The position numbers and the translations under genes are program-made. The notes beneath the pieces are model-generated. The model was not told the DNA's origin. It searched no databases and saw only the letters and a program-made list of their open reading frames with translations. This document shows positions 1 through 64,000 of a stretch of 64,000 bases of DNA, piece after piece (position 1 is the stretch's first letter; every line of letters starts with the position of its first letter). Source of the DNA: Dactylorhiza incarnata (taxonomy: Eukaryota > Streptophyta > Magnoliopsida > Asparagales > Orchidaceae). The stretch is taken from positions 124,001 to 188,000 of the forward strand of contig JAWHQI010000258.1 of the NCBI GenBank assembly GCA_033032865.1, given 5' to 3'.

Positions 1-352
1 TCCAAATGAAATAAAGCTGAAGAAAAAAAATATAGCAGAAACATTTCCTAACATGAATATCAGCATAGCCACATATAAGTATCAGCACAGCACAATCAAA
101 TATATTATAGCAGGATTAAATAATCATAAAAACATTCAAATAAGCAGGATCAGATAAATTATAGCATCAACACAACATAATCAAATCATCAACAACATGC
201 AGCTATAGCATGATTAAAATAAGCAAGCCAAAAAAAATAAAAGCAGCACTCCAAAATATTCGCAGATCAAGAGTAGCATATAAGTCGTGTTAATAACAAA
301 ATAACAAAATAATAATTCATCATTGTCTGATTAAGGCAGTAACTAAGGAGAG
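1..352 (-). other. AT-rich 3' non-coding part of Athila-1
   Basis: Very AT-rich DNA with loose repetition of an ATTATAGCA-like motif and no open reading frame. It follows the env-like ORF of Athila-1 in the element's sense, where an untranslated stretch before the 3' LTR is normal. No LTR start and no clear polypurine tract are visible here. Confidence 0.5.
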
Positions 353-1525
353 CTAAGCATCGGGCATCTCGTCATCCATGCCGTGAGCTTCACTAATATC
401 GATCCGCTCGCCATCTGGATAAAGCAAATAACCTTGATGATCAAATCTCGATTTGTATTGGTAGACGGTCTTCACGGTATCCAAACCAGCATCCTCCATG
501 AGTCGTGCTTGATTCCGCAGAAGATCATCACATTTTTCATTAATGAGTAGATGACTGAATCGCTGATAACATTTCATATATTCCCTTTCTTCTGTTGCGC
601 TTACCATATTATCAATGATCTCTGATAAATCTACCTGTGCTGGTGCGGTGGATGAAGAAGGAGTACTCGCAGCGGGCTTGGGGAGGGGATCTGTATTTCC
701 TGCAGGAGGCGGTGTGCTCTCTAGAAAGTCTGAACTGTCCCTAATATTGCTGTTTATTACTACCTTAGTAATATGATGTCCGACTCTTGTAATTAAGGTT
801 TCCTTGTCCCCCCACATTCCACTAATACGGCAAAGTTCAGTTATTAGAGTAGAGAACCATAATTGCAACCTATCCATAGCAAGGATTCTCTTCTGAAGTT
901 GATCTGATATTATTTTCCCAACATCAAAACGAATGCCCTTTAAAATGCAGTAAATTAAAATGGCACGGTCCATAGCAACGCGTGTAGTGTTTTTGGTAGG
1001 GATTACGCTTGTGTTAATGAATAAAAGCCACACCTTGGCCTCCCGCTTTAAACTATTAGCTTTCAAATTAGCACCTTCCGTCGAAATCCAGGCCGAGTCA
1101 ACATTATTACAAATCTCCTCCGCAATGACGGACGGTGGGGTTGTTGCTTGAACTCGCAGATACTCTTCTTCATTCGGCACCGTCATTCCAAAATAACTAT
1201 TAATCGCCTTAGCGGAAAAATCTACGGAATGACCTCGCACATAAATTTTTCTCTCCTCAACGGTCAGTGCATTAGCATAAAATTCATAGATCTAAGGCAA
1301 CACTGCTTCCTTACGGGGGTGACAAAAGGATTCCCACCCAAGATCTTTCATTTTTGTGACATATTCCATACTCCATGCCCTCTTTTCGATTTCAAATCCT
1401 CTTTCGAAAATGAAAGGTTTATCATGTAAACCTTCATATCGCTGTTTGGCTTCATCATTTACAAATCGAAAATCCTTGCGAGGACTTGGTGTGGGTTTGC
1501 TCTTCACTTTACGCTTAGAAGACAT
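353..1525 (-). pseudogene. Env-like third ORF of Athila-1, interrupted by one stop codon
   Basis: Two open segments, 1525-1292 (77 codons) and 1291-353 (313 codons up to the final stop), lie in the same frame, separated only by a TAG at 1294-1292. The first segment starts MSSKRK and carries an RFVNDEA...RYE..F..ERGF pattern; the second continues through FYANA and GHSVDFS motifs. This is the pattern of the product usually annotated as a putative plant transposon protein domain, found downstream of pol in Athila-type elements and called env-like by position. Its function is unknown. No signal peptide or convincing transmembrane helix is visible to me. A proline/serine-rich linker lies near the middle. 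With one nonsense change it is either recently dead or read through. Confidence 0.7.
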
Positions 1526-2339
1526 TTCTGATTTTTTTTTAACAAAAATTATATAGATCCAAGTAAGAACCCTAGAACACTAGAGTATTTTTGTCATCTT
1601 TGCAGAAATATTACCGACTCAAGATGAAATCGACGCCGCCCGGTCTGGAAAAGAACTCGAATGTTGATGCCGCCTGGTCTGGAAAAGAACTCGAATGTTG
1701 ATGCCGCCTGGTCTGGAAGAGTATCCTAGTGCAGAAAATGCACCTCCGTACGAGTATTCGCCGCCGTGAGTAGGCTTTCGCCACCGTTCCGTCGGAAGGG
1801 AGGTAGGGTTTTGCGGCACTCGAACCAGGGGATCGGGGAAGGCGAATGAAAACTAAACCGGTTTTCGAAGTTGTTATTTTGATATATGAAGTGTTGGACC
1901 GGCTGCTTCGGTTTACTCCAAGGTGGGTGAAATGGTTCCGGATTGTTTACAGCTGCCAGCCGGTCAATTTTATATTTCCAAGACGTTTTATCTTGGACCG
2001 GCGGTTTACTCCATTTGGTTTACATGTTTTATCCAGCGGTTCGGAGAGTGCCAAATCGCCAGCCGGTCAAATTTATACCTGCTGTAGCTTGAACCGGCGA
2101 ACTCGGTTTGCCTTTTTATTTAAAATTTTTGCTTCTTCTCTTAGTCAAAAGGACAGAGAATAAAAAGTTACAACCGTGGTTGTAACCATGTCATTACATT
2201 TTAATGCAGAAAATTTTTATGGACATTCCTACACATGTCAACTTTTAACCTTTATAGATACTACTTACTTAATTAATTTTAGTTGGGTTGCCTCCCAATT
2301 AGCGCTTGATTTAACGTCTCGGCTAGACTCAGCCCATCT
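1526..2339 (-). other. Spacer between pol and the env-like ORF of Athila-1
   Basis: No credible gene. It contains a 34-bp tandem repeat (1642-1720, two and a third copies with GGTCTGGAAAAGAACTC), a GC-poor stretch with recurring AGCCGGTCAA and GACCGG words (1850-2110), and at 2281-2335 a run including GGGTTGCCTCCCAATTAGCG that I recognise as a conserved piece just after pol in many plant Athila-type elements. Confidence 0.55.
1642..1720. repeat. 34-bp tandem repeat in Athila-1 spacer
   Basis: Unit GGTCTGGAAAAGAACTCGAA plus 14 more bases occurs at 1642-1675 and 1676-1709, with the start of a third at 1710. The two full copies are identical, so the duplication is recent or homogenised. Confidence 0.8.
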
Positions 2340-4736
2340 TTAGACAGATAAATTTGTCACCATCACCTCTCGCGGCTCACTGTTATGAAAGTAAGCCTTA
2401 AGTCTTTGCCCATTTACCTTAAAAATAGAACCGTCTTTGTCATTACAAATAGAAACTACTCCAAAAGGATGGACTTCTTGAACTCGAAACGGACCGGACC
2501 ATTTGGATTTCAATTTACCCGGAAATAGTTTAAGGCGAGAGTTATAGAGTAATAAGAGTTGATTCGGAATAAATTCCCTCTTTTCTATGCGAGCGTCATG
2601 CCATTTTTTTGTTCGTTCCTTATATAATTTTGCATTGTCATATGCATGAAATCGCATCTCATCGAGTTCATTGAGATAAAACAACCTATTCTTACCGGCT
2701 TCTTGATAATCAAAATTTAATTTTTTTGTAGCCCAATAAGCTTTATGTTCTAACTCGACAGGGAGATGACAAGATTTTCCATAGATCATCTTGTATGGGG
2801 TCAGTCCTATGGGCGTCTTAAATGCAGTTCTGTACGCCCACAACGCATCATTCAATTTCTGCGACCAATCTTTCCTAGTGGCACTTACCGTTTTCTCTAA
2901 AATGGATTTAATTTCCCTGTTGGAAACCTCGGCCAAACCGTTAGTTTGGGGATGATATGCTAAAGCGATCTTATGCGTCACTCCGTACTTTCTTAATAAT
3001 GATTTAAATTGTGAATTACAAAAGTGGCTTCCGCCATCACTAATAATCGCTCTAGGGGTACCGAATCTTGAAAAGATATTAGTCTTTAAAAATTTTAATA
3101 CGACCTTGGCGTCATTCTTATGTGTAGCAATAGCTTCGACCCACTTTGACACGTAGTCGACCGCTAATAGTATATATAGATTGCCATCCGAATTAACAAA
3201 TGGGGCCATAAAATCAATCCCCCAAACATCGAAGATTTCAACCTCTAACATGGTATTCATTGGCATGCTCGCTTTACGACTCAGGTTTCCTGTTCTTTGA
3301 CATTTATCACAACTCTTCACAAATAAGTGCACATCCTTAAATAATGTGGGCCAATAAAAACCCGACTCCAAAACTTTTGTCGCGGTTCGGTCTCCCTTAA
3401 AATGTCCTCCATAAGGTGATGAATGACACTTTTCTATGATACTAAGAACTTCTGCTTCAGCAACACATCTCCGGATAATTTGATCCGAACAGATTTTATA
3501 TAAGTATGGCTCATCCCACAAGTAATATTTCACCTGCTGGAGGAACCTTTTCCTTTGTTGATAGTCCATATCCGGGTGTACTATATTACTAACTATGTAA
3601 TTCACATAATCAGCATACCATGGTATACTACTCACAGAGACAGCTAATATTTGTTCGTCCGGAAAATTTTCTCTTATCCCTACTTGTTGATTCTTCTCAT
3701 TGCTTTGTTCTAATCTCGATAAATGATCTGCTATTTGATTTTCTGCTCCTTTTCGGTCTTTGATTTCAATATCAAATTCCTGAAGTAAGAGCACCCATCT
3801 AATTAGTCTAGGTTTGGCGTCCTTCTTCTCCAAAAGATATCGGATCGCCGAGTGATCCGTATAAACTATCACTTTAGAATTTATTAAATACGAACGGAAC
3901 TTATCGAATGCAAACATTACGGCTAAGAGTTCCTTCTCAGTTGTGGTGTAGTTTATTTGTGCATCAATAAGTGTTTTGCTAGCATAATATATAGTATGAA
4001 AAATTCGATCCCGGATTTGTCCTAAGACAACTCCTACGGCATAATCGCTAGCGTCACACATAAGAACAAAAGGTGACGACCAATCCGGTGTTGTGACAAT
4101 AGGTGAAGAAACTAACTTGTGCTTTAATGTGTCAAAAGCATGCAAACAATGATCATCAAATAAGAATGGAGTGTCTTTTTCTAACAAGTTACATAAAGGT
4201 TTTGATATTTTAGAGAAATCTTTAATAAACCTTCTATAGAATCCAGCATGACCCAAAAAGCTACGAATGCCCTTGACATTCTTAGGGGGAGGAAGCTTTT
4301 CTATAACTTCTATTTTAGCCCGATCTACCTCCAGACCCTTGCGTGATACTTTATGACCTAAGACAATTCCCTCTCTCACCATGAAATGACACTTTTCCCA
4401 ATTTAGCACTAAATTTGTCTCAATACATCTCGTTAATACTTTTCTAAGGACTTCTAAACAGCAGTCGAAGGACTTCCCAAACACTGAGAAATCATCCATA
4501 AACACCTCTATACCGTCATCCATTAAATCAGTAAAAATAGATATCATGCACCTTTGAAAAGTGGCGGGTGCGTTACATAATCCAAATGGCATTTTGCGAA
4601 ACGCAAACGTACCATAAGGACATGTAAATGTGGTCTTTTCTTGGTCTTCCGGAGCAACCATAATCTGATTATAGCCAGAATACCCGTCCAAGAAACAAAT
4701 AATCATTTCCCGCCAACTTGTCAAGTACTTGATCAA
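2340..4736 (-). CDS. Athila-1 pol: reverse transcriptase, RNase H, integrase
   Basis: This 798-codon open frame holds most of a Ty3/gypsy polymerase. The first catalytic Asp of reverse transcriptase is in FLDGYSG (Asp17) and the active site reads FMDD (79-82). RNase H acidic residues appear in MCDAS (Asp228), TTEKEL (Glu267 or 269) and YTDHSA (Asp294). The integrase zinc finger is H438, H445, C476, C479, and the DDE triad is Asp508 (GIDFM), Asp567 (SDGGS) and Glu603 (LAEVS). The order RT-RH-INT places it in Ty3/gypsy. It lacks the N-terminal RT fingers, which are in the upstream ORF in the same frame; about 95 bases between them are out of frame. The product would copy and integrate the element if intact. 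Confidence 0.9.
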
Positions 4737-4827
4737 TAAAAGGTAATGGAAAGTGATCCTTCCGAGTTGATTTATTTAGTTTCCTATAATCCATACATAT
4801 TCTCCAACCGGTAACCGTCCTAGTTGG

Positions 4828-4855
4828 TATCAACTCGTTGTTATCAACTCGTTGT
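4828..4855. repeat. 14-bp tandem duplication disrupting Athila-1 reverse transcriptase
   Basis: TATCAACTCGTTGT occurs twice back to back (4828-4841, 4842-4855). The insertion of 14 bases shifts the frame and ends the gag-pro ORF at 4830. A second small indel near 4690-4720 restores the original frame for the pol ORF. Confidence 0.85.
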
Positions 4856-7724
4856 TATCATTTCTTACCACCGTAATTCCTCCTTTCTTCGGTACACATT
4901 GTACCGGACTTACCCACTTGCTATCCGAAATAGGGTAAATAATGCCTGCATCTAACCATTTTATTATCTCTTTCATAACTACTTCTTTCATAGGTGGACT
5001 AAGTCTACGTTGATGTTCAATTGACCCTTTAGCTTCATCTTCTAATATGATTTTATGCATACAAATCGAAGGGCTAATGCCACTAATGTCTGCTATAGTC
5101 CATCCCATGACCTTTTTAAATTCTTTCAAAACAAGAAGTAGTTTTTCTTCATCTTCAAATTTTAATGATGCATCAATTATTACCGGAAGAGTATTTTCTT
5201 CTCCAAGGAAAGCATATTTAAGATGTTCCGGAAGAGGTTTTAAATCTAAAGTTGGAGGTTCAATAATTGAGGGTTTCATAATTTTTGGTTCACTTGACCT
5301 AGTTATAGATTCAAAATTACTAAAGATAGGCAATTTATAATGGGATTCTAAAACTTTAACGCATTCATCCAATTCTAAATCATCATCCCACTCTTCATTT
5401 GTCAAAATTGTGAGAAGTCTTTGTTCTAGGTCATCATCATTACCCTTAATTAATTGATTTTTAATCTCCACTTCTTCAATAGAGTAACAATCTTCTTTTT
5501 CATTTGGAAATGCCATAGCTTTTAGGATATTGAATGTTACTTCCTCTTCATTAACTCGCATAGTTAACTCTCCTTTTTGTACGTCAATTAAAGTTCTTCC
5601 GGTTGCTAAAAATGGCCTCCCTAAGATTATGGGCACATCCTTATCCTCTTCCATGTCCAACACTACAAAATCGGCCGGAAAGATGAATTTCTCCACTTTA
5701 ACCAATACATCCTCAACTATTCCCTTAGGGAATGCTAAAGTCCTATCGGCTAATTGGAGAGTGAGAGTTGTTGGAGTTATCTCTCCTAGACCTAACTTTG
5801 TATATATAGATAAGGGCATTAAATTAATGCTTGCACCTAAATCACATAATGCTCTCCCGACAAATTTTACTCCTATGGAACAAGGTATGGTAAAACTACC
5901 GGGGTCCTTAAGTTCTTGAGGCAATTTCTTTTGCAAAATTGCACTACATTCTTCCGTTAATGCAACTATTTCTTTATCTAGAAATTTTCTTTTCTTCGAT
6001 AAAATATCTTTCATAAACTTGACATAACTAGGCATTTGCTCTAATGCCTCGGCAAATGGAATATTAATTGTAAGCTTCTTAAAAATTTCCATAAATTTTT
6101 GAAATTGTTTGTCAAGTTTTGTCTTATTTAATCTAGATGGAAAAGGTGGAGGAGGGTAAATGATTTCTTTCTTTTTATTATTTGGTGGATTTACTTCCAC
6201 TTCCTCCGACTCCTTAATTTCTATAGATTTTTCTTTCATAATTGTATTTTCTCTTATCTCTTCTTCCCTTAACTTCTCTAGTAATCCATCCCCACTAGAG
6301 ATTTCTACCCCACTCCTTAATGCAATAGCTTTACAATGATTATTTGGTTCTTCTCTTGTTGGATTAAGTGTGGTGTCAGATGGTAGCGATCCTATTGTTC
6401 TTTGATTTAAAGCATTGGCCAATTGGCCAATTGTGGATTCTAAAGATCGGAGTGAAGACTCAATACCACCCATCCTAGAGTCATTCTTTTGAAACAAACC
6501 TATAATATACTCATCAGTCAATTTCCTATTATTGGTTTGTTGATTAAGCATTTGGGTTGGTATAGGATTAATGTTTTGATTAAAACCTGGTGGTTGAGTT
6601 GCATTTTGTGAATTTTTCCAAGAAAAATTGGGATGATTTCGCCATTCTGGATTATAATGATTTCCGAAATTTGAAGGTCCTTGCCTTTGTTGGCCTCCTA
6701 GATAGTGTACTTCTTCAGTTACTTGGTTTAATTGTTCCACTGTCATTGGTGCACTTGTTGAAGGGGTAGATAGAGAATCTAACCTCTTATTTATTAAATT
6801 AAATTGAGTGGCCATTTGGGCTGCTAATGAAGTGAATTGATCTACTTGATGAATACCGGATGGTTGGTTATTACCTTGCCTTTCGAATGCATGGTAATTG
6901 TTAGAAGTAAGATCTTCTAAAATTTCCATAGCATCTTCTGGATATTTCTTTAATAAAGACCCTCCCGCGGCTCCGTCAACTAGGATCATCGTAGTGGTTT
7001 GTAAACCGTTATAAAAAGTGGTTACTTGTTGGTGTTGGGCCAACCCGTGATGCGGACACTTCCTAAGCATCTCCTTAAACCTTTCCCACGCTTCATAAAG
7101 TGTTTCGCCATGATTTTGGACGAAAGTGGTAATGTCCCTAACTAACTTAGCTGTTTTAGAAGGGGGAAAATATTTATTCAGAAATTTCTCTTCCAATTGA
7201 TCCCACGTAGTGATGGAACCAGGTGGTAGAGAATCAAGCCAGTCTTTAGCTCTTCCCTCCAAAGAAAATGGGAATAACCTCAATTGAATAGCTTCATCTG
7301 AAGCCCCATTTACTTTGTACATATCACAGATTTCTAAAAATGTTCTTAAATGAGCGTTTGCATTTTCATGATTTAGACCACCAAACTTGTTATGTTGTAC
7401 TAATTGCATTGTGGTAGAGTCCATTTTAAAATTATTAGCGGCGATTGTGGGTCGCGCTATACTAAATTGCAAACCTCCTCTTAACGGTGCGTTATAGTCT
7501 CGACAAGTCATTCGTGGTGCATCATTTTGAATATTATGACCATTGTGTTCGACTTGACCATTAGGGTCCACCTGACCCCCATGATCATTTTCATTGCCTT
7601 GCTGATTATCATCCATCTCTTGATGAATAATAGTGTTTGCTCTAACAGTTTGTCTATTCCGTCTACAAGTACGTTCGATTTCTAGATTCAAAGGTAATAT
7701 TTCAATGTTACGCAATCGGGACAT
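4830..7724 (-). CDS. Athila-1 gag, protease and start of reverse transcriptase
   Basis: This 964-codon ORF begins MSRLRNIEILPLNLEIERT, a start shared with the Athila-2 gag (MSRYRSVELIPLNSEIERT), which supports the chosen Met. The retrotransposon gag domain covers about residues 100-270 (NKFGGLNHE, RLFPFSLEG.AKDWL, TTWDQLEEKFLNKYF). No canonical CCHC zinc knuckle is seen, as is common in Athila gags. An aspartic protease site CDLGASINLMP follows at about residue 645. The C-terminal part enters the RT fingers (SKWVSPVQCVPKKGG). The ORF ends at the 14-bp duplication. Products would form the virus-like particle and process the polyprotein. Confidence 0.9.
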   Translation of the reverse strand: MSRLRNIEILPLNLEIERTCRRNRQTVRANTIIHQEMDDNQQGNENDHGGQVDPNGQVEHNGHNIQNDAPRMTCRDYNAPLRGGLQFSIARPTIAANNFKMDSTTMQLVQHNKFGGLNHENANAHLRTFLEICDMYKVNGASDEAIQLRLFPFSLEGRAKDWLDSLPPGSITTWDQLEEKFLNKYFPPSKTAKLVRDITTFVQNHGETLYEAWERFKEMLRKCPHHGLAQHQQVTTFYNGLQTTTMILVDGAAGGSLLKKYPEDAMEILEDLTSNNYHAFERQGNNQPSGIHQVDQFTSLAAQMATQFNLINKRLDSLSTPSTSAPMTVEQLNQVTEEVHYLGGQQRQGPSNFGNHYNPEWRNHPNFSWKNSQNATQPPGFNQNINPIPTQMLNQQTNNRKLTDEYIIGLFQKNDSRMGGIESSLRSLESTIGQLANALNQRTIGSLPSDTTLNPTREEPNNHCKAIALRSGVEISSGDGLLEKLREEEIRENTIMKEKSIEIKESEEVEVNPPNNKKKEIIYPPPPFPSRLNKTKLDKQFQKFMEIFKKLTINIPFAEALEQMPSYVKFMKDILSKKRKFLDKEIVALTEECSAILQKKLPQELKDPGSFTIPCSIGVKFVGRALCDLGASINLMPLSIYTKLGLGEITPTTLTLQLADRTLAFPKGIVEDVLVKVEKFIFPADFVVLDMEEDKDVPIILGRPFLATGRTLIDVQKGELTMRVNEEEVTFNILKAMAFPNEKEDCYSIEEVEIKNQLIKGNDDDLEQRLLTILTNEEWDDDLELDECVKVLESHYKLPIFSNFESITRSSEPKIMKPSIIEPPTLDLKPLPEHLKYAFLGEENTLPVIIDASLKFEDEEKLLLVLKEFKKVMGWTIADISGISPSICMHKIILEDEAKGSIEHQRRLSPPMKEVVMKEIIKWLDAGIIYPISDSKWVSPVQCVPKKGGITVVRNDNNELITTS

Positions 7725-7823
7725 ACACTAGACCAAAGTCTAAAATGAAATAAAATGACGACTTGGTCTCTAATTACTAAGAGTTCACTAATATCGTAAG
7801 AAATAAACCGTTAGATAGCCGCT

Positions 7824-7841
7824 TCCCCGGCAACGGCGCCA
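7824..7841 (-). other. Primer binding site, tRNA-Asp
   Basis: On the minus strand TGGCGCCGTTGCCGGGGA, which is complementary to the 3' end of plant tRNA-Asp, lies six bases after the LTR end. The same site occurs in Athila-2. Confidence 0.92.
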
Positions 7842-7847
7842 AAAACT

Positions 7848-9228
7848 TGATACGCCTTTAGCGTATATACGCAAGTATACGTGCCGGCTCAAGTAATATA
7901 ATAGTGAGTTAAGATCGTTCCCTCGGAGAAGTGAACACTCTAACGCTTATGAATATTAGTTTACTCTTTTCCTTAAATCCAAGTTAAATAATTCGATTAG
8001 TTGGATGAAACTAAGTTGCAGAATATTTTAAAACTAATTTTTAAAATGCTAAAAGTACTTAAGTAAATTTTTATCAACTTTTAGAGAAAGGAATCTTGTA
8101 TATCGCTTTCCTAGATTTGTTGTGATATTTGCTAAATATACCGATGCATTATATTTGTTTCACTATCTTCCTCGATTAAAACTAGGAATCATAATCTCTC
8201 GATCTATGAATTCCCATAACTTAGATTCCGCTAGTTATCTCTAACTTAGAGAAATGCTAGGTAAATTAAATTGCTCAAATCGCTTTTGCTAATAATTAAG
8301 GTGATGGAATCTCTTCCTCTCTCTTTTATTATATCAAAATTATGATGTAAACACACCGCTCCTCTCTCGAATCTCGCGGCGTAGTATAGAGGTAAAGATT
8401 TAAATTAGATATTCATGCGACTCATCTCTCGAATCTCGCCGCATAACATTAAGTATTTATCTTAAATCATTCGTGATTCCTCTCTCGAATCTCACCACGA
8501 AATGTTGAAGATAAACATGATTCAAATCTCTCACAATAAATCATAACATTGATAAAGATTGCAAACCAAGAACTCATACGGAAAAATTATAAATTAAACA
8601 TCACAACAAAAACTAGTACTTACGACATACAAGATAAAAAGGTTTAGTTCATGATCCTTGAAATGACAAACAAAATTGAAAAGATCTTACAAGACATTGT
8701 TCGGAGTTTAAATTTAAGCGCAGGAATTTGTCCTTTTCGTTGCCAAATCCGCTCAAATCTGCTTTCTATTTCTTCTTCTCCAAAAAGCTCCTCTTTTCTT
8801 TCCTTTTTTCTCTCTCTAAAAGTCTCGCCGTATCCCCCCTTGAAACTGCCGAAATCCTCCTTTATTTGCCACGCTACAGTCCAAATTCTGAACAGGTGTG
8901 TCCTTTCAGCAGTGAACCGCAGGCCCACTTAATAATATTTCGAGAAATATTGTGCTTTTGGTTTAGAAAATTTAATTTAAACCGCTATGTTACAACCCGG
9001 TTATGACCAAACTGCTCTATTCTTTCCAGCAATATAATTTCAGCTTAAATTTGTCCGTTCTTTTATGGATTTTTCCGCACTTCTGCACAATTCTGCTGCT
9101 CGTTTGCCGATAAACTGTTCACGATTACAAATATGAAATATATTAGTGAATTTATCGATATATTTCGTATAATTTCTCAATAATCACTAAATTAAAGGAG
9201 TTAATAACTTCTTTTTGAGAAGTTATCA
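7848..9228 (-). repeat. 5' LTR of Athila-1 (about 1.38 kb)
   Basis: In element sense it starts TGATAACTTC at 9228 and ends GTATCA at 7848, with the primer site right after. The first 30 bases can fold: ATAACTTCT pairs with AGAAGTTAT. It contains three stem-loops with a common loop (8361-8380, 8421-8442, 8479-8499), described separately. The LTR of Athila-2 has the same start, end and hairpin series, so the two are relatives. The LTR supplies promoter and polyadenylation signals; I could not place a TATA box with confidence. Confidence 0.9.
8355..8505 (-). other. Three stem-loops with conserved 16-nt loop in Athila-1 LTR
   Basis: On the sense (minus) strand the loop GAGATTCGAGAGAKGA occurs three times, each flanked by a different inverted repeat: TTCGTGGT/ATCACGAA, ATGCGGC/GTCGCAT and ACGCCGC/GCGGTGT. 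In each stem the single non-Watson-Crick position is a G-T pair on the sense strand, that is G.U in RNA. This is what a conserved RNA structure looks like. The position, between the middle of the LTR and the primer site, would put it in the 5' leader of the genomic RNA if transcription starts upstream. Confidence 0.7.
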
Positions 9229-9230
9229 GG

Positions 9231-12200
9231 GAGCAAGAGGAAGTTGTAGCTGCCGGCGATAATGGTCCAGCTGTGAGAGCTTGGAGGAAGACCAACGCTA
9301 AGGCGGAGTTCACCTTGAAGAGAGCCATATCACCTGACTTGTTCGACCACATCATTGGTTGCAAGTCAGCGTCTGCGATCTGGATAGCCCTCGATGGGTT
9401 ATTCAACAAGAAGAATGTGGCGCGGCTACAATTCCTGGAGAATGAGTTGGCGAAGTCGACTCAAGGCGAGATGGCGATATCCACCTTCTTCCTGAAGGTG
9501 AAGAACCTATGTGGGGAGATCTCGGCCTTGGATCCTGAAGAGCCAATATCAGAGGCGAAGTTGAAGTGGCACATACTCCGAGGCTTGAGGAGGGAGTATG
9601 TCCCCTTCGTTACTTCCGTACAAGGATGGGCTATTCAGCCCTCCCTTCTGGAGCTAGAGAACCTGCTGTCGTCACAGGAGAGCTTGGCGAAGCAGATGGC
9701 GGGAGTATCCATCTCAGGAGGAGATGGCGAGGCCTTGTTCTCAGGAAAGAGGAGATCCTGGGACAAGAGGAAGAAGAACCCCCGAGAGGGACCTTCAACG
9801 TCATCTCAGGGAGATGGGGGGAAGTTCCTTCCTGCCCGTGACGAGAAGGGGAGATACCTTTGCTTTGCCTGTAAGAAGTACGGGCATATGGCAAAGGATT
9901 GTCGGTCTAATCTCCAGGCCGGTCATGTTGCTGAGAAAGGTGGAAACCATCAGAGAGGTGGAGACCATCGAAGAGGTGGAGGAACAGGTGGAGGTCACCA
10001 AGGCGGTGAGAGGGGGGACAATTGTTTCCTGGCAGAGATGATGGCAACGTCAGTCGATGTCTTAGCCTCCATCAACCTCGAGGACGACTGGATAGTGGAT
10101 TCCGGTTGCGGGCATCATCTCACTGGAGATATGTCAAAGTTTGCCTCCTCGGCAGCATATGAAGGATCGGATGCTATCATCACTGCGGATGATACGGTGC
10201 ATCCAGTGGAGCGAGAAGAGAAGGTGTCCCTTGGGAGTAGAGAGAAGCCAGTGACACTGAAGAGTGTCTATCACGTGCCTGGCATGAAGAAGAACCTCTT
10301 CTCAGTGGCGAACGCCGTGGATGCTGGATACCACGTGCTGTTTGGACCAAAGGAGGTGAAGTTCTTGAAGAACCTATCGTCTGTCGATGCTGACGTCACG
10401 CTCACCGGGAGAAGGGTGAAGGACTTGTATGTTCTGTCTGCAAGTGCCTACGTGGACAAGCTGAAGACAAACGACAGCGCTGTGATCTGGCATGAGAGGC
10501 TGGGTCATGTGGGGATAGACAAGTTGAAGATGATGGCGGCAAAGGGCCTAGTGAGTGGCCTGCCTCATCTCTCTTCCTACGGCGACGGCCATGTGTGCGA
10601 CGGATGGCAATATGGAAAGTCACATCGACTTCCATTTGACAAGTCGGAGACCAGGTGTAAGGCACCTCTTGAGTGCATACACGCTGATGTGATGGGGTCG
10701 TGCGCCACCCTTACTTATGGAGGCAATAAGTATACGCTGGTTCTGGTGGATGACTACACCTGCTATACGTGGGTATACTTTCTGAGAGAGAAGTCAGAAG
10801 TATTCAGCAAGTTCCTCGAGTGGAAGGAACTTGTGGAGGGGAGGCTGAACCGCAGAGTCAAGAAGCTGAGGAGCGACAATGGAGGGGAGTTTACCTCCAA
10901 TGAGTTTGCTTCCTTCTGCAGAAGGTTCGGCATTCGGCGGGAGCTCTCTTGCGCTCACACCCCTCAGCAGAATGGGGTGGCAGAGAGGAAGATCCGTCAT
11001 CTGGTGGAGACTACCAGGAGTTGGCTACATGCCAAGAGCATTCCCAAGGCCTTATGGGCGGAGGGAATGGCGTGTGCCACCCATGTGATCAACCGGCTAC
11101 CATTGAGTCCCAACAGGATGGTGTCTCCGCACCAGCTCATGTTTGGAGAGAAGACGAATGTGGGTCACATGAAGGTGTTCGGTTCTACCTGCTTCGTGCA
11201 CGTCCCGGACGCTCAGAGAACAAAATTGGAGCCGAAGGCGAGGAAGTGTATCTTCATCGGCTACGATGAGCGGAAGAAGGGGTGGAAGTGCATGGATCCG
11301 CAGACTCACAGGTTCGTCGTCTCGCGCGACGTTGTGTTTGACGAACTGGTCTCATACCAGGGAGTCTCTTCTGTGGAGCTGCCGGAGAGTGGAGAAGCTA
11401 GCAGGGAAGAGGAGTGGGTCGCTGAGGACCCTACTGTGGAGTTGGAGTTATCTCCAAGTGCTCCATTGCCATCTGGCTCAGGAGGAGCTTCTGGCTCAGG
11501 GGGAGCTACGAACTCAAGCAGCAGGGAGAGCACCGCTACAGGAGGAGTTCTGAGAGGAGCTCAGAGAGGAGCTCAACCAGAGGAGTCTACCGGAGTGGTA
11601 GATAGTGGCCAAGCCTTGAGGAGGTCGAAGAGGACCATCGTCCCGCCTGCTCGCTATAAGGAGGGGAACTTCGTGAGTCTGGTTTCCTGCTTCTTCGCAG
11701 GACCACTCGATGAGAGGGAACCTGCCTGCTTTGAGGATGCAGCTGGCATCAAGGAGTGGGACGAGGCCATGGAGGAAGAGATGGAGGCCCTGAAGAAGAA
11801 CGAGACATGGGACCTGGTTCCCATGGTGGAGGGCATCAAACCTGTCACCTGCAAGTGGGTGTACAAGGTGAAGAAGAGGGCTGATGGAGAAGTGGAGCGG
11901 TACAAGGCGAGGCTTGTCGCTCAAGGCTTCTCACAGACCTACGGAGAGGACTACGAGGAGACCTTCAGTCCTGTAGCGAAGATGACGTCGGTGAGGACGA
12001 TCATTGCTTTGGCAGCGTGCCGAGGTTGGAAGCTATGGCAGCTGGACGTGAAGAACGCGTTCTTATATGGAGAGATTGACAAAGACATATTCATGGTGCA
12101 ACCACCTGGATACGTGTCCAAGTCCCATCCGCGTCACATCTGCAAGCTGAAGAAGGCCCTCTATGGTCTGAAACAGGCGCCGAGAGCCTGGTATGGGAAG

Positions 12201-13265
12201 ATTGCGGAGTACTTGCAGTTCTGCGGCTACGATGCCTCAGACTCGGACTCCAGCATGTTCGTGAAGAAGGATGGAGGTCTTCACGTGCTAATGCTGCTAT
12301 ACGTCGACGACATGATCGTGACAGGGAACAACCCTGAGGAGGTCGCGGCGCTGAGAGAGCAGCTTTCCATACGCTTCGAGATGAAGGATCTTGGTGAACT
12401 GCACCATTTCCTTGGTCTCCAAGTAGAGAAGAGAAGAGGCGGACTGGATGTTTCCCAGAGGGCATATGCCGAGAGGATCGTCGAAAGATTCGGCATGAAG
12501 GAGGGGAAGAGCAGTTCTGTTCCTCTGGAGGCGGGGCTGAAGCTTCGGAAGGAAGAAGGAAGGATTCTTCCTGATCCGAAGATCTTTCGGGCACTGGTGG
12601 GGAGTCTTATATACTTGACTATCACGAGGCCAGACATCGCCTTTGCTGTCGGCCGAGTTAGTCGGTATATGCAGGAGCCGCGGAAGCCTCATCTGGAGGC
12701 AGCCAAGGGGATTCTGAAGTATGTGAAGGGCACCCTTGAGATGGGGTTGTCCTATGAGGAGAAGTCTAACTTCAAGCTGCACGGATACACGGATGCAGAC
12801 TATGGAGGTGACGCTGATGATCGCAAGTCGACATCAGGGTATGTGTTCTTGTGTGGAGCAGCTGCTATCTCGTGGTGTAGCAAGAAGCAGGACTCCATTT
12901 CCCTTTCTACCACGGAGGCCGAGTACAAGGCGTCGTCCTTAGCAGCTCAGGAGTGTGTCTGGCTAAGGAGACTAGTGGAGGATGTGGACGAGGAGGTCAG
13001 TGGACCTACTGTGTTACGCGGGGACAACGAGAGTGCATTGAAACTGGTAACCAATCCAGTTTGTCATGCAAGGACCAAGCACATAGAGATCGAGCATCAC
13101 TTCATCAGAGAGAAGGTGCTGGGTGGCTTTATCGTTGTGGAGCATGTGCGAAGTGAAGAGAACCTGGCGGATATATTCACGAAGCCCCTATCTGCGGGGC
13201 CGTTCCGGAGGCTTCACTCATTGCTTGGAGTTGTTCCTGGAGCTCACTTCAAGGGGGAGTGTTAG
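9231..13265 (+). CDS. Copia-1 gag-pol polyprotein, N-terminally truncated
   Basis: The frame is open from the Athila-1 junction; the internal GTG at 9273 is not a true start. Counting from 9273: CCHC knuckle C197-C200-H205-C210; protease D276 in IVDSGCG; integrase zinc residues in WHERLGH then C442; integrase triad D472, D535, E571, with the classic 35 residues between the last two; reverse transcriptase YVDD at 1010-1013; RNase H with ADYGGD and the terminal copia motif KHIEIEHHFIREK. The second zinc cysteine of the integrase HHCC finger is replaced by Trp (TGG at 10605-10607, motif CDGWQYGK). All other key residues look intact. The last codons run through the polypurine tract into the LTR. 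GC content is much higher than in the flanking Athila sequence. Confidence 0.93.
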   Translation, partial: EQEEVVAAGDNGPAVRAWRKTNAKAEFTLKRAISPDLFDHIIGCKSASAIWIALDGLFNKKNVARLQFLENELAKSTQGEMAISTFFLKVKNLCGEISALDPEEPISEAKLKWHILRGLRREYVPFVTSVQGWAIQPSLLELENLLSSQESLAKQMAGVSISGGDGEALFSGKRRSWDKRKKNPREGPSTSSQGDGGKFLPARDEKGRYLCFACKKYGHMAKDCRSNLQAGHVAEKGGNHQRGGDHRRGGGTGGGHQGGERGDNCFLAEMMATSVDVLASINLEDDWIVDSGCGHHLTGDMSKFASSAAYEGSDAIITADDTVHPVEREEKVSLGSREKPVTLKSVYHVPGMKKNLFSVANAVDAGYHVLFGPKEVKFLKNLSSVDADVTLTGRRVKDLYVLSASAYVDKLKTNDSAVIWHERLGHVGIDKLKMMAAKGLVSGLPHLSSYGDGHVCDGWQYGKSHRLPFDKSETRCKAPLECIHADVMGSCATLTYGGNKYTLVLVDDYTCYTWVYFLREKSEVFSKFLEWKELVEGRLNRRVKKLRSDNGGEFTSNEFASFCRRFGIRRELSCAHTPQQNGVAERKIRHLVETTRSWLHAKSIPKALWAEGMACATHVINRLPLSPNRMVSPHQLMFGEKTNVGHMKVFGSTCFVHVPDAQRTKLEPKARKCIFIGYDERKKGWKCMDPQTHRFVVSRDVVFDELVSYQGVSSVELPESGEASREEEWVAEDPTVELELSPSAPLPSGSGGASGSGGATNSSSRESTATGGVLRGAQRGAQPEESTGVVDSGQALRRSKRTIVPPARYKEGNFVSLVSCFFAGPLDEREPACFEDAAGIKEWDEAMEEEMEALKKNETWDLVPMVEGIKPVTCKWVYKVKKRADGEVERYKARLVAQGFSQTYGEDYEETFSPVAKMTSVRTIIALAACRGWKLWQLDVKNAFLYGEIDKDIFMVQPPGYVSKSHPRHICKLKKALYGLKQAPRAWYGKIAEYLQFCGYDASDSDSSMFVKKDGGLHVLMLLYVDDMIVTGNNPEEVAALREQLSIRFEMKDLGELHHFLGLQVEKRRGGLDVSQRAYAERIVERFGMKEGKSSSVPLEAGLKLRKEEGRILPDPKIFRALVGSLIYLTITRPDIAFAVGRVSRYMQEPRKPHLEAAKGILKYVKGTLEMGLSYEEKSNFKLHGYTDADYGGDADDRKSTSGYVFLCGAAAISWCSKKQDSISLSTTEAEYKASSLAAQECVWLRRLVEDVDEEVSGPTVLRGDNESALKLVTNPVCHARTKHIEIEHHFIREKVLGGFIVVEHVRSEENLADIFTKPLSAGPFRRLHSLLGVVPGAHFKGEC
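13251..13259 (+). other. Polypurine tract of copia-1
   Basis: AAGGGGGAG directly precedes the 3' LTR start TGTTAGAATT, the usual place for plus-strand priming. It also encodes the last residues of the polyprotein. Confidence 0.85.
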
Positions 13266-13980
13266 AATTGAAGTGAGCTAGCGCCAGCGCTAGCTCCTAC
13301 TCGCCACCCCCCTTGTTTTGCCTATAAATAGAGGGGTACCCCCCTCTAAAGAGCATCCATTCTGATAGCGGCGAGTATATACTTCAGAGTGGCGAGTATA
13401 TCATCAGAAGTGGCGAGTATCATCAACTCTGAGCGAGTTAGAGATACCAGAGTGCTACCAGGCGAGCATCAGACTTGGAGTAAGTTCGGCTAGCTCCCTA
13501 GAGCGAGTAGCGAGCAGTGGAGATACCGCCGGCGCTAGTGCTAGCGCGCGCGGTAACGACAAGAGGCGAAGCGGCGAGAAGTGAGAAGTGCGAGTATCTA
13601 CTCGGGAGATAGCGCCCGGCGCTAGTGATAGCGCTCGCGCTAGCGAGTATTGGAGGAATCGTCGCACGGCGAGTGTGCGAGTAGCCTGGAGTGCGAGCAG
13701 CGAGCTTGCAAGTTGGAGAGCTAGCGCCTGCGCTAGCGATACCGCCGGCGATAGCGAGGAGCGAGTATTGGAGCGAGTATCACCAGCGCGGTGTGCTTCG
13801 AAGGAGAAGCGGACCTTGTCCGTGACCAGAGTTTTACTTTCTATTGGCTGTTGTGATTCAAGTTGGATGCAACTTGTATTCAGCCGTGTGAATTTGTAAT
13901 TGATTGCCTAGTTGAGATATAAAAGCTTCTTTGTCCATCATTGGTTCTCTTGATCGATAGCAGACCCAAAAAATTCAACA
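13260..13980 (+). repeat. 3' LTR of copia-1 (about 721 bp)
   Basis: It begins TGTTAGAATT and ends AAATTCAACA, an imperfect inverted repeat with TG...CA ends. The first half is rich in GCGAGTAT words and in CTAGCGC palindromes, for example GCTAGCGC-CA-GCGCTAGC near 13278-13295. A TATA box is at 13322-13330. The end point was chosen by the terminal inverted repeat, as no second LTR is present for comparison. Confidence 0.85.
13322..13330 (+). promoter_or_regulatory. TATA box in copia-1 LTR
   Basis: CTATAAATA about 62 bases into the LTR, in element sense, followed by a pyrimidine/purine mix. It is the natural promoter of the retrotransposon and could drive readout transcription of downstream DNA. 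Confidence 0.65.
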
Positions 13981-15730
13981 AAATCCTTCCTTTTTTTTTC
14001 TTTAATTACCCAGACATCACCAATGTAATATGTTGAAGTAATCACTCCATGAAATTGGACTTTGCTTATGCATTTTTACGAGAAGCTACACCAATTTATC
14101 ATATATAATTTATCTACCTTAGAAGAGGATGAATGCTTAGAGATGACAAAATTGTTGTCCATGTCGGTAACGACTCGAATTATTTATGTCTCAAGCACAT
14201 CGCACCGATTATGCCACGCAGAAACTTAGCCTAATTATTTCAAATGATAAATAGATTAAATACTAGAACATGTATTATTTTTGGCTTTTAGCAACACTTT
14301 AGTTCGCAATATTTATAAAGTATGAACGCTAAACATATAAATAGTATTACCAAAAAAGCAATACTTCTATACCAAAGACAGCGAAAAAAACAAATGTTCA
14401 AAAGCATAACAAAACAATAAACCCACAGCCAGTAATAGAAGCCCTAACTATGGTATTACAAAACTACCTCTGCCATCCAAAAAAAAATCCCGCCACTGGT
14501 GATAAAATATTGGTAAGAATATTGATGCATTCATTACCTTCTCGATCTCAAAAAATATCAAACCCTAAGCTGTATCATGAAGCTGCTAGCAACGTTCTTA
14601 TTGTATCGCGACGCTTTTTTCCACAAAGTTTGTGAAAACATGTCTGTTTTATTTGTCATCCGCGGCGTTTCGCTAAACAAACGTGGCTATTCATTTATTT
14701 GTAATGATTTTTTTTTCATTTCGCGGTAAGGGGAGTAGTTTGTGCGGGAAAAAAAATTGGTATGGTTTTTTAGCTGCGTATTTTGTTTTATGAAACTCCC
14801 CGAATAATCGAGGCCTTTCGCCACTCTTTTTTAAGGAAAATGCCGTCATAGGCCTTACTAAATAGCTTTTCCTCTTGCCGATTTCACAGTTCACTGATTC
14901 TATCTTCAATTCTAACCCTCTCGCGACCGACGAGAGCACTCCTCGCTGGCTTTCGTTACGGGTTTGAAGGCTTTTTCCTCTCCTTTCGATCCCCAACGTG
15001 AAAGCTTCTTGCTTTTTCCTCGCTCCCGATCCTATTGCTAAGCGCTCGCCTTGTCTCCGATCGATCCGCGCGTCTCCATCGACTAAAAAAGGCAGACGCG
15101 AAGCCCTAACGCCCGCACCATACATATACGTATAGCCTCCCAAACATTCGAGATCTCTACTACGATCGAAATTGAAGTCTGAGGGAGGAGCACAAGCAGA
15201 GCTGCTGCCGGCGAATCACTAATAATTCCCGGCCAGTGTATATGTCAAATAATCTTCATCTCACAAAATGACAAATTACTTTCTCCCAGATTTTCATAAA
15301 ATCTCAGCACATGCATCTGCGAACGCCAAAATCCGCCCTCAGATCATTGCTTGTCAAGATTCTGTACACTTCTCCTGTGACTCCAAATTCTCATTTTATT
15401 ATTATTTTTTCCTTCAATTAATTGTCCACCAAAATTTCATTCTTAAACTTAATCTTCTTATACGAGCCTCTGCCGAGAGCGGATGACCGATCTGTCGGCA
15501 TAGCCCCGGGCTCTGTTTGTTTGGCGAAATTTTTAGAATCGGGCTCCGTTTTAAGACATCAAAATGATCTTCTAGAAAATCATTTTGATCTCCTAATTAG
15601 AGATCATTTTGATCTCCTAATTCGCTTATTTTCCCACTTTTGCGCGTGATCAAATCAATGATCTGATATCCTATTAGTACGATATCCTATTCGGACAGAA
15701 ATTTGGAAACGGGGCCGGCAAGAAAAATTC
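13981..15730. other. Intergenic DNA, no gene recognised
   Basis: AT-rich at first, then more balanced at 14640-15240. Some open frames exist (such as 14691-15143 minus) but show no family signature and no codon structure I trust. The 14880-15130 stretch is pyrimidine-rich in plus sense, like a 5' leader, but no coding exon follows. Confidence 0.5.
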
Positions 15731-16060
15731 TGCGTTTGTTTGGGTGTTTTAGCTCTATCTTATATTTGATAAATACACCGAGATAATGTGTTTGGTAAGC
15801 CCCTTCATTTGTACCGTAGTGTGGGAGCTCCGGTTGCCGACGCTTTGTACTCTTGTGTAGTATGATTTTGTAAAAAATTTCTTTATCATTACTAGGAAAT
15901 TTGGATCAGTAAGGATTACTTTTTCGATCTGAATGATCTCTATTAGTTCGAGCGTTTTTAATTGCTCTATTTTTGGTGGGAGAAAAACATCACCTCCCAA
16001 ATAAACATCTTTTATTTCCCGGCCACCGTTTACATTTTCATGGCCCAAACAAATAGACCC
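15731..16060. mobile_element. Probable MITE, about 330 bp
   Basis: The left end GCGTTTGTTTGGGTGTTTT and the right end, which reads TCTATTTGTTTGGGCCAT on the opposite strand, form imperfect terminal inverted repeats sharing TTTGTTTGGG. No ORF is present. Size and ends fit a non-autonomous DNA transposon; I could not fix a target duplication. Confidence 0.45.
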
Positions 16061-17018
16061 TAGGTGAGCGCTGCATCGTCGAAATTAATACCAACACCGT
16101 AGAAAATATATACACTTTCGGTGTTGTTCTAGTGGAATGGTAAGGTTTGACATACGCTCTCCGTGGATGTCGCAACGGCGCACAAACGACAAGCGAGCAC
16201 AAACTGATTTTTTTTCTTTATCACCAACAATTCAGTTTCACATGTGACATTTATATATATATAGTGAAATATTAAGTGGTAAAGATGATGATAAAGAAAA
16301 AAAATCTTTATTTATTAAAAATTAAAATAGTTTTAAAGTTAATTGCATATTAGAATAGTTATGGTATTTGTCTGAAAATGAAAATTTATATTATTGAAAA
16401 ATAGTATAAAATATTTAGGGAGTATATGTATATATTATATTAAAAAAGAAAAATATGCATTTGGTTAAACATTGAGACTTCCAAATTAAACTTTCAATAA
16501 AAAAATATTATTTTAAAAAAAGAAGAGAAAGAAAGAGATGAGAGAAGGGGAAAGCGTATGAGCCCGACATCATCGCGCCTGGGATGAGTAAAGCCCGCCG
16601 TCGCCGGCCGGATATTGTCGCGCTTGACCGTAAGGGCTCGAGCGGTGCCCCATGACGGGCACTCTAATACATGAATATGATATTTAGTTCAAGTAAATAT
16701 TAAATAGATTCATAACTCATAAGTGTGGACTGTGAAGTTTCTTTTTAATTAATATTATTAATAAAATAATACTAAACAGTTGATTGGTTATTTTAAATAT
16801 AATTGAAATGATTGATGTGATTTAGGTATTTAACAAGATTTTAATAATAACTTTTAAATAAATATTCCTCGTTTTATTAAAAATTTACTTAAAATTCGGA
16901 CCTCTTGTATTTCTTAAAATTTCAAATATTATAGTTCTAATTTTACGACGGGTGTCCCTCCAATTTATAGGAATTTTATGGTGCTAGCTAAGAGATCCAC
17001 CTTTTTGGCGGAGAAAGT
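16061..17018. other. AT-rich intergenic DNA, nothing recognised
   Basis: Long A/T-rich stretches with a short GC-rich patch at 16560-16660. No credible ORF, RNA gene or repeat structure was found. Confidence 0.5.
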
Positions 17019-17046
17019 GGGGGGGGGGGGGGGGGGGGGGGGGGGG
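17019..17046. repeat. 28-nt G homopolymer at left edge of the transposon array
   Basis: An uninterrupted run of 28 G directly abuts the first TTCCACTCTGG terminus. G runs also lie at the junctions between units and at the far right edge (38148-38162). Confidence 0.9.
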
Positions 17047-17104
17047 TTCCACTCTGGTATGAGGGGGAAAAAAGGGGGGAGCCGCCGGGTTCCACTCTGG
17101 TATG
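17047..17104. repeat. Duplicated left terminus of unit A
   Basis: TTCCACTCTGGTATGAGGGG occurs at 17047-17066 and again from 17090. The second copy is preceded by GCCGCCGGG as at the B/C junction, so it is the real start of unit A. The first may be the remnant of a further unit or a local duplication. Confidence 0.75.
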
Positions 17105-17231
17105 AGGGGGAAAAAAGGGGAGAGGGGGGGGGGGAAAGAAAAAGAGGGGGAGGAAAAAAAAGAGGGGGAGGAGAGGGAAAGGGGGAGGGAGGAAGAAAAA
17201 AGAGGGAAATGAAGAAAAAATGAAGGGAGGG
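17105..17231 (+). repeat. Terminal purine tract of unit A, with left GAGGG target duplication
   Basis: About 125 bases of nearly pure G and A on the plus strand. The same tract occurs at the left ends of units B (28370-28509) and C (33279-33415). Its last five bases, GAGGG at 17227-17231, are repeated after the Athila-2 fragment. Confidence 0.8.
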
Positions 17232-18689
17232 TGATAACTTCGCAAAAAGAAGTTACCTTTATCTCTATTTTTATCCTTTTAGTCTCGTTATATGATATTT
17301 TTATATGAAAATTAGTTAAAAATCCAATTGTCGCATGATTTGAAGTCAAAATGGTTGTTACTCTCATTTCTATATCTTTTTATGATAGGATTCGGAGAGA
17401 ATATAAGTCAAGTATTGAAGGCTAAGTATTGTGCAAAATCTGGGAAAAATATTGCAACATGTTCTCAACAAAGCTGGCAGGTCAAATTGTGCAGAAATGC
17501 AGATCCAGAAAAATGTTGCAACATTTTCATAACAAATCTGACGGTTACAGAAATTTAAACCCGAATTTATCAAGTTTTCAACGGTTGCAATCTAGTTTTT
17601 TGGCATCCATTCAGCAATTAATTATGCCAACAAGTGGGGCCCACGCACAGGAGAGAGAGGGCAGTTTCAAAAGAGGATTTTCGGCCATTTGAATCATCTT
17701 CTAGCATTTTTGGCCATTAGAGAGGAGGAGAAAATCTGAGGAGAAATTCTGCCAAGGGAGAAACCAGTCCAGATCTGGCATTTGGGCTGAAGGAAACATT
17801 TCTACGTCGCTGGAGAAGGGAAGATTCGCATTTCTTTCGAAATGTTTAGTAAGATCTCTTCAGTTTTGTGTTATTTTCCCTCAACCATGAACTAAAACTC
17901 TCTAGTCTTGCATGATGAGAGTAGTATGTGTATTTTGATGATGAACATCTTTGATTTCGAATTTGTTTTGTGATTATCTTTATAGATCTTGTGATTTTTA
18001 TGGTGAAATTGTTGGATCTTGTCTTTTTATTATATTGCGTTGCGAGAATCGAGAGATGAGCATCGTAATATTAATTTAAAGGCTAGTTTATCGCAGTGCG
18101 AGAATCGAGAGATGAGCAGTGTGAATCATTAACCAAAATTTCTATATTTTTACCGCGTTTCGAGAATCGAGAGAGGAGAAACGTACGTGTATCACAAGAT
18201 CTCTTTAGTTTCGAAAAGTGAAAGAGATTTCCTTTTCATGCTAGCGAACTTGATTTTTGCACTTCATAATATTTTCGTTTCACCTAAGTTAGAGATAACT
18301 AGGGTTGCGTAGATATTAAGACTCCTTGTATCGAGAGATAAATGTATCTTCTTTTAAAATCATCGCAAGATAATTCAAAACTCAATCGAATGAAATATTT
18401 ATTTTATCATCATCATAGTATACATATGAAATCGGAAATGCAAGACTACTTTCTCTAATTGCTAAAAAGTACTTTAAGATCTAGTTAAATTAGTCTAATA
18501 TTTATCTAAAAGTTTTAATCTATTTTCATAAAATCAACTACACCATTTTGCTTGGATTCATAGAAACGGTGTAGCTAGTAATTGTAAGCACTAAACTAGT
18601 CACTTCTCCGTGGGAACGATCTCACTCACTCTGTATTACTTGTACGACACATATACTTGCGTTTTCAAGCTCGAATTTTGCTCGTATCA
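17232..18689 (+). repeat. LTR of Athila-2 (about 1.46 kb)
   Basis: It starts TGATAACTTC, ends CTCGTATCA and is followed by the primer site. The start can fold (AACTTC with GAAGTT). Three stem-loops with a common loop lie at 18028-18190. It belongs to the same family as the Athila-1 LTR but is clearly diverged from it. Confidence 0.9.
18025..18190 (+). other. Three stem-loops with conserved 16-nt loop in Athila-2 LTR
   Basis: The loop GAGAATCGAGAGAKGA occurs at about 18043, 18100 and 18161. The flanking stems differ: ATATTGCGTTGC/GCATCGTAATAT, TCGCAGTGC/GCAGTGTGA and GCGTTTC/GAAACGT. Several imperfect positions are G-T on the sense strand, and one true mismatch is present in each of the first two. 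Loop sequence and spacing match Athila-1 while the stems do not. Confidence 0.7.
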
Positions 18690-18695
18690 AGTTTT

Positions 18696-18713
18696 TGGCG
18701 CCGTTGCCGGGGA
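18696..18713 (+). other. Primer binding site of Athila-2, tRNA-Asp
   Basis: TGGCGCCGTTGCCGGGGA follows the LTR after AGTTTT, identical in sequence and spacing to Athila-1. Confidence 0.92.
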
Positions 18714-18834
18714 GGTGCAACGGATTTAGTGTTTTTCTTACAATATTAGTGAACCTTAGTACTTGGAGGTCAAGTTTTATCTTCACTTGTTAGTTTATTG
18801 TATTTGTGTTATCATCTTTATTAACTGATAGTGT

Positions 18835-20499
18835 ATGTCCAGGTATCGATCCGTTGAATTAATTCCTCTAAATTCTGAAATCGAACGAACCTGTAGACAA
18901 AATCGAAAGTCAACTAGGCTAGAACAACTTAGTCAACTAGCAATGGATAATCAGCATCAAGACGATGAACCTCACCAGAATGGGCAGGATTTAGGTGGTC
19001 AAGTAGAACAAAATGGACACCCAAATGAACCAAGACGAACTTGCCGGGATTATAATATGCCTTTTAGGGGAGGGGTACAGTTTAGTATTGCTAGACCCGC
19101 GATAGAGGCCAATAACTTTAAGATAGATTCCATGGCAATGCAACTTGTTCAAAACAACAAGTTTGGGGGTCTTAATCATGAAGACCCTAACTCTCACCTT
19201 AGAACTTTCATAGAGATTTGTGACACGTTTAAGGTTAACGGTGCATCTGATGAAGCCATTAAGCTACGCTTAGTTCCTTTCTCTTTAGAAGGGAAAGCTA
19301 AAGACTGGTTGAACTCATTACCTTATGAGTCCATTACTACTTGGGCTATTTTAACCGAAAAATTTTTATCCAAATATTTCCTTCCATCTAAAACTGCTAA
19401 GTTAATGCGAGATATCTCTACATTCATGCAAGTAAATGGAGAAACCTTATATGATGCGTGGGAACGATTTAAGGAATTGTTACGTAGATGTCCCCACCAT
19501 GGGTTAGCCATTCACCAACAAGTATGGACGTTTTATAACGGCCTTCAGACATCTACAATGATCCAAGTAGATGGAGCTGCAGGAGGTTCACTGATGAACA
19601 AGTATCCTGAAGATGCCTACGGTATTTTAGAAGATCTATCTTCTAATAATTATCACACGATTGAACGTCAAGTACATCCTCCCACTACGACAGGATTGTA
19701 CCAAGTTGACCAATTAACGTCATTTGCAGCCCAAATGACGTCCCAATTTAATTCCATTAACAAGAGGTTAGATGCTTTGACGTTGAACCAAAATCAAATG
19801 AATCCTCAAGTTAATAGCATTATTACTCCCATGGTTCCTCCTAACCCCGCCTTAACAATTGAACAACTCGTAGGGGGTAATGAAGAAGTTAATTATTTAG
19901 GAGGGCATTATAAACAAAATACGAACCCTTATCCGAACCACTATAACCCCGAATGGAGAAACCACCCTAATTTCTCTTGGAAGAACAACCCCGGTCCTAC
20001 TCCACCACACTTATTTAATTCTAATGCTAATTCTCATCATCAAAACAATAATTCCAACCAAGCAGGACCATCTAGAAAGGTAACGGACGACTTCATCATA
20101 GAATCAATGCAAAAGAATGAAGCTCGTTTCTCTAGTTTGGAAGGGTCAATGAGAATGATTGAATTGCAATTAGGACAAATTGCCAACGCGTTAAGTATTC
20201 GACCGCAAGGCACACTCCCTGCGGATACCACACCTAATCCCAAAGGAGATAATCATCATTGTAAGGCCGTCACATTACGAAGTGGGCGTGAGTTAATAGT
20301 TGGTCAAGACACTAATCCATATGAACAAAATAAAAGTCAAGACCAAGAAGAGGCCAAGAATCCTAGTGATCAAGTAATAATGGGAAGAGATGAGGGTGAT
20401 AAGAGTGAAGAGGAAGAAGTAATAATAAGAAGAACTGATAAGGACATAGAAAGAGAAAAAGAGGAAAGAAGGAAGGAGAACCCAAGAACTTATCCACCA
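18835..20499 (+). pseudogene. Athila-2 gag, C-terminally cut off
   Basis: The ORF starts MSRYRSVELIPLNSEIERT, homologous to Athila-1 gag, and keeps the gag domain (NKFGGLNHE, PFSLEGKAKDWLNSLP, TTW..L.EKFLSKYF, PHHGLA). It is open for about 555 codons to the truncation at TYPP, where Athila-1 continues with a proline-rich YPPPPFPSR segment. The frame then runs on into the transposon's palindrome array until 20784, giving a meaningless chimeric tail. No stop or frameshift interrupts the gag part, so the fragment is young. Alone it cannot reverse transcribe or integrate. Confidence 0.85.
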
Positions 20500-20543
20500 G
20501 AGGGAGGGAGAACGCGGCCACAATTTGCGAAAGATAGGCATTT

Positions 20544-20770
20544 GGCTCTCCACGGAGATCCAAATGGCTCTCCGCGGAGATCCAAATGGCTCTCCGCGGA
20601 GAGCCAAATGGCTCTCCGCGGATATCTAAATGGATCTCCGCGGAGAACTTTTTGCTCTCCGCGGAGAACTTTTTGCTCTCCGCGGAGAGCCTTCTGGATC
20701 TTCGCGGAGAACCCTTTAGATCTCCGCGGAGAGCCTTTTGGATCTCCGCGGAGAGCCTTCTGTATCTCCA
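20544..20770. repeat. Left palindrome array, unit A
   Basis: About ten copies of a 22-bp unit built around the palindrome GCTCTCCGCGGAGAGC, joined by six-base linkers such as CAAATG, with variants reading GAACTTTTTG. The array is the left subterminal repeat of the transposon. Units B and C have one more copy of the GAACTTTTTG variant. Confidence 0.9.
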
Positions 20771-20886
20771 CTGATTTTATTTAAAGCTATAATTTTGACC
20801 CATTTGAAAACGTTATTCATCCATGAAACAATTGCTATTATAGACAAACATTTCAAATGTACACGAATAATATTTCTTAATTTACA

Positions 20887-23386
20887 TCAATCAACCACAA
20901 AATTTCTAAAGATGTCTGCACAGATCTGGGCTCTAAACATAGGCATATTTTTCTGCCAGTCTACACAACTCTCCCAGCTCATCAGCCCTTCCTTCGCTAT
21001 GTGCTCCATATACTTCATAACGAAGACACCGCAGTCCACGGAGTTCTCCTGCTGTGGTATACCAGCAGTCAAGTCGAGTTTCCAATTGGAAAATCCTGCG
21101 TGGACTTTTTTAACGGTCGCCTTCTGGAGCGCAGAAATCTGCATTAACATAAATTTGTTCGTACATTAGTAACTCGTAATGTACAATACTACATTGCATG
21201 TCAACGAACTGTACTTACAGCTTCTTTAGCGGAAACTTTCCGTTGGGCGTTACGCAGAGAGTCATGTATAAGCCACTTCTTCTCTTTAACCATACCCACC
21301 AATAAATACCAGTGTTGACTATAACATACTGGCATTAGAATCATTTTGATATAGGCGAGATTCTCCTTGGTAATGCCCTCAAGGAATGCAGATACAAGCT
21401 TAGATTCTCCGTCATTGGACCGTGGGAAGTGTAACTACATAATTTGTAACATTTTTTAGCAATGCAAACAGAATTATTAATGTACAAAGCACAGATAGGG
21501 AGATCATACCAAAAAGTTAGGACTGATATACATAAACGGATGATACGCTTCTTTATCCCGATCTCTACGCAAAGTCAAGATCTTTGCGTAGGCATCAATG
21601 TGACAATCTTCAACGTATTTGTCCGTCAGAAGAGCATCCATGCCATCTCGAAATCCGACTATATTCCATTTATTGAATGCTTGGTCGTTCCTGAAACATT
21701 AGAAAGTCATCGTCAATATCAATGTGCATAGATCAAAATTTTGAAAATATAAAAGTGTATAATGTCAAAGGGCACCTCGATGGTATGGAGCTCATACGTC
21801 GATGGATGATATCTCTATCTTCTTCAGCTATTAGCGGTCTCCCCGGATAGTCAACGGGGTAGACATCAAGTTCATCCGCCTTTGTAGTTTTAACGTCTGT
21901 TTCACCTAATGGGGAGTCTCTAATATGAGTAATGGAAGTATCGTGAGGGGTAGTGAGGGTGGTAGCGTTTTGGTGGGTGGGGATCTAGAGATACTCGGGC
22001 TAGATGATGGCGAGGAATGATGAATGAGTGTGTCTATATCGGCACTCATGGAATCAAGACGTTCACCTACACTGTGACTAAAACTAATTAAATCACTATG
22101 TACTCTATCTATTTTTTATCTAATCTATCTACAGAACTATCTATCTTGCTATCTAATAATGCAAATTGATCTAACATCCTATGCTGGAAATCAATCCAAA
22201 ACTGTACAGGAGGGATAGATGGTGTGCTAGGTGGTGGGGGAGGTGATGATGTGCTGGGTGATGGGGGAGGTGATGATGATGAGGGAGGTGGTAATGATGT
22301 GGGAGGTGGTGGTGCAAACTTCATTTTTTTACTACCCTAGATGGCGAGACTATTGGTTTTCTCTTAGATGTGGGAGGTGGTGGTGTCCACTGTGTTGTCA
22401 CGTCTGAACATAACAACTTCTCTGCCGGTGATATTTCATCTAGTACTTCCAAGACCTAAAAAGAAGAAATACAACTATTGTATTGGATAGTTCAAAAGTG
22501 GTTGTTAATCGAATAAACTAAATTATTTACCTGCTCATCCAAGAGTTTTGCAACAGTCCCCATCTCTTTCATTGAAAATGAGACCTTCTCCGACCATCTT
22601 AATATTCGTGGCCTCAATGACAGATAGTGCGGAGCGTAGGTCGTGGTGTGCTCGAGGAACCAAATCTATATCAAACATTGCAATAGTTTAGAACATATTA
22701 AACAAATTTTCATTTTAGGAATTAGAAATATAGATACTTACAACGAGAACATGGGTGCATCCATAGATGTATCTCATTGAAGACTCTGGCCAATGTTGCA
22801 GTTGGCCTTCTTCTGCAACAGGTGGCAACTTCTCCACCATCGACCTGAACGACCTCATAACGAAGGTATAGATCGCTTCTGGACAATTGAACTTTTGAAA
22901 TTTCTCCAAGTTGGAGACCTCCTCGAAGAACATTGGCATCCTCTCCGCGCTCGAGGGGAAGAAGAAATTGCACAGAAGGTGCAAAATCAATATCTTCATC
23001 GTCACAGGGGACGACCCTTTCTCCATCGATTGAAGTTCCGTCTTCAAATCGGACTTCGTTAGCGGTCCAAATGGCTTGGTAGTCAGGGTGACTTCCTCCC
23101 CATGGTTCGGCACACCCAATATCAATGCCACGTCATTGGGGGAGAAGGTTAGCTCCCTCGATCCAATGACGAAGACATCCTTCTCTATATCATACAAGTT
23201 TAGTAGACCGTAAAGAAGGGGAGTGTTCTGCGGTACCTTCGGTGCATGGAAGATATGCCAGATGTTGGCATCCATCAGCATCTTCTTCTGATCCTCCTCC
23301 AATCGTTCTAGTATTGCTGAAGTTAGGCCAACAAATGAGTTTAAATAGCACCTCGAGCTCAAAAAATGGATCTTTTTCTGCCCCAT
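20887..23386 (-). CDS. Ulp1-type cysteine protease gene of the transposon, unit A (6 exons, two frameshifts)
   Basis: Proposed coding exons: 23386-22742, 22665-22531, 22455-21776, 21690-21510, 21434-21219, 21138-20887, all with GT donors and AG acceptors. Exon 1 has an IGSRELTFSPNDVALILGVPN block, resembling the DUF1985/plant-mobile-domain module that precedes Ulp1 in plant transposons. Exon 3 is a proline/serine-rich linker. Exons 5 and 6 hold the C48 peptidase core: His in QHWYLL (about 21312), Asp in HDSL (about 21262), Gln and Cys in PQQENSVDCG (Cys codon 21033-21031). Ulp1-type proteases cleave SUMO conjugates in the nucleus; in a transposon the substrate is unknown. Two one-base homopolymer deletions in exon 3 (near 22325 and 22115) break this copy; each position is in frame in another unit. 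Confidence 0.75.
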
Positions 23387-23390
23387 TTAT

Positions 23391-23904
23391 CTGCAAAATT
23401 TATAAACAGATGTTACAATAGAGGGACAAGAAGAATAAATTGGAGGGAGAAAGAGAGGAAGCAAATGGCTCTCCGAGGAGAGCTACTTGGCTCTCCGCGG
23501 AGAGCCAAACGGCTCTCCGCGGAGAGCTATGTAGCTCTCCGCGGAGAGCCACATGGCTCTCCGCGGAGAGCCACATGGCTCTCCGGGGAGAGCCATTTGG
23601 CTCTCCGGGGAGAACCATTTGGATCTATGTTGAGATCCAATTGGCTCTCCGTGGAGTGCCATTTGGCTCTCCGTTTAGATCCAATTGGCTCTCCATGGAG
23701 AGCCATTTGGCTCTCCGTTTAGATCCAATTGGCTCTCCATGGAGAACCATTTGGCTCTCCGTTTAGATCCAATTGGCTCTCCATGGAGATTCAATTGGGT
23801 AATGGCCTAAATGAGGTACAATTGTATCATGGAATATTAAATGCAAATTATTGTGTTATCTCCAAATCATTTTTTGTACTATAATACATATAAAAAGCAT
23901 ACCT
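23391..23904 (-). other. Predicted intron containing the central array
   Basis: On the minus strand a donor AAAAG/GTATGC sits just after the transposase stop (23916-23914), and a pyrimidine-rich acceptor ending TTTTGCAG lies a few bases before the ATG of the protease gene. These signals bracket the central array. They suggest that the protease exons can be spliced to the transposase transcript, or that an alternative first exon is used. This is inferred from splice signals only. Confidence 0.4.
23467..23790. repeat. Central palindrome array, unit A only
   Basis: About fifteen 22-bp units of the GCTCTCCGCGGAGAGC type, grading into variants with CTCCATGGAG and CTCCGTTTAGATCC. It lies between the 3' end of the transposase gene and the first coding exon of the protease gene. 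Units B and C lost it with their shared deletion. Confidence 0.9.
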
Positions 23905-23913
23905 TTTAGGGTT

Positions 23914-26900
23914 TCACACAGACTGTTGCAAGCTCTTTTTTTTGTTAATATCCTTAACCTTTTGTTTGAGCTGCACATCAGATCTAACCCGAAATTGGTT
24001 CATCCCCAACACCCGTGCGACTCGCCCCCAGTACAAGAAACGCTTGGCTAGGCTCTTCCAAGACATTTGATCACCAGTCGACGATTTCACATGTGAGCGC
24101 TCTGATGGACTAGTTAGCAAGTAATTGAGCAGCTCCTTCTCCGATTGGGAGAACGGCTCTCCTGTAGCTGGGGCGGGGACGATGGCCTCCATTATCTGAT
24201 TGAAAGTCGGCAATTGTTGATTGACCATGAATGGCGGACGGGAACCAATCTCGCTGACAGCGGACGAGATGCCCGCATTAGGTTCCTCCGTCGTCGTGAT
24301 GACTGCAGAAGATGCTGGTTGAGTTGAATTATTTGTGGACGGAGTTTCGGCGGACAATGAATGTATAACAACTGGCGATGGTTGAATGTAGATGGCGTCT
24401 TGATCACCGAGCTCCTTTTGCGCTTCGGTATGCGACGACAAACTGTTTGATGTCCTTTTCCTTTTGAGACGTCTAAGATAATCCCAACGATTTTGAATCT
24501 CCTTGTGGGTCATCTGAACCAAATCCTCACGACGTGCAGCAATGCGGGCGTAAGCTGGGGCGACCACTTTGGTCCAGTGAATGTTGCCGGCATGCCCAGC
24601 ATCAATCTCGTTTTGAACAAGTCGATCAATGATATCGTCCGCTGATCCTTCAATTACTAGATCGGGTGGGGACGATTGCAGATCTGTTGCAAGGGGCTGA
24701 CTTGAACTGTGACTTGGGGCGCCGGTGGTAAAAGTGACGCTTCGAGTTACTGTTGTGGTGACAGTCTCTTCTAACTGGATGAAACTATCATCACGGCCCG
24801 CCTGCGTTAGAGCAATCAATGACGCGGCTAGATTTAGTGCAGTAATGATGCTGCGTTTGGGCACTGCTCGTTGAATGGGCAATCTGAAACGAGACTGAGC
24901 AACCATATCCTCCAAGTGCTGTTTAAGAACCTGTTCTGATTTTGGCCGAATGAACCGTTTGAAAGCGTAATTGGTGCTATGTAAAGCCGAGACAAGAACA
25001 GACCAAATTCGATGCAATTGTGGAATATGCAAGGATTCAATGGGAAAATCTTTCAGATCAAGCAGTTCATCGGGTTGAAGAAATTTGAGAGCCACCATTC
25101 TGAGTAAGCGCCGTTCGAAGGGGTTGATCATTGGTGAAGTGCTCATCACTTTTTCCCAGAGATTAAGGCCTTCTAATGCCGATTGACGTTCATTGCCCAA
25201 TGCGTTGAGGCTGCGAGATTTTTTATGGTGATTTGATGAAGAGCTTTGCCCATGCGATGTTGGTCCGGGTTTTCTGCGCTTGCGACTGGACTGAATAGAA
25301 TGGGGCGTGTTGCTTATATCGATGACTTCGGTCTGGTTCAGATCAGTATGGTTTTGCGGTAGTGCTTCGTCTTCTCCAACGCAGTGATGATCATCGTTCG
25401 GAGTCCTCTCCACAGCAGTTGCGGCAACCTCAAGTGCATCATTCACAATCGCATCGAACGCGTGGCTCGACCAAATTGCATTATCAGCTATTGATTCGGC
25501 AATCATTCCAACGGATTCTAGCTGCCCTGCTGGAATTTCTGGAAGTTGAGGAAGGGATTGTCCAAATGCCGCCGTTAATCCAAACTCGTCGTCGCAATCC
25601 TCAATCGAGAGAGGCAACATATGAAACATTGTCGACAGAGACGTTTGTGAGGGAGTTATGCCATCGGTCGAAAGAGCTGCGAGATATTGAGTGAGAATGA
25701 TATGCATACCCGAGATTGGCAAATATGCCCAGCGATGATCAAATTGGAGTTCGCCTCGAAAGTTGATTTGAGCGACCACGGCATGGAGCAGCAAGATCCC
25801 TCCATCCAGGGACATAGTCTCCGGGAAAATGGCTCGTCCTTGACGCCATAAGTTTTCGTTCTTCCCCGATCCACGGCGTAGAGTCGAACGAAAGAAGCGA
25901 TCCACGACGGTGTTTGACGCCCCTACAGGCGGTGTTAAGCAATTTCTGATGTGCTTTTTCTGCGTCTCGTGGCAAGATAGAAGTTTGGTCGTCACAATGC
26001 GCTTCGATGGTGGCACATCATTCTCGTTTTTCCAGTTTTTAATTCGATCCAACAATGCATCAAGTTCAGCCTCAATGATGGAGCCTTCCCGCATTGAAGC
26101 ATGTCCATTGCCAACAATGATTTCGGCCACGCCAGCCATAAATAGTTCCTGCCGAGCTCGATCCGTGCCGTTCGAATTGTCCCTATACCTTGTGATCAGG
26201 TGATGATTGTCTAGGGGAACAATGATGTTGTCGAAATCTTGTAGCCATTCTCGGTCATCGCAGCACTTGTCAAGGTAGTACATGATGAGCAGAGAAGTAT
26301 CAATATTGTAAGCATTGTACCGGTTCTGCAAACTCCGACCAACAAATCGACGCTCTGCATTGCCCGTAGTCGATGTGAATTGATGGGAGAGAATTTGTTG
26401 GCGCTCGTTCATGACAGAGTGCAATCCTTCAACAGGGGAAAATTTCCTGCCATTGAACTCGTCCGTCAATTTCATGCGTCCCGGCACGTTGTGATGATGG
26501 TCAGCTGAGAGATGAGTCCCAGTTATGGCGCCTTCCATTCGGTTGAAGAACGAAAGTTGGCGAGCAATGCAGTCATTGATTAGGCGTGATAGCGTTGATT
26601 CCACTGGACCAAGAGTGCCATTGTACCCGTTACAATGCTGAAAAAATGATGGGAAATCAGGGAACACTGCCGGATCCTTCTGCCATGACGTTTGCCCAAG
26701 TGCTGCATCCCATAAGCACATATCCAAATACCACGACACGTGACCACGATATAGTGCGGCTTGACGCATGTATCGAGTCGTTTGGGCACAACGAATCACC
26801 TTGGCTGCATCAGCAATGCCGGAACGGGATGTGTACAAGTCGTATGCCATTTGAACAAGACCGACGTCGTGTGCGCTCTGTTCGAAAAGCTGCACAGGAT

Positions 26901-27530
26901 AGTTAAGGATGATGGGTGCCGGGATCAACTTCTCGTTTTTGGCCTCGTCCATGACATGGAACGTGGCACCACAGCCGCCGGAGGTGTTCGACTTCTTGCA
27001 CATGTATCTAGCACTGATAGAGAATGCAGTGGTGTCGATGCAATCGACAACTCGCGGGGCACTTAATTGCTTGCGGGAAAGAAAGTCGACTTTGTTGCAA
27101 GATGAGCATGCACCCGCTGTCACATTGACGTCGTACTGCCGTTCCGGATCGATCATGAACAACGGTTTCAAAAGATACGCATTCAGGTCAGGTCGCTTGT
27201 TCCACAGTGGCACGGGCGGATCGATTCGAATGGGGGGGGGGGGGGGGGGGGAATGCCATCCTCCATCATTTTCACTTGGATCTTGATCCAATCCTCCTGA
27301 ATTTTGTTCAACGTGCCTGATTGCTTCCCACAAATGCACGGCTCAGTAGTGGGGCGGTCGAAGGCTGACGAATAGAATGAAGGCGTTTGCGTCGGAATCG
27401 ATTCGGGTAGAATTTCAGGGCAGCGATGAACGAGGGTCTCTACTGATCGTTGTGTTTTCGCAATGTCCCGCAGCACAATGTCAATACCATTCATTGCCAA
27501 TAAAGACAAATAGTCAAATAATCTAGTCAC
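23914..27530 (-). CDS. Transposase-like protein of the transposon, unit A (frameshifted by a G run)
   Basis: The gene starts at the Met at 27530 (MTRLFDYLS) and reads to 27252; a 20-G run at 27232-27251 shifts the frame, and 1,141 codons of open frame (27339-23914) then run to the stop. In that frame: a zinc-binding block C78-C81...C100...C114...C123; Asp280 in SADHHHN followed by a VMNE motif; Asp357 in YLDKCC; a PLDNHH motif; and RRGSGKNENLWR with Glu495. This pattern is reminiscent of DUF6729-type zinc modules and of KDZ/Zisupton-like DDE transposases, but that is by eye. Two Myb/SANT-like segments follow near the C-terminus (WTKVVAPAYARI...NRW and WKSLAKRFLYW). I infer a nuclear DDE transposase that binds the palindrome arrays. 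Confidence 0.65.
27232..27251. repeat. 20-nt G homopolymer inside transposase A
   Basis: Units B and C read GGGATGRCG at this point, nine bases. Unit A has 20 G instead. The change replaces ordinary codons, adds 11 bases and breaks the reading frame. Confidence 0.9.
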
Positions 27531-27708
27531 CCAAAGCCAAAATTTAGATTAGTAGCCATAATACTAGGATCCGATTTTGAGTAACTATAATTGGTTATAG
27601 TAGCTTGCCTAGTAAAATTCCTACCTCACCTTCCAAATTATATGCTAATTATAATTTATTTCCAAGGATTGTCAAAAAAGAATGAACAAACCTTGAGATC
27701 CAATTTTG

Positions 27709-27976
27709 GGCTCTCCGCGGAGAGCCGAACGGCTCTCCGCGGAGAGCCGAACCGCTCTCCGCGGAGAGCCGAACCGCTCTCCGCGGAGAGCCGAACCGCT
27801 CTCCGCGGAGAGCCAAACGGCTCTCCGGCTCTCCGCGGAGAGCAATTCGGCTCTCCTCGGAGAGCCAGTGGATCTCAGCAGAAAGCCATGTGGATCTCCG
27901 CTGAGAGCCAGTGGCTCTCCTAGGAGAGCCGAATGGCTCTCCGGGGAGAGTCGTTTAGATCTACGCGGAGAGCCAT
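27709..27976. repeat. Right palindrome array, unit A
   Basis: About a dozen 22-bp units based on GCTCTCCGCGGAGAGC with linkers such as CGAAC, the last few degenerate. It lies upstream of the transposase coding region, between a predicted 5' leader exon and the first coding exon. Confidence 0.9.
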
Positions 27977-28019
27977 TCTTTGGCTTCGAACATGATAATG
28001 GCGGAAACTAGATACATAC

Positions 28020-28250
28020 CTTGCGGAGAGGATGGGTAGGCTGCGCCGGAGAGCTCTTGTGTAGACTGAATCGGGTTGGAGAAGGAGCGCCGGAGAGCTG
28101 TGTGATTACTGCCGGAGACGATGGGGGAGGCTTCGCCGGAATCAAACGTTCTAGGGTTTGATTGCGAGAGAGCGAGGAGAAATCGCGAGGAAGCTGTGCG
28201 AGGAGAGCGAGGAGAGCTGAGTACGGAGAGGAGAAATGAAGAGGCGCGGG
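28020..28250 (-). promoter_or_regulatory. Predicted 5' leader exon and promoter region of transposase A
   Basis: On the minus strand the segment is CT-rich, contains AAACCCTAGAAC (a telo-box-like AAACCCTA at about 28152-28159) and ends with a strong donor CGCAAG/GTATGT at 28020/28019. There is no ATG in it. This looks like a non-coding first exon whose intron holds the right array. Units B (32938 on) and C (37830 on) keep the same structure. Confidence 0.45.
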
Positions 28251-28320
28251 ATTGAAGAGGCGCGGATTCGTGTTTTCTTATGTTGCGCTGAATAAAATAA
28301 TATTATTCAGTCGGATTCAG

Positions 28321-28349
28321 TCTACCAGAGTGAGGCCCGACCGGGGGGG
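28321..28349. repeat. Right terminus of unit A and A/B junction
   Basis: CTACCAGAGTGAGGCCCGACC then seven G (28343-28349), immediately followed by the left terminus of unit B. There is no spacer or other target sequence between units. Confidence 0.85.
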
Positions 28350-28540
28350 CGCCGGGTTCCACTCTGGTATGAGGGGGAAAAAGGGGGGAGGGGGGGTGGA
28401 GAAAAAAGAAAAAGAGGGGGAGGAGAAAAAAGAGGGGGAGGAGAGGGAAAGGGGGAGGGAGGAAGAAAAAAGAGGGAAAGGAAGAAAAAATGAGGGAGGG
28501 AGGGAGAACGCGGCCACAATTTGCGAAAGATAGACATTTG

Positions 28541-28790
28541 GTTCTCCGCGGAGATCCAAATGGCTCTCCGCGGAGATCCAAATGGCACTCCGCGGAGAGC
28601 CAAATGGCTCTCCGCGGATATCTAAATGGATCTCCGCGGAGAACTTTTTGCTCTCCGCGGAGAACTTTTTGCTCTCCGCGGAGAACTTTTTGCTCTCCGC
28701 GGAGAGCCTTCTGGATCTCCGCGGAGAACCCTTTAGATCTCCGCGGAGAGCCTTTTGGATCTCCGCGGAGAGCCTTCTGTATCTCCACTG
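28541..28790. repeat. Left palindrome array, unit B
   Basis: About eleven 22-bp units of the GCTCTCCGCGGAGAGC family, with three consecutive GAACTTTTTG variants where unit A has two. Unit C shares that extra copy. Confidence 0.9.
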
Positions 28791-28903
28791 ATTTCATTTA
28801 AAGCTATAATTTTGACCCATTTGAAAACGTTATTCATCCATGAAACAATTGCTATTATAGACAAACATTTCAAATGTACACGAATAATGTTTCTTAATTT
28901 ACA

Positions 28904-31200
28904 TCAATCAACCACAAAATTTCTAAAGATGTCTGCACAGATCTGGGCTCTAAACATAGACATATTTTTCTCCCAGTCTACGCAACTCTCCCAGCTCATC
29001 AGCCCTTCCTTCGCTATGTGCTCCATATACTTCATAACGAAGACACCGCAGTACACGGAGTTCTCCTGCTGTGGTATACCAGCAGTCAAGTCGAGTTTCC
29101 AATTGGAAACTCCTGCGTGGACTTTTTTACGGTCGCTTTCTGGAGCGCAGAAATCTGCATTAACACAAATTTGTTCGTACATGAGTAACTCGTAATGTAC
29201 AATACTATATTGCATGTCAACGAACTGTACTTACAGCTTCTTTAGCGGAAACTTTCCGTTGGGCGTTACGCAGAGAGTCATGTATAAGCCACTTCTTCTC
29301 TTTAACCATACCCACCAATAAATACCAGTGTTGACTATAACATACTGGCATTAGAATCATTTTGATATAAGCGAGATTCTCCTTGGTAATGCCCTCAAGG
29401 AATGCAGATACAAGCTTAGATTCTCCGTCATTGGACCGTGGGAAGTGCAACTACATAATTTGTAACATTTTTTAGCAATGCAAACAGAATTATTAATGTA
29501 CAAAGCACATATAGGGCCGGAGATCATACCAAAACGTTAGGACTGATATACATAAACAGATGATACGCTTCTTTATCCCGATCTCTACGCAAAGTCAAGA
29601 TCTTTGCGTAGGCATCAATGGGACAATCTTCAGCGTATTTGTCCGTCAGAAGAGCATCCATGCCATCTCGAAATCCGACTATATTCCATTTATTGAATGC
29701 TTGGTCGTTCCTGAAACATTAGAAAGTCATCGTCAATATCAATGTGCATAGATCAAAATTTTGAAAATATAAAAGTGTATAATGTCAAAAGGGCACCTCG
29801 ATGGTATGCCGCTCATACGTCGATGGATGATATCTCTATCTTCTTCAGCTATTAGCGGTCTCCCCGGATAGTCAACGGGGTAGACATCAAGTTCATCCGC
29901 CTTTGTAGTTTTAATGTCTCTTTCTCCTAATGGGGAGTCTCTAATATGAGTAATGGAAGTATCGTGAGGGGTAGTGAGGGTGGTAGCGTTTTGGTGGGTG
30001 GGGGATCTAGAGATACTCGGGCTAGATGATGGCGAGGAATGATGAATGAGTGTGTCTATATCGGCACTCATGGAATCAAGACGTTCACCTACATTATGAC
30101 TAAAACTAATTAAATCACTATGTACTCTATCTATTTTTTTGTCTAATCTATCTACAGAACTATCTATCTTGCTATCTAATAATGCAAATTGATCTAACAT
30201 CCAATGCTGGAAATCAATCCAAAACTGTACAGGAGGGATAGATGGTGTGCTAGGTGGTGGGGGAGGTGATGATGTGCTGGGTGATGGGGGAGGTGATGAT
30301 GATGAGGGAGGTGGTAATGATGTGGGAGGTGGTGGTGCAAACTCCATTTTTTTACTACCCTAGATGGCGAGACTATTGGTTTTCTCTTAGATGTGGGAGG
30401 TGGTGGTGTCCACTGTGTTGTCACGTCTGAACATAACAACTTCTCTGCCGGTGATATTTCATCTAGTACTTCCAACACCTAAAAAGAAGAAATACAACTA
30501 TTGTATTGGATAGTTCAAAAGTGGTTGTTAATCGAATAAACTAAATTATTTACCTGCTCATCCAAGAGTTTTGCAACAGTCCCCATCTCTTTCATTGAAA
30601 ATGAGACCTTCTCAGACCATCTTAATATTCATGGCCTCAATGACGGATAGTGCAGAGTGATGCTGGTGGTGTGCTCGAGGAACCAAATCTATATCAAACA
30701 TTGCAATAGTTTGGAACATATGAAACAAATTTCATTTTAGGAATTAGAAATATAGATACTTACAACGAGAACATGGGTGCATCCATAGATGTATCCCATT
30801 GAAGACTCTGGCCAATGTTGCAGTTGGCCTTCTTCTGCAACAGGTGGTAGCTTCTCCACCATCGACCTGAACGACCTCATAACGAAAGTATAGATCGCTT
30901 CTGGCCAATTGAACTTTTGAAATTTCTCCAAGCTGGAGACCTCCTCAAAGAACATTGGCATCCTCTCCGCGCTCGAGGGGAAGAAGAAATTGCACAGAAG
31001 GTGCAAAATCAATATCTTCATCGTCACAGGGGACAACCCTTTCTCCATCGATTGAAGTTCCGTCTTCAAATCGGACTTCGTTAGCGGTCCAAATGGCTTG
31101 GTAGTCAGGGTGACTTCCTCCCCATGGTTCGGCACACCCAATATCAATGCCACGTCATTGGGGGAGAAGGTTAGCTCCCTCGATCCAATGATGAAGACAT
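28904..31200 (-). pseudogene. Ulp1-type protease remnant, unit B
   Basis: The exon series of unit A is present except the first part of exon 1, lost in the internal deletion. Exon 3 is open across 30347-29739, where unit A has a frameshift, but carries the seven-A slip further upstream. The last exon has a one-base deletion (near 29128) and the Asp before the catalytic Cys is Tyr (VYCG, 29053-29051). The copy is therefore non-functional. His and Asp of the catalytic set remain. Confidence 0.75.
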
Positions 31201-31206
31201 CCTTCT

Positions 31207-32448
31207 CTACATGATGAGCAGAGAAGTATCAATATTGTAAGCATTATACCGGTTCTGCAAACTCCGACCAACAAATCGACGCTCTGCATTTCCCGTAATC
31301 GATGTGAATTGATGGGAGAGAATTTGTTGGCGCTCGTTCATGACGGAGTGCAATCCTTCAACGGGGGAAAATTTCCTGCCATTGAACTCGTCCGTCAATT
31401 TCATGCGTCCCGGCACGTTGTGATGATGGTCAGCCGAGAGATGAGTCCCGGTTATGGCACCTTCCATTCGGTTGAAGAACGAAAGTTGGCGAGCAATGCA
31501 GTCATTGATTAGGCATGATAGCGTTGATTCCACTGGACCAAGAGTGACATTGTACCCGTTACAATGCTGAAAAAATGATGGGAAATCAGGGAACACTGCC
31601 GGATCCTTCTGCCATGACGTTTGCCCAAGTGCTGCATCCCATAAGCGCATATCCAAATACCACGACACGTGACCACGATATAGTGCGGCTTGACGCATGT
31701 ATCGAGTCGTTCGGGCACAACGAATCACCTTGGCTGCATCAACAATGTCGGAACGGGACGTGTACAAGTCGTATGCCATTTGAACAAGACCGACGTCGTG
31801 TGCGCTCTGTTCGAAAAGCTGCACAGGATAGTTAAGGATGATGGGTGCCGGGATCAACTTCTCGTTTTAGGCCTCGTCGATGACATGGAACGTGGCACCA
31901 CAGCCGCCGGAGGTGTTCAACTTTTTGCACATGTATCTAGCACTGATAGAGAATGCAGTGGTGTCGATGCAATCGACAACTCGCGGGGCACTTAATTGTT
32001 TGCGGGAAAGAAAGCCGACTTTGTTGCAAGATGGGCATGCACCCGCTGTCACATTGACGCCATACTGCCATTCCGGATCGATCACGAACAACGGTTTAAA
32101 AAGATACGCATTCAGGTCAGGTCGCTTGTTCCACAGTGGCACGGGCGGATCGATTCGAATGGGATGACGAATGCCATCCTCCATCATTTTCACTTGGATC
32201 TTGATCCAATCCTCCTGAATTTTGTTCAACGTGCCTGATTGCTTCCCACAAATGCACGGCTCAGTAGTGGGGCGGTCGAAGGCTGACGAATAGAATGGAG
32301 GCGTTTGCGTCGGAATCGATTCGGGTAGAATTTCAGGGCAACGATGAACGAGGGTCTCTACTGATCGTTGTGTTTTTGCAATGTCCCGCATCACAATGTC
32401 AATACCATTCATTGCCGATAAAGACAAATAGTCAAATAATCTAGTCAC
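31207..32448 (-). pseudogene. Transposase remnant, unit B
   Basis: It starts MTRLFDYLS at 32448, reads through the zinc-binding block, then hits a TAA at 31869-31867 (GCC-TAA where A and C read GCC-AAA). The same frame continues to 31207, where the deletion junction creates a stop. Only the N-terminal module and the first candidate catalytic Asp survive. Confidence 0.8.
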
Positions 32449-32630
32449 CCAAACCCAAAATTTAGATTAGTAGCCATAATACTAATTAAGATCCTATTTT
32501 GAGTAACTATAATTGGTTATAGTAGCTTGCCTAGTAAAATTCTTACCTCACCTTCCAAATTATATGCTAATTATAATTTATTTCCAAGGATTGTCAAAGA
32601 AGAATGAACAAACCTTGAGATCCAATTTTG

Positions 32631-32890
32631 GGCTCTCCGCGGAGAGCAAACTGAGATCCAATTTTGGGCTCTCCGCGGAGAGCAAACGGCTCTCCGCGGA
32701 GAGCCAAACCGCTCTCCGCGGAGACCCAAACGGCTTTACGGCTCTCCGCGGTGAGCAATTCTGCTCTCCTCGGAGAGCCAGTGGATCTCAGCGGAAAGCC
32801 ATGTGGATCTCCGCAGAGAGCCAGTGGCTCTCCTAGGAGAGCCGAATGGCTCTCCGGGGAGAGTCGTTTAGCTCTACGCGGAGAGCCATT
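32631..32890. repeat. Right palindrome array, unit B
   Basis: Palindromic units as in unit A but with fewer perfect copies and irregular spacing after the first repeat pair. Confidence 0.88.
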
Positions 32891-33226
32891 CTTTGGCTTC
32901 GAACATGATAATGGCGGAAACTAGATACATACCTTGTGGAGAGGATGGGTAGGCTGCGCCGGAGAGCTCTTGTGTAGACTGAATCGGGTTGGAGAAGGAG
33001 CGCCGGAGAGCTGTGTGATTACTGCCGGAGACGATGGGGGAGGCTGCGCCAGAATCAAACGTTCTAGGGTTTGATTGCGAGAGAGCGAGGAGAAATCACG
33101 AGGAAGCTGTGCGAGGCGAGCTGAGTACGGAGAGGAGAAATGAAGAGGCGCGGGATTGAAGAGGCGCGGATTCGTGTTTTCTTATGTTGCGCTGAATAAA
33201 ATAATATTATTCAGTCGGATTCAGTC

Positions 33227-33253
33227 TACCAGAGTGAGGCCCGATCGGGGGGG
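33227..33253. repeat. Right terminus of unit B and B/C junction
   Basis: CTACCAGAGTGAGGCCCGATC followed by seven G (33247-33253) and CCGCCGGGTTCCACTCTGG, the left end of unit C. Confidence 0.85.
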
Positions 33254-33445
33254 CCGCCGGGTTCCACTCTGGTATGAGGGGGAAAAAAGGGGGGAGGGGG
33301 GTGGAGAAAAAAGAAAAAGAGGGGGAGGAGAAAAAAGAGGGGGAGGAGAGGGAAAGGGGGAGGGAGGAAGAAAAAAGAGGGAAAGGAAGAAAAAATGAAG
33401 GGAGGGAGGGAGAACGCGGCCACAATTTGCGAAAGATAGGCATTT

Positions 33446-33695
33446 GGTTCTCCGCGGAGATCCACATGGCTCTCCGCGGAGATCCAAATGGCACTCCGCG
33501 GAGAGCCAAATGGCTCTCCGCGGATATCTAAATGGATCTCCGCGGAGAACTTTTTGCTCTCCGCGGAGAACTTTTTGCTCTCCGCGGAGAACTTTTTGCT
33601 CTCCGCGGAGAGCCTTCTGGATCTCCGCGGAGAACCCTTTAGATCTCCGCGGAGAGCCTTTTGGATCTCCGCTGAGAGCCTTCTGTATCTCCACT
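33446..33695. repeat. Left palindrome array, unit C
   Basis: About eleven 22-bp units as in unit B; the final copy reads CTCCGCTGAG instead of CTCCGCGGAG. Confidence 0.9.
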
Positions 33696-33809
33696 GATTT
33701 CATTTAAAGCTATAATTTTGACCCATTTGAAAACGTTATTCATCCATGAAATAATTGCTATTATAGACAAACATTTCAAATGTACACGAATAATGTTTCT
33801 TAATTTACA

Positions 33810-36100
33810 TCAATCAACCACAAAATTTCTAAAGATGTCTGCACAGATCTGGGCTCTAAACATAGGCATATTTTTCTGCCAGTCTACGCAACTCTCCCAG
33901 CTCATCAGCCCTTCCTTCGCTATGTGCTCCATATACTTCATAACGAAGACACCGCAGTCCACGGAGTTCTCCTGCTGTGGTATACCAGCAGTCAAGTCGA
34001 GTTTCTAATTGGAAAATCCTGCGTGAACTTTTTTACGGTCGCCTTCTGGAGCGCAGAAATCTGCATTAACACAAATTTGTTCGTACATTAGTAACTCGTA
34101 ATGTACAATACTACATTGCATGTCAACGAACTGTACTTACAGCTTCTTTAGCGGAAACTTTCCGTTGGGCGTTACACAGAGAGTCATGTATAAGCCACTT
34201 CTTCTATTTAACCATACCCACCAATAAATACCAGTGTTGACTATAACATACTGGCATTAGAATCATTTTGATATAAGCGAGATTCTCCTTGGTAATGCCC
34301 TCAAGGAATGCAGATACAAGCTTAGATTCTCCGTCATTGGACCGTGGGAAGTGCAACTACATAATTTGTAACATTTTTTAGCAATGCAAACAGAATTATT
34401 AATGTACAAAGCACAGATAGGGAGATCATACCAAAAAGTTAGGACTGATATACATAAACGGATGATACGCTTCTTTATCCCGATCTCTTCGCAAAGTCAA
34501 GATCTTTGCGTAGGCATCAATGTGACAATCTTCAACGTATTTGTCCGTCAGAAGAGCATCCATGCCATCTCGAAATCCGACTATATTCCATTTATTGAAT
34601 GCTTGGTCGTTCCTGAAACATTAGAAAGCCATCGTCAATATCAATGTGCATAGATCAAAATTTTGAAAATATAAAAGTGTATAATGTCAAAAGGGCACCT
34701 CGATGGTATGGCGCTCATACGTCGATGGATGATATCTCTATCTTCTTCAGCTATTAGCGGTCTCCCCGGATAGTCAACGGGGTACACATCAAGTTCATCC
34801 GCCTTTGTAGTTTTAATGTCTCTTTCTCCTAATGGGGAGTCTCTAATATGAGTAATGGAAGTATCGTGAGGGGTAGTGAGGGTGGTAGCGTTTTGGTGGG
34901 TGGGGGATCTAGAGATACTCGGGCTAGATGATGGCGAGGAATGATGAATGAGTGTGTCTATATCGGCACTCATGGAATCAAGACGTTCACCTACACTATA
35001 ACTAAAACTAATTAAATCACTATGTACTCTATCTATTTTTTTTGTCTAATATATCTACAGAACTATCTATCTTGCTATCTAATAATGCAAATTGATCTAA
35101 CATCCAATGCTGGAAATCAATCCAAAATTGTACAGGAGGGATAGATGGTGTGCTAGGTGGTGGGGGAGGTGATGATGTGCTGGGTGATGGGGGAGGTGAT
35201 GATGATGAGGGAGGTGGTAATGATGTGGGAGGTGGTGGTGCAAACTTCATTTTTTTTACTACCATAGATGGCGAGACTATTGGTTTTCTCTTAGATGTGG
35301 GAGGTGGTGGTGTCCACTGTGTTGTCACGTCTGAACATAACAACTTCTCTGCCGGAGATATTTCATCTAGTACTTCCAACACCTAAAAAGAAGAAATACA
35401 ACTATTGTATTGGATAGTTCAAAAGTGGTTGTTAATCGAATAAACTAAATTATTTACCTGCTCATCCAAGAGTTTTGCAACAATCCTCATCTCTTTCATT
35501 GAAAATGAGACCTTCTCAGACCATCTTAATATTCGTGGCCTCAATGACGGATAGTGCGGAGCGATGCTGGTGGTGTGCTCGAGGAACCAAATCTATATCA
35601 AACATTGCAATAGTTTAGAACATATGAAACAAATTTCATTTTAGGAATTAGAAATATAGATACTTACAACGAGAACATGGGTGCATCCATAGATGTATCC
35701 CATTGAAGACTCTGGCCAATGTTGCAGTTGGCCTTCTTCTGCAACAGGTGGCAGCTTCTCCACCATCGACCTGAACGACCTCATAACGAAGGTATAGATC
35801 GCTTCTGGCCAATTGAACTTTTGAAATTTCTCCAAGCTGGAGACCTCCTCGAAGAACATTGACATCCTCTCCGCGCTCGAGGGGAAGAAGAAATTGCACA
35901 GAAGGTGCAAAATCAATATCTTCATCGTCACAGGGGACGACCCTTTCTCCATCGATTGAAGTTCCGTCTTCAAATCGGACTTCGTTAGCGGTCCAAATGG
36001 CTTGGTAGTCAGGGTGACTTCCTCCCCATGGTTCGACACACCCAATATCAATGCCACGTCATTGGGGGAGAAGGTTAGCTCCCTCGATCCAATGACGAAG
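33810..36100 (-). pseudogene. Ulp1-type protease remnant, unit C
   Basis: Exon 1 is truncated at the deletion junction. Exon 3 reads through the eight-A site in frame (35382-35029) but has an extra base a little later. The last exon retains VDCG with the catalytic Cys, after the same one-base deletion as unit B. It is not functional as it stands. Confidence 0.75.
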
Positions 36101-36110
36101 ACATCCTTCT

Positions 36111-37352
36111 CTACATGATGAGCAGAGAAGTATCAATATTGTAAGCATTGTACCGGTTCTGCAAACTCCGACCAACAAATCGACGCTCTGCATTGCCCGT
36201 AGTCGATGTGAATTGATGGGAGAGAATTTGTTGGCGCTCGTTCATGACGGAGTGCAATCCTTCAACGGGGGAAAATTTCCTGCCATTGAACTCGTCCGTC
36301 AATTTCATGCGTCCCGGCACGTTGTGATGATGGTCAGCCGAGAGATGAGTCCCGGTTAAGGCGCCTTCCATTCGGTTGAAGAACGAAAGTTGGCGAGCAA
36401 TGCAGTCATTGATTAGGCATGATAGCGTTGATTCCACTGGACCAAGAGTGACATTGTACCCGTTACAATGCTGAAAAAATGATGGGAAATCAGGGAACAC
36501 TGCCGGATCCTTCTGCCATGACGTTTGCCCAAGTGCTGCATCCCATAAGCGCATATCCAAATACCACGACACGTGACCACAATATAGTGCGGCTTGACGC
36601 ATGTATCGAGTCGTTCGGGCACAACGAATCACCTTGGCTGCATCAACAATGCCAGAACGAGACGTGTACAAGTCGTATGCCATTTGAACAAGACCGACGT
36701 CGTGTGCGCTCTGTTCGAAAAGCTGCACAGGATAGTTAAGGATGATGGGTGCCGGGATCAACTTCTCGTTTTTGGCCTCGTCCATGACATGGAACGTGGC
36801 ACCACAGCTGCCGGAGGTGTTCGACTTCTTGCACATGTATCTAGCACTGATAGAGAATGCAGTGGTGTCGATGCAATCGACAACTCGCGGGGCACTTAAT
36901 TGTTTGCGGGAAAGAAAGCCGACTTTGTTGCAAGATGGGCATGCACCCGCTGTCACATTGACGCCGTACTGCCGTTCCGGATCGATCACGAACAACGGTT
37001 TCAAAAGATACGCATTCAGGTCAGGTCGCTTGTTCCACAGTGGCACGGGCGGATCGATTCGAATGGGATGGCGAATGCCATCCTCCATCATTTTCACTTG
37101 GATCTTGATCCAATCCTCCTGAATTTTGTTCAACGTGCCTGATTGCTTCCCACAAATGCACGACTCAGTAGTGGGGCGGTCGAAGGCTGACGAATAGAAT
37201 GGAGGCGTTTGCGTCGAAATCGATTCGGGTAGAATTTCAGGGCAGCGATGAACGAGGGTCTCTACTGATCGTTGTGTTTTCGCAATGTCCCGCAGCACAA
37301 TGTCAATACCATTCATTGCCGATAAAGACAAATAGTCAAATAATCTAGTCAC
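36111..37352 (-). CDS. Truncated transposase, unit C (413 residues, open)
   Basis: An uninterrupted ORF from MTRLFDYLS to a TAG created at the deletion junction (36113-36111). It contains the N-terminal region, the CXXC...C...C zinc module (ACPSCNK, MCKKSNTSGSCG) and the first candidate catalytic Asp in SADHHHN, but lacks the second Asp, the Glu and the Myb-like tail. It is the best guide to the N-terminus that is garbled in unit A. If expressed it could act as a DNA-binding or dominant-negative fragment; that is speculation. Confidence 0.75.
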   Translation of the reverse strand: MTRLFDYLSLSAMNGIDIVLRDIAKTQRSVETLVHRCPEILPESISTQTPPFYSSAFDRPTTESCICGKQSGTLNKIQEDWIKIQVKMMEDGIRHPIRIDPPVPLWNKRPDLNAYLLKPLFVIDPERQYGVNVTAGACPSCNKVGFLSRKQLSAPRVVDCIDTTAFSISARYMCKKSNTSGSCGATFHVMDEAKNEKLIPAPIILNYPVQLFEQSAHDVGLVQMAYDLYTSRSGIVDAAKVIRCARTTRYMRQAALYCGHVSWYLDMRLWDAALGQTSWQKDPAVFPDFPSFFQHCNGYNVTLGPVESTLSCLINDCIARQLSFFNRMEGALTGTHLSADHHHNVPGRMKLTDEFNGRKFSPVEGLHSVMNERQQILSHQFTSTTGNAERRFVGRSLQNRYNAYNIDTSLLIM

Positions 37353-37530
37353 CCAAACCCAAAATTTAGATTAGTAGCCATAATACTAGGATCCTATTTT
37401 GAGTAACTATAATTGGTTATAGTAGCTTGCCTAGTAAAATTCCTACCTCACCTTCCAAATTATATGCTAATTATAATTTATTTCCAAGGATTGTCAAAGA
37501 AGAATGAACAAACCTTGAGATCCAATTTTG

Positions 37531-37790
37531 GGCTCTCCGCGGAGAGCCAAACGGCTCTCCGCGGAGAGCCAAACCGCGGAGAGCCAAACCGCTCTCCGCG
37601 GAGAGCCAAACCGCTCTCCGCGGAGAGCCAAACGACTCTCCGGCTCTCCGCGGTGAGCAATTCTGCTCTCCTCGGAGAGCCAGTGGATCTCAGCGGAAAG
37701 CCATGTGGATCTTCGCAGAGAGCCAGTGGCTCTCCTAGGAGAGCCGAATGGCTCTCCGGGGAGAGTCGTTTAGCTCTACGCGGAGAGCCA
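37531..37790. repeat. Right palindrome array, unit C
   Basis: 22-bp palindromic units as in A and B, with one unit truncated (AAACCGCGGAGAGCC near 37572). Confidence 0.88.
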
Positions 37791-38125
37791 TTCTTTGGCT
37801 TCGAACATGATAATGACGGAAACTAGATACATACCTTGCGGAGAGGATGGGTAGGCTGCGCCGGAGAGCTCTTGTGTAGACTGAATCGGGTTGGAGAAGG
37901 AGCGCCAGAGAGCTATGTGATTACTGCCGGAGACGATGGGGGAGGCTGCGCCAGAATCAAACGTTCTAGGGTTTGATTGCGAGAGAGCGAGGAGAAATCG
38001 CGAGGAAGCTGTGCGAGGAGAGCGGGGAGAGCTGAGTACGGAGAGGAGAAATGAAGAGGCGCGGGATTGAAGAGGCGCGGATTCGTGTTTTCTTATGTTG
38101 CGCTGAATAAAATAATATTATTCAG

Positions 38126-38162
38126 TCTACCAGAGTGAGGCCCGACCGGGGGGGGGGGGGGG
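38126..38162. repeat. Right terminus of unit C and flanking 15-G run
   Basis: Same terminus as units A and B followed by G15, then unrelated DNA (TGATTAAGG). Because the flank is a homopolymer, a target duplication cannot be delimited. Confidence 0.8.
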
Positions 38163-39185
38163 TGATTAAGGTTGACCAAAGTCAATCCGCTAAACCCACT
38201 CATGCCAGCATTAACGCGCGTAATGACGCACGACGGTGACTGACGACAACTAACCCCCCACCAGCGGGCAGCAACAGGCACCGCCCGGACTGCCGCCCGA
38301 CTGTGCGCGTGCGCGCGCGCCAACACATGCACCGCCACCGCACGTCGCCCCTTGGCCACGCGCCGCTGCCGCGCAAGCTACCGCAAGGCCACCACCGCGC
38401 TACCACAAGGCCACTCGCCCCCGCGCGGCCACAAGGTCGCGCGGCGCATGACCGCACGACCGCACAACAGTCGCGCACGGCCATGCGCGTGGCCGCTCGC
38501 CTCTGCCGCACGACCACATCGTCGTGTGCACCCATAAGCGTTGTTATGCGGCCACGCACTGCGCGCAGCCACCGCGAGGCCGCGCGGCCTCGCGCGGCTC
38601 CACGTGCCCTCCTTGGTCGCGCGGTTGGGCGCGCGGCCAGCCTCCTAGGCCGCGCGACCGGCATCTTTGGCCGCCCAGCCGGTCACCCGACGGCCCTCCT
38701 TGGCCGCACGACCGACCTCCTAAGCCATACTCCCGACCGGCCTCCGCCGCCGGCCTCCATCGCTGACCCCTCTCGGATGCCACACAATTTTCGTTGCCCG
38801 TCGTGCAACTTCCATTTAATCACCCATTATGGGGTGTGCGTACAACCGAAGCCTTATAATTGGTGTGCGCATAGCCAGTTCCATTTCTGTCAATATGCAC
38901 ATAGTAAAAAGTATAATAACGGGGTGTGAATGACGGAAATTCACATGGTGATGTGCGTATAACGGAAATTCAAATAACTTTGTGCGCACAGTAAATTATA
39001 TGGTTATGGTGTGTGCATAACCATATAATCCATCATAGATGTGCGCATGACCATATAATCCATTGTAGATGTGCGCATAACCATGTAATCCATCCTAGGT
39101 GGGCACATAACCATATAATCCATCATAGGTGTGTGCATAGTACATGAATTGGTTGCGGTGTGCGGACAGCTGAACACCATAACCA
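38163..39185. other. GC-rich then repeat-rich non-coding DNA
   Basis: 38200-38770 is extremely rich in GCGCGGCC-type words and open in several frames by composition only. 39000-39140 carries about four copies of a roughly 31-bp unit containing CATAACCATATAATCCATC. This may be the upstream (U3) part of the LTR-like repeat that follows. No gene is recognised. Confidence 0.5.
39000..39140. repeat. About 31-bp minisatellite
   Basis: Four to five diverged copies of GTGCGCATAACCATATAATC plus about 11 bases. Confidence 0.75.
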
Positions 39186-39481
39186 CTTATTTAAGAAAAT
39201 GTCACCCTCAAAATCTATAAAATAGGCCTCATGCCGTCCTTTCATTCCACCTTGCCTTCTACGTCTGAGAGAGCTCGAAGAATCCTTTGAAGATCACCAT
39301 GTGCGCTCGAAGGAAACCTCAAAGATCTTTGAAGACCTTCGAAGATCTCTTACAGATCTCCCAGAAGCCTTTGAAGACATCATGGGATTTCACCGTGCAC
39401 ATTGCACCCCGCACACATGACACCCCGCACACATGGCACCCCACACACATGTCACCCACCGCACATTGCAGCCAGCGCACA

Positions 39482-39482
<1 letters not shown>

Positions 39483-39520
<38 letters not shown>
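39483..39520. repeat. 38-nt C homopolymer
   Basis: A pure C run inside a GCACAT-rich region of the family L repeat. Confidence 0.9.
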
Positions 39521-39521
<1 letters not shown>

Positions 39522-39673
39522 CGCACATTTTCAGCCGGCTAACATTGCTCCGCGCCCATTGTACCCAGCACATTGCAACGTGCACATTGCTCCAGACTCC
39601 TTCGCTCGCAACCAGAGACAAGGCTTATACTCCAGATCGTGTCGAGCGCACCACTCGAAGGAAACCTCAAAGA

Positions 39674-40594
39674 TAGGGTGAGCATAAAAAACCGCAAACC
39701 GCAAAAAAAACGCCTGCACCGCACAAATCGCACCGATTTTTAAACCGCACCACATAGTTCTGGTACGGTGTGGTTTTGAACTTCTAAAACCGAGCGCGGT
39801 GCGGTTTTCGGATCTTGAAAACCGCAAAAATCACACCGCACCGACTAATTATATCTTTTTAATTTTCATAAACACGTGACATATCATATACATCTAAATA
39901 AAAGTAAAACTTATAAATTATTAATTAATAATAGTAATTAACTAGTTATATTAGTGTATATAGTTGTTTTCTTGCTTTAGTTGATTTAGTTTGTTTGTTC
40001 TCTTTCAATTTATTGATGAATTTGCTAATTTGCAAGCTTTTGTTAAGTGTAAATAGTATCATAATAGTTCATCTAACTATAAATGTGTATTCACTAGCCT
40101 TCTCTTAATATTTCATTGTTTGAAGGATAAATAAAGCTATAATTATGTGGGTGATGTGCATATCTAGGAGTTAAAGTCATTCAGATTCATTATATTTGCA
40201 TTTGATGTGTCATTTCATATGCAACTAAAACAGTCATATCATGAAGATTTTAGTATTCGAAGCTCCATTTTTAGCTCGCGCTTGATTTTGCATTATTTGT
40301 ATTTTAAAAATATATGTATTACATATCTTTTCATAATAATATAACTCATATAATTATGTTTTTACCCAAATTTTACATCTTATTTTACCTAACATTATTT
40401 TTTTGGTGTATATGCATAACACATTCTAAAAACCGCACCGAAACCGCAACCGCACCGCAAAAAACCGCACCAAGCCGAAACCGCACCGCGCAATTTCGGT
40501 GCGGTGCGGTTTTGCTCTAGCCAAAACCGCGCCCTTGCGGTGCGGTTGGGGTTTGGGCCAAAACCGCACCAAACCGCACTGTGAACACCCCTAC
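39674..40594. mobile_element. hAT-like non-autonomous element, 921 bp
   Basis: The ends are TAGGGTGAGCA and, on the other strand, TAGGGGTGTTCAC, both typical of hAT-type elements. Many AACCGCAC/GTGCGGTT motifs crowd both subterminal regions, and the centre is AT-rich without an ORF. It splits the family L repeat: ACCTCAAAGAT precedes it and TTCGAAGATCTCTT follows. A clean 8-bp target duplication is not evident. Confidence 0.6.
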
Positions 40595-40639
40595 TTCGAA
40601 GATCTCTTAAAGATCTCTCAGAAGCCTTCAAAGACCCCA

Positions 40640-40890
40640 CAGGGATTTCACCGTGCACATTGCACCCCGCGCACATTGCACCTCGCGCACATTGCACCCC
40701 TCACATATTGCATCCCGCACATATGGCACCCAACGCACATGGCACCCCGCGCACATGGAAACATGCGCACATTGCACCCTGCGCACATTGCACCATGCGC
40801 ACATCGCGCCCTGCGCACATTGCACTCCGTGCACATTTCACTCGACGCACATTTCGTCGCGCACATTGTACCATGCACATTGCAACGTGC
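40640..40890. repeat. GCACATTGCACC minisatellite
   Basis: Around twelve degenerate copies of a 17-18-bp unit GCGCACATTGCACCCC. A shorter version with GCACACATGGCACCCC is at 39395-39480. The unit is part of the family L repeat. Confidence 0.75.
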
Positions 40891-41330
40891 ACATTGCTCC
40901 AGACTCCTTCGCTCGCAACCAGAGACAAGGGGCAATCTCCAGATCGTGTCGGGCACACAGCTCCAACTCCCGGGCATCAATAGAAGACCCCAGAGTGCAA
41001 CGAGCGCATTGCTCCACACTGTAACAACTTAGAAAATACTTAGTTTCACAAGCGGTGGTCTGTTACCCTCGAAACTTCTTCCCCTTCTATCTCTCTACAA
41101 CTGTAACGAGAGGCGATCTGTCGCTCTCTCGAATTCTCTACAAAGCTTTGTAACAGCACCAAAATATAGTGAAAGTTTGGCCGACACAGATCCGGCCACA
41201 TGATTTTTCCCCTTTTCAAGGTTTTTCCATGTAAAAAACTCTCTTGTCAGCCGTCAATTTTTTCCGTGACTGTTTGCCCGCTCGACCGCTCCCGAGCTAG
41301 AACGGGTAGTTTTCCACCGGTTCTTATTAT

Positions 41331-41515
41331 AGATATAATAATTCATCCTCTAAATAAAAGTAAATGAGAACCTTACTTAAACTACTATAATGCTATATAC
41401 AAGTGATAACTAATATACGTCTTCCCCTTCAAGCATTGAAATTCTTATTAAAAGCTAAAAACTAGTTAATAATTATGATCATATATATTTAAAAAAATTA
41501 TTTTACAGTTGTATT
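41331..41515. other. AT-rich spacer, nothing recognised
   Basis: Short AT-rich stretch between the family L repeat and a hAT-like fragment. Confidence 0.4.
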
Positions 41516-42136
41516 TAGGGTTGTGCAAAAATAACTGAGGAATCGAGAATTGGACTGAAACCAAACCAAACCGAGCGGTTCTGGTCGGTTCTCATGGATT
41601 TCGGTTCGGTTCTAGGTCCAAAAAAGTTAGAATCAAGTAGTTCAGTTCGATTATATGTTCGAGTACCCGAGGATCGATCGGAACCGATTATTAAAATCAG
41701 GCCTTTCGAATTGTAGAATCGTCGGAACCGGTTATTGCTAGCAATTTATTCACTTGTTCAATGTATATTACCGCTTTAATTGCATATCTTGAGTAAGTTT
41801 TATTCATTGGTCATGCATTAAATGAATGAGTTACATTCTCAAATTAGTCAAATATTAATCATATTAAGATAAACTCTTTGAACTCTTTCATTAAGATGAA
41901 ATATATGGTTCTACAAATTAATTGTTCAGAACTTAGAAATGCTTACTGATATAAGAGTACATGCGATTTTTTTTTTATAAAACAGGAGTAGAACTGAGTA
42001 TCGAACCGACCTATTTGGTTCGGATCCGATTCTAAATCTTAGGTAAGTGGATCAGTTCCGATTCCCAAAAGTCAGAACCGAACCAACATGGATCGCTTAT
42101 TAGTTTTAGGCGGAACTGATCTGAACCAACCCGAGT
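41516..42136. mobile_element. hAT-like fragment with GAACCG subterminal motifs
   Basis: The left end TAGGGTTGTGCAAAA resembles a hAT terminus and is followed by repeated GAACCGA/TCGGTTC motifs on both sides. The right end lacks the matching terminus and abuts TGTTAGGAAATAC, so the element is probably truncated by a later insertion. Confidence 0.45.
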
Positions 42137-42450
42137 TGTGTTAGGAAATACTTACGGAGCAAAAACGAAAAACACAAAAATCGCAGAAAAGAGAGAGACA
42201 AGAACACAAAATTTTAACGTGGAAAAATCTCAAATTCGGGGAAAAACGCAAGCCAAACACATCACGAAATTCACCATGAAAAATGTCCAGAATACAAGCA
42301 ATACACTTCTACGAAGCCGCCTCTTCGATCTCTCGTTTATCTTACGCATAAAAAACTCTAGGCCAAAAACATGCCTAATATATCCAAGACACAGAAAATT
42401 TTGGTTACATAAATACCCTTGACAAAAGACTGTGAATCAAGCCCCACAAA
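42137..42450 (-). repeat. LTR-like fragment
   Basis: TGTTAGGAAATAC followed by TTTTAACGTGGAAAAATCTC and AAAAACGC, which parallels the start of the family L copies at 43396 and 46188 (TTTTTAACGTGGAAAACCC). No coding region is linked to it. Confidence 0.4.
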
Positions 42451-43144
42451 CTAACAAGTTGCACCCCTATCTGTATTCATGAAAGTGAGACAAAAGTATT
42501 TATAATTAAAATATATAGTAAAACAGACTATAGATATTAATTAGATAGATATCTACAGGTGTTTTCTTAGCATTTTAAAGAAAACATATATTTAATCAAT
42601 AAAGTATAAATATTTGTAAATAACAAATACATATTGCATAAAATAGATAATTAAGTGATCAATTATGATATATTTTAAAATAGATATTGCATAGAATACT
42701 ATACTAATGTCGAAATTGAAAATTGGAGAAAATAAATATAGTATACACGCGCCCATATAGACGTTAAAACTAATTAATATATAAATAAATGTAGCATTAC
42801 ATTAATTTAGCATTACTTTTTGGTGCCTAAATTGGCATTTTCTATTTGTATGTTTCATAATAAAGGAATTTGTTAATTAATTGTATATATAAGAAGCCCT
42901 AAAAGCTTATTGCATGCAAATTATTGGAGCTAAATAAATTGAGCTAGATTCTTCTGGCTTTGTTTTTTTAGCCCCCTTTTCTCAAGCAAACAGTGACGAC
43001 TTTTAGAACTTTGTAATCAAACATAAAATAAAAACCGCTTTTGGGTGTCGTGCTGTTTTCTCGCGGCAGTAAAAATAATATATATATAATAGTAGATCTA
43101 TATATGCTCTTGAAATAACACAACTCAATAATGCCATTTACACT
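42451..43144. other. AT-rich intergenic DNA, nothing recognised
   Basis: Strongly AT-rich with short dinucleotide runs (TATATATA near 43080). No gene, RNA or clear repeat. Confidence 0.45.
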
Positions 43145-43365
43145 TTTAGGACTCATTTGGTCGGGCGCACATGGTCGTGAATATGGTGGTTATGAACCGT
43201 TGTTTGTGAATGTCTGACTTCACGTAAGAAACAAGTTTTATGTTCAAAATTAGTATTTTTTTAGTAGCGGTCATAATCATTGTCATGCCAAACACATAAT
43301 TTATGATGGTGGAGTTTTTGTCCAAACTCATCGGAGCAAAAACGCCCGAACAAACACAACCTAAA
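43145..43365. mobile_element. MITE, about 221 bp
   Basis: The ends TTTAGGACTCATTTGGTCGG and, on the other strand, TTTAGGTTGTGTTTGTTCGG form imperfect terminal inverted repeats. There is no ORF. Size and structure fit a miniature inverted-repeat element. Confidence 0.6.
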
Positions 43366-43734
43366 TTTATATCAAATTAAAAGAAATATTCTTCGTGTTG
43401 CGAAACGCTTAGGGCTCTTGGTAGACCGGTCCAATTGAACCACCTTAGCTCGTGAGCGAACTAAGCACGCAAACAGTCAATTCGAGATTTGCTGAGTACA
43501 CTGAGACTTTTTAACGTGGAAAACCCAGAAAGGGTAAAAAACCACGCGTCCGGGGCTGTGCCGACCAAACTTCACTATCTTCTGGTGGTTACAACTTGAT
43601 GGTTGGAACTCGAGCGCGACAGGCCGCTACTCGTTACAACAAGAGAGAGAGAGAGAGAGCTCCGAGGGTGACAGGTCACCTCTCGGAAAAACTAAGTCTT
43701 TTTCCCTTCTGAGAATTCAGGAGAACCAAAGTGA

Positions 43735-44012
43735 GAAACTGCGTCGCCTTTCGGGAACGAAAGTGAGATGCTGAGTCGCCTTTCCGGGACGAAAGTGAGA
43801 AGCTGAGTCGCCTTTCCGGAACGGAAAGTGAGAAGCTGAGTCGCCTTTCCGGAATGACAGTGAGAAGCTGAGTCGCCTTTCCGGAACGAAAAGTGAGAAG
43901 CTGAGTCGCCTTTCCGGAACGACAGTGAGAAGCTGAGTCGTCTTTCCGGAACAAAAGTGAGAAGCTGAGTCGCCTTTCCGGAACGAAAAGTGAGATGCTG
44001 AGTCGCCCTTCG
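43735..44012. repeat. 31-bp minisatellite inside family L copy 2
   Basis: About nine copies of GTGAGAAGCTGAGTCGCC plus TTTCCGGAACGAAA, while the equivalent place in copy 3 (around 46510) has only one. The array therefore grew after the copies diverged. Confidence 0.88.
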
Positions 44013-44329
44013 TGACGAAGAAACTTCAAGTCCACGAAGGAGATCTTCAAGCGCCGAAGGAGAATTCCGCAAAAGTCTGCAAGGAGCTCTCCCGGGTCCA
44101 TGAGTCAAGGTCCCCTCAAATGAAGCCTTGGGGCTCCTTTTATAGCTTTGGCCGAGGGCAGTCCGGTAATTTTGCCGTTTGCAGTTTCCATAAATGTTCG
44201 GCGGACGAATCATATTTTTCGGTTCGGGGCACACGGATCGCCATTTCTCGTAAATGACCACCTTACCCTTCGGGCAGTTCGGGTAGTTCTGTTGGAGGCG
44301 AAAAAGGCGACAGGTTGTTCCTGAAATCT

Positions 44330-44425
44330 GAGAAACTGGAAAGACAAAAAGTGAGCACGCTGGAAAGACAAAAAGTGAGAAAGTCAGAAAGACAAAAAGT
44401 GAGAAAGTCAGAAAAACAAAAAGTG
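44330..44425. repeat. 22-23-bp minisatellite
   Basis: Four copies of GAAAGACAAAAAGTGAGAAA with three-base linkers, inside family L copy 2. Confidence 0.8.
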
Positions 44426-44649
44426 AGAACGCCTCCGAACGTGTTCGGAAGCGTTCCGAGCGCGTGCAAGCGCTAAAGGGTTCCGAGCGTGCAACGCATC
44501 GCGGAGGCGTCCCGGTCGTGTTGCGAAGCGCTCTGAGCGAATGGCGGAACGGGAGGTTGCGCCCTAAGGAGAAAACATGACCCAACGCCCCAGGCGAAGA
44601 GTACGCCTAGAAGGGCTCCTCGCAAGCCCCCCTGTCGAGAAAGAAAGAG

Positions 44650-44672
44650 GGGGGGGGGGGGGGGGGGGGGGG
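44650..44672. repeat. 23-nt G homopolymer
   Basis: A pure G run after GAAAGAAAGA, just before GC-rich palindromic DNA. Confidence 0.9.
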
Positions 44673-44714
44673 CCATACTCCGCACGGGGTGAGAAGGGCG
44701 ACGCGACTGTAGAC

Positions 44715-44945
44715 CGAGGGGGTGCGGTGCGGCCGGACCCTGTGCGGGGTGCGGCGCGGCCGGATCCCGAGGGGGTGCGGCCCGGCCGCACCCCCCTCGC
44801 GGGGTGCGGCTTGGCCGCACCCCAAAGGGAGCGCGGCCATGGCCGCACCCCACGTGGGGTGCGGCTTGGCCGCACCCCAAGGGGGCGCGGCCATGGCGGC
44901 ACCCCAAGGGGGCGCGGCCCGGCCGCACCCCGCTTGGGGAGCGGC
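44715..44945. repeat. GC-rich palindromic minisatellite
   Basis: Repeated GGGGTGCGGCTTGGCCGCAC blocks with complementary GTGCGG/CCGCAC halves and GCGGCCATGGCCGC palindromes, about 30-bp spacing. Each copy could form a strong hairpin. Three long overlapping open frames arise from composition alone. Confidence 0.8.
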
Positions 44946-46187
44946 TCGGTTTGCGCCCCTTGCGGGGCGCAGTTGCGGGGATCGTTCCCGCGAGGGGAGG
45001 TGGCGCCGCCTTTGCGCTCGTCGCGGCTTCGCGCGCCTATCTTTCCCGCCGAATCGATGGGGGAACATTTTTGGAAATAAACTCCGCATTTGGGATTATT
45101 TGTCGTCTTTGGAAACATTTTCTGCTCATTTATCTTATAAATACGAGCCTCTGTTATGAGCCCTCATCACTTCGATTTACTCCAATGGAGGGAATTAAAA
45201 CGTCAATGCTAAAAAAAATATGTTCACCGTCACCGCTCTAAAATATTATTTTAGCCTTTTTTGAGACCGCGACCACCCCACTGCATTTCCCACCACTCCA
45301 TTGACAACTCTCTCATGCCCAACGCTCACAGATGGAGGTAGATGGATTGGGAGCGAGTTGAGCTCAAGAGGTGCTCACAACCTTGAATGTTTGCTATGCC
45401 GGAATTAAGATCCTAGAGATTACTGTCTTTAATTGTGAACAACTATATTCAAATGCAGGGGGTCTTATAGAAGCTTCTCAACGCGAGGGCCAACAGAGAT
45501 CATCTTCCAAGTGATTGAGTTCTGTTTGGACGGTAGTGACGGTGGAAAAAGTTCTATGACCACCGCCACCGCTATTTTGAAGGTGTTTGCATGGTTCCTC
45601 AGTGATGGCCAAAATACTTGTGTCAAAGGCTCAGTTTGGGATGGTTGTGGTTGTATAGAAAGCAGTAGTGAGAACCAACAATGATAATTTAGAGTTGTTC
45701 AGAAAACTGTGTGAAAAAAGCTGCATACTGTTTGAAAAATCTTCATTCAATTGTTGTTCAGAAATGTTTCTTATGCTTGTCCGTTTGGAATAACAACTTT
45801 TAATAGTAATTGAAAGGATATGCAAATATTATAAAAATAGGTTATCAACATTCACAATTATGGACTTCGTAATGAAATCCTACGGAGTTGCTTGGAGCAT
45901 CGAGTAACTAGTTTGGAGAATCCTTTAAAAATAGGTTACCAGTTTCAGAGTGCTGCCCTAACAGCTGTTGGGACTATAGCTGCTTTGTGAACATTCCCTG
46001 GTCATCGTTGTGGCTAAATTAGAATAAGAGAAGTGGATCGCGAAAGAAAATGATCGAACGGACCGGGGTTGGCCGTTTGTAAACCCTCAAAAATAAAAGG
46101 ACAAAACACTTTTGTGACAAAGCGTGGAAAGAAGCCTTGTCCTATCTTTTCAAAAACCCATAGAAACTCATTTTTAGAAAAAGTACT
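44946..46187. other. Non-coding DNA between family L copies
   Basis: GC-rich to about 45060, then ordinary AT-rich sequence. CTTATAAATACGAGCC at about 45134 resembles a plus-strand TATA region but no gene follows. Short GTTTGG-type words suggest MITE remnants near 45511-45660 and 45760-45800, not resolved. Confidence 0.4.
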
Positions 46188-47346
46188 TGTTGTGGGTCGC
46201 TCGATACTCTGCTAGACCGATCGAATTGAACCACCTTAGCTCTGGAGAGAACCGAGTGCGCAAACAGTTAATGAGAGAATTCAGTACGTGACACGAAGAC
46301 TTTTTAATGTGGAAACCCCGAAAAAGGGAGAAAAACCACGCGGGCAGAGCTGTGCCGACCAAATTCCACTCTCTGCTGGTGCGTTACAATTGGAAACTAA
46401 GAAATACAGTACGATAGGCTGCAGCTCGTTACAACGGTATGAGAGAGAGAGAGAGCTCCGAGGGTGACAAATCACCTCTCGGAGAACTAAATATTTCTTC
46501 TTCTGGGAACAAAAGTGTGATAACTGAGTCGCCTTTCTGGATTTGGAGGATTCCCGAATTGCTTAGGAAGATTGTCTTCTGAAGTGGAGGAAATCTTCAA
46601 GGACTCGAAGGGGATTTTCGAAGGCCGAAGGAGATCTTCAAGCGCCGAAGGAGAACTCAGAGAAAATCTTCAACAGAGCTCTCTCGGGCGTAGAAGGAGG
46701 GTGTCTTGAAATGAAGGCTCTGAGATCCTTTTATAGCCTTAGGCAGGGGTAGCCCAGTAATTTCGTCATTGTAACCACCGTAATCACTTGACGGGCGAAT
46801 CACGTTTGTCGATTTGGGGCACACGGATGACCATTTTTCGTAAATGACTGTCTCGACCTTCGGGCAGTTCAGGCAGGTTGGGCGGTTTGAGCAGCTTCGT
46901 TGGCGGCGATGAAGCAGCTAACGAGACCTGCAATCTGAGAAATTAAGAAAAGTTAACTGCTGCGTGCGTCTGGAACGTGAATGCATTCTGGGCGCGCAAC
47001 GAACATGAGAGTGTTTTGAGCGTGCGCAACGAGCACGAAAACGTTCTGGGTGTGCAACGAACACGAGAGCATTCTGGGCGCGCAATGAACATGAGAGCAT
47101 TCTGAGCGTGCGCAATGAGCACGAGAGCGTTCTGGGTCCGCAACGGACATTAGAGTGTTCTGGGTGCGCAACAAGCATGAAAACAGTTAGAGCAAACAAA
47201 GAATTACCGAGGGAACAGACGAGCGCCGTCGGAGAGCAATCGTTATGAAAATGAGGACGCGCCCTCCGAAGGTCGCGTTATTCGGGAAATGGGAACCTGG
47301 GCCCCCTAAAGGGGAAAACGGTCTCCGACCGTACCTGCCGAGTGGG
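46188..47346 (-). repeat. LTR-like repeat, family L, copy 3, split by copia-3
   Basis: TGTTGTGGGTCGC start, then the same block order as copy 2, with minus-strand GGCTATAAAAGGATC at about 46722-46736. Its right part is interrupted at GTGGG (47342-47346) by copia-3. Confidence 0.6.
46955..47185. repeat. About 31-bp minisatellite in family L copy 3
   Basis: Seven to eight copies of GCGCAACGAGCACGAGAGCG plus TTCTGGGC, variously diverged. Confidence 0.8.
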
Positions 47347-47703
47347 TAAAGGAAAACTTCACACTGGATGGGGGGGGGGGGAGAAAGATTCAAGGATGCT
47401 TAATCATTCAACAGGAAGAACATAACACATAAAGTTTTCTTACTGCTTAATGTCACGCATCACAACAGCCCATTCATCCACCTTATATTGTGGAGAACGG
47501 GGGAAAAACAAAAGTCAAAGGGGTCCACGCATTGGGACAATAAAACAATAGGAAAATACATAAATACTAGATAAAAACAACAACAGACACACCATTCCAT
47601 TCTTATGAACTCTGATTTCCTTCCTTCTCTTCCTGCAGGTGGCTTTCTCCTTTTGGATATTGCTGCGGATCTTTCTCAGGGCTGGCACGATTGTCTTCCA
47701 ACA
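47347..47703 (-). repeat. 3' LTR of copia-3
   Basis: In sense it reads from TGTTGGAAGAC (47703) to CCTTTA (47347). It includes a 12-G run on the plus strand at 47370-47381, where the 5' LTR has 22 G. Apart from that the two LTRs differ at only a few positions. Confidence 0.92.
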
Positions 47704-48796
47704 CCCTCCCACAATCGCGGCAGTCCGTCATCTTCAGTCTTCCCCTCAGATCTGAAAAAGGAAAGGCGGGCAGGGGTTTAGTTAGGATGTCGACAAGTTG
47801 GTTCTTAGTATCACAGTGATCTAGGATAATTTCTTTCTGCGCAATGAGTTCTCGTGTGTAATGAAGTTTGATCTCAAGATGTTTGGTTTTATTGTGGAAC
47901 ACAGGATTTTTTGCAAGAGCAATTGCAGAGGCATTGTCCACCCAGATCTGTTTTGGGCTTTCTTCTTCTTCGATTAGCTCTTGCAGGAGCTTCCTGAGCC
48001 ACACTGCTTCCCTTGCTGCTTCACTCAGAGCAGTATATTCAGCTTCGGTTGATGAGAGGGCAATTGTCTTCTGCTTCCTTGAGTTCCAGGAGACAAGGTT
48101 ATCTCCTAAGAAGAATAGATAGCCGGAGGTACTCCTTCTGTCATCGGCACACCCAGCCCAATCACTGTCAGAATACCCCAGAAGTTGATGTTTAGGGCCT
48201 TTGGTATACTTCAGCCCAAGATGTCGAGTGTCGTTGACATAGCGCAAGATGCGTTTAACGGCTGCAAGATGCTTGATACTGGGTGAGTGCATGTACCTTG
48301 AGACAATTGCTACCGCAAACTCTATGTCGGGTCTGGTATTAGTTAGGTAGATGAGGGATCCTACAATACACATGTAGTTCTCAACATCCACCTTCTCATC
48401 CCCATCATCCTTGCAGAGTTTTTCTCCTGTAGCCATGGGAGTTGATGTTGGACGGGAATTGCTCATTTCAAACCGACAAAAGAGGTCTTCAGTGTATTTT
48501 CTCTGGGTTATATAAGTGGCACTAGGAGTTTCATAGATCTGGATTCCAAGGAAGTAACGTGTCAAGCCTAAATCTGTCATTTGGAATGCTGTCATGATGT
48601 GAGATCGAAAGTTATTAATAACTTCCAAGCTTGACCCGGTAATAAGCAAGTCACCGACATAAAGACAGATAATTAACACTTCTTCGACTGAGCTGCGCCT
48701 GAAATAGATTGCTGGTTCACAGTTAGTTCTCTGTAATCCATCTCCTATCAAATGAGTGTCTATTTTAGAGTTCCAAGAACGCGGGGCTTGTTTCAA
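47603..48796 (-). CDS. Copia-3 reverse transcriptase C-terminal part and RNase H
   Basis: A 397-codon ORF from MKQAPRSWNS through the RT palm to the RNase H end. The catalytic motif reads YVGD (46-49) where copia elements have YVDD; the changed codon is GGT at 48655-48653. Downstream motifs are normal: TDLGLTRYFLGIQ, NTRPDIEFAV, SDWAGCADDRRSTSGY, SSTEAEYTALSEAAREAVWL and NKTKHLEIKLHYTREL. The tail runs into the 3' LTR. Loss of the first catalytic Asp should abolish polymerisation. Confidence 0.9.
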   Translation of the reverse strand: MKQAPRSWNSKIDTHLIGDGLQRTNCEPAIYFRRSSVEEVLIICLYVGDLLITGSSLEVINNFRSHIMTAFQMTDLGLTRYFLGIQIYETPSATYITQRKYTEDLFCRFEMSNSRPTSTPMATGEKLCKDDGDEKVDVENYMCIVGSLIYLTNTRPDIEFAVAIVSRYMHSPSIKHLAAVKRILRYVNDTRHLGLKYTKGPKHQLLGYSDSDWAGCADDRRSTSGYLFFLGDNLVSWNSRKQKTIALSSTEAEYTALSEAAREAVWLRKLLQELIEEEESPKQIWVDNASAIALAKNPVFHNKTKHLEIKLHYTRELIAQKEIILDHCDTKNQLVDILTKPLPAFPFSDLRGRLKMTDCRDCGRVLEDNRASPEKDPQQYPKGESHLQEEKEGNQSS

Positions 48797-48862
48797 CCCG
48801 TAGAGGGCTTTTCTTAATCTCAGAACCTTTCCTTCTTCTCCCTTCTTGATGTAGCCAATGGG

Positions 48863-49195
48863 CTATTCCACATATATTTCCTCCTCTATGTCCCCATTTA
48901 AGAAGGCAAATTGAACGTCCATTTGGAATACAGGATATTCGAGCTGTGTGGCCAAAGCAAGCACAAGTTTTATGGATTCAAATCGAGCTACTGGAGCAAA
49001 CGTTTCAGCATAGTCAATTCCTGGGTTTTGGGCATAGCCCTTGGCAACTAATCTTGCCTTGTATTTTTTAATATCCCCTTTCTCATTATACTTGACTTTG
49101 AACAACCACTTTAAGCCAATTGCTTTCTTATGCGGTGGCAGCTCAACTAGTTCCCAGGTCTTATTATTTTCAATAACCCTTACTTCCTCATTCAT
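48863..49195 (-). pseudogene. Copia-3 reverse transcriptase N-terminal part, ended by a nonsense codon
   Basis: Open from NEEVRVIENNKTWELVELP through GLKWLFKVKYNEKGDI, YKARLVAKGY, YAETFAPVARFES and FQMDVQFAFLNGD to EEIYVE, then TAG at 48865-48863. The next codons continue the expected PIGYIKKGE sequence in the same frame, so a single CAG to TAG change is the likely cause. Confidence 0.88.
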
Positions 49196-49204
49196 GGCTT
49201 GAAC

Positions 49205-49471
49205 TCAATGATCCTTGCTTGCTGCCTCTGAGTAAGTAGATGGCTCTTGCACAAACAGGGCAATATTGCAGTTTTGATATATTTCAGAGAGGGATTTGAA
49301 CTTAAGTGACAGTGAAGGGAATGATGACTTCTTACTGCAGGAAGCTTCAATGGCAGCCACACCTTCTGGGTCAACAGATGCAGGATCCAGGATGGATGGC
49401 ACAGGCTCATCTTGTGGGCTGGTAGAAAGATCCTGTGCAACCACTGGTAGAAAGGTCTGACCTGGAGTCAC
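49205..49471 (-). pseudogene. Copia-3 linker between integrase and reverse transcriptase
   Basis: A short open stretch in a third frame, proline/serine-rich, joining the integrase tail to the RT. Frame changes at both ends show small indels. Confidence 0.5.
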
Positions 49472-49521
49472 TTCCCAATCCCAGGACTTACTTTCATCAA
49501 TAATTACATTCCTGGCTATGG

Positions 49522-50907
49522 TTAATTTTTCCTTTCTGGGTTATATATTCGGTATCCTTTGGAGCTTTCACTATATCCCAAGAGAATTCCAAGCACTGCC
49601 TTTTGATCAAGTTTGTCACGATGGGTATGCAGCTCAAGATTGAAGACGAGACTGCCAAACACTTTTAAATGACTCACATCTACCTTGAGCCCTGTCCACA
49701 CTTCAATGGGAGTGGTAGAACTGAGAGCACGACATGGTGCTCTATTGAGAAGGTAAACAGCTGTGACCACAGCTTCAACCCAGAATTCCTTGGGCAGGCT
49801 TTTGTGTTGCAACATGCATCTTGCCATCTCAACAATTGTCCCGTTTCTTCTTTCTGCCACCCCGTTTTGCTCTGGAGTGTAGCTTACTGTTAATTCTCTT
49901 TTAATTCCTTGTTCTTGGCAAAAAATGTCAAACTCTTGATTGACAAACTCACCACCTCTGTCTGTTCTTAAGATTTTGATCTTTGCGTTTTTCTCATTCT
50001 CAACTTGGGCTTTAAAGATTTTGAATTTTCTGAAGGCATCAGATTTGTTGTTTAAGGGGTAAATCCACATCATTCTGGTGAGATCATCAACTAGGAGCAA
50101 GAAATATCGATTCTTAGCAAGAGAGGGGGTACGAGATGGCCCCCATATGTCGTCATGTATAATGTCCAGAGGTGCATTTGATTTTTTTTGAGCTTGTCGA
50201 GGGAAAGGTAGCTTATGAATTTTATTCTTGGCACAAGTGTGACATAGAGGCTGAGGTGAGGAGATTTTTGGCAACCCCAAAACAAGATCATGTGAGTGAA
50301 GAAGTTTAAGATCATCAAGGTTAAGGTGGCCATACCTGTGGTGCCAGAGTTGGCTGGGAGAGGAGTCTTCAGTAACCTTCATGTTCAAGCACGCATGAGG
50401 AAGATTTAGAGGGAAAACTTTGTTGTTGGTCATTTTGACTTTAGCAATGATCACAGAGGATACTTTCTCAATTATAATGCAATGTTGTTCATCAAAGACC
50501 AGTTTATAGCCTTTATTTAGGAGTTGTCCCACACTAAGCAAGCATTGAGCCAACCCAGGAACATACTGAACATCAGTTATGTGCTTGATTTTTCTTGAGG
50601 TGCTTCTCATTGCTATGGTTCCTTTTCCTTTAATGAGCTTTGTGCTTCCATCACCAAGAATCACTTGCGAGTTCTCTTCTTCATTTAAATAAACAAACGC
50701 ACTTTTGTTGTTGGACATGTGGTTAGAGCAACCACTATCAAGGTACCACACATCATGAACTTTAGTAGTTCCTTGATCACTGGTGTAGAACACGTATTCT
50801 TCTTCTTCTTGGCTCCCAAAATTTGCTTTTTCATTAGTGACATTAGTAGATTTTGTTTTGACTAGCAATCCTTTGCTAGATGTGTTGGTCGTTTGCATCT
50901 CTTGCAT
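49522..50907 (-). CDS. Copia-3 protease and integrase
   Basis: A 461-codon ORF. The protease has VWYLDSGCSNHM (Asp57). The integrase zinc finger is intact (HHRYGH then CHTCAKNK) and the catalytic core shows IHDDIWGP, RTDRGGEF and NGVAERRNG, the D-D-E set. A GYRIYNPE motif ends the ORF. No stop interrupts it. Together with the adjoining ORFs it forms one polyprotein broken by frameshifts. Confidence 0.9.
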   Translation of the reverse strand: MQEMQTTNTSSKGLLVKTKSTNVTNEKANFGSQEEEEYVFYTSDQGTTKVHDVWYLDSGCSNHMSNNKSAFVYLNEEENSQVILGDGSTKLIKGKGTIAMRSTSRKIKHITDVQYVPGLAQCLLSVGQLLNKGYKLVFDEQHCIIIEKVSSVIIAKVKMTNNKVFPLNLPHACLNMKVTEDSSPSQLWHHRYGHLNLDDLKLLHSHDLVLGLPKISSPQPLCHTCAKNKIHKLPFPRQAQKKSNAPLDIIHDDIWGPSRTPSLAKNRYFLLLVDDLTRMMWIYPLNNKSDAFRKFKIFKAQVENEKNAKIKILRTDRGGEFVNQEFDIFCQEQGIKRELTVSYTPEQNGVAERRNGTIVEMARCMLQHKSLPKEFWVEAVVTAVYLLNRAPCRALSSTTPIEVWTGLKVDVSHLKVFGSLVFNLELHTHRDKLDQKAVLGILLGYSESSKGYRIYNPERKN

Positions 50908-51778
50908 CGGTAATAAAAGTGCTCAGCATCATGGTTATATCTTTTGCACAATTTGCAAAACAAGGTTGGCATGTCAGAGGCTTTCCCTTTCTCTTCTTTG
51001 TTAAACTGCACTAGCTGATTTTTTGCAGGCTGGATGTTAACTTTGCTCTGGAAGGCTTGTTCCAGGGTTTGGGTCTCATATCTTTTGATTCTTTCTTCAT
51101 GAGCTTACAATGAACCTTGCAACTCAGCCAAGGTAAGGGTACTAACATCTTTAGTTTCTTCTATGGTGGTGACTAACTCAGCCAAGGTAAGAGTACTAAC
51201 ATCTTTAGTTTTTTCTATGGTGGTGACTATGACAACATACTTTTGGGTAAGAGTTTTGAGAACCTTTAAGATAATTTTCTTCTTCTCAATGTTATCTCCA
51301 TATTTTAATTTGGTTGGTGAGAGCAGTGATTCTGGATAAATAGGATTGAGCATTGTTTCCATCTTGCATCTTCAAGGTGTCAAACTCCTGCCAAACATTC
51401 TGGAGCTTGATAGATAGCACTTTTGTTGATCCCTGAAACTCATTTTTCAAGATCTGCCAAGCTTCCTGAGCTGATACGGCCCCCATATCTTTGGAAAACA
51501 CAGCGCTCAATCCCTTGTTGAATGTATAAGAGTGCTTTTGCATCTCTTTTAAGGTTTTCAGCATAGATCGTTGCTTCTGCTGCAACCCATACATCAAGGG
51601 GCTTGTCGGCTATTGGTTTAGGATATCCTGTTTGGATGAGGTCCCAGAGGCCTTGGGAAATAAACAAGGTACGCATTTGAACATGCCACATGTCATATGC
51701 ATCACCTTTAAAGATTGGAACTCCACTGGGAGAGTAAGAGAAATTGGTAGGCGACATATGCACGTTGGATGATGCCAT
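50908..51778 (-). pseudogene. Copia-3 gag with zinc knuckle, frameshifted
   Basis: The start MASSNVHMSPTNFS is at 51778, a typical copia gag beginning followed by VPIFKGDAYDMWHVQMRTLF and GLWDLI. At least two frame changes break it (open pieces 51877-51440, 51597-51292 and 51362-51105). A CX2C...H...C knuckle (FCKLCKRYNHDAEHFYYRC) is encoded at about 50905-50960. An in-frame 54-bp tandem duplication lies at 51118-51226. Confidence 0.8.
51118..51226. repeat. 54-bp in-frame tandem duplication in copia-3 gag
   Basis: The unit starting AACTCAGCCAAGGTAAG is repeated twice with only a couple of differences. It adds 18 codons without changing the frame. Confidence 0.85.
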
Positions 51779-51890
51779 GTGATGAGAGAAGAGGGAAAAC
51801 AGAACAGAACCTGAGATCTTAAGGCACGATACACACTTGAACAATACGACCCTCTTGAGCCTGATGGCAGACAGCAAGAGTAGAACCTCC

Positions 51891-51902
51891 CTCTGATACC
51901 AT
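51891..51902 (-). other. Primer binding site of copia-3, initiator tRNA-Met
   Basis: TGGTATCAGAGG on the minus strand directly follows the 5' LTR end, the standard copia primer site. Confidence 0.92.
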
Positions 51903-52268
51903 AAAGGAAAACTTCACACTGGATGGGGGGGGGGGGGGGGGGGGGGGAGAAAGACTCAAGGATGCTTAATCATTCAACAGGAAGAACATAACACATAAAG
52001 TTTTCTTACAGCTTAACGCCACGCATCACAACAACCCATTCATCCACCTTATATTGTGGAGAACGGGGGAAAACAAAAGTCAAAGGGGTCAACGCATTGG
52101 GACAATACAACAATAGGACAATACATAAATACTAGATAAAAATAACAACAGACACGCCATTCCATTCTTATGAACTCTGATTTCCTTCCTTCTCTTCCTG
52201 CAGGTGGCTTTCTCCTTTTGGATATTGCTGCGGATCTTTCTCAGGGCTGGCACGATTGTCTTCCAACA
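51903..52268 (-). repeat. 5' LTR of copia-3
   Basis: Reads TGTTGGAAGAC (52268) to CCTTTA (51903) in sense. It contains a 22-G run at 51926-51947. Confidence 0.92.
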
Positions 52269-53116
52269 GTGGGGAGTGTTGACGCCAGGAAAATCCTGAC
52301 CTCAAGATTCAGACCGATGCAGCCCGAGGTTACTGATCCTGCGGTGCAGCTCCACGGCTCGGATAGCTAAAATATGAGAGAGAAAATGACTATAAGCACA
52401 CCCCAGGTGCTCCAGCAGGGAGGTCCCACCACATACCCGGAACTTTGGGAGAAACTTCCCCTCCGCAACCAAAAGCTGGGCGAGGTACTAGACGGGCATG
52501 GATTTGGCGAGTATCCAACTTGGGGGGACCTCGGCCACTTCCAAAAGTCTGCCTTTTCTAGTGCCCCCTGGGGGTCTATTTATAGAGAAATCCTAGGGGG
52601 GTAGGCGAGTATACTGCCTGCTCGCGAGTTACAAGGGCTACTCGCCCACACTCGCGAGATACTCACCCAAGCTCGCCCCTTGCTCGCCCAAGCTCACCTC
52701 TTGCCCGCCTCTGCTCGCCCAAGCTCGCCCTTTGCTCGCCTCTGCTCGCCCAAGCTCGCCTCTTGCTCGCCTCTGCTCGCCCAAGCTCGCCCCTTGCTCG
52801 CCTCTGCTCGCCCAAGCTCGCCCTTTGCTCGCCTCTGCTCGCCCAAGCTCGCCTCTTGCTCGCCTCTGCTCGCCCAAGCTCGCCCTTTGCTCGCCTCTGC
52901 TCGCCTCTGCTCGCCCAAGCTCGCCCTTTGCTCGCCTCTGCTCGCCCAAGCTCCTGATGGCTGAGATGTCTTGTGTCTTGGACTGCCAGCTTCTGTGCTG
53001 ACCTTTTGACCTTGACTTCTGCCTACATGGCTTTAAATGGGCCTACCCTCGGAGAATGAGGGTTGTACAGGGAGGGTGCAGTTTTGGTCGTATCCCTCGC
53101 AAGGCGTGGGGGAGGG

Positions 53117-53118
<2 letters not shown>
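52269..53118. repeat. LTR-like repeat (family M), copy 1
   Basis: After the GTGGG duplication the sequence reads GAG then TGTTGACGCCAGG, resembling an LTR start after a purine tract, and shares GGTCCCACCACATACCCGGA and CTTCCCCTCC with the fragment at 57929-58214. It includes a TATA-like TATTTATAGAGAAATCC near 52567 and the tandem array below. No coding domain is linked. Confidence 0.5.
52657..52955. repeat. 31-bp minisatellite, CTCGCC-rich
   Basis: About nine copies of CTCGCCTCTGCTCGCCCAAG plus CTCGCCCTTTG. It gives several long but meaningless open frames on both strands. Confidence 0.9.

Positions 53119-53158
<40 letters not shown>
53119..53158. repeat. 40-nt C homopolymer
   Basis: The longest homopolymer in the window, between GGGGT and GTGATGGGTGACC. 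Confidence 0.9.
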
Positions 53159-53159
<1 letters not shown>

Positions 53160-54231
53160 TGATGGGTGACCGCACCCCACCTAGGTGGGGTATGGCTTGG
53201 CCACCCCCACCATGGGTGGTGTGGTCTTGACTGTGCCCGGCGTTGCCGAAGCGCGAATCGTGCGTCGGCGGTTTCCTCCACTCCAATGATAATGGGTTTG
53301 ACTTTGACCTCTCTAACTGCATTGCTCCTTAGTGGAGCCTCCTCTAAACGCACCCCAAGAATGCTTATAAATCTACAAGTGCATATCAGTACTTTTGCCC
53401 GTGTCCAGCATCCCAACAACCTAAAACACAGTGGTTGCGGTGAAAGTGAAACTTACCACCGCCAACGTCACCCTAAACAGAGCCAAAAAAAGTATATTCA
53501 TGACTTTTTGAGAACAGTGAACCAACTAACTTTCAGAATAGGTAAAAATGAGCTTTCGGCCTACTTCTCTTATCACTACTTTTCTAATGTACTAATCTCA
53601 ACACTTGTTTTCCGCCACTACTTTTCCTATAGTCACAGCTAGCTGTCCCAAAGATAGCCTAAGGTGGCATATGGTTGGGCTGTTGGACTCCATGCACTAT
53701 TCGGTTCCGCTTAGCTGGTAAACATAGGTTATTAACAGCCGCTGATTTTAGGTTTTTACCAACCACGGCGTGGAGCTCTAGTCCATCCGTGACTTACCAC
53801 GTCTCCTCCCTTTCATTTCATTGCGAGCGAAGTACCCGATCGAAACCAGGGCCTCCTGATCTCGATTCGTCGGCCACACATTGCTGTCGTCGACGACGAT
53901 ATTCTGCCGGTAGAAGCTCCGATCGACTCCTAGCTCCCCGGCGTCCAGACCCCTTCGTGTTCATCTCTAGGTATATTCTCCCCTCTGCCACGACTTTTCT
54001 TTATTGAAACAAGCTCCGATCAACGTCCAGGCCCCACGTGACATCCCTCCTGCTGGAATCGAGCCAAAGACATCCCAAAGCACGCAATCAGAGATTAATG
54101 AAAACACATTTAAGATCCCATTTGGCTTGAGTTGTGTCGTTTGATCTACTCATACATAGTGATTTCCTGCATTTTTTGATGTGCATGTAAGCATTTCCTA
54201 GATTTATTTTTTTGATGGGCAAGCATTTCCT

Positions 54232-54340
54232 ATTGTGTAAGGTTGTATGTGTGTTTATGTGTAGGATTGTATGTGTGTTTACGTGTAGTTGTATGTGTGT
54301 GTGTTTATGTGTAGTTGTATGTGTGTTTATGCAAGTAGTT
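54232..54340. repeat. TG-rich tandem repeat
   Basis: Four copies of GTTGTATGTGTGTTTATGTG-like units of about 27 bp. Confidence 0.75.
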
Positions 54341-54754
54341 TACAAGTTGAGGGGGGTTATATATATATATACCATATGTAAAAAAATATCGAACCCATGA
54401 ATTTTAAAATCGTTGAAATCATTACGGTCGTCGAATCTGTCATGATATTTCATCAGCCGTCGGATCAAACCGCGCTCTCTCTTCATTTTTTCATAGGTCT
54501 CCTAAACCCACTAGGGGATGACCTAAAACTATAAATGTGTAGAGCACCCTACAACATGAAATTAAAATTTTACCCCTAAATTTATTAAAAAAGGAGGATC
54601 ATATGATCCATTTTTTAATCTCACAAAAATGATCAATGGTGAGAATTGAACCTAAATTTTCACTATGTCAAGCAAAGATGACAACCATCACACTATATGA
54701 TTTTTATTGAACAAAATTGAATTAAGTTATATATATACTAATATAAATATAGAT

Positions 54755-54860
54755 CGCCCCCGCTGAAAATCACCGCCCCTGCCAAATGTCGCCCCCGCCG
54801 AATATCGTCATCCCCGCCGAATATCACTGCCCCCGCAGAATATCGCCGCCAGCACGGCCC
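54755..54860. repeat. CGCCCCCGCCGAATATC repeat
   Basis: Five to six imperfect 17-20-bp units in a short tract. Confidence 0.7.
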
Positions 54861-55601
54861 CGTGCCCTGTCACTCCTGCGTGTGTATGCCACACTATAAA
54901 TACAAATTTACTTTGGAATAGAAAAAGGAAGCCCATAACTTTATTCCTGGAATCTTTTGTTTGCCATCTTTGTTCCTCCGTGAAGCAGGTGGCAGGCAGG
55001 TTCTTTGTTTTTCTCCACTGTTTAGGGTGGAGATCGAAGGGAGGCCGGATACCCTGCTGCTTATTGATCCTGATTAATAATTCACCTCTGTTTTGTTCTG
55101 CTCCATGTGTTCAATTTCTAGTACCGCAATCATCCTGCATAATTACTTAAGGCCATTCAAGCAGCTAGAAATCAAACCAAGCATATTGGTTCAAGAATCA
55201 CAAACCAACAACCTGATTGGGGAAAAAAAAATTGAAGTCGGAATCGTAAAAGGCACAGAAACAGAGGATCCAGTTTAACTCTGGGAACTTGATGATGAAT
55301 CTTCCCAACCCTTTCAATATTCACACACAGCTTCGCCCTCCATTCTCTTTACAGAAGATAAATATTTAAAAAATAGGCCTCCTCCTAATGTCCCCTCATG
55401 CCCTCTCACCATTCAGCAGCCCCAAGACTTTCTTCCATTTCCCATCATGAAAATGACATGAAAAAGTGGATCCGCAGCTTTTCAAAAGCTTTTTTATCCA
55501 CCTTTTGCTGGCTCTGAAAACATGATCGTCCAGGTAACTATTTGCAACAGCTGGGCGAAGAAGTCGGAGGAGGAAAAGACGTCGAAGATGAATTTTTTGG
55601 C

Positions 55602-56808
55602 TCAGCCATCGAATCCATCTTCTTCGTTAACCTTCCACACTATCTCATGCACTGCTGCAGCAATGTCGTCCCCGGAGGTACACTGACAGTCTTCTTCCAC
55701 CTGCGCGCAAAGAAAACATGATCGTCCAGGTAACTATTTCCACCCTATTGATGTAGTCAGTAATGATGGCTACTAATTAATGTGTATTTTACTTTGAGGA
55801 GCGCATAAAAATTTCATTTTTCACATCGATTATGGAACTATTCTGAGTCTCTGTGCCGGCTATAGGACATACTTTGAGGTTAAAGGAGTAGAGGACCATG
55901 CGGTCGAAGCTGGTGACGTTGAGGTGAAGGGCGGTGAGCCGGAGATTCTGGAGCCCGACCACCACCTGCAGGAGCTGCTTCGGCCGTCGTCTGCATAACA
56001 GTTTGAGGCTGGCGTGGCTTTCCACCATCGTCACCTCGATGTCGGCCACAGCCGACGGCTTCACTCGAGTTGCATCGCCGGCGGCGTAGATGGAGTTGGT
56101 TGAGGAGTACTGCGGGAAGGTGAAGATGCTCGCGAGCGGACTGATGGTGGCGGTGAGATCTTGTGCTCTGTTTTCTGCGTGCTGGTTGAGTTGTTTTCGG
56201 ACCTCTAAAGATTGGAGAAGCTGCTCAAGCTCCTTCACATAGTTTATGGCGCCTCCGATGATGGACGCTTGATCGCCCTGCACATTAGAGTTTAGAAACT
56301 CCGGTGAATGATGGACGGAGAGAGAGAGAGAGAGAGAGAAAAAAACCTTTTGGGCGTAAGAGGGAGGCATGAGTGAGCGGAGCAGAGCAAGGTAGTCATT
56401 CATTTGCTTGCGCCGGTTGCGTTCGACGGCAATGTGGGTCATTCTCTGATTCTCCACCTCCTCCTTGTTCTTGAAGCTCTTGGTTCGACGCCTCTTTCTT
56501 CTTCCATTGGATGAGGAAGGCCTCGCCGGTGCATTGTCTTCCTTTTGGGATGGCGCCGCCATTGTTGAGGCTCCTTCAAGTTCCAGCACAGCTGGCTGTG
56601 CTGGGTAGTTCACATCCCACTCCTCGAATCCGCGGCCCGTGTAACAAGAAGGAGAAGCTTCCCAATTGGCATACAAAGATCGTGATCTGTCCTCCTCCAG
56701 TAGCCCGCCGGAGATTTCCCACCCCCATGAGTTTCCTCCTCCGAAGCTATACATTTCCTTGAGAGTGCAGCTTAAGCTGTCCTGAAAGACAACAGCTTCT
56801 AATGCCAT
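55602..56808 (-). CDS. bHLH transcription factor, subgroup Ia (bHLH94/96-like)
   Basis: Three exons: 56808-56347, 56277-55873 and 55700-55602, encoding 321 residues. Introns start GTTTTT and GTATGT and end with CAG; the first intron is 69 nt and stays in frame, so it can be mistaken for coding sequence. The start MALEAVVFQDS is the family's normal beginning. The basic region MTHIAVERNRRKQMN (about 123-137) has the His, Glu and Arg that contact E-box DNA; helix 2 is GDQASIIGGAINYVKELEQLL. An ACT-like C-terminal part (VADIEVTMVESHASLKLL to SFNLKV) supports dimerisation. Relatives act in the nucleus, some with stomatal-lineage factors. A CT-rich leader precedes the start. Apparently intact, the only host gene here. 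Confidence 0.93.
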
Positions 56809-56928
56809 ATATATATATCTGTTCCCGAGGGAGAAGGTGTTGTCAAACTTGGTTGGTGGCTGGCGCTGTGCGAGTGTGGAGGGAGGAAGAGAGGGAGAGA
56901 GACTGATCAGCGAGTGAGCAGATGAAGG

Positions 56929-56932
<4 letters not shown>

Positions 56933-56978
<46 letters not shown>
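56933..56978. repeat. (GA)n microsatellite in bHLH 5' leader
   Basis: About 23 GA dinucleotides, CT on the transcribed sense, some 130 bases upstream of the start codon. CT-rich leaders are common in plant genes. A TATA-like CTATATATG lies further up at about 57008-57016. Confidence 0.85.
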
Positions 56979-56979
<1 letters not shown>

Positions 56980-57019
56980 TTGTCGCCCTCGGAGAAAAGG
57001 CGTTGGGCATATATAGAGA

Positions 57020-57370
57020 GGTGAGGTCATGAGAAGAGGAAGAGAATAAGCTGTAACAGAGTGAGAGGCAGCGTTAACAGAGTGAGCGGCACCGGCCACA
57101 CGCCCGCGGGCCCGCGCGCGTGGCCTGCGCAGTACCGCGCGCAACAGCGCACGGCATGCGCGGTATCGGTCACTCCCCCTCGCCACGCGGCGCGCCCGCC
57201 GCCCCTTTGCGTCGTCCTCGCACGGCTCCAATCGTGCTTTTGCAACGCTTCCGCTCGATGCTCGGCGCGCACTTAGTACCGCTAAGTTCGTAACGTGCAT
57301 TTGACCCGCGCGTACTTGATAATTGCAAAGTTCATATTGCGCGCAGCTGTTAACTCCCCTTTTCTTCTTG
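57020..57370 (-). promoter_or_regulatory. Upstream region of the bHLH gene
   Basis: GC-rich DNA (57080-57270) with many CGCG words, then an LTR fragment from about 57370. The gene's promoter must lie in this short interval or in the LTR itself. No specific transcription-factor site is claimed. Confidence 0.4.
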
Positions 57371-57864
57371 AGACTGCAGGATTCGCACATTGCTATCAGA
57401 ATCGTCAACGAAGCTGCACGAACTGTCCGAAGTGCCTGAACTGACCAGGGGCTAAATCGTCATATTCAGAAAGTGACGATCTGTGTGCTCTCGATCAACG
57501 ACCAAGATCGACCCGTCTGGTGGTTAATTACGGTGGTTGCAACGACGAAATTAACTGGCAGACCTCAACCAAATCTATAAAAGAGACCATGAACCTTCAT
57601 TCGAAAGGATCTGACATTTTGCACTCGAGAGAGGTTTCTGAAGAATTCCTTCAGAGATCTCTTTCGCGACTCGAAGATCTCCTTCACGACTCGAAAATCT
57701 CCTTTGTCGCTTGAAGATCTTCTTTGGACCTCGAAGACCTCCTGTTTCAACAAAATACTTATTCTTTCTAAGAGGTGACATGTCACCCTCAGAGACTTTC
57801 CTTCAACTGCAACTGTAATGAGAAGCGGCCCGTCGCTCTCGATTCTCGCAACTTTACTTGTAAC
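57371..57864 (+). repeat. Family L LTR-like fragment, copy 4
   Basis: Contains GTGACGATCTGTGTGCTC, CTATAAAAGAGACC (about 57578-57591), a TCACCCTC block and GTAATGAGAAGCGGCCCGTC, parallel to copies 1-3. It points away from the bHLH gene and is cut at TTGTAAC by a hAT-like end. Confidence 0.55.
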
Positions 57865-57928
57865 TAGGGCTGTTCACAAATAGTATAGTTCGTGAATAGT
57901 TCGAGATTCGATTCGTGAAGATTCGATT
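57865..57928. mobile_element. hAT-like terminus, truncated
   Basis: TAGGGCTGTTCACAAATAG with GTTCG/GATTCG subterminal motifs resembles one end of a hAT-type element. The rest is replaced by TGTTGAAACC of the next repeat. Confidence 0.4.
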
Positions 57929-58214
57929 TGTTGAAACCAGAGAACTGGTCTCGACGTTCGCAAGGGGGATGCAGCTAACCCTTACTTGACCTGAGCGAGA
58001 CCCTTGACCAGTTACTGAGAGCGGAAGAACCCCACCCTTGAAGAACACCTAAGTCCACGAACGGACCCCTTAAGCTGCAGCGTGGAGGTCCCACCACATA
58101 CCCGGAAGTTCAACGAGAGCTTCCCCTCCCAAGCCAATGCTGAGCCTGGGCACCTTGGAGGGCACTAAGGATCACCTCACCGTCCACCTTCGATGACAAG
58201 GGGAGGGGAGAGGT
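57929..58214. repeat. LTR-like repeat (family M), fragment 2
   Basis: TGTTGAAACCAGAG start, then GGTCCCACCACATACCCGGA shared with 52269-53118. It is cut by the Tekay LTR at 58215. Confidence 0.5.
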
Positions 58215-61200
58215 TGTAAGACCCTCTTTTTTTTTTTTGCAAAAACCACCGGGACTTAGGCCCAGAACCGCCGTTTTGCGGTGACACCTTCGCTTGGGAA
58301 GGTCGTCACTACAAAACGCCGATCCTGCCGGCCAAATCGATCACAAGAAAAGTAAGCTAAACTGAATAGTAGATCAAACTAAGTCCACATCACATATATA
58401 AGTAAATCATCAGAAGATGTCCACAATGTAACTGAAAGAAAGGAAACAAGATAACTAGGGCCTTGCCCAATACATCAAAGCCTCACTACATGGTTCACTC
58501 GCGGAAGTAAAACAACTAAATCAACACTCACGGATCCTGTCATCTGAGCTCCTGAGCTAGACTGCCCCGCCTCCATTTGCACCGGCCTCCGGTGCTGCTC
58601 CGTCGCCGCGGTCTCCTAAAATGATAAGGTCCACCGACCGTCAGTCATAAAGACTCAGCCAATTCCCCACCCCTCCCCCCAAGGCTCCTAGGCACCGTAT
58701 GGGGAGGAGGAAGCGGAGGACAAACAAGGGGTAATATGAAAGCAGATGGCAAGGTAAGATCCACGCTACACCGGTGTATGTATATAAGTAAAACAAGAGA
58801 TATAAGCAGCATGGTAAAGTATAGGAAAAACAGTAAAGAGCGCAAGTAAGTAAGTATAATAAAATTAACCATTGATTTATAGGTATGCCCATACAAACCT
58901 ATAGACCAAGGGGTCGTTTAGCAGGGCCTATCGTATAAAACGTCCCATACCAATTTATACGATAGGTGTCAGGGGTTGAATGCAATGTTTATGCTATGTC
59001 ATGCAAGTATGTTGTTATGCGGTGATCAAACAAGTACAACTCACCCACTACGACTCTATGCGCATAGACCTTTAGTTCCCCCTTTTTGGAGCGAGCTAGA
59101 CTCCCCGGATACTCCCGTAGTGGCAAACGGAAGCGGTGGGTTGGGCCCCGCCCACCTCTAGGTTGGTATATGCACTACCCGACCTAGACCAATCGTACGC
59201 CTCCACAAAACCCGCAGAGCGTCTGCGTACTCTTACTGACTGGACCGCCAGATTTTATGGCTAAGTGCAAATACCGCACTAGCCGAGCCCAAGTATCAAC
59301 GTCGGTGCAACGACTGCCAACACGAAGGACCCACCACCTTATGCACATGCAAGATATTCTACTTCCTATCTCTGAGCCATGAGTTTCCCCGGGCTAACCT
59401 GCCCGCCATCAATAACCTTCCGAGCCAAAAGCTCCCCGGGCTAACCTGCCCGTCATCAATAACCTTCCGAGCCAAAAGCTCCCCGGGCTAACCTGCCCGT
59501 CATCAATAACCTTCCGAGCCATAAGCTCACCAGACTAACTAGTCTGCTGCAACAGCCACCGAGCCCACCGCTCGGACAACCAATCCAACTAAACATCTGA
59601 AACCACAGGGTATGGATGAGTGTGTTATTAGTTAATCTTGTACAACGTCTTACTCCTATGAGTTAGGGTTAGTCTTGGACTTCCCGAGGGTTACCCTGTG
59701 ATGGGCTCGCTACGGTACTAGGAACCACTATGGGATGACACCCCAAAGTTCCCATTCCCAAGACACTTAATGTTATTAGTTACTACCCATAAGAAACCCT
59801 CTTAACATTTCACCTGGTCTAAACCTAAGTGCTTTTTAGGCCTTAGGGGAAAAGACGATCTTTCGCCAAATCCCAAGATGACCTACCCCAAGGGAGGCAC
59901 CCCACCACCCTAGGACTCATCAACCTTAAATCTCTCCAAGGGTCCTCTCATACCATACAATCACCATTCAATTCCCACATCTCCAATCAATGAATTCCAA
60001 ATTGGCCTGTAACTCTAAAACTGCCAATTTACTAAACGCAGACCACCCTTAACGTTTTGATCCTCATGAAGGGAAGTACATTAGATAATCAACTCTATGG
60101 CTCAAGGGATTTACTGGGAGTCCATGTTACCTGATTCAGATCAAATCTAGGGTTTCATGATTTTCTCAACAAAATAATATTTTAAACAATTTTCCAAAGG
60201 GCATTTTTTCCTAAGGTTTGAACTACAAGTGTACCTTTCTGATATCCAATGCCTACTCCAATTTATTCAAAAATCAAGGGTACCTAATAAACAGTAGGTA
60301 TAAAATTTCAGGAAAAACCAGCAAGATTTACTATTTTTAGAAATTCGAAAACACATTTATTTCCAATAAATTTCATAGGAGGTACCCTCATATGATCCCT
60401 AAACTTCATGCAAATTAATACAGTGGTGCTTCACAATATAATATTCAGTCCTACAAAGTTTGACCATGTTCCACAGAGGGTATATTTGCAATTTCATCCA
60501 AGGGTATATTTGCAATTTCTTCCAAAATGAACTAGAGGTACCAAAAATATTGATCCATAAATTATGAGAAATTACAGTGGTTACATATTGATATGAAAAG
60601 ATAACCAGCAAAGTTTCATGCAATTACAGCAATTTGTGAGCCTAAACTTGATCATCCCAAAAATTGTCTACTAAATGAAATATTACACTTTGAACCCCAA
60701 AAAGTCTTCCCATGGTCTAACAGATTCTTCCAGAGATCAATAGCATTAAAACCAAGTTTATGACAGAAGATGGCAAATCAATAAGTACTGTTTCTTCCTA
60801 AAACCCTAAACCCTAATTATTTACAAATCTACCCAAGGGTTTATTACTTAGGATTTGCAACTCCAAATCCTAGGGCAAACCCACTCCCCATGGCTCCATA
60901 ATACTCTTGGAGGTGATCTGGGTGGGGTTAGGGTAGTGGACAAAATACCTCTCCAATAGGAGGTGGTTTGGCTATGAGAAGCCCTAAGTGTCCCCTTAGC
61001 ACAATTTTCCCCTTAAAGGGCAAAACTTTGGCCCAAAGATTACCTAGTCAAAAGATCTCCAAATGAGATGAGATTTTAACCAAGGGTTTATCATGACCCT
61101 AATGGTACCCCACCAAAATTTGGTGGAGATTGGAGGTCATTTGGCCCTCCAAATAATTTGTGTAAGGATTATTAAATTTCTACAAAAACTTTAGAAAAAG

Positions 61201-63162
61201 TAACTCCTAAAAATCTGATACTCAAACCTAACCTAGGTATAGGACATATGGATGCTTAGCCAAAATATCAACTACATCAAATGTGCCATTTAAGAGTTAT
61301 CCTAGTTTAAAGGTCTGGTTTGAGTTTTGACCAGCCTCACTAGAATGAGTGCTGTGGGTCTAATACTTAACCAAATAGCTTGATTTCACTCCCATTAGAA
61401 AGTAGACACCAAGGCCTACAAAAGTTATCTCTGGGCATTTTTCGAATTATGGCCCCTAAGGGCCTTAAAATCGGGTCACAAAATCTGTCACAAAGTGTGA
61501 CATAATTAAAATTACATGATATTAATCATTTCATGGCTGCGTATAGCAAAAGGCGGCCAATCGGACGGCTCACAGCCTTCGTCCCCGATGAGCCAACGGC
61601 CAGGATTTGCTGCGCCTGGGCCGACTTGATCTTGGATTTCCCGGCCACCTGAGCGCCGCCCCGGCCAATCAACGCCACCACCACCTCCGTTGAGGTGGGG
61701 GCCGGCGATGAGCGGTGTTTGATCGGCCGGAGGTGGCCGGAATCGAGTTCTGTAAGGAGATGCCCAACCCAATCGACGGGAGGCTTGGCCGGCTCGATTC
61801 TCGGCCGATTGGCCACGATTCGAGCTGCCGGCGATTGAGATCTAATCCTTAGGGTTCAGGGAGGAGAATAGGACCTGCTGGAGGGCTTGCCGTCGGGTCA
61901 ATCTCGAGTACACCATGGGAGCTTGGGTTGATTGCGAAGCCATGCCGATTCCCTCCTACAGCACACGAAATCCTCTGGTAACTTAGGGGTTTCTCTCCTC
62001 TCTGGTCTCTGAAGGTGATAGGGGGTTCGAATGGGGGTGATGGTGGCTTTAACCCCCTTGGCCATTAATGGCCTCTTCGAATTCTCCAAGGGCCGGCCCC
62101 CATTCATCTCCCCTGCATCAATGCCTCTTGGAAACTGATGGAATCTCCTCCTAGCCGGCTGAGGAGTTGAATGGAAGAATCAATTGGGGAGGCCAAGGGG
62201 TGAATCCTCCTAATGGCCATGAATGGCCTCTTTCTCTCACCTCAAAAATGGGGAAAACCTCCATTTTCCCTCTCCTAATCACCATGGCCGGTTTCTATAC
62301 TCTCTCCTGAGTTTAATGAGGGTCCACATGGGCTGGTTGACCATCCAATTGAGTTAGCCCAATGGGATTGGGTTAGGTTTGAGTATTTTGACCTAAATTG
62401 GGCAATTTTGACTTTTGGTCAAATTGGCCAATTGGAGAACCCTAGGATGGGGCTTTTGGGTTCAATAGGTTCCAAATTAAGTTTAGGAACTAATGGTGGA
62501 GTCAATTTGGTCATATGGTTCTTGGTTGACCCAATCTAAGTTGATTTGACCAAAATAGGCTAAATTGACCTTGGACAAATTGAGCCCTAGGGTTGACTTG
62601 GTCATGGGGCTTTTTGGTCCACTAGGTCCCCCATGCTATGATAACCCTATGGGTGAGGTCAATTTAATGTGGTGAAGGTCAATTGGGGTACTTTGAGAAG
62701 AAATGTCATTTTGACCTAAAAAGGGTATTTTGGTCAATTTGCACCCCTGGGGGTCCCATGATGGGGCTTTTGGGTCCATTAGGTCTCTAATGAAATTCTA
62801 GACCTAAGAGTGTGATCAATTTGACATGGTGAGGGTTGATTGGCTCTAAATAGGTTACTTTGACCAATTTGAGGGTTTAGGTTGACTTTGGTCAAATATG
62901 TCTCTTAGGTTGACCCTGATGGGACCCTGATGCCCTAAGGGGACCCTTAAAGGGTTAGGGACACTATGGTGGGGTCCAAAGGTTAAGTTGAGGCCCTAAA
63001 GTCCCACCTTAAGCTTGGTAAATGGAAATTGCTAATTGCAGACCAAGGTGGTTCCTCCTCCTTTCTTAAGCTCTCAAGGTCAAAAGGCTCTTCCTATGGT
63101 TTTGTCATGACCTAGTCATGACAAAACCAACTTAGGGGTCTAGTAGTTTGGGGGATGTTACA
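58215..63162 (-). repeat. 3' LTR of a Tekay-type chromovirus (about 4.9 kb)
   Basis: In sense it starts TGTAACATCCCCC at 63162, after the GGGGACGAAATTTTT motif typical of Tekay/Del elements, and ends GAGGGTCTTACA at 58215. The ends match as TGTAA.A inverted repeats. No coding domain lies inside, and short ORFs such as 61816-61512 look spurious. Long LTRs are usual in this clade. The left end is set by the terminal match only, since the partner LTR is off the window. Confidence 0.75.
59383..59525. repeat. 47-bp tandem repeat in Tekay LTR
   Basis: Three copies of GAGCCAAAAGCTCCCCGGGC plus 27 bases, ending in CATCAATAACCTTCC. Confidence 0.88.
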
Positions 63163-63993
63163 AATCCCAATACATAAAAAAAAATTTCGTCCCCGAAATT
63201 CAGACAAGCCTATGGGGTTTCTACTAGAGGAAAACTGTAACATCCCAGAAAAGTAAGTTGTACCTGTCGTTAAAAGCTGCGGATATTTCTGCTGCATCAA
63301 GTCCAGTGGCTCCCAAGTATGTTCTTCCTGTCCATGATTCCTCCACAGGACTTTGACCAGTGGAACCTTCTTGCGCCGCAAGACTCGTAGCTCTGTGTCG
63401 TCTATCCGAACCGGCTCTAGGTGAATCGATCGATCTGTTGCTACTGGCCCCTCAGAAGTAGACACCTGCTGCTCAGGCCGAAGTAAAGCCTTCCTAAGTG
63501 AAGAGACGTGGAATACGTCATGCAGTCCCTCCAAATCCGGCGGTAGCTCCAGTCTGTAAGCCAAGGGGCCGATCCGCTCCAGGATCCTATAGGGTCCCAT
63601 AAACCTTGGACTGAGCTTCTTCCGGCCGCGAACCCTCGAGACTCCGTGCATCGGACGTATCTTCAAGAAAACCCGATCTCCCACCTGGAACTCCACCATA
63701 CGATGACGCGCATCATAATACTTGGCCTGCCTGCTCTGGGCCTCCAGCATCCTATCTCGAATCAACCTCACCTGGGCCTCCGTGTCCTCCACGAACTCTG
63801 AGCCAAGAGCCTTGGGATCCTCATCCTGAATCCAAGATAACGGTGTCCTGCACTTCCGTCCATATAATGCCTCGTAAGGCGCTCTGCCTATACTGGCCTG
63901 GTGACTGTTGTTATAGGAGAATTCGACCAACGGCAACAATCTCTCCCATGGCTCCCCGCGGTCTAGAATGCAAAGACGCAAAAGATCCTCCAA
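63112..63993 (-). CDS. Tekay-type chromovirus pol: integrase C-terminus and chromodomain (partial)
   Basis: The frame is open to the window edge, so the true start is off to the right. LPLVEFSYNNSHQASIGRAPYEALYGRKCRTP is the end of the integrase core. A GPY/F module (FMGPYRILERIGPLAYRLELP) follows at about residues 130-150, then LHDVFHVSSLRKA. Near residues 205-240 is a chromodomain-like segment (VPLVKVLWRNHGQEEHTWEP), which in chromoviruses helps target integration to marked chromatin. The last residues run into the LTR. No stop or frameshift is visible, so this element may be recent. Confidence 0.92.
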   Translation of the reverse strand: MEDLLRLCILDRGEPWERLLPLVEFSYNNSHQASIGRAPYEALYGRKCRTPLSWIQDEDPKALGSEFVEDTEAQVRLIRDRMLEAQSRQAKYYDARHRMVEFQVGDRVFLKIRPMHGVSRVRGRKKLSPRFMGPYRILERIGPLAYRLELPPDLEGLHDVFHVSSLRKALLRPEQQVSTSEGPVATDRSIHLEPVRIDDTELRVLRRKKVPLVKVLWRNHGQEEHTWEPLDLMQQKYPQLLTTGTTYFSGMLQFSSSRNPIGLSEFRGRNFFLCIGICNIPQTTRPLSWFCHD

Positions 63994-64000
63994 GGTCCGA

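What the first reader, a model, noticed from the sequence alone, without database searches (positions are those of the whole stretch)
17047..38162. Unclassified DNA transposon with a transposase gene, a Ulp1 protease gene and three palindrome arrays, in a three-unit tandem array
Directly seen: three head-to-tail units with matching ends (inverted core CACTCTGGTA, 14 of 18 positions alike), a conserved minus-strand gene pair and 22-bp palindrome arrays. Known: Ulp1-type proteases ride in several plant transposons (for example Kaonashi-type MULEs and some CACTA elements). But the large protein here does not show MULE, CACTA, hAT, Harbinger or Helitron signatures, and the ends are not those of these groups. 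Inference: a plant lineage of a little-known DDE superfamily, or a new one.
Basis: partly seen in the sequence, partly recalled or inferred. Interest (0 to 1): 0.92.

Follow-up and report, generated by a model that had tools for sequence, protein, structure and literature searches.

The report
Orchid transposon that targets poly-G tracts
A recently active jumping gene of a plant (probably an orchid) was found almost only inside runs of the DNA letter G and always in the same direction, which can explain why copies pile up head to tail and would make it one of very few DNA transposons known to choose a fixed target.

Summary
Only unit 1 keeps both genes; units 2 and 3 share a 3.1-kb deletion, and unit 1 is split by a 3.3-kb gag fragment. 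The plant genome holds 245 exact right ends; full copies are about 8 kb, and 21 of them differ by a median 1.6% in a star-like way, so recent. New here: the element lies in runs of G. Of sampled ends, 34 of 35 left and 73 of 74 right have a G-run of 5 or more just outside, none a C-run (background 0.8%), so orientation is fixed. Seven empty minisatellite units beside one copy show that the G-run was there before. The probable duplication is G6-7, not proven. Each insertion would then recreate its target at both borders, which suits head-to-tail arrays. The transposase-like protein has invariant D, D, DxxH and E and an N-terminal DUF6729-like finger domain. The closest described system is the target-specific Dada superfamily, but the C-terminal CCHC finger is absent, the target differs, and no Dada sequence could be aligned. 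I call it a Dada-like, poly-G-targeting lineage and leave a new superfamily open.

The parts
17082..28342 (-). Unit 1: the only unit with both genes; about 8.0 kb of element plus a 3.27-kb foreign fragment; ends CCGCCGGGTTCCACTCTGGTA ... TACCAGAGTGAGGCCCGACC
28350..33246 (-). Unit 2: internally deleted copy (4.9 kb)
33254..38147 (-). Unit 3: internally deleted copy (4.9 kb), same deletion junction as unit 2
28343..28349 (+). G7 between units 1 and 2: probable target-site duplication or target remnant; the last G may be the variable first base (G or C) of unit 2
33247..33253 (+). G7 between units 2 and 3
   Evidence: left flank of unit 3; the same junction, with the GATC variant, is at locus L107
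38148..38162 (+). G15 outside the right end of unit 3
17019..17046 (+). G28 outside a 35-bp stub of another left end (17047-17081)
23914..27494 (-). Gene 1, putative DDE transposase; single large frame 27342-23914, with the likely start MNGID at about 27494 in another frame (break in the G-tract 27232-27251)
20887..23386 (-). Gene 2: first exon weakly like the plant mobile domain (PF10536, E 0.012, below cut-off), proline-rich middle, three Ulp1/C48 exons at its 3' end with His, Asp and Cys (QHWYLL / HDSL / VDCGVF); exon borders judged by eye
20541..20757 (.). Left palindrome array, 22-bp period
23462..23789 (.). Middle palindrome array, between gene 1 and gene 2
27710..27977 (.). Right palindrome array, upstream of gene 1
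17232..20499 (+). Foreign fragment with a Ty3/gypsy-type gag frame, inside unit 1 (observed only)

Best explanation
This is a DNA transposon family, with internally deleted derivatives, that inserts into poly-G tracts in one fixed orientation. Shown: copies, ends, G-run flanks, fixed orientation, a G-run already present in empty neighbour units at two sites, gene content. Inferred: the gene 1 protein is a cut-and-paste DDE transposase (D, D, E with DxxH) that binds the ends and the palindrome arrays, recognises about 6-7 or more Gs, cuts with a 6-7-nt stagger and so duplicates G6-7. Because the duplicate equals the target, every insertion leaves a fresh target at both borders, and the fixed orientation makes neighbouring insertions head to tail. 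The Ulp1 protein probably removes SUMO from the transposase or from host silencing proteins. The whole works like the target-specific Dada transposons, with a homopolymer in place of an RNA gene.
For: 245 exact right ends in the genome, reversed control 0; 40 of 496 first-look candidates scored, all 97-100% identical to a 1.5-kb piece of gene 1; 21 copies with median divergence 1.6%, 254 of 290 variable columns singletons (copies taken from the best matches). Ends: 34 of 35 left and 73 of 74 right ends have a G-run of 5 or more within 14 bp, 0 C-runs; background 0.8%. Empty sites: L027 lies in a minisatellite with seven empty units in the fetched flanks, each reading ccagcatc (one ccaacatc), a G-run, then agtacaagg (one actacaagg): six plain runs of 6, 17, 18, 19, 28 and 31 Gs and one of 52 letters with three Ts; the filled unit reads ccagcatc-G17-[element]-G16-agtacaagg. 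L028: 17 neighbouring G-runs of 5 (5), 6 (9) or 7 (3), filled site G6 and G7. Commonest right G-run is exactly 7 (12 of 74), and 7 is also commonest on the left (7 of 35). D, D, DxxH and E invariant in distant relatives. Arrays conserved. C48 protease.
Against: The duplication length is not fixed: L021 and L024, with interrupted runs, overlap by 9 and 10 bp, and L013 fits neither length. The mode at 7 may in part mean only that runs of 7 or more are unstable: a G-tract inside gene 1 also has 7 as its commonest length and a tail to 30. Both structure models are poor (mean pLDDT 44 and 52) and no fold match is significant. No open frame in 21 copies reaches the about 1190 residues expected from the window (longest frame per copy 352-1142). 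L010 has no G-run at its left end, and L068 has another left end in place of the G-run. Long G-runs may be partly sequencing or assembly effects. The locus L107 shares the unit 2/unit 3 junction, so at least that junction was copied as a piece. Excision was not tested, so cut-and-paste is assumed.
Confidence: 0.76

Rival explanations
1. The three-unit array arose by local duplication (unequal crossing-over or segmental copying) and not by three insertions into the same G-run.
For: Units 2 and 3 share one deletion junction whose exact 26 bases occur only 3 times in the genome; the third place, on contig C1712, also carries the same right-end variant GATC-G7-CCGCC and a unit 99.6% like unit 3 over 273 bp. 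Units 2 and 3 are slightly closer to each other (97.3%) than unit 1 is to either (95.0-97.1%).
Against: The 2.7% difference between units 2 and 3 is not that of a recent duplication, and is larger than the median 1.6% between 21 dispersed copies (different stretches). Other head-to-tail neighbours exist at unrelated places: L057 (G5 between) and L068, and a different family abuts L026 across G5.
Confidence: 0.4
2. The G-runs belong to the element: it carries or adds poly-G at its ends and has no target preference.
For: G7 is the commonest length on both sides, as would be expected of a fixed terminal sequence.
Against: At L027 seven empty minisatellite units already hold the G-run between the same outer borders; 17 L028 neighbours hold G5-7. 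Interrupted runs such as gggcgggggg and gagggggag (L024, L021) look like local DNA. A G-run inside gene 1, not involved in insertion, shows a spread from 6 to 30, so length variation needs no terminal addition.
Confidence: 0.08
3. It is an aberrant member of a common plant superfamily (Kaonashi-type MULE or CACTA) that acquired Ulp1 and lost recognisable domains.
For: Ulp1 genes ride in plant MULEs and CACTA elements (recalled, and said in the finding; papers only listed); the C/DxxH motif is also found in MuDR, hAT, Kolobok and P (passage of PMC10045372).
Against: No MULE, hAT, CACTA, Harbinger or KDZ model is among the nine Pfam families that any of 10 family members hit at E up to 10, within HMMER's filters; the inverted match is a 10-bp core near the ends, not a long TIR; the ends are not CACTA..TAGTG.
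Confidence: 0.15
4. The poly-G association is an assembly or basecalling artefact of a homopolymer-rich genome.
For: Runs of up to 45 Gs at a left end and the variable internal tract suggest length errors or instability.
Against: Presence, as opposed to length, is near-universal, strand-specific and about 100 times above background; the smallest sites have only 6-7 Gs.
Confidence: 0.04

Closest known systems
Dada superfamily (Kojima and Jurka 2013, PMC3706591; parts 1-3 of 4 of the text read)
   Same: DDE with DxxH after the second D; N-terminal Cys4-type finger with similar spacing; strict target and fixed direction; short inverted repeats inside the ends; internally deleted derivatives; tandem copies separated by the duplication; 4.7-11 kb; duplication of 6-7 bp compatible
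   Different: Target is poly-G, not snRNA or tRNA genes; no C-terminal CCHC finger; carries an Ulp1 gene and palindrome arrays; host is a flowering plant (the paper's Table 1 lists only Chlorella among green lineages; but a passage of PMC6337768, says that some spinach elements were classified as Dada, without details)
DUF6729 (PF20499)
   Same: N-terminal domain of relative P0005 passes the Pfam cut-off (35.6 against 27 bits); the unit 3 frame (22.6 bits, E 9e-05) and the unit 1 protein (19.5 bits, E 0.00079) match below it
   Different: Function undescribed in Pfam's name; no paper with this name in the library
Kaonashi-type MULEs with Ulp1 genes (recalled; listing only)
   Same: Plant transposon with an Ulp1 protease gene
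   Different: No MULE domain found, no long TIRs, other target
IS256-type transposases (ISCth4)
   Different: Not significant, tied with unrelated chains; prokaryotic

Membership tests
Dada | DDE triad with DxxH after the second D | tested here: met
   D281, D358, DNHH 378-381, E496 in the 1142-residue frame; conserved in each of the 9 other family proteins at the sites it covers (P0002 starts after the first D; P0009 lacks the rest). Motif only; catalysis untested
Dada | N-terminal CCCC zinc finger | tested here: met
   P0005 C123, C126, C158, C161; window protein has CSSC, then two further C at the matching place; by spacing only. Dada-U6_DR: C389, C394, C429, C432
Dada | C-terminal CCHC zinc finger in all members | tested here: not met
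   No cysteine in the last 350 residues of the window protein
Dada | Target-specific insertion in one direction | tested here: met
   73 of 74 right and 34 of 35 left ends next to G-runs, 0 C-runs
Dada | Target is a snRNA or tRNA gene | tested here: not met
   Flanks are poly-G; RNA genes in the flanks were not searched for
Dada | TSD of 6-7 bp | tested here: inconclusive
   L011, L014, L061/L062 allow at most 7; L028 implies 6-8 from its neighbours; L021 and L024 suggest 9-10
Dada | No TIR, short subterminal inverted repeats | tested here: met
   CACTCTGGTA about 10-11 bp inside both ends; outer 10 bp only partly alike
Dada | Sequence homology to Dada transposases | not testable with these tools
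MULE/MuDR | MULE transposase domain | tested here: not met
   No Pfam hit among 10 members at E up to 10; HMMER filters drop weak matches
MULE/MuDR | Long TIRs and about 9-bp TSD (recalled) | tested here: inconclusive
   No long TIR at the ends; TSD length open
CACTA/EnSpm | CACTA-type termini, 3-bp TSD, Tnp domain | tested here: not met
   Termini SCGCCGGG..GACC, no Pfam hit; TSD open
KDZ/Zisupton | KDZ transposase domain, 8-bp TSD (passage of PMC12730594) | tested here: not met
   No Pfam hit; TSD open
Ulp1/C48 proteases (gene 2 only) | C48 domain with His-Asp-Cys | tested here: met
Plant mobile domain (gene 2 first exon) | PF10536 above cut-off | tested here: not met
   15.3 bits against 34.9

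The most novel reading that the evidence does not exclude
A new superfamily of eukaryotic DDE transposons, found so far in orchids and in unnamed environmental sequences, whose transposase reads a strand-specific homopolymer (about 6-7 Gs or more, perhaps as a G-quadruplex or A-form tract) and regenerates its own target at each insertion, so that arrays grow head to tail.
Probability: 0.35. Interest if true: 0.88.

Novelty: new variant of a known kind. Interest (0 to 1): 0.74.

Why it matters
[quoted passage not shown] A second case, with a homopolymer as target and hundreds of copies, would let target choice be tested directly in a plant. A target that is regenerated by its own duplication is a simple rule for how transposon arrays form. 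Poly-G can form unusual DNA structures, so the transposase may be a natural reader of such sites and a possible tool. It would also tie the undescribed DUF6729 domain to transposases.

Tried and rejected
Structure route: two AlphaFold jobs gave poor models. Not used as proof. Pfam and PDB sequence searches: DUF6729 alone recurs; no transposase. Viral and prokaryote genome collections: pattern matches (20, 66 and 17 stretches) but no relative confirmed by tblastn. A 9-bp duplication (MULE-like) was considered because L021 fits it, but L011, L014 and L061/L062 allow at most 7. Literature: searches for poly-G target preference found nothing (0 papers; 176 papers with 3 of 4 terms, 15 listed, none of these with the homopolymer term); DUF6729: 0 papers; PMD with transposon and Ulp1: 0 papers. 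This covers open-licence PMC only. Not obtained: genome-wide counts of right ends with exactly G7, of head-to-tail and of tail-to-tail junctions, because the genome search did not complete.
Full report
What is there. The window is part of a 3.27-Gb genome (G000:C1756:124001-188000). The gene 1 protein is 77% identical to a protein of the orchid Platanthera zijinensis over 94% of its length, so the host is probably an orchid; that is an inference. Three direct units lie at 17082-28342, 28350-33246 and 33254-38147. Unit 1 is a full element of about 8.0 kb, split by a 3.27-kb fragment with a Ty3/gypsy-type gag frame (17232-20499). Units 2 and 3 lack the stretch that corresponds to 23194-26278. 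A 35-bp stub of a further left end lies at 17047-17081.

Genes. Gene 1 runs leftward from about 27494 to 23914. Its main frame of 1142 residues is open, but the likely start lies in another frame because of a G-tract at 27232-27251. The tract was found in 19 of 20 further copies: 17 have plain runs of 6 to 30 Gs and two are interrupted and short; units 2 and 3 are interrupted too. In 21 copies the longest open frame is 352 to 1142 residues, short of the about 1190 expected from the window; slippage, or reading errors in the run, may be part of the cause. Gene 2 runs from 23386 to 20887 in several exons, judged by eye. Its last three exons encode an Ulp1-type C48 protease (E 5.6e-20; SENP1, 2, 3, 5 and 7 among the PDB hits) with His, Asp and Cys in place. 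Its first exon resembles the plant mobile domain weakly, below the cut-off.

Palindrome arrays. Near-palindromes of the type TCTCCNNGGAGA repeat every 22 bp in three arrays: at the left end, between the genes and upstream of gene 1. In 19 of 20 fetched copies all three arrays are at the same relative places; units 2 and 3 have two. I infer binding sites for the transposase, at the ends and at both promoters.

Copies and age. A 1.5-kb piece of gene 1 finds 40 scored copies of 496 candidates at 97-100%. The exact 21-base right end occurs 245 times, with 0 for the reversed control. In 21 copies, median pairwise divergence over 2.2 kb is 1.6% and 254 of 290 variable columns are singletons: a star-like, recent burst. 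These 21 were chosen among the best matches, so the figure favours young copies.

The target. I oriented the copies and read the DNA outside each end found. Of 35 left ends, 34 have a run of 5 or more Gs within 14 bp; of 34 right ends, all 34 do; no end has a C-run; the same test on the window outside the array gives 0.8%. A further 40 right ends, in list order from the 245, gave 39 with a G-run and none with a C-run; the exception, L068, runs directly into another left end. Together: 73 of 74 right ends. The one left exception is L010. So the element sits in G-runs, with the G on one fixed strand relative to the element.

The run was there before. L027 lies in a minisatellite. In its fetched flanks seven empty units read ccagcatc, G-run, agtacaagg (with one base changed in two of them); six have plain runs of 6, 17, 18, 19, 28 and 31 Gs and one has 52 letters with three Ts. 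The filled unit reads ccagcatc-G17-element-G16-agtacaagg. L028 lies in another minisatellite: 17 neighbouring runs hold 5 (5 runs), 6 (9) or 7 (3) Gs, and the filled unit has G6 and G7 on its two sides. The duplication at L028 is thus 6 to 8 bp, 7 with the commonest neighbour. At L011, L014 and L061/L062 non-G bases directly outside G7 on both sides limit it to 7, if the first base of the element is the variable G or C and, in L062, if one extra C is passed over. The commonest run length is 7 on both sides (7 of 35 left; 12 of 74 right), although the tract inside gene 1, which takes no part in insertion, also has 7 as its commonest length. Against a 7-bp duplication stand L021 and L024, interrupted runs that overlap by 9 and 10 bp, and L013, which fits neither. 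I take G6-7 as most likely, not as shown.

The array. With a homopolymer duplication equal to the target, both borders of a new copy are again targets, and the fixed orientation makes neighbours head to tail. In the window the units are separated by G7, of which the last G before unit 2 may be that unit's first base. Other head-to-tail neighbours are L057 with G5 and L068 with none; no tail-to-tail pair was seen in the first 58 bp beyond 74 right ends. L026 abuts a different family with the same core, TACCAGAGTG, across G5. Copying also took part: the exact deletion junction of units 2 and 3 occurs at 3 places only, and the third, on contig C1712, repeats the unit 2/unit 3 border with its GATC variant and a unit 99.6% like unit 3 over 273 bp before the match ends.

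What the protein is. Relatives: three Platanthera proteins and six environmental ones over two searches, and none beyond them with P0005 as the query. In each member, at the sites it covers, D, D, DxxH and E are present, with spacings of 74-77, 20-22 and 116-118. P0005 passes Pfam's cut-off for DUF6729 over a Cys4-type N-terminal domain. No known transposase domain matches. The better-predicted part of the second model has D165 at the end of one strand and the DxxH at the end of the next, as expected of an RNase H fold (recalled), but the models are poor and fold searches gave no significant match. The DDE assignment is therefore an inference from motifs and context.

Closest known. Dada transposons (PMC3706591, text parts 1-3 of 4 read) have a DDE core with DxxH, an N-terminal CCCC finger, 6-7-bp duplications, strict targets, fixed direction, short inverted repeats inside the ends in place of TIRs, tandem copies separated by the duplication, and internally deleted derivatives. 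All of these are met or compatible here. Two features are not met: the C-terminal CCHC finger (no cysteine in the last 350 residues) and the RNA-gene target. Dada transposase genes mostly have introns, whereas gene 1 reads as one long frame. Sequence homology could not be tested. So it works like Dada, but I do not file it as Dada. [quoted passage not shown] A passage of PMC6337768 mentions Dada-classified elements in spinach, so Dada in a flowering plant would not be new in itself.

Verdict. The added finding, a transposon that lies in a G homopolymer in one orientation, is the more surprising part, and I found no description of it in the searches made.

Noticed in passing
window 27232-27251 and the matching place in 19 of L009-L028: A G-tract inside gene 1 varies from 6 to 30 Gs between copies, or is interrupted and short; it suggests that runs of 7 or more Gs expand quickly in this genome, or are misread.
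   Followed up: partly
L026, about 35 bp outside the left end: Right end of a different family (CATACCAGAGTGAGGGGCGACC) directly abuts this element across G5: a second family with the same core and target.
   Followed up: no
L107 (C1712:2764980-2765480) and L112: A second locus carries the same unit 2/unit 3 border variant and a unit 99.6% like unit 3 over 273 bp, after which the match ends.
   Followed up: partly
window 44714-44931: Another array of G+C-rich near-palindromes (GGGGTGCGG...CCGCACCCC), period 27 or 55. Similar words stand just outside the G-run of L072 and L085, so such arrays may be targets.
   Followed up: no
window 39483-39520 and 53119-53158: Long C-runs (38 and 40) that I saw no element next to: possible unused targets on the other strand.
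   Followed up: no
window 9273-13265: Long open frame of a Ty1/copia retrotransposon polyprotein.
   Followed up: no
P0002, P0003, P0005, P0009 and window protein, C-terminal part: One or two W...QLKNR/QLKQK stretches that look Myb/SANT-like by eye; possible DNA-binding part in place of the CCHC finger.
   Followed up: no
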